DNA of 64,000 nt from Tribonema minus (lineage: Eukaryota; Sar; Xanthophyceae; Tribonematales; Tribonemataceae). The first letter of the stretch is position 1. Each line of letters begins with the position of its first letter. The notes under the pieces were generated by a model. It was not told the DNA's origin, did no database searches, and saw nothing but the letters and a program-made list of their open reading frames with translations. The DNA lies in contig JAFCMP010000536.1 in assembly GCA_017506865.1 (NCBI GenBank), positions 1,426,001 to 1,490,000 on the forward strand, given 5' to 3'. The translations under genes and the position numbers were made by a program. Of the stretch, positions 1-64,000 are shown piece by piece.

Positions 1-446
1 CACAGGATGGATTATCTCTGCTATTTCTGAGTCTGACCCCAGGCCACATGCTCTGTGTGGCACGTCCGCCCAGAATGATTGATGTGCGGAGGGCAGCCAT
101 GTCTGATGGTGCGCCAACCACTGCGCATACGTCTCTGGCCCTGTCGAAGCTTCTGCTTTCGCTGTCGGTGACGGTGAGCAGCACCAGAACAGCGCTTGCA
201 GCGCCAGATGTGCTGCGCGATCAAAACAGAAGTGTCTACTGTGATTGCGCTGGTTGAAGTTAGCCTGCTGCATCATCAAAGTCAGCTATGGTGGCAGTTG
301 AACATCTCACCCCATCACACCATTCTTTTTTTCCGTTGCCAGGAACTCGCCCGAGAACTGGCGAGAGCGCCGAACGATGTCGAACGAAGTCGTCCATTCT
401 CGACTGCTCTCGAACTTCACTGTTGCCATGACACATCTGGATCACG
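1..446. other. No gene recognised at left edge
   Basis: No convincing exon was found in this stretch. It probably holds the promoter and leader of the COQ8-like gene that starts at 447. Short open frames exist on both strands but none shows a family motif. Confidence 0.4.
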
Positions 447-3400
447 ATGGCGTCCTCCCGGCCAGGTGATCTATTGAGGGTGCTGCAGGGGGTCGGAAAG
501 GTCGTTGCTCAGCTGGTGGAGACGCAGGCGCCGGCTGCAACAGAGCGATTGTCAAGGCTACGACAGCATGGCACTGACACCACTGCCAATGTCGCACAGG
601 CAGCAAACGCTGCCCTGCGACAGGCGAGGGGTGAGCTGGGGGCAAGATTGCCTAGAGCTGCTTCTGCATCAGGTGCTGAAGGAGGCAGAGCTGCACATTC
701 CGGCACCACCACAACTGTGCCAGCAGCAGTGGCGGCATCGCAGCCAAAGCCCGTCGTGGAAGCCATGAAGCAGCTTGATGCGGCAGCGGCAGCTGCTGCG
801 GGCAAGCGGAAGAGTTCGCTAGCGCAGCAAAAACACCAGCAGCAGCAACAGGACCAGCTGCGATGGGAGGCCTCGCCCGCTGCACAGACCGTTGCAGCTC
901 TCAACAACCTCGGAGAAGCTCAGAATATGGAACGGCAAGAGCAGCCCCCGCAGGCTACTGGTGTTCCGTTGCCAATACAAATGCCAGTACTGTCGACACC
1001 ATTGAAATCTGAGGAACAAGCAGCAGCCAGCGCCACGCGCGCTGAAGCAATCCGCGCAATGACTCCCTCGCCTCCTAAACCAGAGCCGCCGGCGTCTGAC
1101 GCAGCCGACGCCGCCGAGGCTGCCAGCGCAGCAGCAACGGCGGCGGCGGCAGGACTGCCATCCAAAGCAGCAGCGGCGGCCGCTGCCGCCGCCGCGCGGC
1201 AGCCGCCTCCGCGGCCGCAGACGCCGCCGGCGTCGCCGGGCAGCAGCAGCAGCGGCGACAGCGCAGGGGGCAGCGCTCGAGCGCGGCGCGTACGCGCCGT
1301 TCCATCGTCGCCGCTCGCGCGTGTGCTGGGCTTCGGCCAGCTCGCAGCGGGTCTAGCGGTGGGCACAGTGGCGGAGGCGCTGCGGCAGGGCGTGGGCGCG
1401 CGCGGCGGTGGCGGCGGCGGCGGCAGCGGCGGCGGCGGCGCGCGCGCCTCCGTCAAGCAGCTCATGGCGTCGGACGCGAACGCGGAGCGGCTGGCGGAGG
1501 CGCTGTGCCGCATGCGCGGCGCGGCGCTCAAGCTCGGGCAGATGCTGTCGATACAGGACGAGGGGGTGATACCGCCGCAGCTGGCGAAGGCGCTGGAGCG
1601 CGTGCGCGCGGGCGCGGACACGATGCCTGCCAAGCAGCTGCACGCGCAGCTGCGCGCGGCGCTGGGCGACGGCTGGCGCGCGCGGCTCGCGGAGTTCGAC
1701 GAGGCGCCGCTCGCGGCGGCGAGCATCGGGCAGGTGTGTATGCATACATGTACTTCAAGGAGTGTTCTTCAGTTTGTGAACATTGGCTGAAGCATCACGT
1801 CACTTGGAAGTGCTAGGCTCCAGCGCACATGATGCTGTAAGTGTCGGTATGACAGCATGCGACGCTTGCTTGCATGCCGGCCGCGCCGGCAGTGGCGGCA
1901 AGCGCCGGCCAGGCGTATTTGAAGCTGTGCACGCATGCACACCAGCGCAGAGGTTGAAGTACGTGTTTGGAGCAGGGACGTCGATGATCTCAATATGCAT
2001 ACAGTCAACCCACTGCACTAAGCTTGCAGTCACGCTCACCAGTTGAAATGCGGCGGGTGTGGGATGACCTGTCATGTGCGCCTGCGGCTCATGTCAGCAA
2101 GTGGCTGCCAGTTTAGATATCTCGCGGCTGTCATCCTATGTCTGCGAACATGTGCAAACGGATGTATGTCCACGCAGCTGCGTATGGTGCTCAGTGAGAA
2201 TGAGCGGCAAGGCAGATTCTGCCGAAGCGCAATGTTTTTACTATATTGTACAGTCCCCCCCGGCAGACACAGGGCACCACCTGCATAGTGTACCTCCAGG
2301 TACTGAAGCGTCAGTTAGTGCTGCAGGTCGGGCTAGGAACATTCATGGGGGGGGTGCAGAGGTACAGGCAGGAGGCACATGGAGGAGGACGTTTGGGGGG
2401 ATCTCGAGATGCCATTTGGCGGCGGCGGCGTTTGAGTGGTTGTCACTGAGACACTTCCAGACTGTCACACAACATGTAGATTCCGTCCAGCAAGCTTCAA
2501 GTCAGATACCATTCATCTGGGCTTTTTTCGCGCCCTGAGCGCGAATTAATAAAACGTACAGGCAGAGGCACCAGGCAGAGGCACCAGTGGCCGGCCAGTA
2601 TTGTCGGCATCTGGGGTATACCTAGGGTACACTCAGGTACACTCAGGGTACACTGAACACTAAGGGTGCAGTCAGGGTACACTGTACTTGCAGTAGTAGC
2701 TTTGCAGCTGTAGCTTTGCGTTGGCGTGAAACAATACAGGCGGTCAGTCCAACCCTAATTCTAACCCTACATTGATCCGCGACATTTCTGCGTCGGCGCG
2801 CACAGGTGCACCGCACAAAGCTGCTGGACGGCACGGAGGTCGCCATGAAAATACCCGTTGTAGTTATTCCTGTATATCCCATGTGGGTAGACGGCGGGAA
2901 TGTTCACATCGCACTTAGGGTTAGTCTGACCCTAATATCTAACCCTATGATCAATCTGCGACCGCTTTGCATTTCGTGCATAGGTGCACCGCGCCAAGCT
3001 GCTGGACGGCACGGAGGTGGCCATGAAGATACAGTACCCGGGCGTAGCGGACAGCATTGAGAGCGACCTGAGCAACCTCGAGAGGCTGGTCACCATGACC
3101 AACCTGCTGCCGCCGGGTGAGTGGCAGAAATGTGGCAAAAGGGTGGCAGAAAGGTGATGCAATGAGGTTGAGCACTGACGCGTGGTTGAGAGGCTGGTCA
3201 CCATGACCGACGTGCTGCCACCGGGTGAGTGGCAGAAATGTGGCAGAAAGGTGGCAGAAAGGTGATGCTATGAGACTGAGCACTGATGCGTGGTCATCTC
3301 GAACAGTAGCCGCGCGGGGACCGCTGGCGCTGCGCTGTACAGCTCGAGTTGCGTAATGTGGGGAGGCTGGTCGCCACCATGACGCACCTGCTGCCGCCGG

Positions 3401-5971
3401 GCGAGTGGCACTGCCATTGTCGTGAGCTATGAGCTGTGGCAATTGAATACCTGTCGGGTAGCAGCCAAGAGCAGTGCCATTGCCACGAGGTATCACCCGT
3501 GGTGATTGAATACTTTTCATGCAGCAGCCAACAGCAGAATCTCGTCGCCACGGCAATCTCCTGCTGCCGCCGGGTGAGTGGCAGAAATGTGGCACAAGGG
3601 TCGCAGAAAGGTGATGCTATGAGGCTGAGCACTGATTCGTGGTCATCTCGAACAGTAGCCGCGCGGGGACCGCTGGCGCTGCGCTGTACAGCTCGAGTCG
3701 CGCAATGTTGGGAGGCTGGTCGCCACCATGACGAGCCCGCTGCTGCCGGGTGAGTGGCACTGCAGCGCCATTGCCGCGAGCTATCCGCCATGGTGATTGA
3801 ATACTTTTCAGGCAGCAGCCAAGATGAGAGTCTTGTCGCTGCGGCGAGTCTCCTGCCACGTGGTGTGCGGCAGAGCGTAGCAGAGTGTTTTTTTCCCGAT
3901 CAGCTGAGCACTGACGCGTGGTCATCTCAAACAGTAGCCGCGGGGACCGCTGGCAGCGGCGCTGTACAGCTCGAGTTGAGCAATGTGGGGAGGCTGGTCG
4001 CCGCCATGACGAAACCCGCTTGTGCGGCAGCGCTCAAACGTGGCCGCCCGCTCGCTCCGCTGTCAACTTCCCAGGCCTGTTCGTGGAGGAGATTGTTGAA
4101 GTTGCGAGGGAGGAGCTCAAGCTGGAGTGCGACTACACCCTGGAGGCGGCGAACCAGGAACGGTTCCGGGCGCTGGTGCAACAGGATCCGGAACTTTCCA
4201 AGCACGTCTCCGTTCCCGCAGTCGTCCACGAGCTCGTCACGCCGCAGGTGACGCTTGCATTTAAGCACACATGCTGGCATGATTATACACACGGTATTGT
4301 GCACATGCATGGCTACATACGTTGAACTACAGCATACTGTCAAAATACATGTCGACGTGTGAACATACAATGTCATTATTTGGAAGTACATGCATATGTA
4401 CACAAGACACATTTCGAAGTACATGCACATACAGAAACATTTGATAGCCTTGAATGAAGGAATTCATGCATGCATGCAAGCATACATGTTCGGATGGAGC
4501 ACCTTGCACACACACACACACTCACGTACACACACTCATGCGCACACAGACACACACACACACACGCAGACCCCATATACATCATTATTGGTGGAAGGCA
4601 CTTGCGGCTAACCATCCCTTGTCACCTAGAGCTCTATCGATCTTTTGATTCGTTTTCATTAATATAAGCTCATGCGTGCATGCCCTGTGATGTCAATAGT
4701 ACACAAGTCTATGCTAGCCACGTGTGCAGTGGGGATGGTGAAAGTAGCTGGCCCTGACACCCTTGTGCCACCAGCATCATCCCTCGCCGTCGTCCTCCTC
4801 CCTGCGTGCATGCCGCACACCAACCGTGTTGCAGCGCTCAGCACGGATGCGCTCGACCTTTCCTCTTTTGCGTATGACGCTCTGCTTTGAAGTAGCTCGC
4901 ACAAACGACTACCACTGCCCCGCTGTTCACGCGCTTGTATCCTCGGTTCCCATCTCACGCCAATCACCTCCATACCGCCTATGCCCCGCCTTCGCGCAGG
5001 TCCTGACGACGTACATGGTGCGCGGCGTCCACATCAACCGCGTCGCAACGCTCTTACTTTGGCGTGGATACTCCTTGACAGTACATCTCATCTCGCGCCC
5101 ACCGCGTGCGTCCCGCGCGCTTGCCCCCCTTGCGGCGCAGGTCCTCACGACGCACATGGTGCGCGGCGTGCACATGGACCGCGTTGCGGCGCTCGACCAG
5201 GATGCGCGCAACGCTCTCATACTCTCGTGTACACTCACTCGCGCCCTCGTGCTGCCCGCTCATTCTTCCGTCTGCTTCCTCTCTCGCGCGCTTGCCCCTC
5301 TCGACGCGCAGGTGCTGACGACGCACATGGTGCGCGGCGTGCACATCGACCGCGTGGCGGCGCTCGGCCAGGACGCGCGCAATGCCGTCGCGCGCCTCCT
5401 CCTGCGCCTCACGCTGCGCGAGCTCTTCGCGTGGCGCTTCATGCAGACGGACCCCAACTGGGGCAACTACCTGTACGACGCCGACGCCGCGACGCTGCAC
5501 CTCATCGACTTTGGCGCGTGCCGCGCGTACGACAAGCGCTTCGTCGACGCCTACCTGAAACTAGTCTGGGCGGCCGCGAACGGCGACGCCGACACGCTGA
5601 CGCGCATCTCGCGCGACCTCGAGTTCCTCACGGGGGCGGAGACGCCGGAGATGCTCGCGGCGCACGCGGGCGCGGGGCTCGTCGTGGGCGAGCCCTTCGC
5701 GCGCGACGCGCCCTTCGATTTCGCGGCCTCCGACCTGACGGCGCGCCTCGGCCGTCACGGCGAGGTCTTCGCGCGCCACCGCCTCACGCCGCCGCCGCGA
5801 GAGGCGTACTCGCTGCACCGCAAGCTCGCGGGCGCGTTCCTCGCGTGCATCAAGCTCGGCGCGGTCATCAACTGCCGCGACATACTGGAGGAGACGTACC
5901 GCTCGTACCAGTTTGACGATGATGCATCCGCTACTGCGGGTTTGAGTGGCAAGGCGGCGGCGACCAAGTAA
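447..5971 (+). CDS. COQ8: ABC1/UbiB-family atypical kinase, COQ8 (ADCK) type
   Basis: Atypical kinase/ATPase of the ABC1 (UbiB/COQ8) family. Eukaryotic COQ8 proteins act at the mitochondrial inner membrane in coenzyme Q biosynthesis, so the role here is by family. Four exons join in phase: 447-1733, 2984-3116, 4075-4247 and 5312-5971, giving 750 residues. The first ~350 residues are low complexity (Gln/Ala-rich, with a Gly run near 318-332). All family hallmarks follow: KLGQ at 362-365, the Ala-rich loop AAAS at 423-426 inside [12 protein letters not shown], the VAMK lysine at 444, LECDY at 490-494, QTDPNWGN at 576-583 and the metal-binding IDFG at 596-599. The C-terminus keeps the [15 protein letters not shown] block. 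The long Ala/Gln N-terminus is unlike a typical transit peptide, so the exact start is uncertain. Introns contain several diverged copies of the exon edges. The last of three acceptor copies before exon 4 was chosen because only it continues into the kinase C-lobe. Confidence 0.9.
2362..2565 (+). mobile_element. 5'-truncated non-LTR-like insertion, copy 1
   Basis: About 184 bp of element lie between direct repeats GTACAGGCAG (2362-2371 and 2556-2565), read as a 10-bp target-site duplication. The body matches the 3' part of the copies at 7190-7639 and 50279-50735. It ends in the same stem-loop (2527-2545, arms TTCGCGC/GCGCGAA, loop CCTGA) followed by TTAATAAAAC. It lies in intron 1 of the COQ8-like gene and is the shortest copy, consistent with 5' truncation during target-primed insertion. 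Confidence 0.75.
2806..2849 (+). repeat. Echo of COQ8 exon 2 start
   Basis: This is a diverged copy of the first ~44 nt of exon 2 (real exon from 2984), preceded by its own CACAG acceptor and by related upstream intron sequence. It would encode [15 protein letters not shown] in the same phase, then runs into non-homologous sequence with no donor. It looks like a tandem acceptor-side exon-edge duplicate rather than a functional exon. Confidence 0.8.
3187..4010 (+). repeat. Donor-side echo array of COQ8 exon 2
   Basis: At least five diverged copies of the last ~45 nt of exon 2 plus the following intron start here, near 3187, 3361, 3550, 3711 and 3988. Several keep the coding-like GAGGCTGGTC and an intact CCGGGTGAGTGG donor. 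Between them repeats a second motif with a CTGAGCACTGA...TGGTCATCTC core. The array makes up most of intron 2. Confidence 0.85.
4505..4566. repeat. CA-rich microsatellite
   Basis: A (CA)n tract interrupted by CTCA/CGTA units lies in intron 3 of the COQ8-like gene. Confidence 0.9.
4575..4670 (-). repeat. Dispersed repeat family B, copy 1
   Basis: Reverse-orientation copy of the short repeat also found near 30073, 35383, 38517, 39640 and 43780. Its conserved landmarks include AATCAAAAGATCG, CTCTAGGTGACAAGG and GCCTTCCACCAATGA. No coding capacity is seen. Confidence 0.75.
4990..5311 (+). repeat. Acceptor-side echoes of COQ8 exon 4
   Basis: Two diverged copies of the start of the last exon (from about 5001 and 5140; real exon from 5312) each follow a GCGCAG acceptor. 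They encode [15 protein letters not shown] and [15 protein letters not shown] in the correct phase before diverging. If the first acceptor were used the frame stays open to the true exon, so a longer isoform is formally possible. Confidence 0.8.
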
Positions 5972-7189
5972 CTCAGTGAGTGAGTGAGTCGGCGGGTTTG
6001 TAGAGTCGTGCGGAGCGCGCCAGCGCGTTCCTTGCGCCCGTGCAGCTTGCATCACCTGCTGCGACCTTCTCCAGGACGTGGTACCGCTTTGATGAAGACG
6101 CGACCGCTGGGGGCCCGAGGAGCGTCAGTGAGGCGGTGGCGAGTGAGTCAGTGAGTGAGTCGGCGTGAGTAGAGCTGCGCCGCCGGCGGGGAGGGGGGGA
6201 ACGCACGTGCGCCGTGTGCGTCGGGCCAGCCACAGCGCTCGTTTGCTGCAGTAGCTGAGAAGTGCTGCAATCTCACGCACCTCAGGCGTTGAAAGGTACC
6301 CACAGAGGCAGCACAAGGGCTCTCCCGCGAGTTTGGTTCAACGTTTGAGCGGCGCTCGCGGTTATAACAGCCGTGTAATTTTTGCTGACGCAGCGAGGTT
6401 CATGCAACACATGTACAGGTACAACAAATGGACATGTCACTTGTGCCGTGCAGCACTTGTGCTGCAAACGTAAATGGGTGTGCCTTTTTCATCTCCCAGC
6501 GTGTGCTTGTATTGTCTGGCCTTGGGGGTGAGGGATATTCGATGTACAGCAGCCCCCTTGAAAACTGCACGGCGAGCGTGTGTGCGCACGCCTCGAGGCT
6601 GCGCGCACAGCAGGCAATCGTTGCCAGATTTGGGAAAGCAGACTGTGGTCTGGATTGAGCAGGTCATGCAGCTCCGCATCGCATGCAGGCTGCAGCAGTC
6701 GTCTACTCCCATAGTCTGTGTACTTGAACTCAACTGCACTACAAGCTTGCTGGCTTTTATGAAACGGCGGCGTTTCGCATATGCATGAAGTCACGGCGAT
6801 ACCGCACTCTACACGCTGCTGCTTTTAGTAATGCACAATGTCACCTTATCGCGGGTGAAGCTTTTGACACTGACGGAGTTTGCGGCCAAACTCATGCTGC
6901 CATTGGCACTGAGGACAAATGACAAGTGGCTCCCAGTACAGCCGCAATGCCTGTGAGCTATATGACTTTGAACTGGACTCTGTGTGCCTAGGAGTCTTGC
7001 ATATATGGTGAATGCAAACATGTCCGAGTGCTAGTGTCGTTGAAGTTCACACAAAGTTCACCCAAAAAAATGAGTTGTTAGCTTGAGGCGGAAAGCCCTG
7101 TGCAATCTGCAAGATGTGCAGCTCTTGTGCGTGTGCAACGCGCACGGCGCATCTGTCAGGTGTCACCACGCCCAGCCAGGCCAGCCAAT
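5972..7189. other. 3' flank of COQ8 gene, with a copy of its 3' end
   Basis: About 6025-6175 is a diverged copy of the last ~100 coding bases plus the GTGAGTGAGTGAGTCGG stretch that follows the stop at 5969-5971. The rest of the interval shows no recognised gene. Confidence 0.6.
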
Positions 7190-7639
7190 AGTACCGGAAT
7201 TATGACCAGAGTTGTTACAAACTTGCCACTTTGGCAATCGGGTCTTTTGGCAGCATCGGGGAGCAGGGGCGGAAGCTGCTGGAGGCTGAGGCGACGGAGT
7301 ATGCCAGCAGGATGTCAGTGCCCGGAGGAGCGCGCCCTAAAGCTCTTAAGGGCATCGCCCTGGCGCGCTTACGCTCAGCACTGTCGGCAGCGCTCCACAT
7401 GGCGTACTCTGGCTGTGTCATGACACACATGCAGAATCCAGGGGGGGGGGGGCACATGGAGGAGGACGCAGGGGAGGATCCCGAGATGCCATTTGGCCGC
7501 GGCGGCGGCGTTTGAGTGGTTGTCATTGAGACACTTTCAGAAGTCACATGGCATGCAGATTCCGTACAGCAGCATCAAGTTAGACCATCATCTGGGCTTT
7601 TTCGCGCCCTGAGCGAGAATTAATAAAAAGTACCGGAAT
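7190..7639 (+). mobile_element. 5'-truncated non-LTR-like insertion, copy 2
   Basis: An element of ~428 bp lies between 11-bp direct repeats AGTACCGGAAT (7190-7200 and 7629-7639). It carries an open frame (7231-7515) ending ...ARLRSALSAALHMAYSG and then a Gly-rich tail and stop. This frame is shared with the copy at 50279-50735 and may be the C-terminus of the element's protein. The 3' stem-loop is at 7601-7619, followed by TTAATAAAAAGTAC. The protein family is not recognised. Confidence 0.8.
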
Positions 7640-8283
7640 CCTGTTGCCTGCGGAAGTAGCGGCTAGAGTTTGAAGTTGGAATTTTGCAACACGCGTTGAA
7701 CTTGTGTTTTCACCAGGTTTCATTTCAGCAAAAACTTCAATGGTTTGCGGGCCTCACACAGCAAGACATAGCCGAGGCCAAGGGAAAGAGGGCCAAGAAT
7801 GCCAAAGGGCTAGGGATAGCAGGGAGTGCGGCCATGCTTGAAATTTTCATTCTCCCTTGGAAAGTAGACCCCTATTGCTCGAGTCACACTGTCCTGGGCA
7901 GGTCAATTGATTGTAGTAATGTCAGCAGCTGATAGTACTATTTAGTAAACGTCAGCAGCTGATAAAACATGCGTCACCAGCCCCTCCAGGACGCGCATCG
8001 ATCCTTGTTCGTGTTTGCTGAGGTTGCTGACCTTGATGCGATCCGTACTCACGCAGCTGAGACATTGACTGCCAGACTCATTATAACTGCGGTCGCGACT
8101 GTTACCCGCTTCGCCATGGCTTGACGTAAATCTAGGCAGATTTGGGATAGGTGTCGTGTGACTCTCCCTCGTTCCGACATGAGCTTCAACTTGATGTGTG
8201 AAAAGCGGAATAGCCTCCATCTCGCGTGAGGGCAGCTCATTCCCGAAGACTAGGATAGTACTCGAAGCAGATCGGAAGCAAAT
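7640..8283. other. Intergenic, upstream of the NnrU-like gene
   Basis: No gene recognised. A short direct repeat (GTCAGCAGCTGATA) occurs near 7921 and 7950. The promoter of the gene at 8284 must lie here. Confidence 0.4.
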
Positions 8284-11200
8284 ATGTTACGCCTCACGGA
8301 TCTGGAAACCATGAAGGTGCTTGGCGCCGGCACGCTCCTCTGGTGCGGTGTGCACCTGTTCGGAGCTGAGAAAGATCAGCAAGTGATAGCGAAGCTAGGG
8401 GGAGGCCGGCAAGGTCGCCAGGCGTTTACCCTGCTGTACTATGCCCTCAGCGCGGGGCTGTACCTCGCGCAGGTGTACCTGTACCAGCGCGTGTTCACAT
8501 CTACACCTCTCCCGGCAACATACGTTTGGCCAGGACACCTGCCCAAATTCCTGGAATCCAACAGGGAGAACATCAGGCTGGCTGTGGCGATCAGCACATC
8601 CGTGGCCAGATACCTGGCTGTGTTCCTGACGAGCCTGGCAACCTTCACCCGCACCACGCCTCCGAACAGCAGGTACGCGGGCGCGACGACAGAATTGCAA
8701 GATAGATCTTTGACGAAATGTCGTTCCTACATGCGTGCATGCAGCTCTGGTCAAGGCCTTGTGTGCTCTAGCTCCTGCTTTGTGCAGGGGCATGTTAGTG
8801 TAGTACCGGAGGGGGCTTTCGCATTGCAAAACACTTGAGTTGCTATCTGAGTGGATTGAAATAATCTCACTTGTCGCTCGACACCATTGAAGTCTTGCAC
8901 CTCTAGGAGATTTGTTGCAGCTCAGATGTGCAACGGAGCGGCATGTGCAGAATTGGGGTCATACTTTCAACGTTCATTCAACCAGAATTTGACGCAATGT
9001 ACTGAGGCATTCGAACTATGAGGAACATCTGTCTGCGAGCTGTCAGCATGCAATACCATCGGTCAATTTTGGCAGCGCAATCCATGCAGTCCTGTAAGCA
9101 GTGCATTCAGACCAAGTATACATATTGTCAGGTGCAGTCGATGCGTCATTATTTCGAAGAGCTATCCAATATGGAGGTTCAGCCGACATCAGTGTGTGTT
9201 GTGCCGTGAACGCCTTGATGGTTGCCGCCGTTTGAACTCTCAGAGAGCAGCGTACAGTAGTGTGCAGTTTGCCCTCTGCTGCGTATCCCATGCGCTGCAG
9301 TTGATAGCGCGAACTCTGCCATTCAACAGGGCTCTCAAGTGCATTTCCTGAAATACGTCCGCGTGAGTCCTCACGCGACGCCACACATGATTCCATACCT
9401 CTCATCAACGGAACGCTACTGCAGCTGGATGATGACCGTCCCCCTCCCCCACCCTACACATGCGCTTGCCCTCTCTCATCCCAAAATCTCAGCTGATCAT
9501 TGCCGGCGCTTGCACTCTCTCATCCCAAAATCTCAGCTGATCATTGCCGTATTGTTGCACATGATAATTGATGTCGTCTGAGCACTTCCCTGGAAGCCCC
9601 TTCTGGCCATCACGCAGCGGCGAACGCTAAAAACATGCACGCGAGAGGATGCCTTGGCGCATCAGCCGCCAGCGATGCTGCGCGCCTAGTCATGCCCTCC
9701 GCGGCTTTACAACCATGCTCACACTCTGCTGTATAGAAGTACATGTACATTCAACAATATAAGGCAGCGCTCAACTCTGCAGGCGCAGGCGGTACAGCGG
9801 CAGGGCATACTCTACATATACATACAAACCTCAACACAAAACAAGGCAGCGTTGAACTCTTGCTCACCCAATCCCCCCCCCCCCCCCCCTCCACCGCCGC
9901 CGCACTGCAGGGTGGTGCTCAAGCATGACGGCTTCCACACGCGCCAGGCGCAGGCAGCGCAGGCGCAGGACGTAGCTGCACCCGCCCCCACCACCGCCGC
10001 CGCCACCGCCGTCGAGGTTCCCGCGTGGGGCCTGGGGCGCATCACGCGCCACCCCATCAACACTGCGCTCGTCATCTTTGCGCTCTCGCACCTCACGCCC
10101 AGCGACTCGGCGACCAAGTGGCAGGCCAGCGCGCTGTTCTGGGGCCCGCAGCTGCTGCTCGCCATCGCAGGTGAGAAAAGTGCTTCGGCGATGCATAAGG
10201 GTTTGTCATTGGTTGATTTGGACACGTGACATTTTGCTTTTCGCTGATGATAGTGCTAATTATAAGTAGCCAGTACAAAGAACTTACTGTTTGCGCGACT
10301 AAGATTTCACGCTCAGTGACTCAGCGGCGGCCAACTGGCAGGCTAGCGCGCTGTTCTGGGGCCCGCAGCTGCTGCTCGCCATCGCAGGTGAGAGGGACAG
10401 ATCGCGCACAGAAAGAGTGATGCTATCGTTTTTGTCGGACAACATAGTATTTCAAGCATGGCAATAAAGGTTTATCATTGTTTACGCTGATGTACATCAT
10501 CATCATAGAAAATGCGAGCCCCCATCAGTCTTCTGTGTGTGAAGGGGGTCGCGAGTTGCACGTCCGACGCATGCGTGAGCGCTCCCCTATCCTTCAGTTT
10601 AGGGCCAACATAGCTGATGTCCTGTAAGGCAGTGCTTGTCAGGTGATGCGGGGGTCGAATCAAGGGCAGCTTGCCCTGGTTCCCACCCTCTTTCTCCACC
10701 ACGTCTCTGAGGCAGCACCCCTATGTCACCCAAAGTGGCCGGCCCCCATGCTGTCGTGACGCTGCGTGTCATTGCGGGTAATGCGCGCTCTCCCTAGAGT
10801 CTCATGGTGCGCCACCTACCCGCATTTTCTGGCCTCGTGCGCAAGCCGCTTCGGCTCACACGTATCCTGTTCCACTAGATTGCGCGTGTTGATGTCGCCT
10901 GTAAGCACTCGCTCCCCACATTCAAGCATCACAGTGGACTGTAGCGCACGGAACCGTGTACGTCATTGCAAGTAAACCGCCTCACTCTCCATCCCTGACC
11001 TCTTTCCCCTTTGCGCACCACTCTGCCACCCCAGGAACGTTCCTCCAGGACCAGCGCCTGGCGCGCGACCCGTCCGGCACCTACAAGCGCTACCTCAAGG
11101 AGTCCAGCCTGCTGCCCAACCCCTTTGCGCTGTTCAACATGCCGAGTGAGGAGCGTGCTGCGCTCGCCAAGCCCGCCGCCGCCGCGCTGGCCATCGCGTC

Positions 11201-12072
11201 GGCGTTCTTTGCCTTTCCCAAGCTCAACAGGTGACACGCCTTTTCTTTTTTTTCGCAGCACATTGGCCCATTTGTTTCACAAGTATATACTTCGAAGTCC
11301 TGCAAGTTCACGGAAGCCTTTGCGTTGTGATATTGTTTGTGCTGCACTTGAGTCTGGTGCTTTAAAGCAGTGTAGGTTCAGGGGCCACGTCGCTTTTCCC
11401 CGGCATATGCTCCCCAAGCTCAACACGCGTGACGCACCATTCAGATCGTAGCTCAAGAACGGAGGTCATCGCGTTTTATGCTTGATCTGGCACTGCAATC
11501 GCGTCTGCAATGTTCGCGTCGTTTCCCAAGCTCAAATGAGTTCTAAAGGTGATGCACTATTGCGCATGCGCATACTTGATCTTGGTCTCGGGCGGGAAGG
11601 ACTCTGGTCGCTGCAAGCTCAGGCAATGTAAGTAGCGCACGCTGCAGCACACATGCTTCGGCCCCCATTGCGGTCTCCCTTTACGCTGGCTAGCTCGTCA
11701 AATGATTGCTGCCCCCCCCCCCCCCCCATTTCCCCTCTCCTCCATTAACATCACGCGCCGGGCTGCTCTACCCATTGCGGTTTCTCTCCACGCTGGCCAG
11801 CTCGCTGATCAATTACTCCCCCCCCCCCCCCCCCCCCCCCTCCTACTTTCTCCTGTGTCAGGCTGCTCTACGCACCCACCAGCGGCTGGCTCCCCCTGAC
11901 CTACATGGCCCTTGAGACCATCTACTCCAGCCCTGCCGCCGTTGCGCTGCTGCCCAACAAGGAGGACGTCGCCGCCGCCGTGAGGCCCCCCACCAAGAAG
12001 GTTGAAGTTGGCGGCGCCGATGCTGACCCCAATGTCGCCGCTGCCGTGCCCGTGCGCGCGCCGGCCAAGTAA
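8284..12072 (+). CDS. NnrU-family multi-pass membrane protein
   Basis: Four exons join in phase: 8284-8672, 9911-10170, 11035-11230 and 11862-12072, giving 351 residues. The N-terminus has a hydrophobic segment with GVHLFG, then LLYYALSAGLYLAQVYLY. Exon 2 carries the family signature GRITRHPINTALVIFALSH, and exon 3 continues GTFLQDQRLARD, the G..hQD.R block of NnrU proteins. NnrU-domain proteins include plant and algal 15-cis-zeta-carotene isomerase (Z-ISO), where conserved histidines bind heme. Here H in GVHLF and in TRHP are the candidates, but I cannot tell Z-ISO from other NnrU proteins. The C-terminus after the last hydrophobic stretch is Ala/Val/Lys-rich and unrecognised. Exons 2 and 4 are preceded by pure C tracts (9873-9889 and 11818-11840) acting as polypyrimidine tracts. 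Confidence 0.85.
10309..10393 (+). repeat. Donor-side echo of NnrU exon 2
   Basis: A diverged copy (~90% by eye) of the last ~83 nt of exon 2 including its donor (CATCGCAG/GTGAG), about 216 bp downstream of the original. It has no acceptor of its own directly upstream, so it is probably intronic. Confidence 0.9.
11395..11566 (+). repeat. Donor-side echoes of NnrU exon 3
   Basis: Two degraded copies of the exon 3 end (CCCAAGCTCAACA...) lie near 11410 and 11507, the second also keeping ATCGCGTCTGC and TTTCCCAAGCTCAA. Confidence 0.75.
11664..11861 (+). repeat. Acceptor-side echoes of NnrU exon 4
   Basis: Two tandem units carry CCCATTGCGGT...CGCTGG.(C/T)AGCTCG..., each ending in a long C run. 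A copy of GGGCTGCTCTAC, the start of exon 4, lies at ~11759. The array forms the branch and polypyrimidine region of the last intron. Confidence 0.75.
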
Positions 12073-14010
12073 ATGACGTGTGCATACATGAGTTGCTAGT
12101 GCTGCTGTGCAACCACGGCACCGCTATGTGATATGCTGCAAAGCTATAGGGGGTAGGCGTACGATATGGGGGTTCACAGGCTTAGAGTCTGAGTATGCGA
12201 GTGTTGGGGTCAAACAAGGGGGGGGGGAGGGGAGTGCATGTAAATTGGAGAGGTGTCTCAGAGACAAGCAGACAGCAGGTGTGATTCGAGCATACACGAG
12301 AGTGGCCGCTAGGATACACAAGTCTATCTTGCCGTGCCCTACATGGGTGCAAAGGGGGGGCGGGGGTAATACATGTCGGGTAAAAGAGGGGGGGTCATCA
12401 ATACAGGCAGGCACAGCAGCAGTTGAGCACTGCCATCAATGTCGCTGAGCTCTGCTGGTGCCGCCTCTATCCAGCCCCATTTATGGGCAGCAACTGTGGC
12501 GAACTGCACCGCACCGAGTCAGCAACTTGCCCCAATGTACGGGCTGAAGTGTGATGTCACAGGAGCTGCCAGACAAAACGGGTGTGTGAGGTGATTCGCG
12601 GTACATGTTGAAGAGACTGACGCTGGAGGAGAGGGGGGGAGGGTGTAGCGCCCTTCCTTGCTCTCATGCAGCCTTTGAATAGACAGTGAAGGTGTCGCAA
12701 TGGTGTGGCTTTATCTGTGTGTGCGTTTTCTTGTGCCTCTTGCTTTCCTGACACAAGCATAGCTTGCACAATGTATGCTCTGCTTGGCACCACCTGCGTT
12801 TGGGACCCTATATACGGCAACCTCGTCAGTAGGGTGTCAGGTTGCTTGTCGTGCACTGTGTATGTTGGGCAACAATGCTCGCAGTGCATGAAGGATGATC
12901 AGCAGCCGGTGTTGAATACGTGGTGCAATGGCGCCAGCTGCAGCTGAAGGCTATGCATTTCGGCTTGTGTGTTACGTGTCAACTGTCAGCCTGTACATAA
13001 GTCCTGCCCGCATTGTACAGCAGATGTGTACATGCATGACTCAATTCCTCAAGTGTGGCTGAAGTATGCAACGAGCATGTGGCAAACAGCTTCCACAGTA
13101 TGCAGGCTAACAGGTGAGGTTGAACAGCTGCTACAGGCAGAAACCCACATCAGCAAACCTCGTTGTGTGCTGTCTTTCCATGATGGAGTTGTGAAGCAAT
13201 AACGCACTCTGTATATGCGTTGCGCGTGCCTGCATCCAATTTGCAAATGGATCATTGCCACTTGTGGGCGCTGACAATGCTCTCTCTGCGACAGCCAGCC
13301 ACATTGATTCTGGTGACGGTGGTGACATTCTGCATTGAGTGTAGGATACCGCCGGGAGTGTGCACCTGTTACCACCTGCGCCATCTGCATGGATGTACAT
13401 AGCACCGGCACCACGCCTCCCCGGCAAAGAGCTGCAAAGAGCTGCGTATTTCTCAGCATCTATCAATCATAACAAGCACCTGCGTTCAGCTACCAATGGA
13501 CTTCCGGCCATAGGAACGGTTGCAGAAGCTTCTTTTGATAGCTTCTTTAGGCGTTGACTTGTGAAAAAACATACTCACCACATTTGCGTACGACAGAGTG
13601 AAGGGCACGTGAAGGAGCTTGGGGGGGGGGAGGAGGAGGGTGGCACTGTTTCTGAAAGTCTTTTGCAGAAACATGCATTGACACTGCTGACGTGCTGAGT
13701 CTCAGAGCATATGGCATATCTGGGCTGTGCGACAAACTAGAAGCTGAGCGTTGAGGGGGCAAGTGAGAGTATGCATGTGTGTTTTCTGCCGTGAGCTTCA
13801 ACAGCTTGAAGAATACGGTGTCGTTATGAGACACGTGTGCCACCGACATGCAAACAGACAGATGTCCAGAGGTTTGTATAACTTCGATACATTACGACGT
13901 CTCCCGCTGATGCCAGCCGTGAGATGCGCTCACTCTGCACCACCGACCCACAAACACGGACTCTCTTTGTAAAAATGTTGCTGTAGGTGGCTGCATTGTG
14001 GATGCACCGC
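12073..14010. other. Convergent intergenic region
   Basis: Lies between the 3' ends of the NnrU-like gene (+) and the RCC1/UBR/WW gene (-). It has G-rich runs (12217, 12354, 13621) and no recognised gene. Open frames here lack family motifs. Confidence 0.5.
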
Positions 14011-15300
14011 CTAGAGCGCCCACTTGCTCTCCTGGGTTGCGGCGTTGAAGTAGTAGCTGCAGCCGCTCTCATCGTCAAGGAGCTGCACCCAGCCGCTGTC
14101 GGGCTGCGCGGCAGCACAACACACAGCATCAGGTGTACACCGAGTCAGTGGCTGCACGTGTGCACATGATCTGTGCACAGCGATTCTTCACCTGGTGCTG
14201 GGAACTTGAAGTTCAAGTTGACACACGCGCTAGCTTTCCGCATCCGCTGCCGCTACAGCGTGTCCCAGTGCGAACAAGCAGCAGAGCTGTTTTTTTTTGT
14301 CACGTGGCTTCGCTCAGGCTAGCTAGGTCCGGCTGCGCCATGACAGCAGGAGCTGAAACACAATTGAATGCGGGCATATGATAAGTGGCAGCAGCGTACC
14401 AGCCCAGAGCTCAGAAGTACAGGTGCACTTGGCGAACAGTCTACTGACGAGTTGAGCTAGCCCCAGCAGCCGCACAATCCCGCAATGGCGCTGCGCAGCA
14501 ATGGCAAGTCTCATCATACATTTGCTCCGCTAGTGTGCGAATGTGGAAAGGCAAAGAACCTCACGCCCGGCTTTTGGTGCAGCATGTATACATACATAGT
14601 GCGCTCTTCAATAACTTTAACTTACTGCATCGACCCCATGTCATGTCTGTGAGTGGCAGGCTACCACCCAAGCACGATACTTGTGTACATGGCGTCGCTT
14701 CAAATGCTGAAAGCTACTCACTGTTCAAGCCGCACTGCGAAGCGTGAAGCGTGAAATATACACAAGTGTTTTTCCAAACTAACATAGCGCACCTCCACAG
14801 GCACGAGCGCGCCATTGTCATTGACACCGTCTCCAAGCGTGGCACATTCTTACTCTCAGAGTTTGCTACCTCGCAAGTCCCTTCAAGCAATGATATTGGT
14901 GCAGATGAGCCATGCGTTCAGACAGTGCATCAATGTACACACGTACTGTTCGAGCCGCACCGTGAAAGTAAGAGTTGTGAAATAGAAACGCGTGTTTGCC
15001 AATGCGCACCTCCACCGGCACAAGCGCGCTGTCGTCATTGACACCAGCTCCAAACTGCGCAGCGGAAGCAAACAGAGTGACATACAGTATGAAGTACTTC
15101 GAAGTACTTCGAAGAAGTTTTTTTTTCAAAGAAACACAACGCACCTCCACCGGCACAAGTGCGCCGTCGTCATTGACACTGTTGCCACCCATGATGTCAG
15201 TCGCTGGCAATGTCCAAGACGTGGTGTTGGTGGCTTCATGCCAGTAGTAGGGCGCTCCGCTCGCGTCATCGACAAACGCCGACCATCCTGATGGTATGAT
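14011..15300 (-). other. Two C-terminal WW domains
   Basis: Exon 15300-15145 encodes GWSAFVDDASGAPYYW and TNTTSWTLP. Exon 14103-14011 encodes GWVQLLDDESGCSYYF and TQESKWAL and then stop. Both have the two spaced Trp residues and the central aromatic pair of WW domains, which bind proline-rich ligands. The second lacks the final Pro because the stop codon follows at once. Confidence 0.88.
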
Positions 15301-18300
15301 CTGGGGGGAGGGAGGAGTACATAGGAAGTACAGGAGGAGTGCAGAAGAAGTACAGGCTTGAGCTCAAGCTGTTCACTACGTTGTTCACCACCAGCGCATA
15401 GCGTTGTTGCAGTTATGGCAACTATTTTCCACGGCATCACGGCGGAAGTCACGCTATCAACTACAGCAGCATGGCATTCGGTGCGTTCATATTGTAGCGG
15501 ACTGCGCTGGCACTGTTAAGGCACGTCGAGGCAATTCTGCCTGGCACTTCAAAGACATGACCTGGCACCAGATAGCAGATATCCTTGGTTTTACCATACT
15601 TAATTTCAAGATACAGTACGCCGCAACCTCTGACTGTGTTGTGACCCACCGTATGCGTCGAGCGCGTTGGCATGGTCCCTAAGCTACATGTGCCTCGAGG
15701 GTTAGGGTTAGGGCTAGGGTGAGGATTACGGTTAGGGTTAGGGTAACCCGGTCCTCACTTATGCGAGCACTGCGCTGGCGCGGCAGCACGACATGCTTGG
15801 TCCCGCTGCGTTTACTGGTCAAGAGCAAGCTCAACTATCCCTAAGATTGAGAAGCGCACTCATTGCTGGCATGCGCATGCATCGATCGGGTGGCATCGCA
15901 TGACACTGTTTTGCGGAGGCCATGCACGTCTTTCAAACTTGAGGCATACACTCCAAAGTGCATACATGCCTACCGGTGCCATCCGTAACCCTAGTAGCCC
16001 TACAACTCACCTGCATGCCAGTGGGGTCCGTGACCGTGGAGACCGAAGGCGTGCTGCTAGACGGCCAGCAAGCTCGAATCCTCTCTTGCAGAACGGCTGA
16101 CGCCTGCTCGTACTGGGCCTGCGGAGATGCGCAGACGGCAGCAGCGCTCAGCGCAGTTTGAGCAGCAGAACTCAATGCGCCGTCTCCGCAGCAGCACTCG
16201 GTGCCGTCTGAGCAGCATCATGCAGTGCAGTCTCGCCAGAGCATGGCTCGTTGCAGTTTGAGCATTGCTCAACGTAATCTGAGCAGCAGCGCTCGCCGCA
16301 GTCTGAGCAGCAGCGCTCGGCGTAGTCTGCCCAGCGCTCAACACAATCTGGGTAGCAACGCTCAGCACAGTCGTATGGGGCAGCAGCGTTCAGCGCAGTC
16401 TTAGCAGCAGCGCTCGGCAAAGACAGCAGCAGCACTCAGCGCAGCAGTCCGAGCAGCTGCGCTGCGCAGCCCGACGGCGCACGCGTGGTGTCGCGGTCAG
16501 GCACCTGAGCGGCAGGGGCGATAGGGTTATGGTTAGGGTTAGGGCTTAGGGTCTAGGGTTAGGGTACCCCTAACTATAACCCCAAGTGCATGTGCAGCAG
16601 TAACTCGACCATCAGCTGGTGCTAGTTTGGGTCTGGCATCGCTGACGCGTTTTGCACTGGAATCATGTGATTGCACTACAGGCGCACATGAGGATCATGC
16701 CCCCCGTGTGCGTGGCGGCGGCAGCAGCGGTCAGCTAGAGAGCGCTCAGTCTGCCTGTGGCAGTCACAGAGCGGCAGTTACAGATGCAGCGCTCAGCCCG
16801 CCCGACCACGCCCCTCCAACGGCGGCAATCAGCACCGGCAGATCGCCGTGATGTGCATGCATTAGGTTTGAGCCAAGGCGTGTGTGCGTACCTTGTTGAG
16901 CGCTGCCGCAGCGGGCGCAGACAGGACGGAGGAGCGCCACTGCGCCAGGCGCCTGCCCGACACCTGCACGGTCATACATACGTACATACATGAACAGCCT
17001 TTAATGAGTCTAATGAACCACGCCAGCGCTGCCCACTGACCGAGGGGGGCCTGCTCCACGGCGCAGCATCAATACAGGTGAATCATCTCAGTTTATTCAC
17101 ATTCATGCGCGTTGCTGTGCAGAGTTGGATGGACGCACACATGGGCAGTGTCGCTCACGCCGCTCCGCAGCCACGCGCAGCATGTACCAGCAGCCGCGGT
17201 GACAGTGCTTTCGTGTGTGTGAAGTCATTTCTATTGAGCGCTGCTGTATGAGGTCAAATGGATGCACACCTGCCAGGCGTTGCTGGTGAGCCATGACTAG
17301 CCTCAATGATGGCATATTCGCATCCGTGAATTCATCTTTGACAGATGCGTACCTGGCAGTTGTCGCTGGTGACGCACCGCGGTCGTGACCAGTATTAGTG
17401 ACAGTACATTCAAGTTCATGAATAAATCTCTGATACAGGGCGAACCCGAACGTCGTCTCAGCGACAGTACATTCACGTTCATGAACTCATCTGCGATGAA
17501 ATGCACACCTGAAAATCATCGCTGGTCCCGCACCGCGGGCGCGAGCAGCCGAGCTTCAGGGGGCACCGCAGCAGCCGATCCCAGACGACCATCTTGCTGT
17601 CCCAAGCGCGCAGGGACTGCAGCAGCCTCTCGGGGGCGCACAGACTCGTGGCGCGCCGCCTGCTGCGTGTGCGATCATCGACGGAACGCGCATGACTGGT
17701 CATCTGTGAGCGCCGCACTTGTGGGGGGATGCTGGTGCTGGTAAAGTGAAGTTGATGCTCCACGGGCACACATGCTCGTGGCAAGCCGCCAGCTGCTGCA
17801 ATGTGTGCGACAGCGCACAGCACAGCACATGTGGAGGTTCAATCCTGACCAACGGTGTGTGCATGACGCGTCGCCTCCAGCATCCCACCCGTCGGGCGCC
17901 GTCGTTTGCTGATTGAAAGTAGGTACAAGTCGCAAACCCATTCATATGTGTGCGGCGAGTCGCACTACGTTGTCTGCTATCAAGTGCCGACTGCGGTTCA
18001 CGCTGTGGTCAGCAGAATGCGAAAAATTTGCTGTAGCATCAACCGCATTGCGTGAAGAGCCAGTGATAACTAGTTGAAGTCGAACGAGGGCGCCACGCAG
18101 ACTTCTTGCTTCTGACTTGTGCGTGACAAAAAGTATGCAGCCTACCCTTCAGACTTGAATTCCGAAAAATCATGAGGGTGTATTGAATAAGCACATCGAA
18201 CATTCCGCAGTAATACGCAAATCTGCATATTTCTTGAGGCCTGTTGACTTGGCGCACAAAATGCCACAAAGCTCCAGCTGAGTAAGGGGCCACCAACTCC

Positions 18301-21300
18301 AATGCACATTAGGTCTTGCGGAGTCGCTTAACAGGTGGCGGCGCACAACATATCACAGCATGCCAACTTGTTGGACAAGAAAGCGGTTTAGCTTGCTCTG
18401 TAGATTCGACTAATTCTGACCCCTCAGCTCTGACGCAGCACTTGCACCTCAATCTGCGCTCATGGCTGCCTTACCCAAACTCTAACCCTAACCCTGACCG
18501 GGCTTCCTGCCAGCCGTGCCCTGCGTTGAAAACAGCACCGGAGCCCACCAGCATGGCAGTGTCCCCATTGAGCTGTAGCCTCGTGCAGTTTCCACAGCCA
18601 TACTGCTTTGGCGCACACCATCACATAGTGATTCATGCATACCTAGGCGCGCCGTGCCGCGCCTTCGCCTGCTTTGACTGGATACCATCCTACCTCTACC
18701 ATCATACCGGGGCGCGCCCTGCCGCACGCTCTGGCGGCGCCTTGCGGCCCCCTGTCCTGGCCTCGCTCGCAACGTGCATGCCAGCCGTTCAATCCTGCAC
18801 CCGTTTCTTTGCCCCATTCCTTACCCTCGCCTGTCTTCATGGCGTGCCATCGCACAGTGATCCATACATACATACCTGGGCGCGTCCCGCCTGACGCTCT
18901 GTCGACACCGCGCCGCCGCCCGTGCGGCCCTGTCCTGTGTCATGACGGCGGCGCCGTCCGGGTCCAGAGACCCCGGCAGACCGGCGCACATGTGCTGCGC
19001 GTAGTGGCGCACGCCGCCGCTGTGCGGCCACAGTGCCGGGTCTGCCAACATCGCCAGCTGGCGCGACGAGAGCTGCCAACACAGGGAGAAAGGAGGCATC
19101 GGGGCGTGTTAACGTTGTTAGGCGCAGAGAGAAGCGAATGCTGGTATGCGTCAGACGTCAATCTGTGGATCAGATGTTTGGCAATCTCGCGTGCGAGGCC
19201 GCAGCGTCAGATCCCCAACAGCAGCGCCACCTGGCGCGACGAGAGCTGCACGTGCGGGAGAGAGAGGATTGTGGCATGATTTGAGGGTGCGGGGCGAAGA
19301 GAATATACATATATACTGGTGTGCGTCAGACGATTCTGATGCGGGAAGCGTATCGATAAGTAGTGCGCGCGTGTGGCGCATGTGCGTCCACAGCGTCGGG
19401 CCCGACAGCGTCGCCACCTGGCGCGACGACAGCTGCACACACGGGCGGAGAGGAGGCACAGAGACGTGCTACTGATTAATTGAATAACAATAGAAGTAAT
19501 AACAGTGTAAGGCGCAGGGGCAAGAAGCTGCTGATTAGCCACCTGGCGCCACGAGAGCTGCGTACGCGGACGGAGAGAGGAATGTGTTATCGTGTGAGGG
19601 TGCAGGGCGAAGCGAATGCTGGTTTGCATCAGACACTTGTGAGGAGGGAAGCGTCACAATGATGAGTTTGTGCATCAGGCCCGTGTGCGGCCGCAGCGTC
19701 GGGTGAGCCAGCATCGCCACCTGGCGCGATGAGAGCTGCCCACACAGGGATGGAGGAGGCGCAGGAACGCGTGTGAAGAGCGTTGCTCATGTAGCAGGGC
19801 GCAGGGCAAGCTGGGCACCCCTTTGACCGGACGCTTGCTGCGGGTCCTCAAGGGTTAGGGTTACGGTGAGGGTTAGGGTTAGGGTTAGGGTTAGTAACCC
19901 TGAGATTCTTGATACGAGTGGTGGTCCGCGGGCGCCACGCTGTCATGTGTTTCATCGGAGGCGTGCTTGGCGGCATAAACGAGGGTTAGGGTTAGGATTA
20001 GGGTTAGGGTTGGAGTTAGGGTTACCACGCGCGCCGCCCATGTGCTGTTGCCCCTGGCCGTCACTGACTGTCTATTCTGGGCACAGCACGCTGCAAGGGC
20101 GACGAATGAGAGCTCGCTGACGCTGTGCACCGCCGTGTGCGCGCCCGCCACGCTCCGGCCAAAGGTGTGCCACTCAAATCTACCCCAAACCCTTATCCCA
20201 ATCTGGACCCTAACGCTGTCCGCAACTCGAGGAAAGCAACGCTCTGCGTGCATTTCGGTGGCACTTACGTATGAAACACCTGGCCTCGCCCCGGAGGTGT
20301 TCACAACTGCAGGCTGCTTCATGAGTACCCGCATACCTGCATTGAAGCGGCCACGTCCACGGAGGCGCTGGCACCGTCGCCGTACGCATCCGACAGCTGC
20401 AGCAGCGAGCAGCAGATGCGCACGCAACCGCAGTCATTGTTTCAGCACTTTTGATTGTTTTGTGCCTACGCCAGCACCGAGTATGTGTGCCGAGGTGAGC
20501 TTTGCAACGAGGCAGCTAGGTGTTAGGGGTAGGGCTGGGCGGTCAGCTGCGTCCAGGTTACATCTTTGATCAAGTTGCGTGAACAGCTGATGCAGCTGTG
20601 AGTGATTTGGCAAGCGAATCGATAGACCATGCAAACGCACGCACAAGGTCGCAAGGTATTTCTATAATCATATTGTACGGCGGGTGCATGTGCGCGCATG
20701 TCAGCAACATCTAGGGTTGATGCAACCTTAAATCGTAAAGTTACGCGTAACGTTTTATGCCGTAATTCATGCCGTAAATCAGAATGCATATCTCAAAACC
20801 GTAAGTTACGGTGCCGGTGCCGTAATTTACGGCATATACTGTATATAGGTAGTAGGTGGTAGCCTGCTACAGTAGTAAGCCGTCTCGTGTTTTTTTTTTA
20901 GAGGCTCGTGTTTTCTCGTGCACACACACCCTCAAAAATCAGGTTTAAGTGAAGTGCGAACGAGATCAGAGTGTGTGTGCTGCATGTGAGATTGTGGCGA
21001 TAATGCAATGAAGGTGCAACGCTGTTGGACAGCCTGCGCCCACGAGCTTCTTTGCGCGGCGGAACAAGTACTTCTTGCTGATATGCATGTAAGCGCACAA
21101 AGCTTAATCCGCAAAAGCAGAGCGGGACTTGGGTGGCGGGCGAGCTTGCAAACGGGAAAGGCGGCTGCTAGATGCAACCACTGCGGCAAACAGTTTCACT
21201 GTCACTGCGGCAAGAACGATGCTGGGGTACCCGAAACGACCGCAGCATCTGAAAAGGCCCAGATTGAGCTCAGGGCTTCGCCAGCACATGCCTCACGGGT

Positions 21301-24300
21301 GTCCTCTCTGTGCTGTTCTAAAGCAACAGACATGATAAGTGTCCTCCACCATGTTGCATTGATCCTGATGTGTGGGGCATATCTGGTTTGGGGTTGGGAT
21401 GTGCACATTTTACAAAAGCCCTCATTTTTGAGCTCATTTACGACATTTACGGCTTTTACTATTTACGATTACGGCATACTTTTGTTACGATTACGATTTA
21501 CAATTTTATGGCTTACGATTACGGTACGTTACGTTACGATTACGATTTACGACTTGAATTTTCAATAATTTAAGATTCCAGCAACCCTAGCAACATCCCT
21601 GCCTACCCAGCAAGTTACCCCAGCAAATGTGACATACCTGCACGCCGCAGTGGACATTTGCGATGGGGTACTTCGGTTTGCTTGGGTGCCACCTTAGACA
21701 TGGTTGGCTGAACGGATGTTGCTGTACTCCCATGCCTGCGTCAGAAGGGCCTCCGCTGGGGCTGCCATTTGCGGCACACGCTTTGACGAGCCTGTACACT
21801 TTTGCCTCGCATACACCATGAAGCAGAGAAGCGGCACGCCAGAAGCGCACACAACGCATACCTGCCGCCAGACTGCAGTCTACTTCGTTTGACACCGTCA
21901 AGCGTAGGAGCATGCACTCTTAACGCCGGCAAGCGTGGACGCATGCACTCTTGAAGTGTCTACATATACCGCACACACCTGCCGCCACACCGCGTCATAG
22001 CGCGATATGGTCTTGTCCGCAGCCAGCGGCAGCGTGCGCGCGTCGTGCGACCGGCAGACGGCGACGCTCGCGCTGCGCCGCGCACGCAGCAGCCGCCGCT
22101 GCCGCGCCGCGCTGCGGCAGACGCGGCGGAACAGCCCCTGCGGCGCCGCCAGCGCGTGCGATGGGAGGACACGCTGGGGGGGCGCGTACAGCCTCTGCGA
22201 GAGGATGCGACGGGAGGCCGTGATTGCTGAGCACTGAGGTATGACTTCTTGACAGCGCACAGCTCAGCTCATGTTGAGGTTGGGTCCTGCTGGGCACTTG
22301 ACGTGGCTGTTCATGTCTGCCTTTTGTTTCTTGATGTTCACTTCTGCTAGAAACACATGCACTAGCCGTGAGTCTTGTGTCTGCTTGGGTACCCTGGTTG
22401 TCCACATCTGGCTCGGGTGGTGAGCTAAACGCTCTCAATTCTCATTTTTGAGTGCGCTGAGGCATACATGGGTGACAAGCTGCTGAGCGGTGCTGCGGGG
22501 TGGGCCCGACAGCGCCACGATCGGACCGCCGCTGAGCGCGGAGAATCGCGGCCTCTCTGCGAGCACTCACGAGCAAGATGAGGTAACGGGATTGACCATG
22601 ATCGATGCTGAGCGCTGAGCATAGTGAAGTGTGCGGAGCGCTGTGACAGTCTGCGACACCACGATGCGAGCGAGATCCAAATGCATACTCTGAAGTACTT
22701 GAAGTTGTTGACTGTGTTTGTCGCCAAGCATGCTCGAGGCAAAGCGTTGTCAGTCAGAGGCCAGTGAAGTCTGCAGGTCCACGCGCTGCTGCTCGTGCGG
22801 CGGAGTGATCCGCGAGCGCTGGCAGCGCACGCACCGGCAGCAATCTCTTTTGGGGGGGCGAGAATGCTCATCATAAGCCCTCGCACAATACAACAAAGGG
22901 GTGCAGAAGCGTCGACGGTGGCTGATGCTGAGCACGGTGGTGTTCCACGGTGCTCTGCCGCAGTCTGCTGATGCCATCGTGTACGTCAATGGCGGTACGC
23001 CCGTGCTTGCATGGGCGAGTAGGCACAGCATATCTACTGCTTGTAGGACACCAGGGTGGCGTCCACGACACCACTACTGTAGGATCAGAGTCACGCCGGG
23101 GGCGACACGCATCACGTTTCTTCCGTGGAAAAAGGTGATCATGCGCTGCGTAGCTGCTCATTGCTCATGGCCGTTGACATGACCAACCGCCCGCACGCTC
23201 ATGAGACCATTTCTGTAGGGTTCACGTTGCACCGACGAACACATCGAGCACGTTTTTTGCCATGAAAAAGGTGTCATTTAATTGCGTACCTGCTCCCTGC
23301 CCATGGCCGCTGACATGAGAACTCGCACATCCGGATCTGGCACACACCACTGCCGCTGCTCGAAGGCCCTGGCGTGACAGGGGTCCTGCCGATGCGATCT
23401 TGCCACGGGCGCAGGCAGCCGGCGTGTCGCTTGCAGCAGGCGCTCGTGGCTCATGCGCAGCTTGGGGGGCAGCATCCTTTCATGCTGAGATCAGAGACCG
23501 GGCAGGGTTGAAGAGGGGGTAAGAGTTGAAGTTAAATATAGTTGAAGTTGAGTACACATTGCTAGCGCATCGCTTGCAGCAGGCGCTCGTGGGTCATGCG
23601 GAGCTTGGGGGGCAGCGCCCTCTTGTGCTGGCGCCGGAGCGGCGGTGTTGAGATGAGGGGTTAAGGGTCAGCGTTGGGGTTAGCGCTAGGGTCAGGGCTA
23701 AGCCTAATCTGACCCCAAGGTAGAGACAGGTACACGACACCAGCGCATACTGCCTGTAGCAGCGATTTGTGCATCATACGCAGCTTGGGGCGGCAGCGCT
23801 CGCGCGTGTGCCGTCACCTCAACATTAGGGTCAGCATCACGATTTGGTCTGGGCTAAGGCTAGGGTAGGGAGGACTACGGCAAGGTGCGGGCAGCCAGCG
23901 AGCAGCTTGCGAAAGGCGTTGGTGGGGGTTTGCTGTGGACGACCGCCCGGGGTCACCGTTCAACGGCCCTCTGTCAGCCAACGATCCCAGAGACATGGCC
24001 TCTGACCCAGCCCTAGCTCAGGCTCTAGCATGCCTTCCCCTTGTGCACGCGTATCAGAGGTGCATGGGGCAAGCGCAGAGCGACAGAACATACGTACATT
24101 CGCATGCGCTTCTCGTTGACAGTTTGGCATGGCGCGCGGCGCACCTGTGTGAGCTGCAGCCCCTACGGTGCCTTCACAAGCTGAGTTCTGGGGTTGAGGC
24201 GCTAACCCTAATTCCCAACCCAAACCCAACCGTACCCGTGCCTCTCTGCCGTCAGACCCTACCAAAATTCCAGACGTCGCACCGAGCTCTGACGTTGATG

Positions 24301-27300
24301 TAAACGGACTTGTCGGGGTTAGAGCTAGGTTCTGCCACTACGCCGCAGCCCCACGATTCCCAGACCACTCATGCCAAGGAATAGTGTTGGAGTCCGAGGG
24401 GTGTGGGTCAGGGTGAAAGTCACCTCGCGAGTTGTTCCCTACCTGGTGGCAGCCCTGCTCCACACACGTCAGGGGGCAGCGTTAGGGCTGGAGTCAGAAT
24501 TGGGGTCTGAGTCATCTCGCGCGTTGAACTTTGTTTACGTCCGCTGGAGGGGCGGAAACCCTGTGCAGCATGCAAGGCAGTATGGGGCTCCCATGCTTCT
24601 GCAGTGCGCATGTTCACAGCGCACACATTGCTCTTGACGCTGGTGCAAGTAAATTAATTAGGGGTAGTGTTAGGTTTTGACACTGCGGCACGGCTCCTTG
24701 ATTATAAAGCCATGCATGCCAAGGCATAGCGTTGGAGTCCGAGATGGGGTTAGGGTCAGGAGAAGAGTCATCTCGCGCGTACCTATCTGGCTGCAGCCCT
24801 GCCCCACACAGGTCAGGGGCAGCGTCGGGGCCAGGGTTTGAGGTTGGGGTTTGAGTCATCCCGCACGTTGTACTTCGTTTGCGTCCGCATGAGGGGCGGC
24901 AACCCTGTGAAATATAAGATATTGCGCAGCTCTGACGCTTCTGCAACGCGTATGCTCACAGCGCACATTTTGAATTTGTCTGGCAGCAGCCCTGCCCCGC
25001 TCAGGGTCAGGGTTGGGGCTAGGGTCAGAGTTGGCGTCATCTTGCAAGACCCCCACCAGTCCGGCCGCAGCAGTGCTCCAAACAGGGCAGAATCAGGGTT
25101 GGCATCACTGACGGGCTATGTAGGGTTAGGCCCGGAGTCAGTTGCAATACCCTCACCTGTCTGGCCGCAGCAGTGCTCCACACGGCGACGCGCTGCGCAT
25201 CCGCGGCACCGGACAGCACGCGCGGGTCTGCCGCGGCGCGCGCCGTCAGGAGCTGAGCACTGAGATTGATGAGCAGCGCTGCGACGGCGTCCCTGCACAG
25301 ATCCATGGCCTGCGGAGCGGTGCCACAAGAGAGCCTGAATGTACACTTCTCGATACGCACAGATGCGTCTCTTGCTCTACTGGGGACGGAGCCCACTGTA
25401 TGAACTTCGAGCGCTTGGTCCCAACACAAGGAAAAGTACAAGGAAACGTTTCGCGGCGTGGCTGTAGCCGACCTTAGCACGCGATGAGGACACATGCAGA
25501 GCGTACATGGTGCATGCTCTTTAGTACCAACACATGCATGCCCAGGATTAAATCAGTCAACACACAGCGTACGTCGCATTCTGCGTCAGCATCTGCATGT
25601 AGAAGTTCATCAGTGCATCTTGAAGTGACGCACCTGCAGGCACGGCTGCAATCTCCGGTAGCGCGCCACGAAGAGGCTGTAGGCGTCGGCCCTCTGCATG
25701 GTCGCACGCGTATTGGAGAGCTGAGCCGCTGACACGAGGCCTGACACCCTGGCCATGATGGGGCCGAGGACGTGCTCGTTCCAGAAAACCTCGGCCTGCA
25801 AGTGAGAGCGATATGAGGGCTTGAAAAGAAGTTGTTCGAAAAGCCCACATTTCATTCTGAACGAAAGAAGACAACAGAGTGTGCATGCAGTCTAGTTCTT
25901 CGCAGTTGATTGTGAAAATACATAGAAGTAATATTTTCTTGTGCTCTCTCAAATGCCATGTCAAGCAGTGTCTCAGAGCCGTACGTGCCACACGTAAAGA
26001 TACACTGTGGTCCGTATACTTCAAAAAGTCTATGGGGGGCAGCACAGTGTGGCGTTCTGGCGGAGCGACTCAGGACGTTACCAAGCAGCGGCGGACTGCA
26101 TCACTTGTTGGTTATATCACGCGAACAACACTAGCATCATGTTAGCACTACTAGTAGGAGTGCCATGAACAGTGTAGTGACAGAAAGATTGGTCAGGGCA
26201 GCGTGGAGGGTGATGTGAAGCAGATGCCGCGAAATGGGGTGCCAATACGAGCAACAAATAGGACTTGCGAGAACACTGATGGCGCTGCGCTGCCGATGCA
26301 GAACTGGTATGTGAAACGAGCAATGAAAATTCACGAATGCCCAGGCAGTGCCACTGCAGGGGACGATTTGATTGCTGGTGCAACAGCGCATAGTACAGCT
26401 TAGTACATACTTCGAAGTATAACAATGCACAGTACAATACATGGACACGTGTCTGCTCATGACCGCATGATGTACGCTGCAAATGCGCCCCGCGTGCATT
26501 CTGTCCGAGCAACAAAAATGCTACCCCTTACTACAGTTTGTAGTGCTTTGCATGGCTTCCCAGATGTGACTCGGCGCAGTGCAGATCTGCAGTACATTGA
26601 GCCCTAGAATAAGGGTCAGCAACAGGGCCGAACTCACCGCCTGGCGCCTCCGTTGCCTCTTGCGCTCCCTTAGAGCGGCAGCGTGAAGCCTGGCGAGGTG
26701 GCCGCGGATGAAGCGCTGCACACACTGTGCGGCATCCCAGCGCTGCGACGTGCCAACGGAAGTGGAATGTCAGCAGCCTCAAGTCAATGAAACTTCAAGC
26801 CGTGCGCTCATAGTGGAGACGCACGCGTACTGAAAAGGGTATCTACCATCAAATTGCGGCGTACCAGCGCTGCGACGCCCCAAGAGAATGACGTGAAGTG
26901 CCGTGACGGTCAGGGTTGAACCAGCAATCTATGGTCCGTGAAATTTTGTGAATTTCAAGCCGCGCAGTCGCAATTGAGACGAATGCGAACTGAAGTGGGT
27001 CTCTGTGCCATTGAACCTTACATCATCACGGTGAACGACGTCATTGTTTTTAATTTGCAGCACTCGGCAAGAAGTACTAATCAAGCATTCTGAATCGTCT
27101 AGAGCAACATCAGGTGCAGACGCAATGAGCTGAACCGCCTTCCTCGCTCGATGCCCGCCTTATACGTGACAGCCCAGCAGATGGCTGCTGACGTCGAAAG
27201 TCGCCATTGACGGAGGCGAAGGCATGAACGATAAAGCTGCCCTCCTGAGATGTACAACATCTGAGCAAGGAGTGAAAATCACGTGCATTGTCCCTCTTTG

Positions 27301-30300
27301 AGTGCCACAGGTACTTGGTACTGCCAAATTGCTGCTGCTCTTGCAGGGCAACCCTTCGCAAGAATGAAGCTGGCAGCACAGAGCAAAAATAGCTGCCAAT
27401 GGGCACTCAAACCCTGGCACCTATCACTCCAGCGCGGGCGCAGAAACCGCGGGCGGAGCACACGCTACAAGTGCGCGCAAACAGCACAGGCGCCGGCATT
27501 GCAAGACAAACTCTTGAAGTACGCCGCCTAGTGTGACGCTCCGCTCACCCGCTCCACCTCCTCTGCATACTTGAAGTCCAGGGCGTCGCTGCCGCCGTCG
27601 CTGTCGCAGAGCGGAACCTCCAGGCGGCAGGGGGGCGCGCCCTGAGCACTGCTGCCCGCAGCAGCACTGCTCAGCAGATCTGCGCAGCGCATGCCGCACT
27701 GGCACAGTACGCGTCTGCCGCGAGAGCGGGGCGGGGGGGGGGACGAAAGGCAGTTGGGGGAAAGCAGGTACCTTTGAAGCACATGATCATGTGAAGTGTC
27801 TGAAGTACTTGTGTGGTTCTTTCCAGATGCACAGCTGTGGCGCAGGGCGCAATTGCGTGGCCGCAGTGGCCCAAGCGGGCGCAGCGCAGGCACGAACCTT
27901 TTTACTTCCAACAAGTACGTAGAACTTCAAATGTACTAATGCAATACTGTGTGCGCATGCGTGTGTGTATGCGCATGTCTGTGTGCGTGATGTGCACCTT
28001 CACCTGGTGCAGGGCACAATTGTGCGGCCGCGGTGGCACATGCGCATGCAGCGCAGGCACCAACAAACCTATCATCTTTGAAGTAAGTCAGAGTAGTGCT
28101 TCACAGTATACTTCAAGGTACATCAGAAAGTATGAGCAAATGTGGCACGCACCTGCGCCTGGTACACGGAGCGACTGCGTGGCCGCGGTGGCACAGGCGC
28201 GCGCAGCGCAGGCACACGCAGTCCATCCCGCACGCCGCGCACGCGAACATGGGCTCGCTGCACGCGCCCCTGCCGGTGTACGCGTGGCGCCGCGGGCACC
28301 TCCACTTGGCCATCACGGCGCTTTCGACGGGGTCTGTTGCGCACGAGCAGTGAGGGGAGAAGACAGGGGGGGGGGGGGGGGGGGGAGTTCGTCGGTGAGC
28401 GCAAAAACAACAGGCCTGAGGGGCTTCAGTCGGACTTTTGGTGGGGGTCATGGGGTGACGCGGTTGGAGATGTGGACTGCGTAGGGGGGGGGAGAGGGGA
28501 GCGGCCGCGGCGGCTGCGGTCGTTGATGAGAGGCCCTGCTTTCGTAGAGGCTGCAAATATCGCTGCACCGCGAGCTCCCGCTGCAGCCCACGCACAGCTA
28601 CATGCAGGCTGGGCAGAAACCCACAGTCTCCGCTTGTCCTCGTGATCCAGTCATAGGAAGAGCTGCATCACCAACCCCCTCCCCAACTTGAGCAGAAAGG
28701 TTAGGGCGAGTGTTTGGGTAGAAATTGGTTCCCTTCGCGTTTCGAGCATGCATCCGGGCCCTCAGGGAGTCGGTGGCAGGCCGCATGGAACTGCCAAGCT
28801 GGGTTCGAAACGATCGCTTTGGCGCTGAATCGTGCACGGCCGAATGCAGACAAGACTTTTTGTCAAAGAGTTGGCAATGCATTCAGCACTGTGCTCAGGG
28901 GGGGGGGAAGGCGGATGTGCTACGCAAGGCCGGGTTAGCTAAGCGTCAGATCCTCATTGAGCTGAGCGTATCGCTGGCGCGGGAGTTGGCGGAGCGCGTC
29001 ATGGCGTACACATGCGGAGCACGAACGCTGGGCTGTGTTGCAGCGCCGGTATCCAAGCTCCTAGGGCACAGCGCAGCCTAGGCTGCTGCGTTGACGCAAG
29101 CTTTTCGATTTGCATAGGCAACCCGGCCTCCCTTGGGCCTTTATAAATACAAGTCCATACGTACGGCCGAGGTAGGATTTACAACTGGCGTACCGTGAGG
29201 CGAACCGTGTCGCAACACGGCTTACGGCCGCATTTCATCTGCGCGTTCCGACACCAGTCACGTTGCCCTGACTAACGCAGTCGCCGGACATTCACTCCGC
29301 CGGCCCGTGCCGCCGCACACTTGCGCTTCGCCGCAAAGAGTGAGTCTGAGTCCTGTCAGCTCTGCCGGCCCGTGGCGCTGCACCCTCGCGCCTTGGCACA
29401 CGCCGTGCGGCCATTCAGCGACTCCTCGACTGTTGCCCTCGCCAGACCGAACCCTAGCATCTGCGAAGGAAGCAATTCGCTGCTCCTGAGGCTGCCTTGG
29501 CGCGCCATGCACCACCGCAAACTTCAATAAACTTCAAGTCACACTTCAAGTCTCCAAGCTCACGCGAAGGGCGAGTGCGGTTCCTCACAAGGCGACTCAC
29601 CCGGGCCGCCGTGACTCGCGCTTGTCAACTTCCACCGGTTGTTGAACTCCCAGCCTTTCGCGGCCATGGTCTCGATGGCGATCGCCGCCGAGTGGCGGCT
29701 GCACGGGCCCGCACGCACCGCAGTGACGGCGTGCCGCGCCTGCGCGACGCACACATACGACATTAGTGCAGTGTCATAGTGCAGTGTCATAAGAAGCACT
29801 TGGGTTGTATAGAACCGAACATGCTTGAAGTACGACACAAACGATCAGTCACGTGGGTGTGCTATAGCTCGGCACGCATGGATCACTGCCGAAGCACCAG
29901 CCTATACAGGATGGACAGTTGCTTAAGGTTTGTGAACGATGAATGACATACAGGTACCGTAGCCTCGCAGGGCTGGGGCTGAGACTAGAGCCACGTCACA
30001 CCGCTCAGCTTCCTTGTTATGCTCAGCCATGCAGTGGAGAGGCCGTGGCACGCGCAAGTCCGTCTTCTACTTGTTTACGACAACGAATCAAAAGATCGTA
30101 GAGCTCTACTAGTAGGTGACAAGGTGTGGTTAGCCGCCAAATTGAATGCCTTCCACCAATAACCGTGGTCGCCGCTGCTGCGGCAATTTGCCACGAGTCA
30201 AACAGTGCCACCATATCCGACAGTATATACTTCGAGGTATCACTGTTACCTAGTGTTGCACCGCAGCGCGCACCGCCGTCATGGCGTGCCGCGCCGCTTA

Positions 30301-33300
30301 CCATGTACAAAGAAATAACGTGGGTGAAACATGAAAAGCTTTCTCTTTAGGTGATCATCGGCTACGCTGGATTTCAAGCTACCACACCCGACAGGAGCGT
30401 GGCAGCGGCCGGGCAGCACCAGTCACTAGCCGCTCATGACTTTCCTTTAAGTTCAAGTAAGTAGCTTCAACCAGCACTGAGCACTGAAGCGCGGCCCTCA
30501 CCTCCAGGTCAAACTGCACCCTCACGGGAGCCGCCGTCATGGTCCTGCGTAGCAACGGCGAGCGGCAGGAGAGGATCACCGATAGATGAGATGAGACTCT
30601 TTGGGTGAGTGGCAGGGTCACAACGCATTGTTCTTGTGCTGAAGTAGACTCTTGAAGTGATCGGCAGGGTCGCAACACATTGTCTTCAAGCATCAGCGGT
30701 GACACCTCTGACTGCTCAGATGCAGGGTTTTGCTGGACGTGGGCCCACAAGCAGTTCTGCGGGCAAAAACGTAGTGACCCTCACCCCTTGCGGAGCACTG
30801 TTGGCTAGACGCTGCAAGCGCTCTGCCAGCATCGCCTTACCTACCGCTTGCCCAATGGCATGCACAGGGCAGGGCTACCTTCAACTCAACCCTAGCCCCA
30901 ACTCTGAAGCTAACCCTACATCGGATGCGGCGGCTTGGTTATGTGGACAAGAAACCCTAACCCTAACCCTAACCCTACACCAGCAACCACTGAAGGCCGA
31001 CTGCAAGCCCTAGATGCGTCGTGATTGATGCGCATGCGGCGCGGCGGCGGCCGCGGACGAGCGCCGAGGAGGAGCGGCGCCGGTGCGACCAATGACTGCC
31101 GCCTGCAAGCCCTAGATGTGCTTGCAAAGGTGATGGTGCAACGGCCCGGAATGAGCACTGAGCAGGAGCAGCGCCGGTGCTCTTGCCTGCGCTCGCCGAG
31201 CCCGAGCTCGCCCAGCCAGCCCTTGCCCCACGCATAGAGGCGCCCCTGCGCGCAGCACGCGAGCGAGTGCGCCTTGCCCGCAGCAATATCTGCACGCGGA
31301 CGGATATGACCTAAGGTTAGGTTTTTTGATGCAAGACCTAAGGTTAGGGTATGGTGTAGCAGGCGCCCCTGCGCGCAGCGCGCCAGCGAGTGCGCCTTGC
31401 CCGCAGCGACATCTGTGCGCGGACAGACGCGTACTGTAGAGTCAGAGTGGGGTCTGCGAATGCGATGCTGGGGCTAGGGTCTGGTATCAGATGCGGGTTA
31501 ATTTGACTCGGACTGGCGGATAGAGTCAGACTGGCAAGTTGGTCGCCGGCGGCGACCAAGGGTTGGGGTTCGGTGGCGAATCGAGCAATTAATGTTTGGG
31601 TAGAGTCAGGGACAACTTGTGTGCCGGGTGCTGCGACGCCTCACTCTATGTATGACTTGACATAGCAAAGTTGTGTTGAATCGTGGCACATGCGCTGGTC
31701 GCAAGAAATGACACTGGCCACGGCACCCAGCAAATTGCTACTTCAAAGGCAGATGGCCTTTTTCATGCGATTTCCGTACAGTGGAGTCTCGGGGCTAGGA
31801 TTGGGGTGAGGGTCAGGATCAGGGTGAGAGCGCCGGCCCACGCTGGTGGGGACAGAAGGCAGCACTGCGACACATGGCGCATGCATTCAGCGGCGTCCCT
31901 CGCAGCACACGTACGTGCAGCACTCGCAACTGTCTCTCTGTCCAATCAAAGCGTTGTTCCCTCATCATGCCGTGTGCAATCCTTCCCGTGCGCCAATTGC
32001 CATGTTCCGAGTACCCGCTTCTGTAGCAGCACAAATGCACCGTGGAGTGTTTCTTCGTCAAAGCACAACAGGCCGGTATCCTATTGCTTCACTGAACAAC
32101 ACAACCAAGCAAAGCAAGGCAGCCATACCTGTCAGCAGCGGCGTGCCTTTATTAAAATCCACCCGTCGCGGCGTCAGAACCTCTGCTACCCACTCCCCCA
32201 CCCCCAGCTGACCGTTCCCCCCGAACCCCCACGCCAGAATGACGCTTGTTCTGGCCCATGGGCACGCACGCGTCTTGCCCCAGGGCGCTGAGCGTTCGCA
32301 CAGCAGCAGCGTGTGCGCCCCCCCGAGAGCCCCCTGTGATGGCGAAGGGGGGGGGGCGCTCGTGAGACGGTGCTAGTGTGATTCACTGTTTGCTCACGCT
32401 TGAGGTGCGAAGTTGCCCCAGATTATCTTGATCGCACTTGCTGCGAGGGGGGGGGGGGGGGTTCAACGTTTCCGGCAGGCGCTAAGTGAGCTATCCCCAT
32501 TCTGTGCTCAACCTCACTTGAGCCCGAACCTAATCCAAAGTACACACACAAGGCATGCCAGCTTGTCGTCGAGAAAGCACTCAATGCTCAGCCACGTATT
32601 TCAAAGGACATTAACAGATGCGTACATGAATGCACCAGTAAGACGTCCAGCATTGTCCCGTACACAAATCTAAGGGTACCCCCCCCCCCCCCCCCCCCCC
32701 CCGGCCGACTCCCGCGCCCAAATCATGCTTTGTTGTAGTGCATGAGCACCCGCAATTTTTGCAGGTCAGTAGCGTTGTGCACTTGTACAGGATGGACGGG
32801 CGGGCGCAAGGGGCATTCAAATCGAACCACTTGCAAGCGGGCGATGACAAATGCATGACCAGGGGAACCGGAAAGGGCGGACCCCCTCGGCAGGGAGCTT
32901 GGGGGTGGGGAACAAGAGGAGGTGGCAAAAGGGTCTGGACAAGGGCGCGCCTCCGTCGCCAGGGAGCTTGGGGGCGGGGAACAACGGGAGGTATTGCATG
33001 CTCGTCCAAGCAGACTCTGGAGCGCTCTGATGTTGGGGATGGCACAGGTGTGGCAAGGTGCGAGTGTTGGGGCGCAGATCACGTTGCCGCACGTGACGCA
33101 GCTGCAATTTGTAGAGTTCCTCTACGCAGCAGCAGTTTGATTGCCTGCCTTGATGGGCGTGTGCTCGTGGCAGCCGACGGGCCACGCGCGCCGCTGCAGC
33201 AGGGCCGGCGTGTGGCGGTTGCGCCTGTCGCCGAGGCCGAGGCGGCCATGGGCGCCCCTGCCCCAGAGCCACACCGCGGCAGCGCCTGCACGGCGCAGCG

Positions 33301-36300
33301 CAGTGGATATTTGGCAAAGCGGATTGTCACAGCATGCATGAAGGGAGTCATCTGAACGTACAAACGTTCAGAGTGGTGGCTGAATGTCGCGGCAACGCTT
33401 GCGCGTCATGGGCATTCATGAAGCGTGCTGTCGTTGGAATGCATGTAGGCAGCAGTTTAAAGGCTGAAGAACTCTAGAATTTCCGCCGAGAAACACAGAG
33501 CGTTACTGGCGCACATGCATGCAGCACGAAATGAACTTAGAGCGCAGCAGCAGTGACCGCCCCCCCCCCCTCTCCCCCCCCCCACCGGGGGGGAGCTGCA
33601 ACACCGGCGTCCGCACGCAATGCACCAGCGGCATGAGCAGTAAGTCAGCTGATGGTTCAAAGAAAGAAAGGAAAAATGATGTGTCCGCTCGCGGATTGTA
33701 CCGCTGCTGCACGTTAAGGCCCCGGCGGCCACGCCTGCACCTCTGTGCGCGCACAACAGCAGCAGTGCGCACTGCGCACGAGCAGCGGGAGCACCTGACG
33801 ATTGCCCGGTGCGACTGACAGCAGCAGCGTGCAAGCAGCTGAAGCGACCTGACAATTGCCCTGTGCAAATGATGTCACAGCGTCAAGTGCCATGCGAGAG
33901 CCATCCGCGCCAGGCACACCAACTCAGCACATCTGCGTCAGCATCGACCAGCAAACAACGAGACAGGCGCGGGCTCGTACAGGGAGGCCGTCCCATAACA
34001 GCACGGGGGCTGCAGTAACCCCAACTCTAACCCTAACCCTAGCCCTGACCCCAACCCTCCCACGGTACACCCACTTGAAGTACGTGATGGCGTATCTGGC
34101 GGCGCCGGCTCGTGGGGGCAGTAGTGGGGGTTCTGAGGCAGACGAGGTCCTCCTGGAAGCCCTCCTGTAGTTGGCTTGGCGGTCAGTGACTGTTTTATAG
34201 TGTAGAGAGTGCATGTGTTGAAAGTTTGACACAGCACACGTGTACACGAGTTGCATATCTGTTATTCATAGGGTTTCCGCCCTCAAGCGGAAGTAAATAA
34301 AGAACATGCGCAAAGCGGAGACGTGCCAAAAAAAAACCCGCTCGGTGCTCAGCGCACGCCCCCCGCTGCTTGCTGCACGCCCCCTACCTGCTGCTTGCTG
34401 CTGCCGCCGCTCCCCCGGCGCGGTGATGGCGAGCGAGTGCGCCGCACCCGCAGCAGCGCTCAGCACACGCAGCCCCGCCAGGGCCGCAACCGCGGCGGGC
34501 TCGCACCTGCGCGTTGAGAAAGGTAAAGAAGCACCGGGTAAGTGGCGGTCAGCGTTGAACTTCATCAATCACGTGTCTTGTACGTGGCTGTGTGCACAGC
34601 TGTGCGCACATGTCCTGATTCAGGCATTGAGCTACAGCCCACCACTCCTCACCAAAGCCGGGCTCGTGATGAGCGCTGACACAGGCACAATGAACTGTGC
34701 TGCCAACATTGTATGCACTGACTGTGCCGTTGCATGGCCATCAAGAGGCTTGGACTGCCTCTGTGTAGGAGCCTCCTGGGCCGTGAATGTATGCGGAGCA
34801 ACAACTTAAACTCATCGCAACACCAAGTGCACATTCATTTCATGATTGACCAACAGTTCGAGCATCGCAAGTAGGAGATGCTGATTAGGACACTAGAAAA
34901 AGTCCTGCACAAATCGCGGCAGTGGAACGTGCGCTCATTATCAAGTTCCGCTCAAATGCATTCATTGCCAGCCCTCTGCTAGACTGCATTTACTGCAAGC
35001 TTTTGCAAGCCATGAACGCGGAGTCACCTGTCCTTGTAGTCGCCATGGCCTAGCCGGCCATCCTTTCCGGCGCCTGCGACGCCACACAGTGCATGACAGC
35101 AACAATGGCAGCAGGGTCAGCGGGGGCGGGGGGGCAATCATGCAGCGCAGAAGTGAGTGTTGTTCTCACTGCGGCAGATAGGCCCTCAGAGAGGACTGCG
35201 GCGTTACGCATGACATCTAAATCCTCTGAGATGTATCGGCAATGCCAGTGTGTGTGAGGGCCGCAATAGCAGGGGCTGGGGGCGGGGGCGGGGGGGGGGG
35301 GGGGCAGTCATGCACCGCATAAGTCAGCATTTAAGAGTATATATAAGTTTGTATGTAATCTACATTTATACATATGAAAACGAATCAGAAGATCGTAGAC
35401 CTCTAGGTGACAAGGTGTGGTTAGCTGTCAAATTGAATGCCTTCCACGAATGACGTGGTCGCCGCTGCTGCAGTCATTGGCCACGACTCGAACATATATA
35501 TATATTTGTGCGGTAGCGGTAGGACGCTGGTGCGTACAGTGCAGCCAGTCGCTGGGTTGCTCGTGATTTATTACGGATCCCGCGCCCGAGCGCTTGGGTT
35601 TCACGTAGTCTAAGTAGTCATAATTGCACGATGGACATCTTTAGTGGCACCATATGTTCTTATCTGGTTGAATGATTTTGATATCATTCTTATGAAATAT
35701 CTTCTAGCCGGCCTTGAATCAGCACGCAAACGCACAAGTTTTCGAATCTTCCGTGTCTACCAGTTCTACCATTACCAGTGGATACATCTGGGATCGAACC
35801 TCAGGCTCCTGCACCCAGCACGAATCCACTGAGTTATACATGCTGTGTAGAAGTAGAAGTACGTTGATTAAAATAAAGAGTATCAGTTCAAATTAAAGTT
35901 ATGCCTACCGATTGTAGACATTTTCCCATGTTGTGAAGACAATGCTACAAAGTGTAACGCTCCAAAATACAACACAATGCGCGGCCACCTACATTGTCAG
36001 ACACCGCGGTTTTGTGCGATAATACACAGCATCAAAATATACACGCAGCTCAGAAATCGACTTACCCCATGAGAATAGGCGCCCGTCCAGAGCGACCGCC
36101 AGCACGTGGCTGTGGCCCGCGACCACGGACCTGAAACTCACTTTGCTGCACAGTCACGGGGGCAATCACCACAATGAATATCAGATGAGTAAAGTGGTTG
36201 CATCATTCGCAGGGGCCGGGTAGGGGGTGGCTGCAGTGACGCTTCAACTTCAATTGTGATGTCCTCACAAGCAAGCGGCGCGGTACAGGTGCAGATTTTG

Positions 36301-39300
36301 CTTTTCGCACAGCAGCCTGCCAAGTAGACTAGCATGCTGACCTGCCAGCCAAGTAGATTGTTGCTTAAAGTTTCTATGTGCAAACATAGACTGTGACTGA
36401 TGAGAACCCAGGCAACAGCAGCTGCTGGGTTCTGGCACACCTGAAGAGAGAGGGGGTGGGCATACTCCCCACACACCGCGCCAGGCAGAGGATGCAAGCA
36501 CGCCTGACAGTGGGTATACCAGCGGCGCCCAACAGAGGGTATGCATGTATACCACCCAACAGAGGGTATGCATGTATACCTGACCAAGGGCATCAGCATA
36601 CCTGACAGCCAGTATGAGCCTGGGCGTCAAAGCGGTCTGCAGCCACGGGCCCAGCCCGAGCTGCCCCTTCGCCCTGGTGCCCCAGGCCAGAGGGGCATGC
36701 ATGTATACATGACAAAGGGCGTACCTGACGGATGGTACGAGCCTGGGCCCAGGTCAGAGGGGTATGCATGTATACATGACAAAGGGCGTACCTGACAGAT
36801 GGTATGAGCCTGGGTGTGAGGGTGGTCTGCAGCAGCGGGCCCAGCCCGAGCTGCCCCTTTGCCCCGGTGCCCCAGGCCAGCAGGCGGCCGCGGTGGCGCC
36901 TGTGCATCTGATCGCTCTCGCTCTGCAGGTGCTGCGGGTATCGACATGGAGAGTGTGGAGTAGGGTTAGTGGAAAGGACGACTCTACCGCTGATCATCTG
37001 TGGCAGCACTCTGGTTGTTTGTTCTTTATGAAAATAAACACCATTGTATTCTACTTTTGTTTCTACTTTTGCTCATGTGTGATCACAGCGCCGACCACCG
37101 GTACTCGCTGGCACCGCCAGATATTGGTGCGGCTGTACATGGCGCGCGCCGCGCTGTCACTGGCACTTCCCGGACCAGCGATGCGGGTGCGTATCGCAGC
37201 GCCTACCGCCATCAGCCGAGGAGGACCATGACCACATGTATCAGGTACTTTCATGCATGTACAAATGAATTCTTCATGTCGCGCAATCCGCATAGGTGAA
37301 GTCATTATCCAAACATCACCATACCGCTCGCCATCACCAGCTGCTGTAGCACGGCGCTGCGCTGCGCGTGGCCGTCGGTGGCGGCGCACTGCTACACCGC
37401 CACCGCCCAGGTGTCCACTTCAATTTTGAAGTACAATCGCAGCACTCACCGTGATCAGCTGCCACGCCACTCAGCTGTTCAGTTCAATAATTGAGTGCTC
37501 GGCATCAACTTCAATTTCTAAGTATGATGGCGGTGCTCACCATCATCAGCTGCTGCAACACAGCGCTGGACTGCGCGTGGCCGTCTGCTGCGGCGCGCTG
37601 CAGTACCGCCATACCGCTCAGCAGTCAACTTTAATTTTATTTTATTTTACTTTTTCAACTGTAGAGTATGGTTGCAGCGCTCACCATCATCGGCTGCTGC
37701 AGCACGGCGCTGGGCTGCGCGTGGCCGTCCGCGGCGGCCCGCAGCCACACCGCTCAGCATCAACTTCAAGTGTGGAGTATGATGGCAGTGCTCACCACCA
37801 TCAGCCGCTGCAGCGCGACCACACCGCTCAGCTGTATACCTCAACTTTTTTATTTCACTTCAATTTTGAAGTACAATTGCAGCGCTCACCATCATCAGCT
37901 GCTGCAACACGGCGCTTGGCTGCGCATGGCCGTCGGCGGCGGCGCGCTGCAGTGCCGCCACACCGCTCAGCATCCAGCGGAGGCCCTCGATGGCCGCGCA
38001 CGCGTCGTCGCCGTTGATCTCGCGCGCAAAGGAGCACGTGTCGCCTGCGACGATGGCGCAATGAGCGCGGCACGGCGTCAAGAGTCTTTGATCAGCACAA
38101 GAGAGATGTGCTTAATGCTGACTGCAACAAGTGTGGCTGTGTGTGTATGTGCATGCATGTTGGCAGTCATTGTCATAGAACGCCCGAAGACAGGATGGCT
38201 GTAACCTTGATCCGTACAGGCACTCTAAAGGCTCTGTAAGGAGCGACTCACGCACCGCCTCCCTCAGTGGCTCGCCCCCTCCCTCCAAACCGCATGCACT
38301 CATTGGTTGCGTCACCTGCCGCTATCTCGACGACGTGGCAGTCCCGCCCGTGCCGCAGCGCGCCGGACGGCAAGACGGCGGCGGGCACCCTCTGCGGGGG
38401 CATCCTGTGCACAGCAGCAGCGTCCGTGCGCAGCGCGCTCAGCAGCGCGAGCTGGCCCCAGCGCACCTCCCCGACGCCGTACACACGCCCTGAGGGGTAG
38501 GTATGGAAACAGTTCACAGGATCGTAGATTTCTACTATGGGTGACAAGGCGTGGTCAGCCGCAATGTATGTTTGTGGTGCAGCAGAGTGGCGTTCGATGC
38601 AGCCTTGTGAGGGCGATCGGCAGGCTGATGCTGGTGGCGGCGTGCGTGCTGCGCCTGCGCTGGGGCGCAGCTCCGTGGTGTCATGTGCAGATGCCCGGTA
38701 AGCGCAAGGCATTTGCGCTGAGCAATGGGTCGTGGTATGACGTGAATGGCGGTCGGCACAGGCATCTGCTGAGCTGGTGACGATGTGCGCCGCAAGAGTC
38801 AGATAATTGTCAGGCCAGTGCCCAGCTGCTGTAACGCTGCACGCGCGGCCACCAGTTCCCCCAGGTATACTGTGAAGAACCATGCTACCGTATTTTCTAT
38901 AATTAAGCCCATGGGGCGAGTTTTTTTTATGAGTTTCCGAGCCCTCACAAAATGACGCCCCACCCTTATTTTTTGCTCATTTAAATGTGCCGCCCCCCCC
39001 CATTTTTCTCACACCATACGCAGCATGTATCCTCTGCGTAAGTGTACTCTGCACACCCAGTGACTAATGCTGCATCACCACATGGTGTGTGCGCATGCAT
39101 GCACTGTCAGCAATGTGCAGAGCAACAGGAAAACGGCTACTAATGGAGGCAAACTCACAAACAGGCTCCGGGTCCCAGAAACAGCAGCTGGCTTTCCGCA
39201 AGTCGAACCGGTTACAGGATCGGCATAGAAGCATGCTGGCACCTCATGATGGTGATAGATGAGCTGACATCGCTCAAATATAAGTGCACCCCACCTTTTT

Positions 39301-42300
39301 TTCCACCATATATTAATGGCGCCCCACCCCCCTATTTTCGGTCTCATAAAAAAACTCGCCCCATGGGGCTTAGTTATAAATAATATGGCAGCACGACTCT
39401 GCTGGAGTCGATGCACATGATTATGCACACGCAGAAGCATGTGAAGGTAGCCATGCGAAAACACAAGGCATAAGTGACGACGCGGTGGGCAGTCGCTACA
39501 GCTCGACACGCAGAGCCCATTTTGGGTTAAGGTTAGGGTTTCGTAAGGTTTCCACTCGCGCTGCAGCACATTTGCATTGCTGTACCCTGCAAGCGAGACG
39601 GCCGCACCTGACGCCGTGCCACAAATCATCGGTGGGGGGCGCTGGCGGCTTAGCACCTTGTCACCTGGAGCTCCACGATCGTTTGAATCGTTTCCACGGA
39701 CAAAGCAAAAGAAACTGAAGTACTGCTGTGGCTGCAAAAGTGATGGTCGCACCTGACGCCGTGAGAGTCAGGCTGTGCCGTGAGCCAATGGCCGCGCCGA
39801 CCATGCGCTGCCCTTTTAGCACAGGGTGAAGCCTGCCGGGCTGGTAACTGCACGAGCAAGGGATATGTTGAGGTGCTGTTTATTGAGTGTTTGTGAAGGA
39901 CTTCAAGGTGTGATGATCGTCAAGTAAACAGGGTTAGGGTTAGGGTTAGGGTTAGGGTTAGGGTTAACCTAACCCTAACCCCCGTTGAATGAGTGTTTGT
40001 GAAGGACTTCAAGGTGTGATGATCGTCAAGTAAACAGCAACTGAAGGACATCAACGATAAGAGCACAGTATGCGCTGCGTGAAGCCTGGCGGGCTGGTAG
40101 CTGCACGCGCCACAGCCACGTCAGACGGTGCACCCACTTTTCAATGATGTCGGTCAACAGTTCAAGGAGTAGTTCAGTATGATGATCGCTGAATTCTTCA
40201 TGAGGTGCAAAGGATAATGAAACGTGACATATGCAGCAGACCATGCGCTGCCCCTTGAGCACCGGTTCAAGTTCCGCTGGGCTGGTGATAGCTGCGCAAG
40301 CAAATGATACGTTGAAGTGCGCGCCGGTACCGTTGAATGAGTGATAATGGAGTACTTTTACTTGAAGTTCCAAGGCGCGATGATCACTGATCATCAAGGA
40401 AACTTCAATTGAAATATCGACACTGACAGCCCAGCGTGCACTGTCCTTGGAGCGCTGCGTGAACAGCTGCGTGCTCACAAATGACAAAGCGTATGCCCTT
40501 CAAGTGTTGCAGCTTTAATTAGACTTTGTAAAGCCATGCAGGTTTTGAGCTGAGTCTGTTCAGAAACTAACGTTTTTTTCAGTTAATCCATCCTTTTGAG
40601 ATGGGATAAATTTGATACAAATCTTGATATTTTTCTTCCGAAGTTGTACAATTTTAATTCTGTGATTTTTTTTCAATTCTGTAAACAATGAGTGCAAACC
40701 TTTTTTTGTAATTGTGTCTTTTAGTTAGGCATCACAGAGTTCCACCTCAAAATGTACAAAAAGCCCCAATCAACGAGGTTGGCATATTGAGCTTGTGAAA
40801 TCACCAAGAGTACAACAGCCTGTGTGATGTATGCAAACTTCAAACAGCATTGTCCGGTCGTCAGTGATGTCTCCCTGGTGCGCCTTTAAAGTACTGACGG
40901 AAAACTTGAGATGCACGAGGTCTGTTTCTGAGCAGTTCAGTCCAGCAGTCACCTTGCCCTGCTGCTGAACGCACTACAACATCCAGCATTTCCTGGGACT
41001 CTTGTGCGCGCACAAATGCATTAGGGCCTGGGCGCAACTCACATCCTGCGTAGTCACAACGATGGAAGCAGTAAACCAAACATTGTGTAAATCAAACACT
41101 TGAAGTTGAAGTTATGTGTCGGATCGCTGACCTCGCCCTGTCGCTGCCCGTCCCGTGCCCCAGCCTGTACTCCCCGCCCCACCCCCACGTCAGTACAACG
41201 GTCCGCTGTACTGTGAGTGTATTCTCCGCGATGGCGTCCGTCGCTGCCGCCGCTGCCTCCATCGCTGCCGGCTGGGCTGCCACGGCCGCCACCGCCGCCG
41301 CCGCCGCGCTGCGCCGATCCGCATGATATTTCCTGCACGCACATGGACATCGCTCATGACGTCAGAGACGACCCCCATGGTGCTTTTCAGCACCATCAGA
41401 GAAGAACCATGCTGCTGCAGCAAGGGTTTGGGTAAGCATGAGCCGGCGTGTGCTCGGTGTGCTGCGGGAACGCAGGCAGGCGGTTGCGCGCCGCCGCCCA
41501 GTGGCAGCGGACACGTGCAGCGATCTCCTCGCGAGCCACGCACATGTGCTGCTTACGCGGGCAGCGGCAGTGCTGATGACGGCGGGTAAGCATGCACTAG
41601 CAGACGGGCGGCGCTGCTGCGTCGCATAGAGCATGATGTAACCAGCAGCGGCATCACGCGCAAGAAGTGCCAGGGCGTCCTGAGGCAAGGCTCGCCACAA
41701 ATGACCACGGAGGCTACGTAGTGAGGCGAGCTCTTGATGCGAAACGTGTTGACTGTGGCTCGCAGGACACGTGCTCTCCTCACCTTGGCTCCCGGAGCAC
41801 TGCTGGATATCGCTCATGCTCAAAGTCCCAGGCAGCGGTTGCCTTCGCCCGCAGCGCAGCGGCGTTTGCCTCGTCGCTGAGCTTCTGCAAGTACCTGTGC
41901 ACACAGGCGAGGTTGTTGCTGTGTGCTTAATCATTCCCAGGTTCAGCACGATACAAGCGATTTTTCTAACAGTACATGTATTTGCCTAGTGCCGGTTCAC
42001 ATGCCCCTTGACGGTTAAAACAGAATGTTGCCGCACCACAGTATGAACCATTGACCTAATGTGGCCAAGAAGCTGAGGGTGCTGATATCAGCGTGAAAAT
42101 TCACTGTTCTGCATCTTCTTATGCAGGTGCAAACCAGACGCTTCTCATCAGCAGGTGCAAACCAGACACATCGCTCAGTTGTGTTCAACAGCCACCAAAA
42201 TCATGGCACTAGCATGGCCATTTTTTTTCCCATGTGCACCCCTTGGTCTCAGGCGTCAAATGCTGCGTATTGTCTTTCTGCAATGACCAAGGCATGGATC

Positions 42301-42823
42301 CTCGTTCGAGTCCCCGGTGTTCGTGGCAGCCACTTTGGATTGCGCTTCAGAAGTCGACGAGGTGTGCTGTCCTACGGGGCACGCTGTGCATATTTAGTAT
42401 GCAACTCAACCTATGTGGTGCTCCCACTTTTTGTGCAGGCAACTGAGAACACAACTGATCAGCATGCACTGGCAACTTTTTTACAAATGTCGTCGCGATG
42501 TTGCAATGTGCCTGCGCGCAGGATTGTGCAACCCATCAACAACATGATTCTCTCGATACTTTTGGGGAAGATCACCCGAAAGCAGGTTATATGGCTTACC
42601 TGGACCCAGAAGCACATCGATGGTACGTGCCAGCCCTCAGCAGCAGCTCCATGCCATCCACTTCACTTTGCTTGCCGCCAGCGCCATGTGACCTGCGCCT
42701 GCTGTGAGCACAGCTGGAAGATGCAGATGCATCACATGCTTTGGTGTGCTGCGTTTCCGTAGCTGCTGGATAGTCCATAGGCAAGAAGCCGCTGTGTCCA
42801 GTGCGAGGGCGCATGCGCACCAT
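14011..42823 (-). CDS. Large RCC1-propeller / UBR-box / IQ / WW protein
   Basis: One gene of ~31 exons and ~1412 residues, built by hand. Exons in transcript order: 42823-42600, 41894-41784, 41332-41132, 39847-39753, 38489-38316, 38044-37890, 36922-36792, 36130-36066, 35073-35028, 34506-34388, 33285-33149, 32333-32129, 31289-31187, 30544-30502, 29739-29601, 28333-28153, 27714-27549, 26742-26638, 25795-25634, 25309-25157, 23484-23290, 22554-22468, 22233-21979, 20396-20337, 20172-20026, 19072-18876, 17662-17509, 16963-16892, 16118-16011, 15300-15145, 14103-14011. All junction phases agree and the sum is a multiple of three. Residues ~112-650 hold seven RCC1 blades (for example LTWGWGGEYRLGHG and LLAWGTGAKGQLGLG). 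A UBR-type zinc box follows (~650-715), then an IQ motif (VQRFIRGHLAR, ~770-790), a mostly unrecognised middle, and two WW domains at the end. No HECT, RING or kinase motif was seen. The role is inferred as a ubiquitin/degron or scaffold protein. The least certain exons are 22554-22468, 20396-20337 and 20172-20026; small extra phase-0 exons could be missing. It could still be two genes, but phase continuity argues for one. Confidence 0.72.
14790..15060 (-). repeat. Donor-side echoes of the first WW exon
   Basis: Two copies (near 14790-14835 and 15000-15055) of the 3' end of exon 15300-15145 with flank. They encode variants of VNDDGALVPVE followed by an intact GGAG/GTGCG donor. Confidence 0.85.
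15699..15750. repeat. Interstitial telomere-like tract
   Basis: Degenerate TTAGGG repeats end in TAACCC, in an intron of the large minus-strand gene. Confidence 0.85.
16150..16450. repeat. Minisatellite beside a coding exon
   Basis: Diverged units of ~24-30 bp with core GCGCTC..CGCAGTCTGAGCAGC. In the minus strand they read as repeats of S-A-A-A-Q-T-A-L type. The array adjoins the acceptor of exon 16118-16011, and its frame shifts several times, so it is probably intronic. Confidence 0.7.
16522..16583. repeat. Interstitial telomere-like tract
   Basis: TTAGGG-like repeats with variants, ending in the inverted CCCCTAAC..TAACCCC, in an intron of the large gene. Confidence 0.85.
17260..17400 (-). 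repeat. Donor-side echoes of exon 17662-17509
   Basis: Copies of the exon end and donor (ATGCACACCTG...CGCTGGT on the + strand) recur near 17265 and 17343. They carry the linked motif ACAGTACATTCA.GTTCATGAA. Confidence 0.75.
18636..18765 (-). repeat. Donor-side echoes of exon 19072-18876
   Basis: Two copies of the exon's 3' end lie near 18636 and 18703. On the minus strand they would encode RRRQSVRQGAPR before a GGTATG donor, matching CRQSVRRDAP of the real exon. Confidence 0.8.
19216..19745 (-). repeat. Acceptor-side echo array of exon 19072-18876
   Basis: Four diverged copies (near 19216, 19383, 19540 and 19683) of the exon start. Each keeps CACCTGGCGC.ACGA.AGCTGC (+ strand), that is a minus-strand GCAG acceptor followed by codons for L-S-S-R-Q-V/L-A. 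Unit length is ~145-165 bp. Confidence 0.88.
19851..19900. repeat. Interstitial telomere-like tract
   Basis: Five to six TTAGGG-type units end with TAGTAACCC. A second tract lies 80 bp to the right. Confidence 0.9.
19982..20025. repeat. Interstitial telomere-like tract at a splice donor
   Basis: TTAGGG-type units abut the predicted exon 20172-20026, so the minus-strand intron would begin GTAACCCTAAC. Confidence 0.75.
20730..21570. mobile_element. Possible fold-back element with TTACG-rich ends
   Basis: Two AT-rich segments full of TTACG/CGTAA words (20730-20845 and 21440-21570) are roughly reverse complements of each other. Between them, + strand codons include A-R-C-N-H-C-G-K-Q-F, which could be a remnant of a transposase zinc finger. 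No clear target duplication was found. Confidence 0.4.
23155..23930 (-). repeat. Echoes on both sides of exon 23484-23290
   Basis: A donor-side copy lies near 23155-23190. Acceptor-side copies lie near 23570-23640, 23755-23805 and 23880-23930, all repeating CGCAGCTTGGGG.GGCAGC-like sequence (+ strand) of the exon start. Confidence 0.75.
24430..25075 (-). repeat. Donor-side echo array of exon 25309-25157
   Basis: About four degraded copies of the + strand sequence CTGTCTGGCCGCAGCAGTGC (near 24440, 24785, 24980 and 25055) are mixed with degenerate GGGTTAGGG-like sequence. Confidence 0.65.
27549..28333 (-). other. UBR-box-like zinc domain (two exons)
   Basis: Exon 28333-28153 encodes WRCPRRHAYTG, then FACAACGMDCVCLRC and LCHRGHAVAP. 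Exon 27714-27549 continues RRVLCQCGMRC. The Cys/His spacing, the CHxGH element and the trailing basic stretch plus C.CG match UBR boxes, which in other proteins bind N-degrons or related ligands. An acidic segment (CDSDGGSDALDF) follows. Confidence 0.75.
27820..28065 (-). repeat. Donor-side echoes of the UBR exon
   Basis: Two copies (near 27825-27900 and 28000-28065) of the last ~75 nt of exon 28333-28153, with its GCGTGGCCGCGGTGGC core. Confidence 0.85.
30073..30205 (+). repeat. Dispersed repeat family B, copy 2
   Basis: The longest copy, with the landmarks AACGAATCAAAAGATCG, GGTGACAAGGTGTGGTTAGC, GCCTTCCACCAATAA and GCCACGAGTCAAACAGTGCC. It lies in an intron of the large gene. Confidence 0.8.
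30262..30305 (-). repeat. Acceptor-side echo of exon 29739-29601
   Basis: A diverged copy of CGCACCGC.GT.A(C/T)GGCGTGCCGCGCC (+ strand), the start of the exon that follows the RCC1 propeller. Confidence 0.75.
30952..30978. repeat. Interstitial telomere-like tract
   Basis: Four perfect CCCTAA units lie in an intron of the large gene. Confidence 0.9.
31359..31422 (-). repeat. Acceptor-side echo of RCC1 exon 31289-31187
   Basis: On the minus strand this reads DVAAGKAHSLARCAQGRL after a CACAG acceptor, nearly identical to DIAAGKAHSLACCAQGRL of the real exon. It has the same phase and lies ~130 bp upstream in transcript terms. Confidence 0.9.
34017..34059. repeat. Interstitial telomere-like tract
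   Basis: CCCTAA-like units with variants, in an intron of the large gene. Confidence 0.8.
35383..35490 (+). repeat. Dispersed repeat family B, copy 3
   Basis: Similar to the copies at 30073 and 43780. It is preceded by an AT-rich TATATATAAG stretch and followed by ATATATATATAT. Confidence 0.8.
35765..35845 (-). other. tRNA-like sequence with pol III box motifs
   Basis: The minus strand has TAACTCAGTGGATT (A-box-like) and, about 40 nt further on, GGTTCGATCCC (B box). The acceptor and anticodon stems do not fold properly, so this is more likely a tRNA-derived SINE remnant or tRNA pseudogene than a working tRNA. Confidence 0.3.
36597..36765 (-). repeat. Donor-side echoes of RCC1 exon 36922-36792
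   Basis: A long copy (36600-36695) would encode LAWGTRAKGQLGLGPWLQT with its own GTATG donor. Shorter copies of the donor edge lie near 36725-36760, together with a repeated TATGCATGTATAC unit. Confidence 0.88.
37320..37830 (-). repeat. Donor-side echo array of exon 38044-37890
   Basis: Four diverged copies (near 37320, 37540, 37675 and 37790) of the exon's last ~90 nt. Each keeps the + strand CACCATCATCAGCTGCTGCA block, that is an intact minus-strand GTGAGC donor, and each is followed by AACTTCAATTTT-like sequence. Confidence 0.9.
38517..38567 (+). repeat. Dispersed repeat family B, partial copy
   Basis: Carries only the first part of the repeat (GATCGTAGA...GGTGACAAGG.GTGGT.AGCCGCAA). Confidence 0.65.
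38881..39394. mobile_element. MITE-like element with long terminal inverted repeats
   Basis: The ends are inverted repeats of ~50 bp containing GCCC(C)ATGGGGCGAG followed by a T run and ATGAG (38905-38935 and the complement at 39340-39370). Inverted similarity extends inward over G/C-rich blocks like GCGCCCCACC. There is no transposase frame. It lies in an intron of the large gene. A clear target-site duplication could not be assigned. Confidence 0.7.
39640..39700 (-). repeat. Dispersed repeat family B, partial copy
   Basis: Reverse-orientation partial copy (CACCTTGTCACCTGGAGCTC...GATCGTTTGAATCG). Confidence 0.65.
39885..40037. repeat. Telomeric-repeat insertion bracketed by a 47-bp duplication
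   Basis: The segments 39885-39931 and 39991-40037 are identical 47-bp copies beginning GAGTGTTTGTGAAGG and ending AAGTAAACAG. Between them sit about six TTAGGG units and then the inverted AACCTAACCCTAACCC. Confidence 0.92.
40080..40300 (-). repeat. Acceptor-side echoes of exon 39847-39753
   Basis: Two degraded copies of the exon start (GCTGGTAGCTGCACG near 40095; GCTGGTGATAGCTGCGC with CCATGCGCTGCCCCTTGAGC near 40240-40290). A donor-side copy lies near 39595. Confidence 0.75.
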
Positions 42824-42974
42824 GATTCTCTCAAGCTGAGATCCAATCCGTTGACGTTGATATTAGGGCCCTGATTACACAGCGGATCGGAGTTGAGTTT
42901 ACAGTTTTTTTCGGGCGAGCTGTGACACAGGCAATAGCACCTAAGCACACCTGCAAGCGTGTGTACGTATAACG
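42824..42974. promoter_or_regulatory. Compact divergent promoter
   Basis: Only 151 bp separate the start codon of the large minus-strand gene (42823) from that of the PRXL2-like gene (42975). An in-frame TAA lies upstream of the minus-strand ATG, supporting that start. A T run with flanking GC-rich sequence is seen, but no classical TATA box. Confidence 0.6.
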
Positions 42975-45900
42975 ATGGGGAACTCTTCTAGCGCTGAGCC
43001 TGCGCCTGTGACGTTGGATATGATCAAGGGAATTCAGCTGAAGCCTATCGGCCACTCGGTCGACGGAGGTACCGTCATCGCTAGCAGTTTATGGGCGGAG
43101 CAGCCAGCTATTGTCTTCGTTGTCAGACGCCCGGGCTGCGTTCTATGGTGAGAGACCGCGCCTGGATATTTTTCGCCAAAGCAGAAGCAGCATCATGCGC
43201 TAGCATCATTGTCAGAAACGCCAAGCTTCACACGATCCGACAATTGGCACAATTGTTCTCGTTGCCGATACCCGCACTAATGCTTTCATCTTTCACCAAC
43301 TGTCGTCTCTAGCACACTCCTGAGACCTTTACATTTGTATACATGGACAGCAGTATCAATATGAGGGTAACTGCACCAGCGAGACCGCGTTCCGAGACTT
43401 GAGAAGCGGCGCAGTGAAACGCTCTAACCATCAAGCTTTTAAGATCAGGTTCTCAAGAATTAGGATGTAGCGCCTCATTTGCTCATACTTTAGATTTTGT
43501 CCTCTTCTGCAATTGTTTACTGGCGCAACACCAAGCCAGCCCCGCAATCGTTTCTCTTGTGGCCAGAAAGATGAGCTGCTTCAGCTGCTGTGTTCGCAAA
43601 CCATATTTAGAGTCTTGTGTCTGCACAACATCTCCTGTGCCTGTGTCGTGTTTATGCATTGTTCACTCAGAGGGTGTGGCCAGGCGACCCCTGATCCTGA
43701 CCCCTAACCCTGATTGTTTGCAAACCATGAAGCAGTCAGCAGTATTTGTTTTCCTGAATGGCTCATCATGTATTGGAAAACGAATCAAAAGATCGTAAAG
43801 CTCTAGGTGACAAGGGATGGTTAGCTGCAAGTGCCTTCCACCAATGATCGTGGTCGCCGCTGCTGCAGTCATTGGCCACAAATCAAACAGTGCCACCATA
43901 ACCACAGTAGGCAAAAAGACTTCTCTGTGCAAGCTTTTTAGCATTGGAGGCATGGGTGTTCAGTATGGGAAGGTCTCATGTGTTTGATATGCCAGCTCCA
44001 GCCGGTAGCCCCAAACACAGAGGTTCAGCAGCTAGCGACAGCGCTCTTGAATGCGTGTAGTGCAGAAGGTGATGAACGGGTTTAGAACCAATCCGTGCGG
44101 TATTACTACAACTCATGCTGCAGCAGTGACGACGCCAAAGACCCGTGCGAGCGTGCGCAAAAAAAAATCATTTTTTCATTGCCGACGATGATGCAGCTGC
44201 GGACAACACCTTTTCAACAATTGATTAAGATGTCTTGTCACCAATAATGCTGCAGCCGCGAGGAAGTGCTGTGCGAGCGCGCGGCGGAGTTCAAGCAGCT
44301 GGGCGTGAGCCTGAAATGTGACTGTGGAATTTATTTTTTTGGAGACAATGATGCAGCCACGGAGAGTACAGTAGTAATTTTACGATCTATTACAATGCAC
44401 TTGTACAACCGATGCTGCAGCCGTGAGGAGGCCAGGGACCTGTGCGAGCGCGCGCAACAAAACATTTTTTTATCGATGACGATGATGCAGCCGCGAAAGA
44501 AACCCATTTCCCCATGTTTACGATATGATGTCGTAACCAATGCAGCCGCGAGGAGGCCAAGGACCTGTGCGAGCGCGCGGCGGACGGAGTTCAAGCAACT
44601 GGGCATGAGCCTGACCTGAGAAAAATTGTGATTGCGGAATTCAATTGCTTTGAAGACCATGAGGGGAAGAACATTATCTTTTCTGATCGACCACAATGCA
44701 CTTTCACAACCGATGCTGCAGCCGCGAGGAAGCCAAGGATCTGTGCGAGCGCGCGGCGGAGTTCAAGGCGCTGGGCGTGAGCCTCACATGCCAAAAACTG
44801 TGATTGTGAAATCAAAATGTTAAAAAAAGACAATGATGCAGCCGCGAGGAGAAAAATAATCATTTCACAATCGATCACAATGCACTGTTGCAACTGCTGC
44901 TGCAGCCGTGAGGAGGCCAAGGACTTGTGCGAGCGCGCGGCGGAGTTCAAGGCGCTGGGCGTGAGCCTGACCGGCGTGGTGCACGAGGAGCTGGGCGCTG
45001 ACGTGTTTGCCAAAGAGTTCTTCGGCGACGGCCTGCTGTACTTCGATGAGAAGAAGGCCTTCTTTGAGAGCTTGGGATCCAGGTCAGGCATTCATTCATT
45101 CACGAGTTATTTATGCGTTGATAAGTCTTTTCAATGCTAGAGCTGTTGTTTGTCATGCGGACCGTTGTTGATCGGTTCTGTAGGTTGCGGAGCTAGGGTT
45201 TTGACACAGTCACGAAGGTATTCAAGTCCTATGTCATGGACGTTGTCTCCGTTGACGTTTCTAGCGCTTTGAGCACTTTTGGAGCAGGTTCTCCTACGCA
45301 TCCTTACCGACAATAATTGTGAATGTATTTCATTGTCAGCAATCAACTCAATAAAATATGACGACAACACATTGCCTCCTACCAAGGCCATTTGATAGAT
45401 GAACGCAATGCATGCGTTCATGAAAGCATGACTGCCCGGTGCCTCCTGCCAACGGCAGCTTATAAAATATGACGGCAACACATTGCCTCCTACCAAGGCC
45501 ATTTGAAAGATGAACGCAATGCATGCGTTCATGAAAGCATGACTGCCCGGTGCCTCCTGCCAACGGCAGCTTATAAAATATCACGACAACACATTGCCTC
45601 CTACCAAGGCCATTTGAACGATGAACGCAATGCATGCGTTTATGAAAGCATGACTGCCCGGTGCCTTCTGCCAACGGCAGCTTATAAAGCAAATGTCGAA
45701 GGCAGGCCCCACGCATACCACACCTATGTCGTTGACAATTGTGCATCGTGATGATCAGGCAGGTCAGTGGGCCACAATTGTGCAGCGTGGTAATCAGGCA
45801 GGGCAGTGGGCCAGACGCCGTCAGTGCACCTAGAGTAGAAATACTATACTGTGCAAGTTTGGCTATTCCTCAAATAGGCAAACGTGCACACACGGCAGGG

Positions 45901-48205
45901 CAGGCAGGCTCACCAGGTGGCGCTATGCCATGCCAGTAGCGGGAAAAACAGCTGCTGCACAGCAGTCATGTGTGCATGTCGAGATCAATTATCCCCACTA
46001 CACAATAAGCATTTGTTGCACTTGATTGTATCTCTGTCTAAAAAAGCCGAAGCTCTGGCACTGGCACTGCGTGGTGTGCACCCAACCGGGCTTGCCTCTC
46101 AAGTTCCGTCGCTCACCGCGCTTGTGTGTGCAGGTGGCTGGGCCTCAAGGGTCTCATGTACCCCTCCGTAATCAAGAACGCGCAGCGCGCCAAGGGCAAG
46201 GGCGTGGAGGGCAACTGGGTGAGCCGTGCTGCAGCATCACCCCCATCTTTGTCTTTCCAAACGTCTCATACGTTTAGGTTCATTCGAGGCCCCCCTGTTC
46301 AAAAAATAGCCTATATTGTAGGACACATCTACTGTTGCACTTCACCATCATTTGTGAGCAACGGCCCCTCCGTTGTCAAGAACGCGCAGCGCGCCAGCGG
46401 CAAGGGCATGGAGGGCAACTGGGTGAGCCATGCTGCAATGTCTTTTTAAAAACATTTTGCCTTTGCTTCTGTCTCCTGGTCTTGTTAGAGCTGCCTGTTC
46501 GTGAAGCAGCCTATCACTTAGAGAAGAAGAAAAACACCTGTTGCACTTACACTCAAATGAGCCGTGCTGCAATATCATCACTGCCTTGTTTTTAAATTCG
46601 TCTCCTGGTCGCATTTGATGCACTTGCCCGTTTGATAAGTAGCCAATTAACAGGGAACACCTACTGTTGCACTTCACCTGTTTGAGTTGAAATAGCCTAA
46701 TCAAGTTGTAAACATCTGCTGTTGCACTTCAACTTCACCTGTGAGCAGCAGTGCCCAACTCGGTGTTGCAGTCGCGCAGGTTTTCTGCTTTGTGTCTGCA
46801 CCTGACACGAGTGCGTGCGGCGTGGCTTTCTGCAGGGTGCAGAAGCGTTGGTCGGCGCCGAGTGGGGAAACGCATGACTGTGAGGTCATTTTGTGCATCT
46901 GCAGAAAATAATCCATCGTGCTTCGCTGAACGCAACAAACGCTGCACCGCAATTTACACGCAATGCCTCGCATGACATTTGCCAAGTGGCCTGGCGCTGC
47001 ACGTCTATTTTTGCAGGTCATTTAACGTCGAACTTCTCCCCAAAACAACGTACATCATGTGGGTACCTCAAGTGCCATTGCGAAAGCAAACATTGTTGTA
47101 GACGCAATCACAAGGAGGGCTTGCGCCCGCAGCAGATGCACCGACGCAGTCACACTTTTTAGTCTAGCTCACAACCGCCTTTTCGTGAATTTCAACTGAC
47201 TTTCACAAATCTTGCATCATAATTTCAGGCGGGCGAGGGCTGACTGCTGGGGGCCTGCTGGCCGTGAGCAACCGACGCCATCAAATGCCGAACTCGCAAT
47301 CAACTTTCATGTATTTGACCAACTTTTTGTGAATTTCGTGTCATTGTCGCAGGAGGGCGAGGGCCGACTGCTTGGGGGTCTGCTGGTGGTGGGCAAGGGC
47401 GACGAGGGAGTCCTGTTTGAGCACCGCGAGAAAGCATTTGGGGACCACGCCAGGTATCTAGCCCTAGTTGTTGCAGTTCCGATATGACTGAAGTATACTT
47501 TGAAGTGTGAGCTCGGTTTGGGGGACCACGCCAGGCATCTAGCCCTAGCCTCAGGGCGCGCATGCTGCCTTCACGTACTGCGTTTCCAGTGTGCCTGAAG
47601 TAAACTGTCAAGTGTGAACGTATTGCAAATGACTCGTGGCCCTAGTGGGGGCGGGGGATGGTTGATTGCGCACGGGCGCAGAATGCATCCTCTGAGTGCT
47701 GCTGTAGCGGACAAACGGCTTTCTGCACCTGTTCACTTCATGCACCATGCATGCGTGAGGAAATCGAACTGTAGTCGATGTGCGATCTGGCCAATCGAAG
47801 ACACTGACCACGAACTTAAAATAACTATCACCACTGATTTTTTTTTCAGAAGGAAAAAACACCTTATTTAGTCGATTCCTGGGGTTTAAAGAACACGAAA
47901 GGATGTAGCTGAGGTTTTTAGTTTGATCAACTTGAGGTGGCAATAAAATTTTTGAGTTGCCCATAAATTATACTTTGAAGCACATGATCAGGGTTTGCAG
48001 AGAGTGAAAGGATGTAGCTGTGGTTTCTAAATTTGAACAACTTGAGGTGCCAACAAACTATTTGAGGCGCCAATAAATTGACCCCAACGACGTTGTTTTC
48101 TCTGCACTGCACAGCATGGACGACATACTGGCGGCGTGCAGGAAAGCTGTGGGTAAGGCACCTGTGGAGAACAGCAGTGCGCCCCCCGAAGAGACCAAAG
48201 CCTAA
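42975..48205 (+). CDS. PRXL2: PRXL2 (FAM213-like) thioredoxin-fold protein
   Basis: Five exons join in phase: 42975-43147, 44906-45082, 46134-46218, 47353-47453 and 48115-48205, giving 208 residues. The redox motif RRPGCVLC spans the first junction (Cys55 and Cys58, C-x-x-C), followed by REEAKDLCERA. Later blocks match the family closely: VVHEELGADVFA, LLYFDEKKAFF, GNWEGEGRLLGGLLVVG and VLFEHREKAFGD. PRXL2 proteins are peroxiredoxin-like antioxidant proteins; the biochemical role here is by family. The protein begins MGNSSSAEP, which fits an N-myristoylation signal (Gly2, Ser6). Exon 1 is too short to stand out alone and was found through the motif. Introns 1-4 contain multiple echoes of the exon edges. 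The most distal, complete copy was chosen for each exon. Confidence 0.9.
43780..43900 (+). repeat. Dispersed repeat family B, copy 4
   Basis: Good copy with AAACGAATCAAAAGATCGTA and GCTCTAGGTGACAAGG, in intron 1 of the PRXL2-like gene. Confidence 0.8.
44120..44905 (+). repeat. Acceptor-side echo array of PRXL2 exon 2
   Basis: Four clear copies (near 44252, 44412, 44544 and 44717), and a degraded one near 44128, precede the real exon at 44906. Most begin CTGCAG/CCG(C/T)GAGGA and run CTGTGCGAGCGCGCG. The clear ones continue GAGTTCAAG..(C/G)TGGGC.TGAGCCT in the same phase before diverging. Between them repeat the words ATGATGCAGCCGCGA and ACAATGCACTT. Confidence 0.93.
45361..45693. repeat. Three tandem 111-bp repeats
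   Basis: Nearly identical units start at 45361, 45472 and 45583 (the third diverges at its end). Each contains the inverted repeat ATGAACGCA..TGCGTTCAT. Because 111 is a multiple of three, long open frames appear on both strands; these are not taken as genes. The array lies in intron 2 of the PRXL2-like gene. Confidence 0.95.
46363..46437 (+). repeat. Donor-side echo of PRXL2 exon 3
   Basis: Copy of the exon 3 end (CAAGAACGCGCAGCGCGCCA...GAGGGCAACTGG) with an intact GTGAGC donor, ~215 bp downstream of the original. A further remnant of the intron start lies near 46560. Confidence 0.9.
47229..47275 (+). repeat. Acceptor-side echo of PRXL2 exon 4
   Basis: Copy of the exon 4 start (GGGCGAGGGCTGACTGCTGG...GGCCTGCTGG). 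It carries a TGA in the exon frame where the real exon has CGA, so it cannot replace the exon. A donor-side copy lies at 47519-47535. Confidence 0.88.
47875..48085. repeat. Two tandem ~105-bp units
   Basis: Diverged tandem copies share GAAAGGATGTAGCTG.GGTTT and CAACTTGAGGTG.CAA in the last intron of the PRXL2-like gene. Confidence 0.8.
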
Positions 48206-50014
48206 GTAGGTGCCACCCCTCGGCAGGGCTTCCTCACTCCCAATCATGAGGCTGCGGTGGCGCTAGCCTCAAAAGTGCAAGGCCGACAGAGAAGCAGCAC
48301 ACCCTGTATTTTACAGTTTCAACACCATTGCCACTGGCAAGAACGTGTGCTGCTACTTCTGGTTGGGAGGGTACAGGAGAATTGGCTTTCATCACAGGGA
48401 CAAGTTTTGCGGTGAAGTTTTGCGCTGCGCATCTAACAGCCTGAGGCTGGGTTGGCCTGCAGGTGCACCTTGCGCTTACAAAGCGCGGTCCATGCAGCGC
48501 AAAGTCGAATTATTTTGAGGCGCTGTTAGCGGGTGCAGATACTGTGGCGGAGCCGCCTTTGAGCATGTGCGGCATTGTTCTGTGCTACTAATGCTTTTCA
48601 CATCTATGGGCGAAGCAATGGAGTGGAGCGCTTGCGCCCAGATGCCAGTAACGGCAGCAGCATTACGCCGTGGCTGAATGTAATACAATACTACTGCAGA
48701 GTGACAACGTGCACCTGTCATTTAGCATCACAAGTTGAGCGCCCAGGCGATGCCTGGTGATTCACTCCTGAATAGGTGACATATCAGCACAAATCCTCTT
48801 CTTGATGCTGTTGCATTGAACCACTGTGCACGATGCTGTTCTGTGGCCTTGACGACCTATGCTGGCTCAATGCCTCTGCTGATCTGCAGTTGTTGAGTTC
48901 AACTTGTAACCTACTTTTTGATGCATCATGGCACCAGTGCTCCCGTGCCTGCAGACATCAAGTGAATGTCAGGCTGTGCGTAACTGACACAGTGACATGG
49001 ACTAGACAGCAAAGTGCTTATAAATACATACCCCTATGCACAGCAAATGCTCACATGAATGCACATGCGGGTCTCTTTCCCGGCCGGTGACCACGATGCC
49101 TGTTCTCTAAAGCCTTGTTGACTTCTAGGTCTTATGTTTAACAGATGTGGCGTTGTCACAGCCGTCATCGTCATCACCTCATGCATTATGGTGCTCTTCA
49201 AGCATTGGTTGGTAACCAGACCGGCAAGTTGCACACTACGGTCTGCGCAAACTTGTTATGCCATTGGACAGCTACACAGTGCTGCTATCCAGCCTTTGGC
49301 AGCTCAGCCTGCTGCAGCTGCAGTCATGGCAGTTGCTTTCCTGAATCAGCCGGAGCGAGGCTGAGAAAAACACAAATGTCTTGGAAGGTTTTGTGTCAGG
49401 AAATCATGCGTGCGGGCTAGCAGTTGGCAGCGAATGAAGCCGTGACCAGGGCTGCGGCTGCTGCCGTGCCGCTGAATGCTGTGATTCGCTTTCAGAACCA
49501 GTCACGAATCCTACCCCAGGTACATCACTATAGTGCAATAGCTGTTGCTGTGATCTGTGACGTGCATAAATCGAAGCATAATCAAATATGTAATGGCGCT
49601 GCTCTGTTTAGGGTTGGACACCCTTAATGTTGTATGTAGCAGCGCACTTGCGGTTGCCACTATAAGTTCAGTTCTATTTGTGAGCTGTTGGACATCAGCT
49701 CCAGATTGTCGGCCTAGTAGGTGACTCAGCAATCCTGAGCTGGCACGCAAAGGTTTACTCTGGGTATCTGCAGTAGTTTCGCCTCCGTCATCTATTTGCG
49801 ATCCGGTATCAAGTGTATCACCCTGCGGCTGCCTCCGTTTGCCTTTCTGCTTTACATGGTACGGTCACCTGTGGGGCACGTGCTCCTGGCTCACCAACCC
49901 TAGTTAAATACTTCAAACCCCAAAGGAGAATTAGGTTACACTAGGAAATGCCCCAACCCTGCTTAAGCTCCAGCACGGCATTGGAGCCGTCACAGTATAA
50001 AAGCGGTAAATCTG
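48206..50014. other. Region without a recognised gene
   Basis: Downstream of the PRXL2-like gene. No exon with a family motif was found. About 49585-49870 is distantly similar to 51630-51900 (shared GGTGACTCAGCAAT.CTGAGC and CTGCCTCCGTTTGCCT), suggesting an old duplication. Confidence 0.5.
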
Positions 50015-52365
50015 TCAGGCCACCCGCCGGCTCTTGATGTAGCCCTCGCTGTAAAGCAACTGGCGTGAGCTTGACAACAATGGCAACGTGTCCTCCTTCA
50101 CCACAGTGCACAAGGCAATGGGGGGCATAGGGGCTGTTCCGTCACCGCTCACCACCGCTCTTTCATAGCAACAGCCCCCATGCCCCCCATTGCCTTGTGC
50201 ACTATGTAGCAGCCGTTTTTGCACTTGTGTCCATGTAATGTGCACATCAAAATGCGGCTTCAAGCAGATCGTTCTATGAAAGTACACAGATGATCAGCAT
50301 TGCTGCAAACCTGCCACTTTGGCAACGGGTCATTTGGCAGCATATGCGATACCGGGGCGCAGGGGCGGAAGCTGCTGGAGGCTGTGGCGACGGAGTATGC
50401 CAGCAGGATGTCAGTGCCCGGAGGAGCGCGCCCTAAAGCTCTTAAGGGCAATGCCCTGGCGCGCTTGCGCTCGGCACTGTCGGCAGCGCTCCACATGGCG
50501 TACTCTGGCGTGTCACAACACACATGGCAGAGTCCACTGGCAGGCGGGGGGGGGCACATGGACGAGGACGTAGGGGGGAATCTCAAGATGCCATTTGGCA
50601 GCAGGGTAGTTTGAGTGGTTGTCATTGAGACACTTGCAGACTGTCCCACAACAGGTTGATTCCGTACAGCAAGCTTAGACGCCATTCATCTCAGCCTTTT
50701 CTCGCCCTGAGCGAGAACTAATACAAAGTACACAGGTGTGTTGTCCTCTAGGCACAGGCGGCTGATTCGCATCATCAAGAGTTCAAGGCTCAGCATCAGA
50801 CTCTACACAAGCCACATATACCAGACAGGTGTGCGCAGCGGAGCGTCACTCGTTGCCCGCACAGTTCGTGTGTGCAGCTCTGTCGCAACGCAAGGCACGC
50901 TCGACACAGCACCATGCACGCGATTTGCACCTCAACAGCGTCATTATGCTACTTGACGGAAAAACTTACCGGGGCGGCTGGTGATGCTGGGGGGCGGCTG
51001 CGGCATTGGGCTCGCGGAGCGCAACGGAGAGCTCATGGCGCACGCCACTTAGCTCATGGGCCTTCGTCGCTAGCAGCCCCCCTAAACTGGCAAGGTCAGG
51101 CTCCCGGGATGCAAGCTGGTCCTTGAAAAAGCTGTTGTCTACTTTGAGGCATGTCTTTCGCCCGCATCAGCCTGAGCATCTGTGTGCAAGACGATTGTCA
51201 AACTTTGAAGCACAAGACAGTGCTGCATTTCTGCGGTATTTGGTTGAAGTATGTCGCAAGGACAGAATAAAACACAAGCCAATTCAGAGCACAGTCGTAC
51301 GCAGACACAAGCTTGGAGATACCGTTGAACCCAGGTACAACTTCACGCATCACATTCAACCAAGCGAGCATACAACGATGCGGTGGGTACAGCCCCGTCT
51401 GAATCTTGTCTGTAGATATTTTTGTGAGTGTGGTGTGTGCTCGAGATGTTCCACCAGGGAAAGCATGCACGAGCGCAAGGGCATATGTGATGTATACGAC
51501 GTACGGTCGTACGGTTTCCGCTCCTCAAGCGGAAGCAAACAGAAGTCAGCTGCATACTGGATGTAACATGCATAACCTGACAGCACAAGTGGCACAGGCT
51601 CACCTGAGGTAACTGTTAAAATATGGCGCTGTTGCACAATTAGGGTTAGATGTCCTAGTTGAGGTTTGCACTTCAGGTTGTAGTTGAAGTTCATTTTTGT
51701 TCGCAAACTGTTCGAGATCAGCTGCAGATCATTGGTTTAGGTGACTCAGCAATGCTGAGCTGGCACGCGCAGGTTTGGTCACCGTGTTGATGGTAATATT
51801 ACTTCCTTTCATCGGCTTCCTTTCGGGCAACACCACCGAGACTCGGAGTTTGTGTCACCTTGTGTCTGCCTCCGTTTGCCTCTGTGCTATGCATTGGTGC
51901 GGTGTGGCGTGCTAGCCTGCACGCGTGATTGTTGTTCGTACCAAATATGGCTGGCCTGTAGCACCTGGCAACAGCCTGCGTCAAAAGTCTACTGCTAGTG
52001 CACCTCGCAGGCAAAAGCTGCACCGCCCGGGACTCACCAGCGCGTCAGCCCGCCTGCCGCGGAATGACTTCAGAGCCTCATTGTGCGTCATCCCTGGCTG
52101 CTCGAGCAGCAGCGGAACGCGCAGTCTGAGGAGCAGCTGCGAGCGGCGCGGGCGGAAAACGCTGGCCTGCCGACGCACAACATGGCTGTGCAATCACTCC
52201 GAGGCAGTCAGCCTGCTGGCTAGCCAGCCAGCTTGCCAGCCTGGCTGCCGCGGAATGACTTCAGAGCTTCATTGTGCGTCGTCAGGGCGGCGTGCTCCGC
52301 TTGCGCCCCTCGCAGCTGCTCCTCAGACCTGCGCGTTCCGCTGCTGAGCAGCCAGGGCGTCGTGG
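50015..52365 (-). CDS. Partial, rearranged helical/coiled-coil gene
   Basis: Three pieces join in phase on the minus strand. An exon ends at 52038 (...THNEALKSFRG, RRADAL, donor GTGAGT). Exon 51121-50970 follows (DQLASREPDLASLGG, ATKAHELSGVRHELS). The last exon is 50069-50015 (RQLLYSEGYIKSRR and stop). The charged heptad-like sequence SEEQLRGAQAEHAALT lies in the adjacent piece near 52243-52350, so a coiled coil is likely. The 5' part is disturbed: that piece has an extra G that breaks its frame, and an inverted copy lies between the pieces. No function is recognised. It may be a damaged gene. Confidence 0.45.
50105..50203. other. 34-bp near-perfect hairpin
   Basis: Arms 50105-50138 and 50170-50203 pair over 34 bp with one mismatch (a G:U if the lower-strand transcript is considered) around a 31-nt loop. 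The arm begins AGTGCACAAGGCAATGGGGG. It lies in an intron of the minus-strand helical gene. Confidence 0.95.
50279..50735 (+). mobile_element. 5'-truncated non-LTR-like insertion, copy 3
   Basis: An element of ~435 bp lies between 11-bp direct repeats AAAGTACACAG (50279-50289 and 50725-50735). It has the same C-terminal frame as copy 2 (ARLRSALSAALHMAYSG) and the same terminal stem-loop (50699-50717, arms TTCTCGC/GCGAGAA, loop CCTGA), followed by CTAATACAAAGTAC. Confidence 0.82.
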
Positions 52366-52906
52366 CCGGCCTGAACGGCAGCTTGCAAACAATGCGAGCA
52401 CTCACTCGTGATTGCTGCACTACAGTAGTAGCCGTGATCAGGACAGCTGAGGACAAGTTGTCACGCTTCAAGAGGCAGGTGGATCTCAGCCACTGCACTC
52501 GTGCCCACTGTCTTCAGAAGCACGTATCACCGTGCGCTGCTGCATGCATGCTTCTGCTTCCGCCGGCCTTGAAGCACGCAAGTTTGCTTGGACCCTGTTT
52601 ATCACCAATTTGGTAACTGTCGCAGTGGGTGCCGCAGCGCGAGCCATGTGACACAGCAGTGTTAGCCTAGGTCGAGCTACACTTCTGCTGTGTGCTGGCG
52701 CCTTGCCCAGGCGCTGCTGCCGTTCAAACTTCGTTTGACGTATCACAGGCGCCCAGTAAGGCCAGCGCCCGGAGCTGCTGGCGAAGCCTCAGAGTTCTCG
52801 TCTGATAGAAAGGCCTAATGGAGATCTACATCGGTTCCACGTCCACGATACTTTAAACATGAAGTTTAGATCATCGGACGTAAGTTTTTTAAAAACCTTT
52901 TGCAGG
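50736..52906. other. Spacer with minus-strand exons and duplications
   Basis: Apart from the minus-strand exons, 51630-51900 resembles 49585-49870. From ~52335 on, the sequence is the left part of a duplication repeated at ~55860. A plus-strand open frame at 51006-51566 shows no family motif and overlaps the minus-strand exon, so it is not called. Confidence 0.4.
52040..52365. repeat. Inverted and direct duplication of a coiled-coil exon
   Basis: The segment 52095-52215 read on + (LLEQQRNAQSEEQLRAARAE) is homologous to 52220-52350 read on -. In addition, TGCCGCGGAATGACTTCAGA occurs in direct orientation at ~52055 and ~52247. Confidence 0.8.
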
Positions 52907-54800
52907 ATGACGGCCACCACGAAGAAAGCCCGTGTCCTGGCTCTGGTTTCTTCTTGCGACGCCAAAGCGGAAGCGAGTCAACAGCAATGTGGTGAGTGCG
53001 TGTTTCTTTCCGCTTTTCTTGGTCCTTTCCTGCTGTGGATCAGCAGTGTGTCCTATGTCATCTTCATCTCTCTGCTGCCAGTGCGTCTCCCTTCTGGTCC
53101 ACCAGTAATCTGCTACATGAAGCAGACGCCACCGCACATGGCTGAGCAAGCTTGACGTAGGAATGCGATCCATGTAGCATCTCGCAGCGCGGGGGTCACC
53201 AACTCATTCGGCACCTCCATCTCTTTATGCCCTCAGACATGTGGACAAAGATCTTCGAGTTCCTGCCGTGTGGGCACCACCTCCAATTTGCATCCGTGAG
53301 CACGGGGTGGCGCGCGCTGTATGCCAGCAGCATGCAGCGCAGGGGGTGGGCCAACTTACAGACGGTGACGATACCGCGGGCCATGGTCGCATCCGTGCCC
53401 CTGATACAGTGGGCGCTTGCAAACGGGTGCGAGGAAACCGCGACGCTCTTGGTACACGCCGCCATGTGCGGTCCATTAGAAGTGGTGCAGTACCTACATG
53501 CGAATGGCATGCACCGCGGCATCGACCTGTCTCGAAGCGTCGCTACGTGCGAGGCTGCAGCTGAGCGCGGGCACCTGGAGATGCTGCGGTGGGCACGCGC
53601 CCAGGGATGTCCCTGGGGCACTTTCACGAGCGCGGCAGCGGCGCGCGGGGGGCACCTGGAGGTGTTGCAGTGGGCTCACGCTAACGGGTGCAAAGTTAGT
53701 TCAATCACATGCGCTGCCGCGGCGCGCGGAGGGCACCTGGAGGTGCTGAGGTGGGTGCGCGATGCCGGCTGCGGCTGGGACGAGGAGACGTGCAGTGGCG
53801 CCGCGGCAGGCGGCCACCTGGACATCCTCCAGTACGCACGCAGCCATGGCTGTCCCTGGGACACCATGGCGTCCTCTGACGCGGCCTCCCACGGCCATCT
53901 CCAGGTCTTACAGTGGGCGCACGCAAACGGCTGCCCCCTGCACCCCCGAATATACTCAACGGCTGCGCGCGCAGGCCACCTGCACGTCGTTCAGTGGCTG
54001 CAGGACATAGGCCGTCCCTGGGACCCGAGGGCGTGCACGATTGCCACCGAGCAGGGGCACCTGGATATCCTGCGGTGGCTGCGCGCGCACGGCTGCCCGT
54101 GGCATGCAGAGGACACCCTTGAGTTTTTAGAATAGATCGTGTACCCTGGTAGGGATCCCCACGTCTGGAGGGTAATGTCAACGGTGGAGTGGGCGCTGGC
54201 GGATGGCTGCCCGTGCAGCGAAGCGGGCAGGGCCCGATATGCGCAGCTGCAGCGCACAGCGCAGCGGCTCAGGCCTGCGACTCAGAGTAACGATTGACAC
54301 TTGCGGACAGCTTTAGAAGAGCGTCGCCGTTAGCTTGCGCCTACATGCTCTACTCGCATCACACTAATATGCAGAGGTGTGTTGCAATTTTGACGTCTGA
54401 TCTTGTTATTTTCATGTCTGCATTGCTGGATCCGCATTGTCTTGTATCTGCAGCAGGTGGTAGGATCACTCGATGTATGGATACTGAGATGCAGGCATAA
54501 GCATCGACAATACCCGCACACACGCGACACCGCAATTGGGTTCTCGTTACTAATTGTGTATGCCAGCATCGCACGTGCCACAGTGCTCCACTTGTGGAAT
54601 AGGCATGCCTGTGTGTATTGCGTCCTGCTCGCGTCGCTGGAGCGAACTCCGTTGTCTGCACTACTAGCTTGCCGCTTGCGTGCTTGCATGCTTGGCGGAC
54701 CTGCATGCACTGCTACGTGTGTTGTACTTTGGCATTCCTTTTGCTGCGCAGACAGGCTTTGTCTTTATGCATGACAACCTGCATTCTTTTGTGCATTTGT
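52335..54800. repeat. Segmental duplication, left copy
   Basis: Homologous to ~55860-58400, about 3.6 kb away. It includes the leader, first intron and F-box/ankyrin coding region, plus some 3' flank (TTGCTTGC, GCATTGTCTTG words). Confidence 0.8.
52907..54135 (+). CDS. F-box/ankyrin-repeat protein A (interrupted by TAG)
   Basis: Two exons, 52907-52991 and 53237-54135, join in phase (327 residues). Exon 1 encodes MTATTKKARVLALVSS. Exon 2 starts with an F-box-like motif (DMWTKIFEFLP...ASVSTGWRALYAS) followed by about eight short ankyrin-type repeats of the GGHLEVLRWVRDAGC form. F-box proteins recruit substrates to SCF ubiquitin ligases, with the ankyrin repeats as the likely substrate-binding part; this is inferred. 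The frame stops at TAG 54133-54135, but the same frame then stays open for 53 codons to TGA at 54295-54297. It encodes VEWALADGCPC there, matching the DWALVNGCPI tail of paralogue B. So the TAG is probably a lesion or needs read-through. One ~33-residue repeat present in B is missing here. Confidence 0.8.
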
Positions 54801-55855
54801 GTTTCGGGGTTTTTTGTATACCAGTAGGTATACATCAATGAGTGCCGCGCTTACAATAAGTGGATGGGTGCGTGCTGTTGGTCATGCACTGCACTGATGC
54901 TACTCAAAGCCAGTCATTTCACTGAGCCAAGCTCTGTATGGCCTCAAAAATGAATCCATTTGGAACCAGGAAGCAAACTTGTTTCCTTGCATTTATTGAG
55001 CCTGGGGTCTGTCTGTGCATTGAAAGAATGACACGTACCACCGGCCAACTCCAGCTACAGGTGCGCTTTTTTCACACCTTGGCAATTTACTCACCAGGCG
55101 CCAGTCAGCAGATTACTGATGGCATCTCCCTCGTTGAAGTCACATGCAAAAACACTGAGGCAAGTGCTCCTCTGAGAGTAACTGGGTTGTGGCCATGCAT
55201 GCATGCATGTGGTCAGCATGAGCAATGTGAGCAACGCAGTTGCCAATGTTGCAGTGCTATGCGGCGTCGTGCGCCGACCTTGTGAGGGAGGGAGGTGTTA
55301 GCAGTTGAGGGGCAAATAATTTGGCGTTTTGATTTGACAGACTTGAGGTGCACGCTGCCATGCTGCTTGGCACAAGCAAAGCATCTAGTGGGCACATGTA
55401 GGCACGTCATCATATCAGCAAGTTGAATAATCGCCTCCAGTGGGGAGCTGCTCGCTTGTGCACAATCAGGGGGCCTCACTGTGGGACATGCAGCTTAAAT
55501 CCGCGCCAAATGCAAGGTGGTCAGCACAATGTGCAATACATATGTGCGATATTCATGTGCCACATGCTTTGGGCACATTCGACAATGACACTATGCAGAG
55601 TGCAGCAACTGGTGGCTCTGCTTTTAATGCTGACCTTGAGAAATGCATCTTGCTTCGAGCCTTGATTGAAATGCAACCTTGCAACTTTCAGACAAAGCAG
55701 TGGGTGCCCCATCATGAATCACATACTTCGAAGTACATTCTTTCCCTGCTACGCTAATTTTTCACACAGGTGCACAGCTGAGTGTTCCAACATGAACCAC
55801 GCACATTCTTGCCCTGCTACCTTCCCAGGCGCGAACCCCGTGCTGGCTCTTGTTG
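54298..55855. other. Spacer between the duplicated F-box/ankyrin genes
   Basis: The first ~500 bp resemble sequence downstream of paralogue B. A 115-codon + frame (54938-55285) and others show no recognisable motif. The palindrome TACTTCGAAGTA occurs at ~55727. Confidence 0.45.
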
Positions 55856-55859
55856 CAGG

Positions 55860-58400
55860 CCTTCTCATAGGCGTGCGGCCCGGAGCTGCTGGCAAAGCCC
55901 TCAGATCCTCGAGAAAGCTGGATCACGACTTCTGCCTGAACGGCAGCTAACAATGCGAGCGCTTACTCGCCTTTGCTGTACTGCAGAAGTACTCGTGATC
56001 AGGACAGCTGTGTGAAAGTTGTCACTCTTCGAGAGATGACAACGCGTCTTGACATTTCGCAGATGATAAGGTAAATCTTAGCCACTGCATTCCACGTGCA
56101 CATAGTGCTCTCAGCTCTTCACTGTCTTGGTGGCACAGGCACGTATCACCGTGCGCTGCAGCGTGCATGCGTCTGCTTTCACTGACCTCAGTGCACGCAA
56201 GTTTGCTGAGACACACGTTTCACACACACACACACACACACGTTTCATCACCAACCGGCAGCTGTCGCCGTGGGTGCCGCAGCGCGAACCATGTGACACG
56301 CGGTGTTGCTGGGTCGAGCTATATTACTGCTGTGTGCTGGCGCCTGGCCCAGGCGTTTCTACAGTTCAAACTTCGTTTAACGTATCGCAGGCCCCCAGTA
56401 AGGCGAGCGCCCGGAAGCCTCAGAGTTCTCGTCTAGACCTGAAGAAGGGTTCTACAATACGATACTTCAAACATGAAGTTTAGAAATCGATCGGTAAGTA
56501 TACGTAATCTTTTTGCAGGATGACGGCCACTACGAAGAAAGCCCGTGTCCTGGCTCTAGTTTCTTCCTGCGGCGCCAAAGCGGAAGCGAGTCAACAGCAA
56601 TGTGGTGAGTGCGTGTTTCCGCTTTTCTTGGTCCTTCCTGCTGTGGATCAGCCAACTCACTTACAGCAGTGTGTCCTATAGCATCTGCATCTCTCTGCTG
56701 CGGATGCGTCTCACTTCTGGTCCACCAGTTATCTGCTACATGAAGCAGACGACACCGCACATGGCTGAGCAAAGCTTGACGTAGGAATGCGATCTAGCAT
56801 CTCGCAGCACAGCGGGGTCACTAATTTTCGGCACCTCCATGTCCTTATGCCCTCAGACACGTGGACAAAGATCTTCGAGTTCCTGCCGCATGGGCGCTAC
56901 CTCCAGCTTGCAACCGTGAGCACGGGGTGGCGCGCTCTGTATGCCAGCAGCATGCACCGCAGGGGGCGGGCCAAATTACAGACGGTGACGATACCGCGAG
57001 CTATGGTTGCATCAGTGCCCCTGGTACAGTGGGCGATCCAAAACGGATGCGAGGCAAACGTAAAGCTGCTGCACCACGCTGCCGCATGCGGCCCGCTAGA
57101 GGTGGTGCAGTATCTACATGCGAATGGCGTGCACTGGGGCATCGACCACCCGTCTCACAACACGGGTGTGTGTGACGCCGCAGCTCAGCGCTGGCACCTG
57201 GAGATGCTGCAGTGGGCGCGCGCCCAGGGGTTTTCCTGGGCCACATGGACCAGCGCGGTAGCAGCACGCGGAGGGCACTTGGAGGTGCTCAGGTGGGCGC
57301 ACGAGGCCGGGTGCAGTTGGGGCGAGAAGACATGCAGCAGTGCCGCAGCAGGCGGCCACCTCGACATCCTCCAGTACGCACGGAGCCACGGCTGTCCGTG
57401 GGACACCATGACGACCTCTAACGCGGCGTACAATGGCCGGCTGCAGCTCCTGCAGTGGGCGCACGCAAACGGCTGCCCCCTGTGGAACGGCATATACTCT
57501 ACGGCCGTGCGTGCAGGCCACCTGCATGTCGTTCAGTGGCTGCAGGACATAGGCTGCCCCTTGGACGCAGCGGCGTGCACTGCGGCCGCCACGGAGGGGC
57601 GCCTGGAGATCCTGCAGTGGCTGCGCGCGCAGGGCTGCCCGTGGAGTGCAGAGGTATATTTAGAGGCCATTAATGGGGGTCACTTAGAGCTGCTGCAGTG
57701 GGCACGCGCCAACGGCTGCCCGTGGCCGAGAGAGGACGACTTCAACTTTTGCGTAAAGTGGACTCACTCCACTGATTCCAAATTTAAGCTCAACATATTG
57801 CGAACGGGCGACTGGGCGCTGGTGAACGGTTGCCCGATCAGCAACGGGTATATGTATTCGTACAGGATGATGCGGCGGTCTGTGGCGGCCGGCATGTCTG
57901 TGGCGGCCGCAATAGCGTGTGGCGCTGTGCAGCCTTGACACTTCAGCAATTGCAGATGGCTGCAGCAGAGAATCGCCGTTTGCTTGCGTCTATAAGCTGC
58001 GTATGCATCACACCAATATAGGCAAGCACTTCGTTCATGTGGTTTCTCCTGTCATAAACACCCTGCGTTGCCAGGCTGCATTGTCTTCGAGAATGCGGCA
58101 GCTGTTCAGCTGATCCACGCTACAGGTACAAATATGCATGCATTTGCATCGACAACACCTGGCACACATATTTACGATTGGCTTCTGCTTAGTCATGTTC
58201 AAATTCACTGGCAGCATCATCCTTGTTCCACCAGTGAGGGCCCTGGCTTACTGGTCGTCTTGCGTCCGGTTTGTATGTTTGGAGCATGAGACTGTCGGCC
58301 GCGCTTGCTTGCTTGCATGCATGCATGTGTACGTACGGGCAGAAACTGTTCTGCTTAATGCGTTTGCATCTTTTGCATACCTTTGCTGTGCTGCAGACAG
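55860..58400. repeat. Segmental duplication, right copy
   Basis: Homologous to 52335-54800; carries paralogue B with the same exon layout and leader. Confidence 0.8.
56520..57938 (+). CDS. F-box/ankyrin-repeat protein B (intact)
   Basis: Two exons, 56520-56604 and 56857-57938, join in phase (388 residues). Exon 1 encodes MTATTKKARVLALVSSCG. Exon 2 has the F-box-like DTWTKIFEFLPHG...VSTGWRALYAS and then ~9 short ankyrin-like repeats (for example GGHLELLQWARANGCPW). It ends with a repeat-derived tail (GDWALVNGCPI) and a C-terminal VAAGMSVAAAIACG segment. Exon 2 is also open further upstream (ATG at 56787), but the conserved first exon and matching phase in both paralogues favour the two-exon model. 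Likely an SCF substrate receptor; the target is unknown. It is the intact partner of the TAG-interrupted gene A. Confidence 0.85.
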
Positions 58401-60566
58401 TGTAGGTATGCAGTGACGGGCTTCAATTGAGGTAAAGAAATAGTGCTTGAGTGCGTCGAGGAGCTCCCACATCAATCAGAGCTTCGTGCACAGCAGTTCG
58501 GCGGGTGCGTGCAGTTGACCTAGGCGGCTCATGTATACATGTTTTGTATGTGCGAGTTGTGCATTGCTCTCAAATTGACACAGCCAGTCACCTCCAGCCC
58601 TGTTTGGCTTAAAAGGGGTTGGTCGGCAACTAAAAGGGCGATATGTGAGGTTGAGAGTCTGCACGACTTTGTGACTCCTCTATGCCACCGGCCCTTTCAC
58701 AAACTGAGCTTCAACAGCAGTGCCGACCCATTGCTCTGGGACATGACATGCAATAAGTAAAGCGGGCGTGCAACCCTGACCGCAGAGCGGTGCCTCATGC
58801 TGACACATGTGAGTCGCAGATCACAGCAGCAGCTGACCATTTTGGTTGACAATGCCACAGTGATCAATGTCACGTACGTTTGACGTACACTTCTCATCAC
58901 TGTGCTCGATGCACTTCGCAGCATATGCAGTCCGCAATCGGCATTATGCGCCGACTTTCTCAGCAAAGGTGGGTATGTGTGGGCATGGAATAATTTCACT
59001 TTAGTGAGCATGAGCATCTTCCAATCGTGAGGTGCAAGCCACCAGTGAGGTGCCAGCCGCATCGCTGCTTCATGTACCTAAGCAATGCATGTGTGTGATC
59101 AGACATGCAATCAGAACACCAAAGTTCGCCAGACAGCTGTGCACTTGCTGCAGTGTTTGCGCCGCACCATCGAGCGGTACAGTCAGACGCCTGCAGCGAT
59201 AATGACAGTCAAATGGCATTGACATCTAAGTGGCACGCAGTTACACCGTTGTGCGCTGCGTACAGCAAGTACATGGCGTCCACTGGGCATACAGCAACAT
59301 GCTTGTGCAGCAGGCCAGCACAAGTTGCAAGGTGCACGGGTACAGAGGCCATAGTGCACGCAGGTGCGCTTCCGCAGGAATTATGCAACAGCATGCGGTG
59401 CTAGCCTAGTTCAAGCACAAGGGCGTCCACCGGGGCGCACTTCCCGTTGCAACATTGGGAGCTGAGCTCGACAGATCATCGACGCAGCAACCCAAAGCCG
59501 AAAAAGTCTCTGTACAAAGATTGCTGCTTCAAAGTATGTGTCTGTGCGCCATGTACTATTAGTGATAAGTGCATGCAGTTGAAGTATGTGGAGGTAGCGC
59601 GCGGCTCCGCAACGCCGCGCAGCGACGAGGCGCAACCCCCCCTTCCCCCCCCCCCACCACCACCCAAGTGGCGCAGTTCTGCAGCCGTGTGTCCTCGCAG
59701 GTGTCTCACGGGAGGGGGGGGGGGGGGCACTTGCCCCTCCCCACATCACATCTTCCCCTCAATCTTACGCCACCAATGCGCATGAGCGCACATGCAGATT
59801 AAGCAGGAAACTCTCGCGCCCGCCGGGAAAACCAAGAGCGAGCGCCGCCGATCATAAATACCCGCACGTGCTGCGCCAGAGCGTCCGGTGACTGCGTGTG
59901 TGACTGACATGGTCACGCAACGCATAGCGCAAGCGCTTAGCCCCCGTCAAGCAACTGAGAATCAATGGCCTACCGGAGCTTTATCAAGCGGCCGTAGCGA
60001 GCCTCCGTGCATAATAACCCAAAGCCCCCTCCCCCCCCCCCCCCCCCCCAAACCCTCTTAATCTGCTTATTACCTCGGACGCCTGAATATCTTAGTGTGA
60101 AACCCTATCTTAGTGTGAAACCCATGTCATCTATGCAGGCAGCAACTCCCGCCCCCCGTGGCAGGGGCATATTGCCCCACCCCCCACCTTGTACGTAGTC
60201 AGAGACGCGCCGGAGTGGAGCCGCATGGGGGCCCCCTGAGGGCCGCACCGGGTTTTGAAGGGGGAACAAACAGGGGGTGGGGGGGGGGGGGGGTGCTGCA
60301 GTTACGTCGGTCGTGTCGAGCGCATGAACCCGCTGACAGCGCTGCCGAGTTTGTTGCTACTGCGCGTGCGCACGTGCCGAGGTGCTACCGCCGCCGCCGC
60401 TGCTTACAACAAATTGGCGGTGCCGCCGCAGCAGCGGCAGCGTCGCAGGCCAGCGCGCCGCGCCGGCGGCGCAGCTGCCGCTGCCGCTGCCGATGGCGCT
60501 GCCTGCGGCGGCGGCGCGACAGCATCGCGAATGCGCGGCGGCAGTTTCAGCTTGAGCGCTGCTGCG
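58401..60566. other. Region without a recognised gene
   Basis: Contains several C or G homopolymers (about 59645, 59716, 60028 and 60283) and Ala/Arg-type open frames from GC-rich low-complexity DNA. None is supported as a gene. Confidence 0.5.
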
Positions 60567-63500
60567 CTACACCAGCGGCTCCGCGTCGCTCGGCAGCTGC
60601 GTGACGGGCCACTCCAGTTCGCTGCCGTGTTGAAGTTTGAGCCCAGCGTAGTAGTCCGCCACCGCGGCACCGCCGCTGCCTCGCGGCGCCGCCGCAGCGC
60701 TGCCGTTCAGGGCTGCGCTGCCACTGCTGCGGTGCGCGCCGCCGCCGCCGCCGGTGCAAGCGCCGCCGCCGCTGCTGCTGCTGCTGCGGTGATGGTGATG
60801 ATGATGAGCGCTGCTGCTGCTGTCGGCTGAGCGCTGCGGCTTTTGATGCAGCGCGCCGCTGCCGCTGCTGCTGTGCGCTGCGGCGCCGACGGCAGTGGGC
60901 GCGCGCCGCTGCAGCCGGCCGCAGTCCATCAGCCGCGCAATCTCCGCCCCGAGGCTGCGCGCCGTGAAGGGCTTGGTGGCGAACCCGTCCGCGCCGGCGC
61001 TACGACATTCCTGAGCAATGTGACAAAGGGGGGTAGGGGGCGTGCTTGGGGTCGGCTCCTAAGGATATTGAGCAGACGAGTTGTCCTCGCAGCTTCAGCT
61101 GTTAGCTTGGCGTAAGCGTTTGAGCTACTCATACTGCCAGTACGTTGGGAATGCCAGCCACCGCATTCACTCTCACTAGCGGCCCCATCTCAGCACGTAC
61201 ATAGTTCAACTTGAAGTAGCTCCTGTAAGTTGAATTTTCATACACACACGGTGGAGTGAAACATGAGCGGATCCTGGGGTGCCCATCGATCGCTACATGT
61301 TTCTCAGGAAAGCGGCAGCACAAGCGGCACACCCGCTGCAAGCGAACCGCAATTGACCGAAGCGGCACAAGCGGCGGCAGTGGGTGCGACAAGGGCTCGT
61401 GATCAGTCAGCAGCGGTATCAGCAGCAGCATCGATTGCCGCAGCCAACTTCAGCAGTTTTGGGGGTGTGCATGTCGCCGCACTCACAGCGAGGCGGCGCA
61501 CGTGTGGCTGTCAATAATACTTCGAAGTATCAAGTATAGAAGTACGCATTTTTCATATTGGAGTACGAAAGTATTCGTATACACTTCACTTTTGGAAATA
61601 AGTACTTGTAAGTATATACTTCAAAACATGCATACCTGCAGCGCGTTGTCCTCCATTGCGCGCGCCGAGATGATGACGATGGGGACGTCGCTCTGCGGCG
61701 GCAGCGCGCATGCGCGCACGGCGCGCATGACGCCGTAGCCATCGAGCAGCGGCAGGCCCAAATCCAGCAGCACGAGATCGAAGACTGCGTATGGGGGGGG
61801 GGGGGCACGGCGCAAGTGGCATCAGTCCACGCATGCGGTACACACACAAGTTCAAGTTGAAGAGACACAGAGGGCAGGCCCAAGTCCAGCATCAAAGACT
61901 GTATGTGTGTGTGGGGGGGGGGGGGGAGGGGCACGCACGGTGCAAGGGGGGCGTCAGTGCACGCGTTCGGTGCAAGAAGATTCAAGTTGGAATGATGCAC
62001 TGAGGGCGCTGACAGGAGACCGGGGTGGGTGGCGCAAAGGTACGTCCATCTGTCAAGGCACAGAGGTTCTAGTTGAAGATGCACGGCTCAGTATTTTGGT
62101 GGCGGTGTGGGCGGCGACAGCATATACAAACCTCAACAACGGCAGGCAACAGTTCGTATCAACTTCCACCCCAGTGGCTACTCCAGGGCTTGCCTGCATG
62201 AGACGATGTCGCAGCGACGACTACGGCCGCAGCGTCATTGACAATCGCCATTCAAGTTATATCCAACCCCTGGGTTGGGCTCATCTGCATCAGATCGCGT
62301 TGAAGCAGAGGCGGCGGCGGCATGAGCGAAACACGTTATCAACTCCCAATTACATGTAAACCTAGCATCCACCCTGGTGCTAGGGCTCACCTGCGTGTAA
62401 CGACGTCGCAGCGGTGACGGCAGCCGCGCAGTGAGACGACCATTGTCAACTTCAACTTACATCAAAGCCCTAGAGTTAAGGTCTCACCTTGATGAGACGA
62501 CGTCGCAGCGGTGACGGCAGGAGCGCCGTCGGCGACGATCCCTGTCAACTTTAACTTATATGTAAAACCTTGTGCTAGGGCTAACCTGCGTGAGACAACC
62601 TCCCTATGCTTCAACTTACATCCAAACGCTAGACTTCGGGGTCACCTGCGTGAGACGACGTCGCAGCGGTGACGGCAGCCGCGCCGTCGGAGACGATCGT
62701 CGGCGCGTGCCCCATGCGCCGCAGCATCGAGTCGAGCAGGCGCTGGTTGAGCACGCTGTCCTCCACCACCAGCACCTGCGCCGAGGCAGTTGCGAACGAT
62801 GTGTCCGGGGGAAGCAGTGCTCAGCATGCATTAGCAGCGGCACACACGCAGATGCGTGCGTCGAAGTGGCATGCCGAGATTTCCGAGGTGCATGCTTCAG
62901 AAGGACTGCTGGCTTAGAAGAACGGATGCACGTGAGGCGGTGAGGTGTCCTCCACCACCAGCACCTGCGGCGAGGCAGTTACAAATGTGGTGTCGCAGAA
63001 GTACTTAGGGGGGGGGAGATGCCCTATGGCGACGTCGTTCGAAGTGATCGGCAATGCGCACTGAGACTTTGAGGTGTTCACAAAGACACGTGTAGACTTC
63101 TGGTCGCAAGCCCATGGGCATCCACCACCTGGGCTTCTTCACGCCCTGGGCAGGATTTGATAAGAAGCACGTAGTGCTCAGCACGCGTTGGCAGCAGCGC
63201 ACGCGCAGATGCGCGCTTCGAAGCGCGCGCCGAGAATTGCACTGGCGTACGCAGACTCCAGACGCACGGTTCACGTTTCCGAGGGACTGCATTGTATGAC
63301 GAACGAATGCGCGTGGCATGGTGAGGTACCGCTGTGCATGCATCAAACGCCTCATGCATCACGTAGCGAGGCATGGATACGCAGCCGCTTGCGCCTGCAC
63401 AGACGGACTGCAACCCTAGGAAAAACGATCTTCAACCCTAGGGCCAGGGGATACCTATAGTACCTACGACACAGCGCGCGCGCGCGCGCCCCTCACCTGC

Positions 63501-64000
63501 AGCGGCACCGCCTGACCGTCCCCCAGCAGCACTTCGCCACGCGCGCTGGCAGCAGCGGGCGGCGGCGGCGGCAGCTGCGACGGCAGCGCCGCCAGCGCCG
63601 GCAGCGGCGCGCACAGCGCCTCGCGCGCGCCCGCGCAGCTGGCGACAGGAGCGCTGCCGCCGCCGCCACTGCCGCCGCTGCTGTCGCATTGCTCGACGAC
63701 TTCCGCGGGGAAGATGACGGTGAACGTGCTGCCGCGGCCGAGGGTGCTTTCGACGAGCAGTTGGCCCTGTGTGAAGGCGGGAGGGGGGGGGGGGCGGGGT
63801 CGTGAGCACTGTGTCTGGATGCGTCGCCGCCTGGTACTTCAACTACTTGAGGTACATGCTTTGGTGGTGGTGAACGTGCCGCCACAGCAGAGCGTCGTCG
63901 CCACGAGCAGCTGACTGTTGAAAGAGAGGGCCATGGAGTGCACATGCGTGGACGTGTTTGAAGTCTCAAGCATATGTGCGCCCAGGTGTCGATTCAACGC
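60567..64000 (-). CDS. Hybrid histidine kinase, C-terminal part (runs off right edge)
   Basis: Minus-strand exons join in phase: 63766-63497, 62775-62646, 61784-61636 and 61010-60567 (331 codons with stop). The gene continues beyond the window. The first visible exon has GQLLVESTLGRGSTFTVIFP, the end of a histidine-kinase ATPase domain, then a Ser/Gly/Ala/Pro linker. The next three exons form one receiver domain: VLVVEDSVLNQRLL (acidic pocket), FDLVLLDLGLPLLDGYG (phosphoacceptor Asp in LLDLGLP), VPIVIISARAMEDNALQ, and AGADGFATKPFTAR (conserved Lys). After the receiver comes a low-complexity Ser/Gly/His tail and the end ...LPSDAEPLV. It would relay phosphate from its own kinase domain; the stimulus is unknown. 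The acceptors at 63766 and 61784 are preceded by C tracts. Confidence 0.87.
61870..61925 (-). repeat. Acceptor-side echo of receiver exon 61784-61636
   Basis: Copy of the exon start (GGCAGGCCCAAGTCCAGCA...AAGACTGTATG on +) followed by another G run, about 115 bp upstream in transcript terms. Confidence 0.85.
62190..62605 (-). repeat. Donor-side echo array of receiver exon 62775-62646
   Basis: Four copies (near 62193, 62386, 62485 and 62582) of the exon end, with the + strand core TGAGACGACGTCGCAGCGGT and mostly an intact CACCTGCGTGA donor edge. Confidence 0.92.
62815..63325. repeat. Tandem pair and acceptor-side echo of the receiver exon
   Basis: GTGTCCTCCACCACCAGCAC recurs at 62944-62985 (echo of the exon start, real edge 62775). 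The flanking sequence around 62815-62940 recurs around 63176-63325 (shared CAGATGCG.GC.TCGAAG and GAGGTG words). Confidence 0.8.
63870..63920 (-). repeat. Acceptor-side echo of the kinase-end exon
   Basis: GTGAACGTGCCGCCACAGCA...CGAGCAG on + is a diverged copy of the start of exon 63766-63497. Confidence 0.75.

Follow-up and report, generated by a model that had tools for sequence, protein, structure and literature searches.

In genes of Tribonema minus exon edges are often accompanied by diverged direct tandem copies of themselves, which include the splice site and lie on the intron side. Such a copy was detected at 36 of 142 exon edges (score ≥40), compared to 6 of 426 (1.4%) in a control with random stretches of other loci. 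The copies occur on both strands, as the first-pass annotation of the window (the whole stretch of 64,000 nucleotides that was analysed) had claimed. These exon echoes are probably the visible part of a recurrent short direct tandem duplication in genes, with copies that are largely neutral thereafter.

Extent and layout of the edge copies

The counts are based on 71 introns with both ends modelled, 10 in the window and 61 outside of it in chaperonin, ValRS and HSP70 genes; the latter were drawn from 15 of 17 loci, with L051 and L059 contributing none. Where a gap in the family model separates adjacent matches, the interval was treated as an open intron and stands outside the counts; of the 74 family matches within loci L049-L062, 4 were identified as echoes and excluded as exons. 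In the window a reading-frame score served as a guide only. Self-BLAST detected local direct-repeat arrays in 33 of the 71 introns, on seven other contigs besides that of the window. The first reading, in which every exon is flanked by echoes, does not hold, as 38 of the 71 introns show no array by self-BLAST and the HSP70 loci L061, L062 and L065 gave no local repeat HSPs at E≤1e-4.

Acceptor-edge copies lie upstream and donor-edge copies downstream of the exon, as noticed before. In a wrong-side control (past the exon's other end) only 1 of 98 gave a match, and this one is a donor copy, explained by PRXL2 exon 3 being only 85 bp long. At score 60 both kinds are balanced (14/71 donor and 14/71 acceptor edges). 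Local HSPs in the 14 loci L049-L062 were all direct (200 direct, 0 inverted; E≤1e-4, within 1.5 kb), and those of the window at a distance of ≤1 kb nearly so (83 direct, 4 inverted; E≤1e-3). The same layout is obtained from profile HMM coordinates alone, which gave at least nine echo-exon pairs among 244 of the 330 match rows: five acceptor-upstream, four donor-downstream and none reversed, with a tenth pair in the same rows being copy versus copy.

The nine HMM-level copies span one end of the exon match, and no array extends farther than 135 bases into the exon, counted from one edge; the copies carry one edge only. In 30 of 57 mapped copies the alignment continues over the boundary for 30 or more intron bases; the source of those was therefore genomic DNA with its intron. 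For the other 27 the alignment covers mainly the exon part, or a shorter intron part. The copies are in direct orientation, adjacent and contiguous over the boundary, as is characteristic of short head-to-tail tandem duplication.

The unit length is 80-200 bp in 76 of 85 cases (median 142). Units below that size are under-detected, and the floor of ~60 bp is probably a BLAST effect. BLAST drops small offsets from the self-diagonal, and a 44-bp pair at 9462 was missed by it. Smaller units were recovered by TRF and are mostly internal (19 of 23 arrays with period 10-59). Multi-copy periodic arrays occur as well, including one L049 intron with seven mapped donor copies. Among the first 35 introns the mean length is 883 bp with arrays and 406 bp without. 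The proposal that the copies are a route for intron growth is consistent with this difference.

Table 1. Repeats at and near exon edges in the window. A slash within a motif marks the mapped edge.
Feature	Positions	Strand	Details
COQ8 intron 1	2742..2983	+	upstream copy (~2742-2854) of acceptor edge of exon 2 (2984-3116); self-HSP 2742-2854 / 2919-3032, 80%; maps to ACAG/GTGCAC 178 bp upstream
COQ8 intron 2	3117..4074	+	nearly all copies of exon 2 donor edge and adjoining intron (HSPs)
COQ8 intron 3	4948..5311	+	two upstream copies of acceptor edge of exon 4 (5312-5971), both GCAG/GTCCT (HSPs)
Donor-edge copy of exon 9911-10170	10307..10393	+	91% over 87 bp, 214 bp downstream, GCAG/GTGAGA
Tandem pair entering exon 11862-12072 by 13 bp (acceptor)	11664..11874	+	HSP 11664-11774 / 11771-11874, 73%
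Acceptor-edge copies of exon 19072-18876	19219..19760	-	four upstream; scores 94, 77, 47, 41; all GCAG/CT
PRXL2 intron 1 array	44107..44970	+	five upstream copies of acceptor edge of exon 2 (44906-45082) (HSPs)
PRXL2 intron 2, 111-bp unit	45351..45688	+	three copies, 96-97%; no exon edge touched (counter-example)
PRXL2 exon 3 (46134-46218), donor-edge copy	46365..46437	+	downstream; 92% over 73 bp, CTGG/GTGAGC
PRXL2 exon 4 (47353-47453), acceptor-edge copy	47226..47271	+	upstream; 85% over 47 bp, TCAG/GCGGGC
PRXL2 exon 4, donor-edge copy	47518..47548	+	downstream; 93.5% over 31 bp, CCAG/GCATCT, GT lost
Donor-edge copies of exon 62775-62646	62193..62540	-	three downstream; scores 109, 86, 45; CAAG/GTGA, GCAG/GTGA, GCAG/GCAA
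Acceptor-edge copy of exon 62775-62646	62946..62994	-	upstream; score 68, GCAG/GTGC

The copies counted by the first-pass annotation were re-measured for four exons (Table 1), and at each of them copies were found on the sides given, with some change in number. For PRXL2 exon 2 the four upstream copies become five, at 184, 360, 485, 650 and 782 bp, all with GCAG. Five downstream copies had been counted for COQ8 exon 2, where four map to the edge, at 108, 284, 457 and 633 bp (three with GT, one with GC), and a further partial copy near 3990-4020 was seen by eye. The four upstream copies of exon 19072-18876 are retained, but only one of its two downstream copies at score ≥36; likewise the single upstream copy of exon 62775-62646 stands and its four downstream copies are reduced to three. 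Domain matches were obtained for COQ8 (exon 4, ABC1 kinase domain, PF03109, E=2.9e-19) and PRXL2 (PF13911, E=4.4e-7), and the gene of exon 9911-10170 has a weak NnrU match (PF07298, E=0.0059) that falls short of its cut-off. A second array in the PRXL2 introns that reaches no edge is located at 47897-48079.

Decay of the copies

The AG or GT is retained in 49 of 57 copies. From the ~6.4% by which codon positions 1 and 2 diverge, a retention of ~88% is predicted. Thus the copies do often keep their splice site, as had been stated, but at about the level expected from neutral decay. The two halves of the copies differ: copy versus copy, the exon-derived halves are 0.86 and the intron-derived halves 0.71 identical, with 22 gaps in 1976 sites and 120 gaps in 2143 sites, respectively. 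When neutral duplication was simulated with the same detection in six settings, both halves were nearly equal and differed by ≤0.013. As the contrast is absent from the neutral simulation, something beyond simple neutral decay acts on the copies.

Selection on functional decoys, serving as alternative exon ends or as sites that recruit the spliceosome, would fit the better preservation of the exon-derived parts and of the first ~8 intron bases relative to the intron farther out, and also the distribution of copy differences over codon positions (180/929 at the third, 108/919 and 120/927 at the others). The codon positions of PRXL2 exon 1 were set one base off, but these counts contain no echo of it. 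However, the third-position excess also arises if the copies date from different times while the source exon changes at synonymous sites. In addition, AG and GT are lost near the neutral rate, and no preference for multiples of three was seen in the unit lengths (remainders 0, 1 and 2 in 13, 14 and 10 of 37 arrays; hand count, 710-bp case omitted). Related genes also manage without such decoys, and we consider a function of this kind very unlikely; most decoys are presumably ignored by splicing.

Among related genes different edges are affected. At an intron position common to the CCT genes L054 and L058 the intron has 357 bp and no array in the former, compared to 2382 bp and four acceptor copies in the latter, and in the HSP70 genes L063 and L064 the echoes are not located at the same edges.

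Apparent preference for exon edges

By self-BLAST of the 71 introns, 33 of 38 arrays touch an exon edge and five touch none, whereas uniform placement predicts 16.4 touching. The excess is found as well among arrays with a best identity of ≥88% (17/18 versus 9.1 expected) and in TRF arrays with period ≥60 (7/10 versus 3.5, P=0.02). With the exons masked it disappears: the intron part reaches the edge in 10 of 26 arrays, with 11.6 expected. If the exon-linked parts of these intron-detected arrays are added, 20 of 26 are at the edge (P=0.0002 against the same 11.6). Interior anchors match nearly as often as edges at score 45 (99/540 versus 32/142), because multi-copy arrays extend inward.

An earlier simulation with equal decay left the entire edge excess unexplained. 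With the measured faster decay of introns 71% of the arrays are already expected to touch an edge, and the observed 33/38 exceeds this (P~0.02). Visible arrays are hence concentrated at exon edges as first claimed, but much of this is differential decay. To read the enrichment at face value as proof of biased copying was rejected in view of the exon-masked result and of the decay simulation, which explains most of it. The data do not prove that copying favours exon edges. Nevertheless, the edge excess partly persists after correction for decay, and this counts against a simple duplication model.

One reading of the remaining excess is that exon edges are real hot spots, at which copying starts preferentially in exons. 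Exons would be, for instance, the sole homologous stretches left between alleles or paralogs whose introns have diverged, and a repair strand begun in the exon would enter the intron, detach and get joined there; exchange restricted to exons would also keep the exon-derived copy parts alike. The edge counts in unmasked introns, including the high-identity and TRF classes, and the slow decay of the exon-derived halves agree with this, as does the HSP70 pair L061/L062, in which 15 of 1476 exon sites differ, against an identity of 73-85% in introns 1-4 and no difference in intron 5. Yet the slow exon change in this pair may be plain selection on a conserved gene, and given the exon-masked count and the 71% expected from intron decay we regard such hot spots as unlikely. 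For the intron divergence of L061/L062, G+C gave no explanation in 41 windows. Somewhat more doubtful still is that exon edges serve as templates, where repair synthesis begun in exons would write the edge and splice site into the intron and gene conversion would later refresh the copy. If so, introns would lengthen inwards from both ends, and at many exons spare splice sites would form a renewable supply for new introns and exons.

Proposed origin and relation to known systems

We favour recurrent head-to-tail duplication of units of mostly 80-200 bp that would act on genes and sometimes span an exon boundary by chance. The protein would stay intact only if function is kept by the copy that is continuous with the remainder of the exon, and the surplus copy would be left in the intron with one splice site and without the other exon boundary. 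No special rule is needed for the one-sidedness, because a tandem duplication crosses the edge and the working exon must stay whole. The surplus copies would drift largely neutrally and be removed by splicing within the lengthened intron, and their exon-derived parts would be recognisable longest since the functional exon provides a constant standard for comparison and intron sequence decays faster. The data show the tandem direct layout, the one-sided geometry, the different edges hit in related genes, the near-neutral loss of AG and GT and unit lengths that do not favour multiples of three. The duplications themselves may originate when staggered breaks or paired nicks are repaired by fill-in and end joining, as suggested by published precedent and by two young duplications in L063, which were read by eye and have ends with a near-repeat (TTGATG / TTGCTG, 6 bp) and an 8-bp filler, of the kind that end joining would produce.

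An assembly or sequencing artefact is extremely improbable, as most copies have diverged from the exon edge by at least several percent, they are present on several contigs, and other genes of this assembly lack them. Introners, a mobile element family carrying splice sites, would likewise affect many introns and add sequence on the intron side. However, the mapped arrays copy their own exon edge, and in the one array tested a 401-bp piece from COQ8 matches, in 158 Mb (in a search that skips very common words), just two more places, both within ~1 kb; it is thus restricted to its own neighbourhood instead of many unrelated places, and we give introners next to no credence. Mutually exclusive duplicated exons are whole tandem exon copies with both splice sites in one gene. 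The echoes share with them the tandem exon copies within one gene but have one edge only and do not comprise whole exons.

A literature search for the same phenomenon returned single cases and general models only. Ma et al. (2016; PMC4974935) describe a tandem duplication over an intron-exon boundary in potato RdRp, where the copy takes in the 3' end of an intron together with the 5' portion of the exon that follows, so that acceptor and polypyrimidine tract are inherited. Here too the acceptor-edge copies carry the acceptor and part of the exon. In potato one duplication gave rise to a novel intron whose splicing is backed by RNA reads, whereas T. minus has many copies inside existing introns of many genes, seen in genomic sequence. 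The AGGT model of Rogers (1989), as cited in PMC4974935, creates an intron by duplication of an exonic segment; it also lets tandem duplication supply the splice sites, but the segments here span existing boundaries. According to Rogers and Bendich (2025; PMC11782384), direct repeats of 4-30 bp are found when the two borders of an intron are compared. Direct repeats at intron borders are common to both, though here one edge is copied, over some tens of bases to more than 100, inside the intron. For the mechanism, a Nat Commun paper (2021; PMC8355091) reports that small tandem duplications arise from fill-in at breaks, which were made with 43-base overhangs in mouse cells, with human cells also targeted. 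Its short direct head-to-tail duplications resemble ours, but here most units measure 80-200 bp, and they have frequently formed several copies and diverged.

How introns grow and where new splice sites originate is usually deduced from rare isolated examples, and the number in T. minus seems unusual: roughly one in four of the exon edges tested has diverged self-copies, of many ages and in ordinary housekeeping genes. The system would allow to study intron lengthening by tandem duplication, the decay rate of decoy splice sites and the choice of the true edge among similar rivals by the spliceosome. Gene prediction and repeat masking may call false exons in such a genome, since at least nine echo fragments were returned as separate matches in the 244 HMM rows.

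Codon bias has no predictive value for arrays (rho 0.27, P=0.29, 17 loci). The G+C content of introns is correlated with them (rho 0.68, P=0.005, 15 loci), a link that may stem from the copied exon pieces themselves. In an intergenic control, a small sample of two stretches beside known genes with 4.2 kb only, 0 of 98 anchors matched. In four stretches whose gene content is unknown 4/117, 0/45, 26/245 and 10/153 anchors matched, and on the outer flanks of the 17 loci with conserved genes 89/697 did, so that arrays occur beyond the modelled genes too.

Exon-edge copies in the window and in independently chosen genes

Ten introns of COQ8, PRXL2 and a third gene of the window (G000:C533:1426001-1490000, in an assembly of 158 Mb and 554 contigs) were modelled from sequence reading, and all ten have GT-AG borders when checked. 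To avoid circularity, further test genes were picked by protein family searches for chaperonins (PF00118), valyl-tRNA synthetases (ValRS; TIGR00422) and HSP70 (PF00012). The 12 chaperonin/ValRS loci (L049-L060) and five HSP70 loci (L061-L065) used here are a subset of all family matches. Exon ends were set by linking consecutive matches, in frame, at GT and AG; introns at which the family match showed a gap were left out, and four matches that were plainly echoes, i.e., diverged intron-side copies of an exon edge with its splice site, were excluded as exons. Fifteen of the 17 loci yielded 61 introns in this way, and with the window introns the set comprises 71 introns (47.7 kb).

Features of the window and of the ValRS locus L060
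Feature	Position	Strand	Observation
COQ8	window, exon 2 at 2984-3116	+	ABC1 domain, PF03109
Gene with weak NnrU match	window 8284-12072		PF07298, E=0.0059, below its cut-off
PRXL2	window, exon 2 at 44906-45082	+	PF13911, E=4.4e-7
Named exon	window 19072-18876	-	
Named exon	window 62775-62646	-	
(AACCCT)n sites	window 15698, 18484, 19851, 19982, 30953, 34029, 39930		also in L051, L052, L056, L058, L059
Open frames	window 36265-37072	-	repeated AWGTGAKGQLGLG-like units; adjoining tandem repeats of 27- and 67-bp period
Neighbouring gene copies	window 52369-54135 and 55934-57938		ankyrin repeats and F-box, 76-79% identical; F-box match of second copy just under its cut-off
Direct repeat in ValRS gene	L060 7748-8017	-	period 87 (multiple of 3), overlapping the ValRS exon match
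ValRS exon match	L060 7813-8118		contains one TGA

The edge copies described in the first-pass annotation were re-measured and are present at all four named exons, in numbers near those given there. Self-comparison of the window yielded 83 direct and 4 inverted repeats at most 1 kb apart, and the local HSPs in L049-L062 (the first 14 of the 17 loci) were direct in 200 cases and inverted in none. For an edge test, each exon edge with its adjoining intron was used as probe and aligned to the neighbouring intron. A copy at a score of at least 40 was found for 36 of 142 edges versus 6 of 426 controls. Beyond the exon's other end only one of 98 tests was positive, and this is a copy of a donor edge that came within reach because the exon in between is 85 bp long. 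In a family-match test without DNA letters (244 typed rows out of 330 match rows), nine fragments repeat a neighbouring exon match at one end: five are copies of its start, all upstream of it, and four are copies of its end, all downstream; none is reversed. The claim that acceptor copies lie upstream and donor copies downstream is thus upheld by both tests, and the echo feature is real.

A tandem duplication of an intron end i and an exon start e would give i e i e E. At an acceptor, the second copy alone would preserve the exon eE and the first i e would turn into intron, upstream; at a donor, the first copy would remain functional and the extra copy would fall downstream. The one-sided geometry would follow from tandem duplication across the edge and therefore needs no special rule. 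It argues against dispersed insertion, which would leave copies on both exon sides. A mobile family is contradicted for the COQ8 array (a local group of direct repeats in the intron), of which the tested piece matches nothing in the rest of the genome.

Apart from these genes, kinesin genes were matched in many pieces in the assembly, and plastid psaA/psaB occur as eleven fragments across ten contigs (C168, C490, C107, C423 and others), with stops inside five of the eleven; these fragments are probably nuclear copies of plastid DNA. Together, the kinesin and psaA/psaB matches identify the source as a photosynthetic eukaryote.

Anatomy of the arrays and slow decay of exon-derived parts

Unit length is 62-228 bp in 82 of the 85 arrays of L049-L062 (median 142). 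BLAST probably imposes the lower limit; TRF also detects units of 10-59 bp. Unit lengths that are multiples of three are not above chance. Arrays extend at most 135 bases into the exon and the other exon boundary is absent, confirming what had been noted from the sequence. The copies also often retain their splice site as described, AG in 27 of 30 acceptor and GT in 22 of 27 donor copies. Copies diverge by 6-7% at first and second codon positions, and therefore about 88% retention is expected under neutral decay alone; 86% was observed.

In ten arrays for which two or more copies could be mapped, identity between copies is 0.86 for exon-derived and 0.71 for intron-derived parts, and gaps per site are about five times more frequent in the latter. 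A neutral simulation gave nearly equal values for both. The slow decay of the exon part does not fit the neutral duplication model. Copies are better kept from the exon to roughly 8 bases past the boundary on the intron side, beyond which conservation drops, although requiring the alignment to include the boundary favours the first bases. Exon-limited gene conversion, higher mutability of intron sequence or selection on the decoys may be the cause. Differences between copies are more frequent at third codon positions (19% versus 12-13%), an excess that would also appear, without selection on decoys, if the copies were taken at successive times from an exon undergoing synonymous change. In the HSP70 pair L061/L062 (G000:C522, on opposite strands and separated by about 24 kb) 15 of 1476 exon sites are different, identity is 73-85% in introns 1-4, and intron 5 is the same in both; the exon similarity may reflect exon-limited homogenisation or strong selection.

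Placement of arrays relative to exon edges

Thirty-three of 38 arrays lie at an edge or within 5 bp of one; the expectation for these arrays placed uniformly is 16.4, and none of 200,000 simulated sets attained 33. For arrays with a best identity of at least 88%, 17 of 18 are at an edge versus 9.1 expected. The concentration at exon edges is thus visible as claimed, but in our reading much of the excess reflects survival. If all sequence decays equally, a forward simulation puts the share of edge-touching arrays at 48%; intron-derived sequence decays faster in this genome, and with faster intron decay the expectation rises to 71% (P about 0.02 for 33 of 38). With exon masking, the edge count is 10 out of 26 arrays versus 11.6 expected; counting exon-linked parts in this set gives 20 of 26 (P=0.0002). 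TRF arrays are at an edge in 7 of 10 cases for periods of at least 60 (3.5 expected, P=0.02) and in 4 of 23 for periods of 10-59 (1.1 expected, P=0.02). A modest edge preference of the duplication process is possible but unproven; the earlier description was right and its interpretation partly excessive. In intergenic DNA beside known genes none of 98 anchors scored, in a stretch of only 4.2 kb that is too short to help, and in the outer flanks of the test loci, whose gene content is not established, 89 of 697 did.

Recurrence and likely origin of the duplications

The chaperonin genes L054 and L058 have a common intron position, with 357 bp without an array in one case versus 2382 bp with four acceptor copies in the other. 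The HSP70 genes L063 and L064 have common intron positions and echoes at different edges; L061, L062 and L065 gave no echoes at E<=1e-4. At the junctions of two young L063 duplications lie a 6-bp near-repeat and an 8-bp filler.

Break repair is the likely source of the duplications. PMC8355091 shows short tandem duplications in mammalian cells that arise when staggered breaks are filled in and joined, and cites hints from human and plant insertions; in potato, PMC4974935 reports a new intron made by a duplication that spans the border of an intron and an exon. Short interstitial telomere-like repeats, (AACCCT)n, occur at 18 sites in 208 kb versus none in three Markov-simulated sets, in L056 and L058 inside duplicated units, and may be another trace of break repair. 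A literature search, mainly of openly accessible papers, listed no account of exon edges duplicated as densely as this. The feature is a known kind of mutation at an apparently unusual density, as measured in this one genome.

Given the one TGA in the overlapping ValRS match, the period-87 repeat in L060 could be either a coding duplication that keeps the frame or a further edge copy. The AWGTGAKGQLGLG-like units on the minus strand of the window resemble RCC1 repeats.
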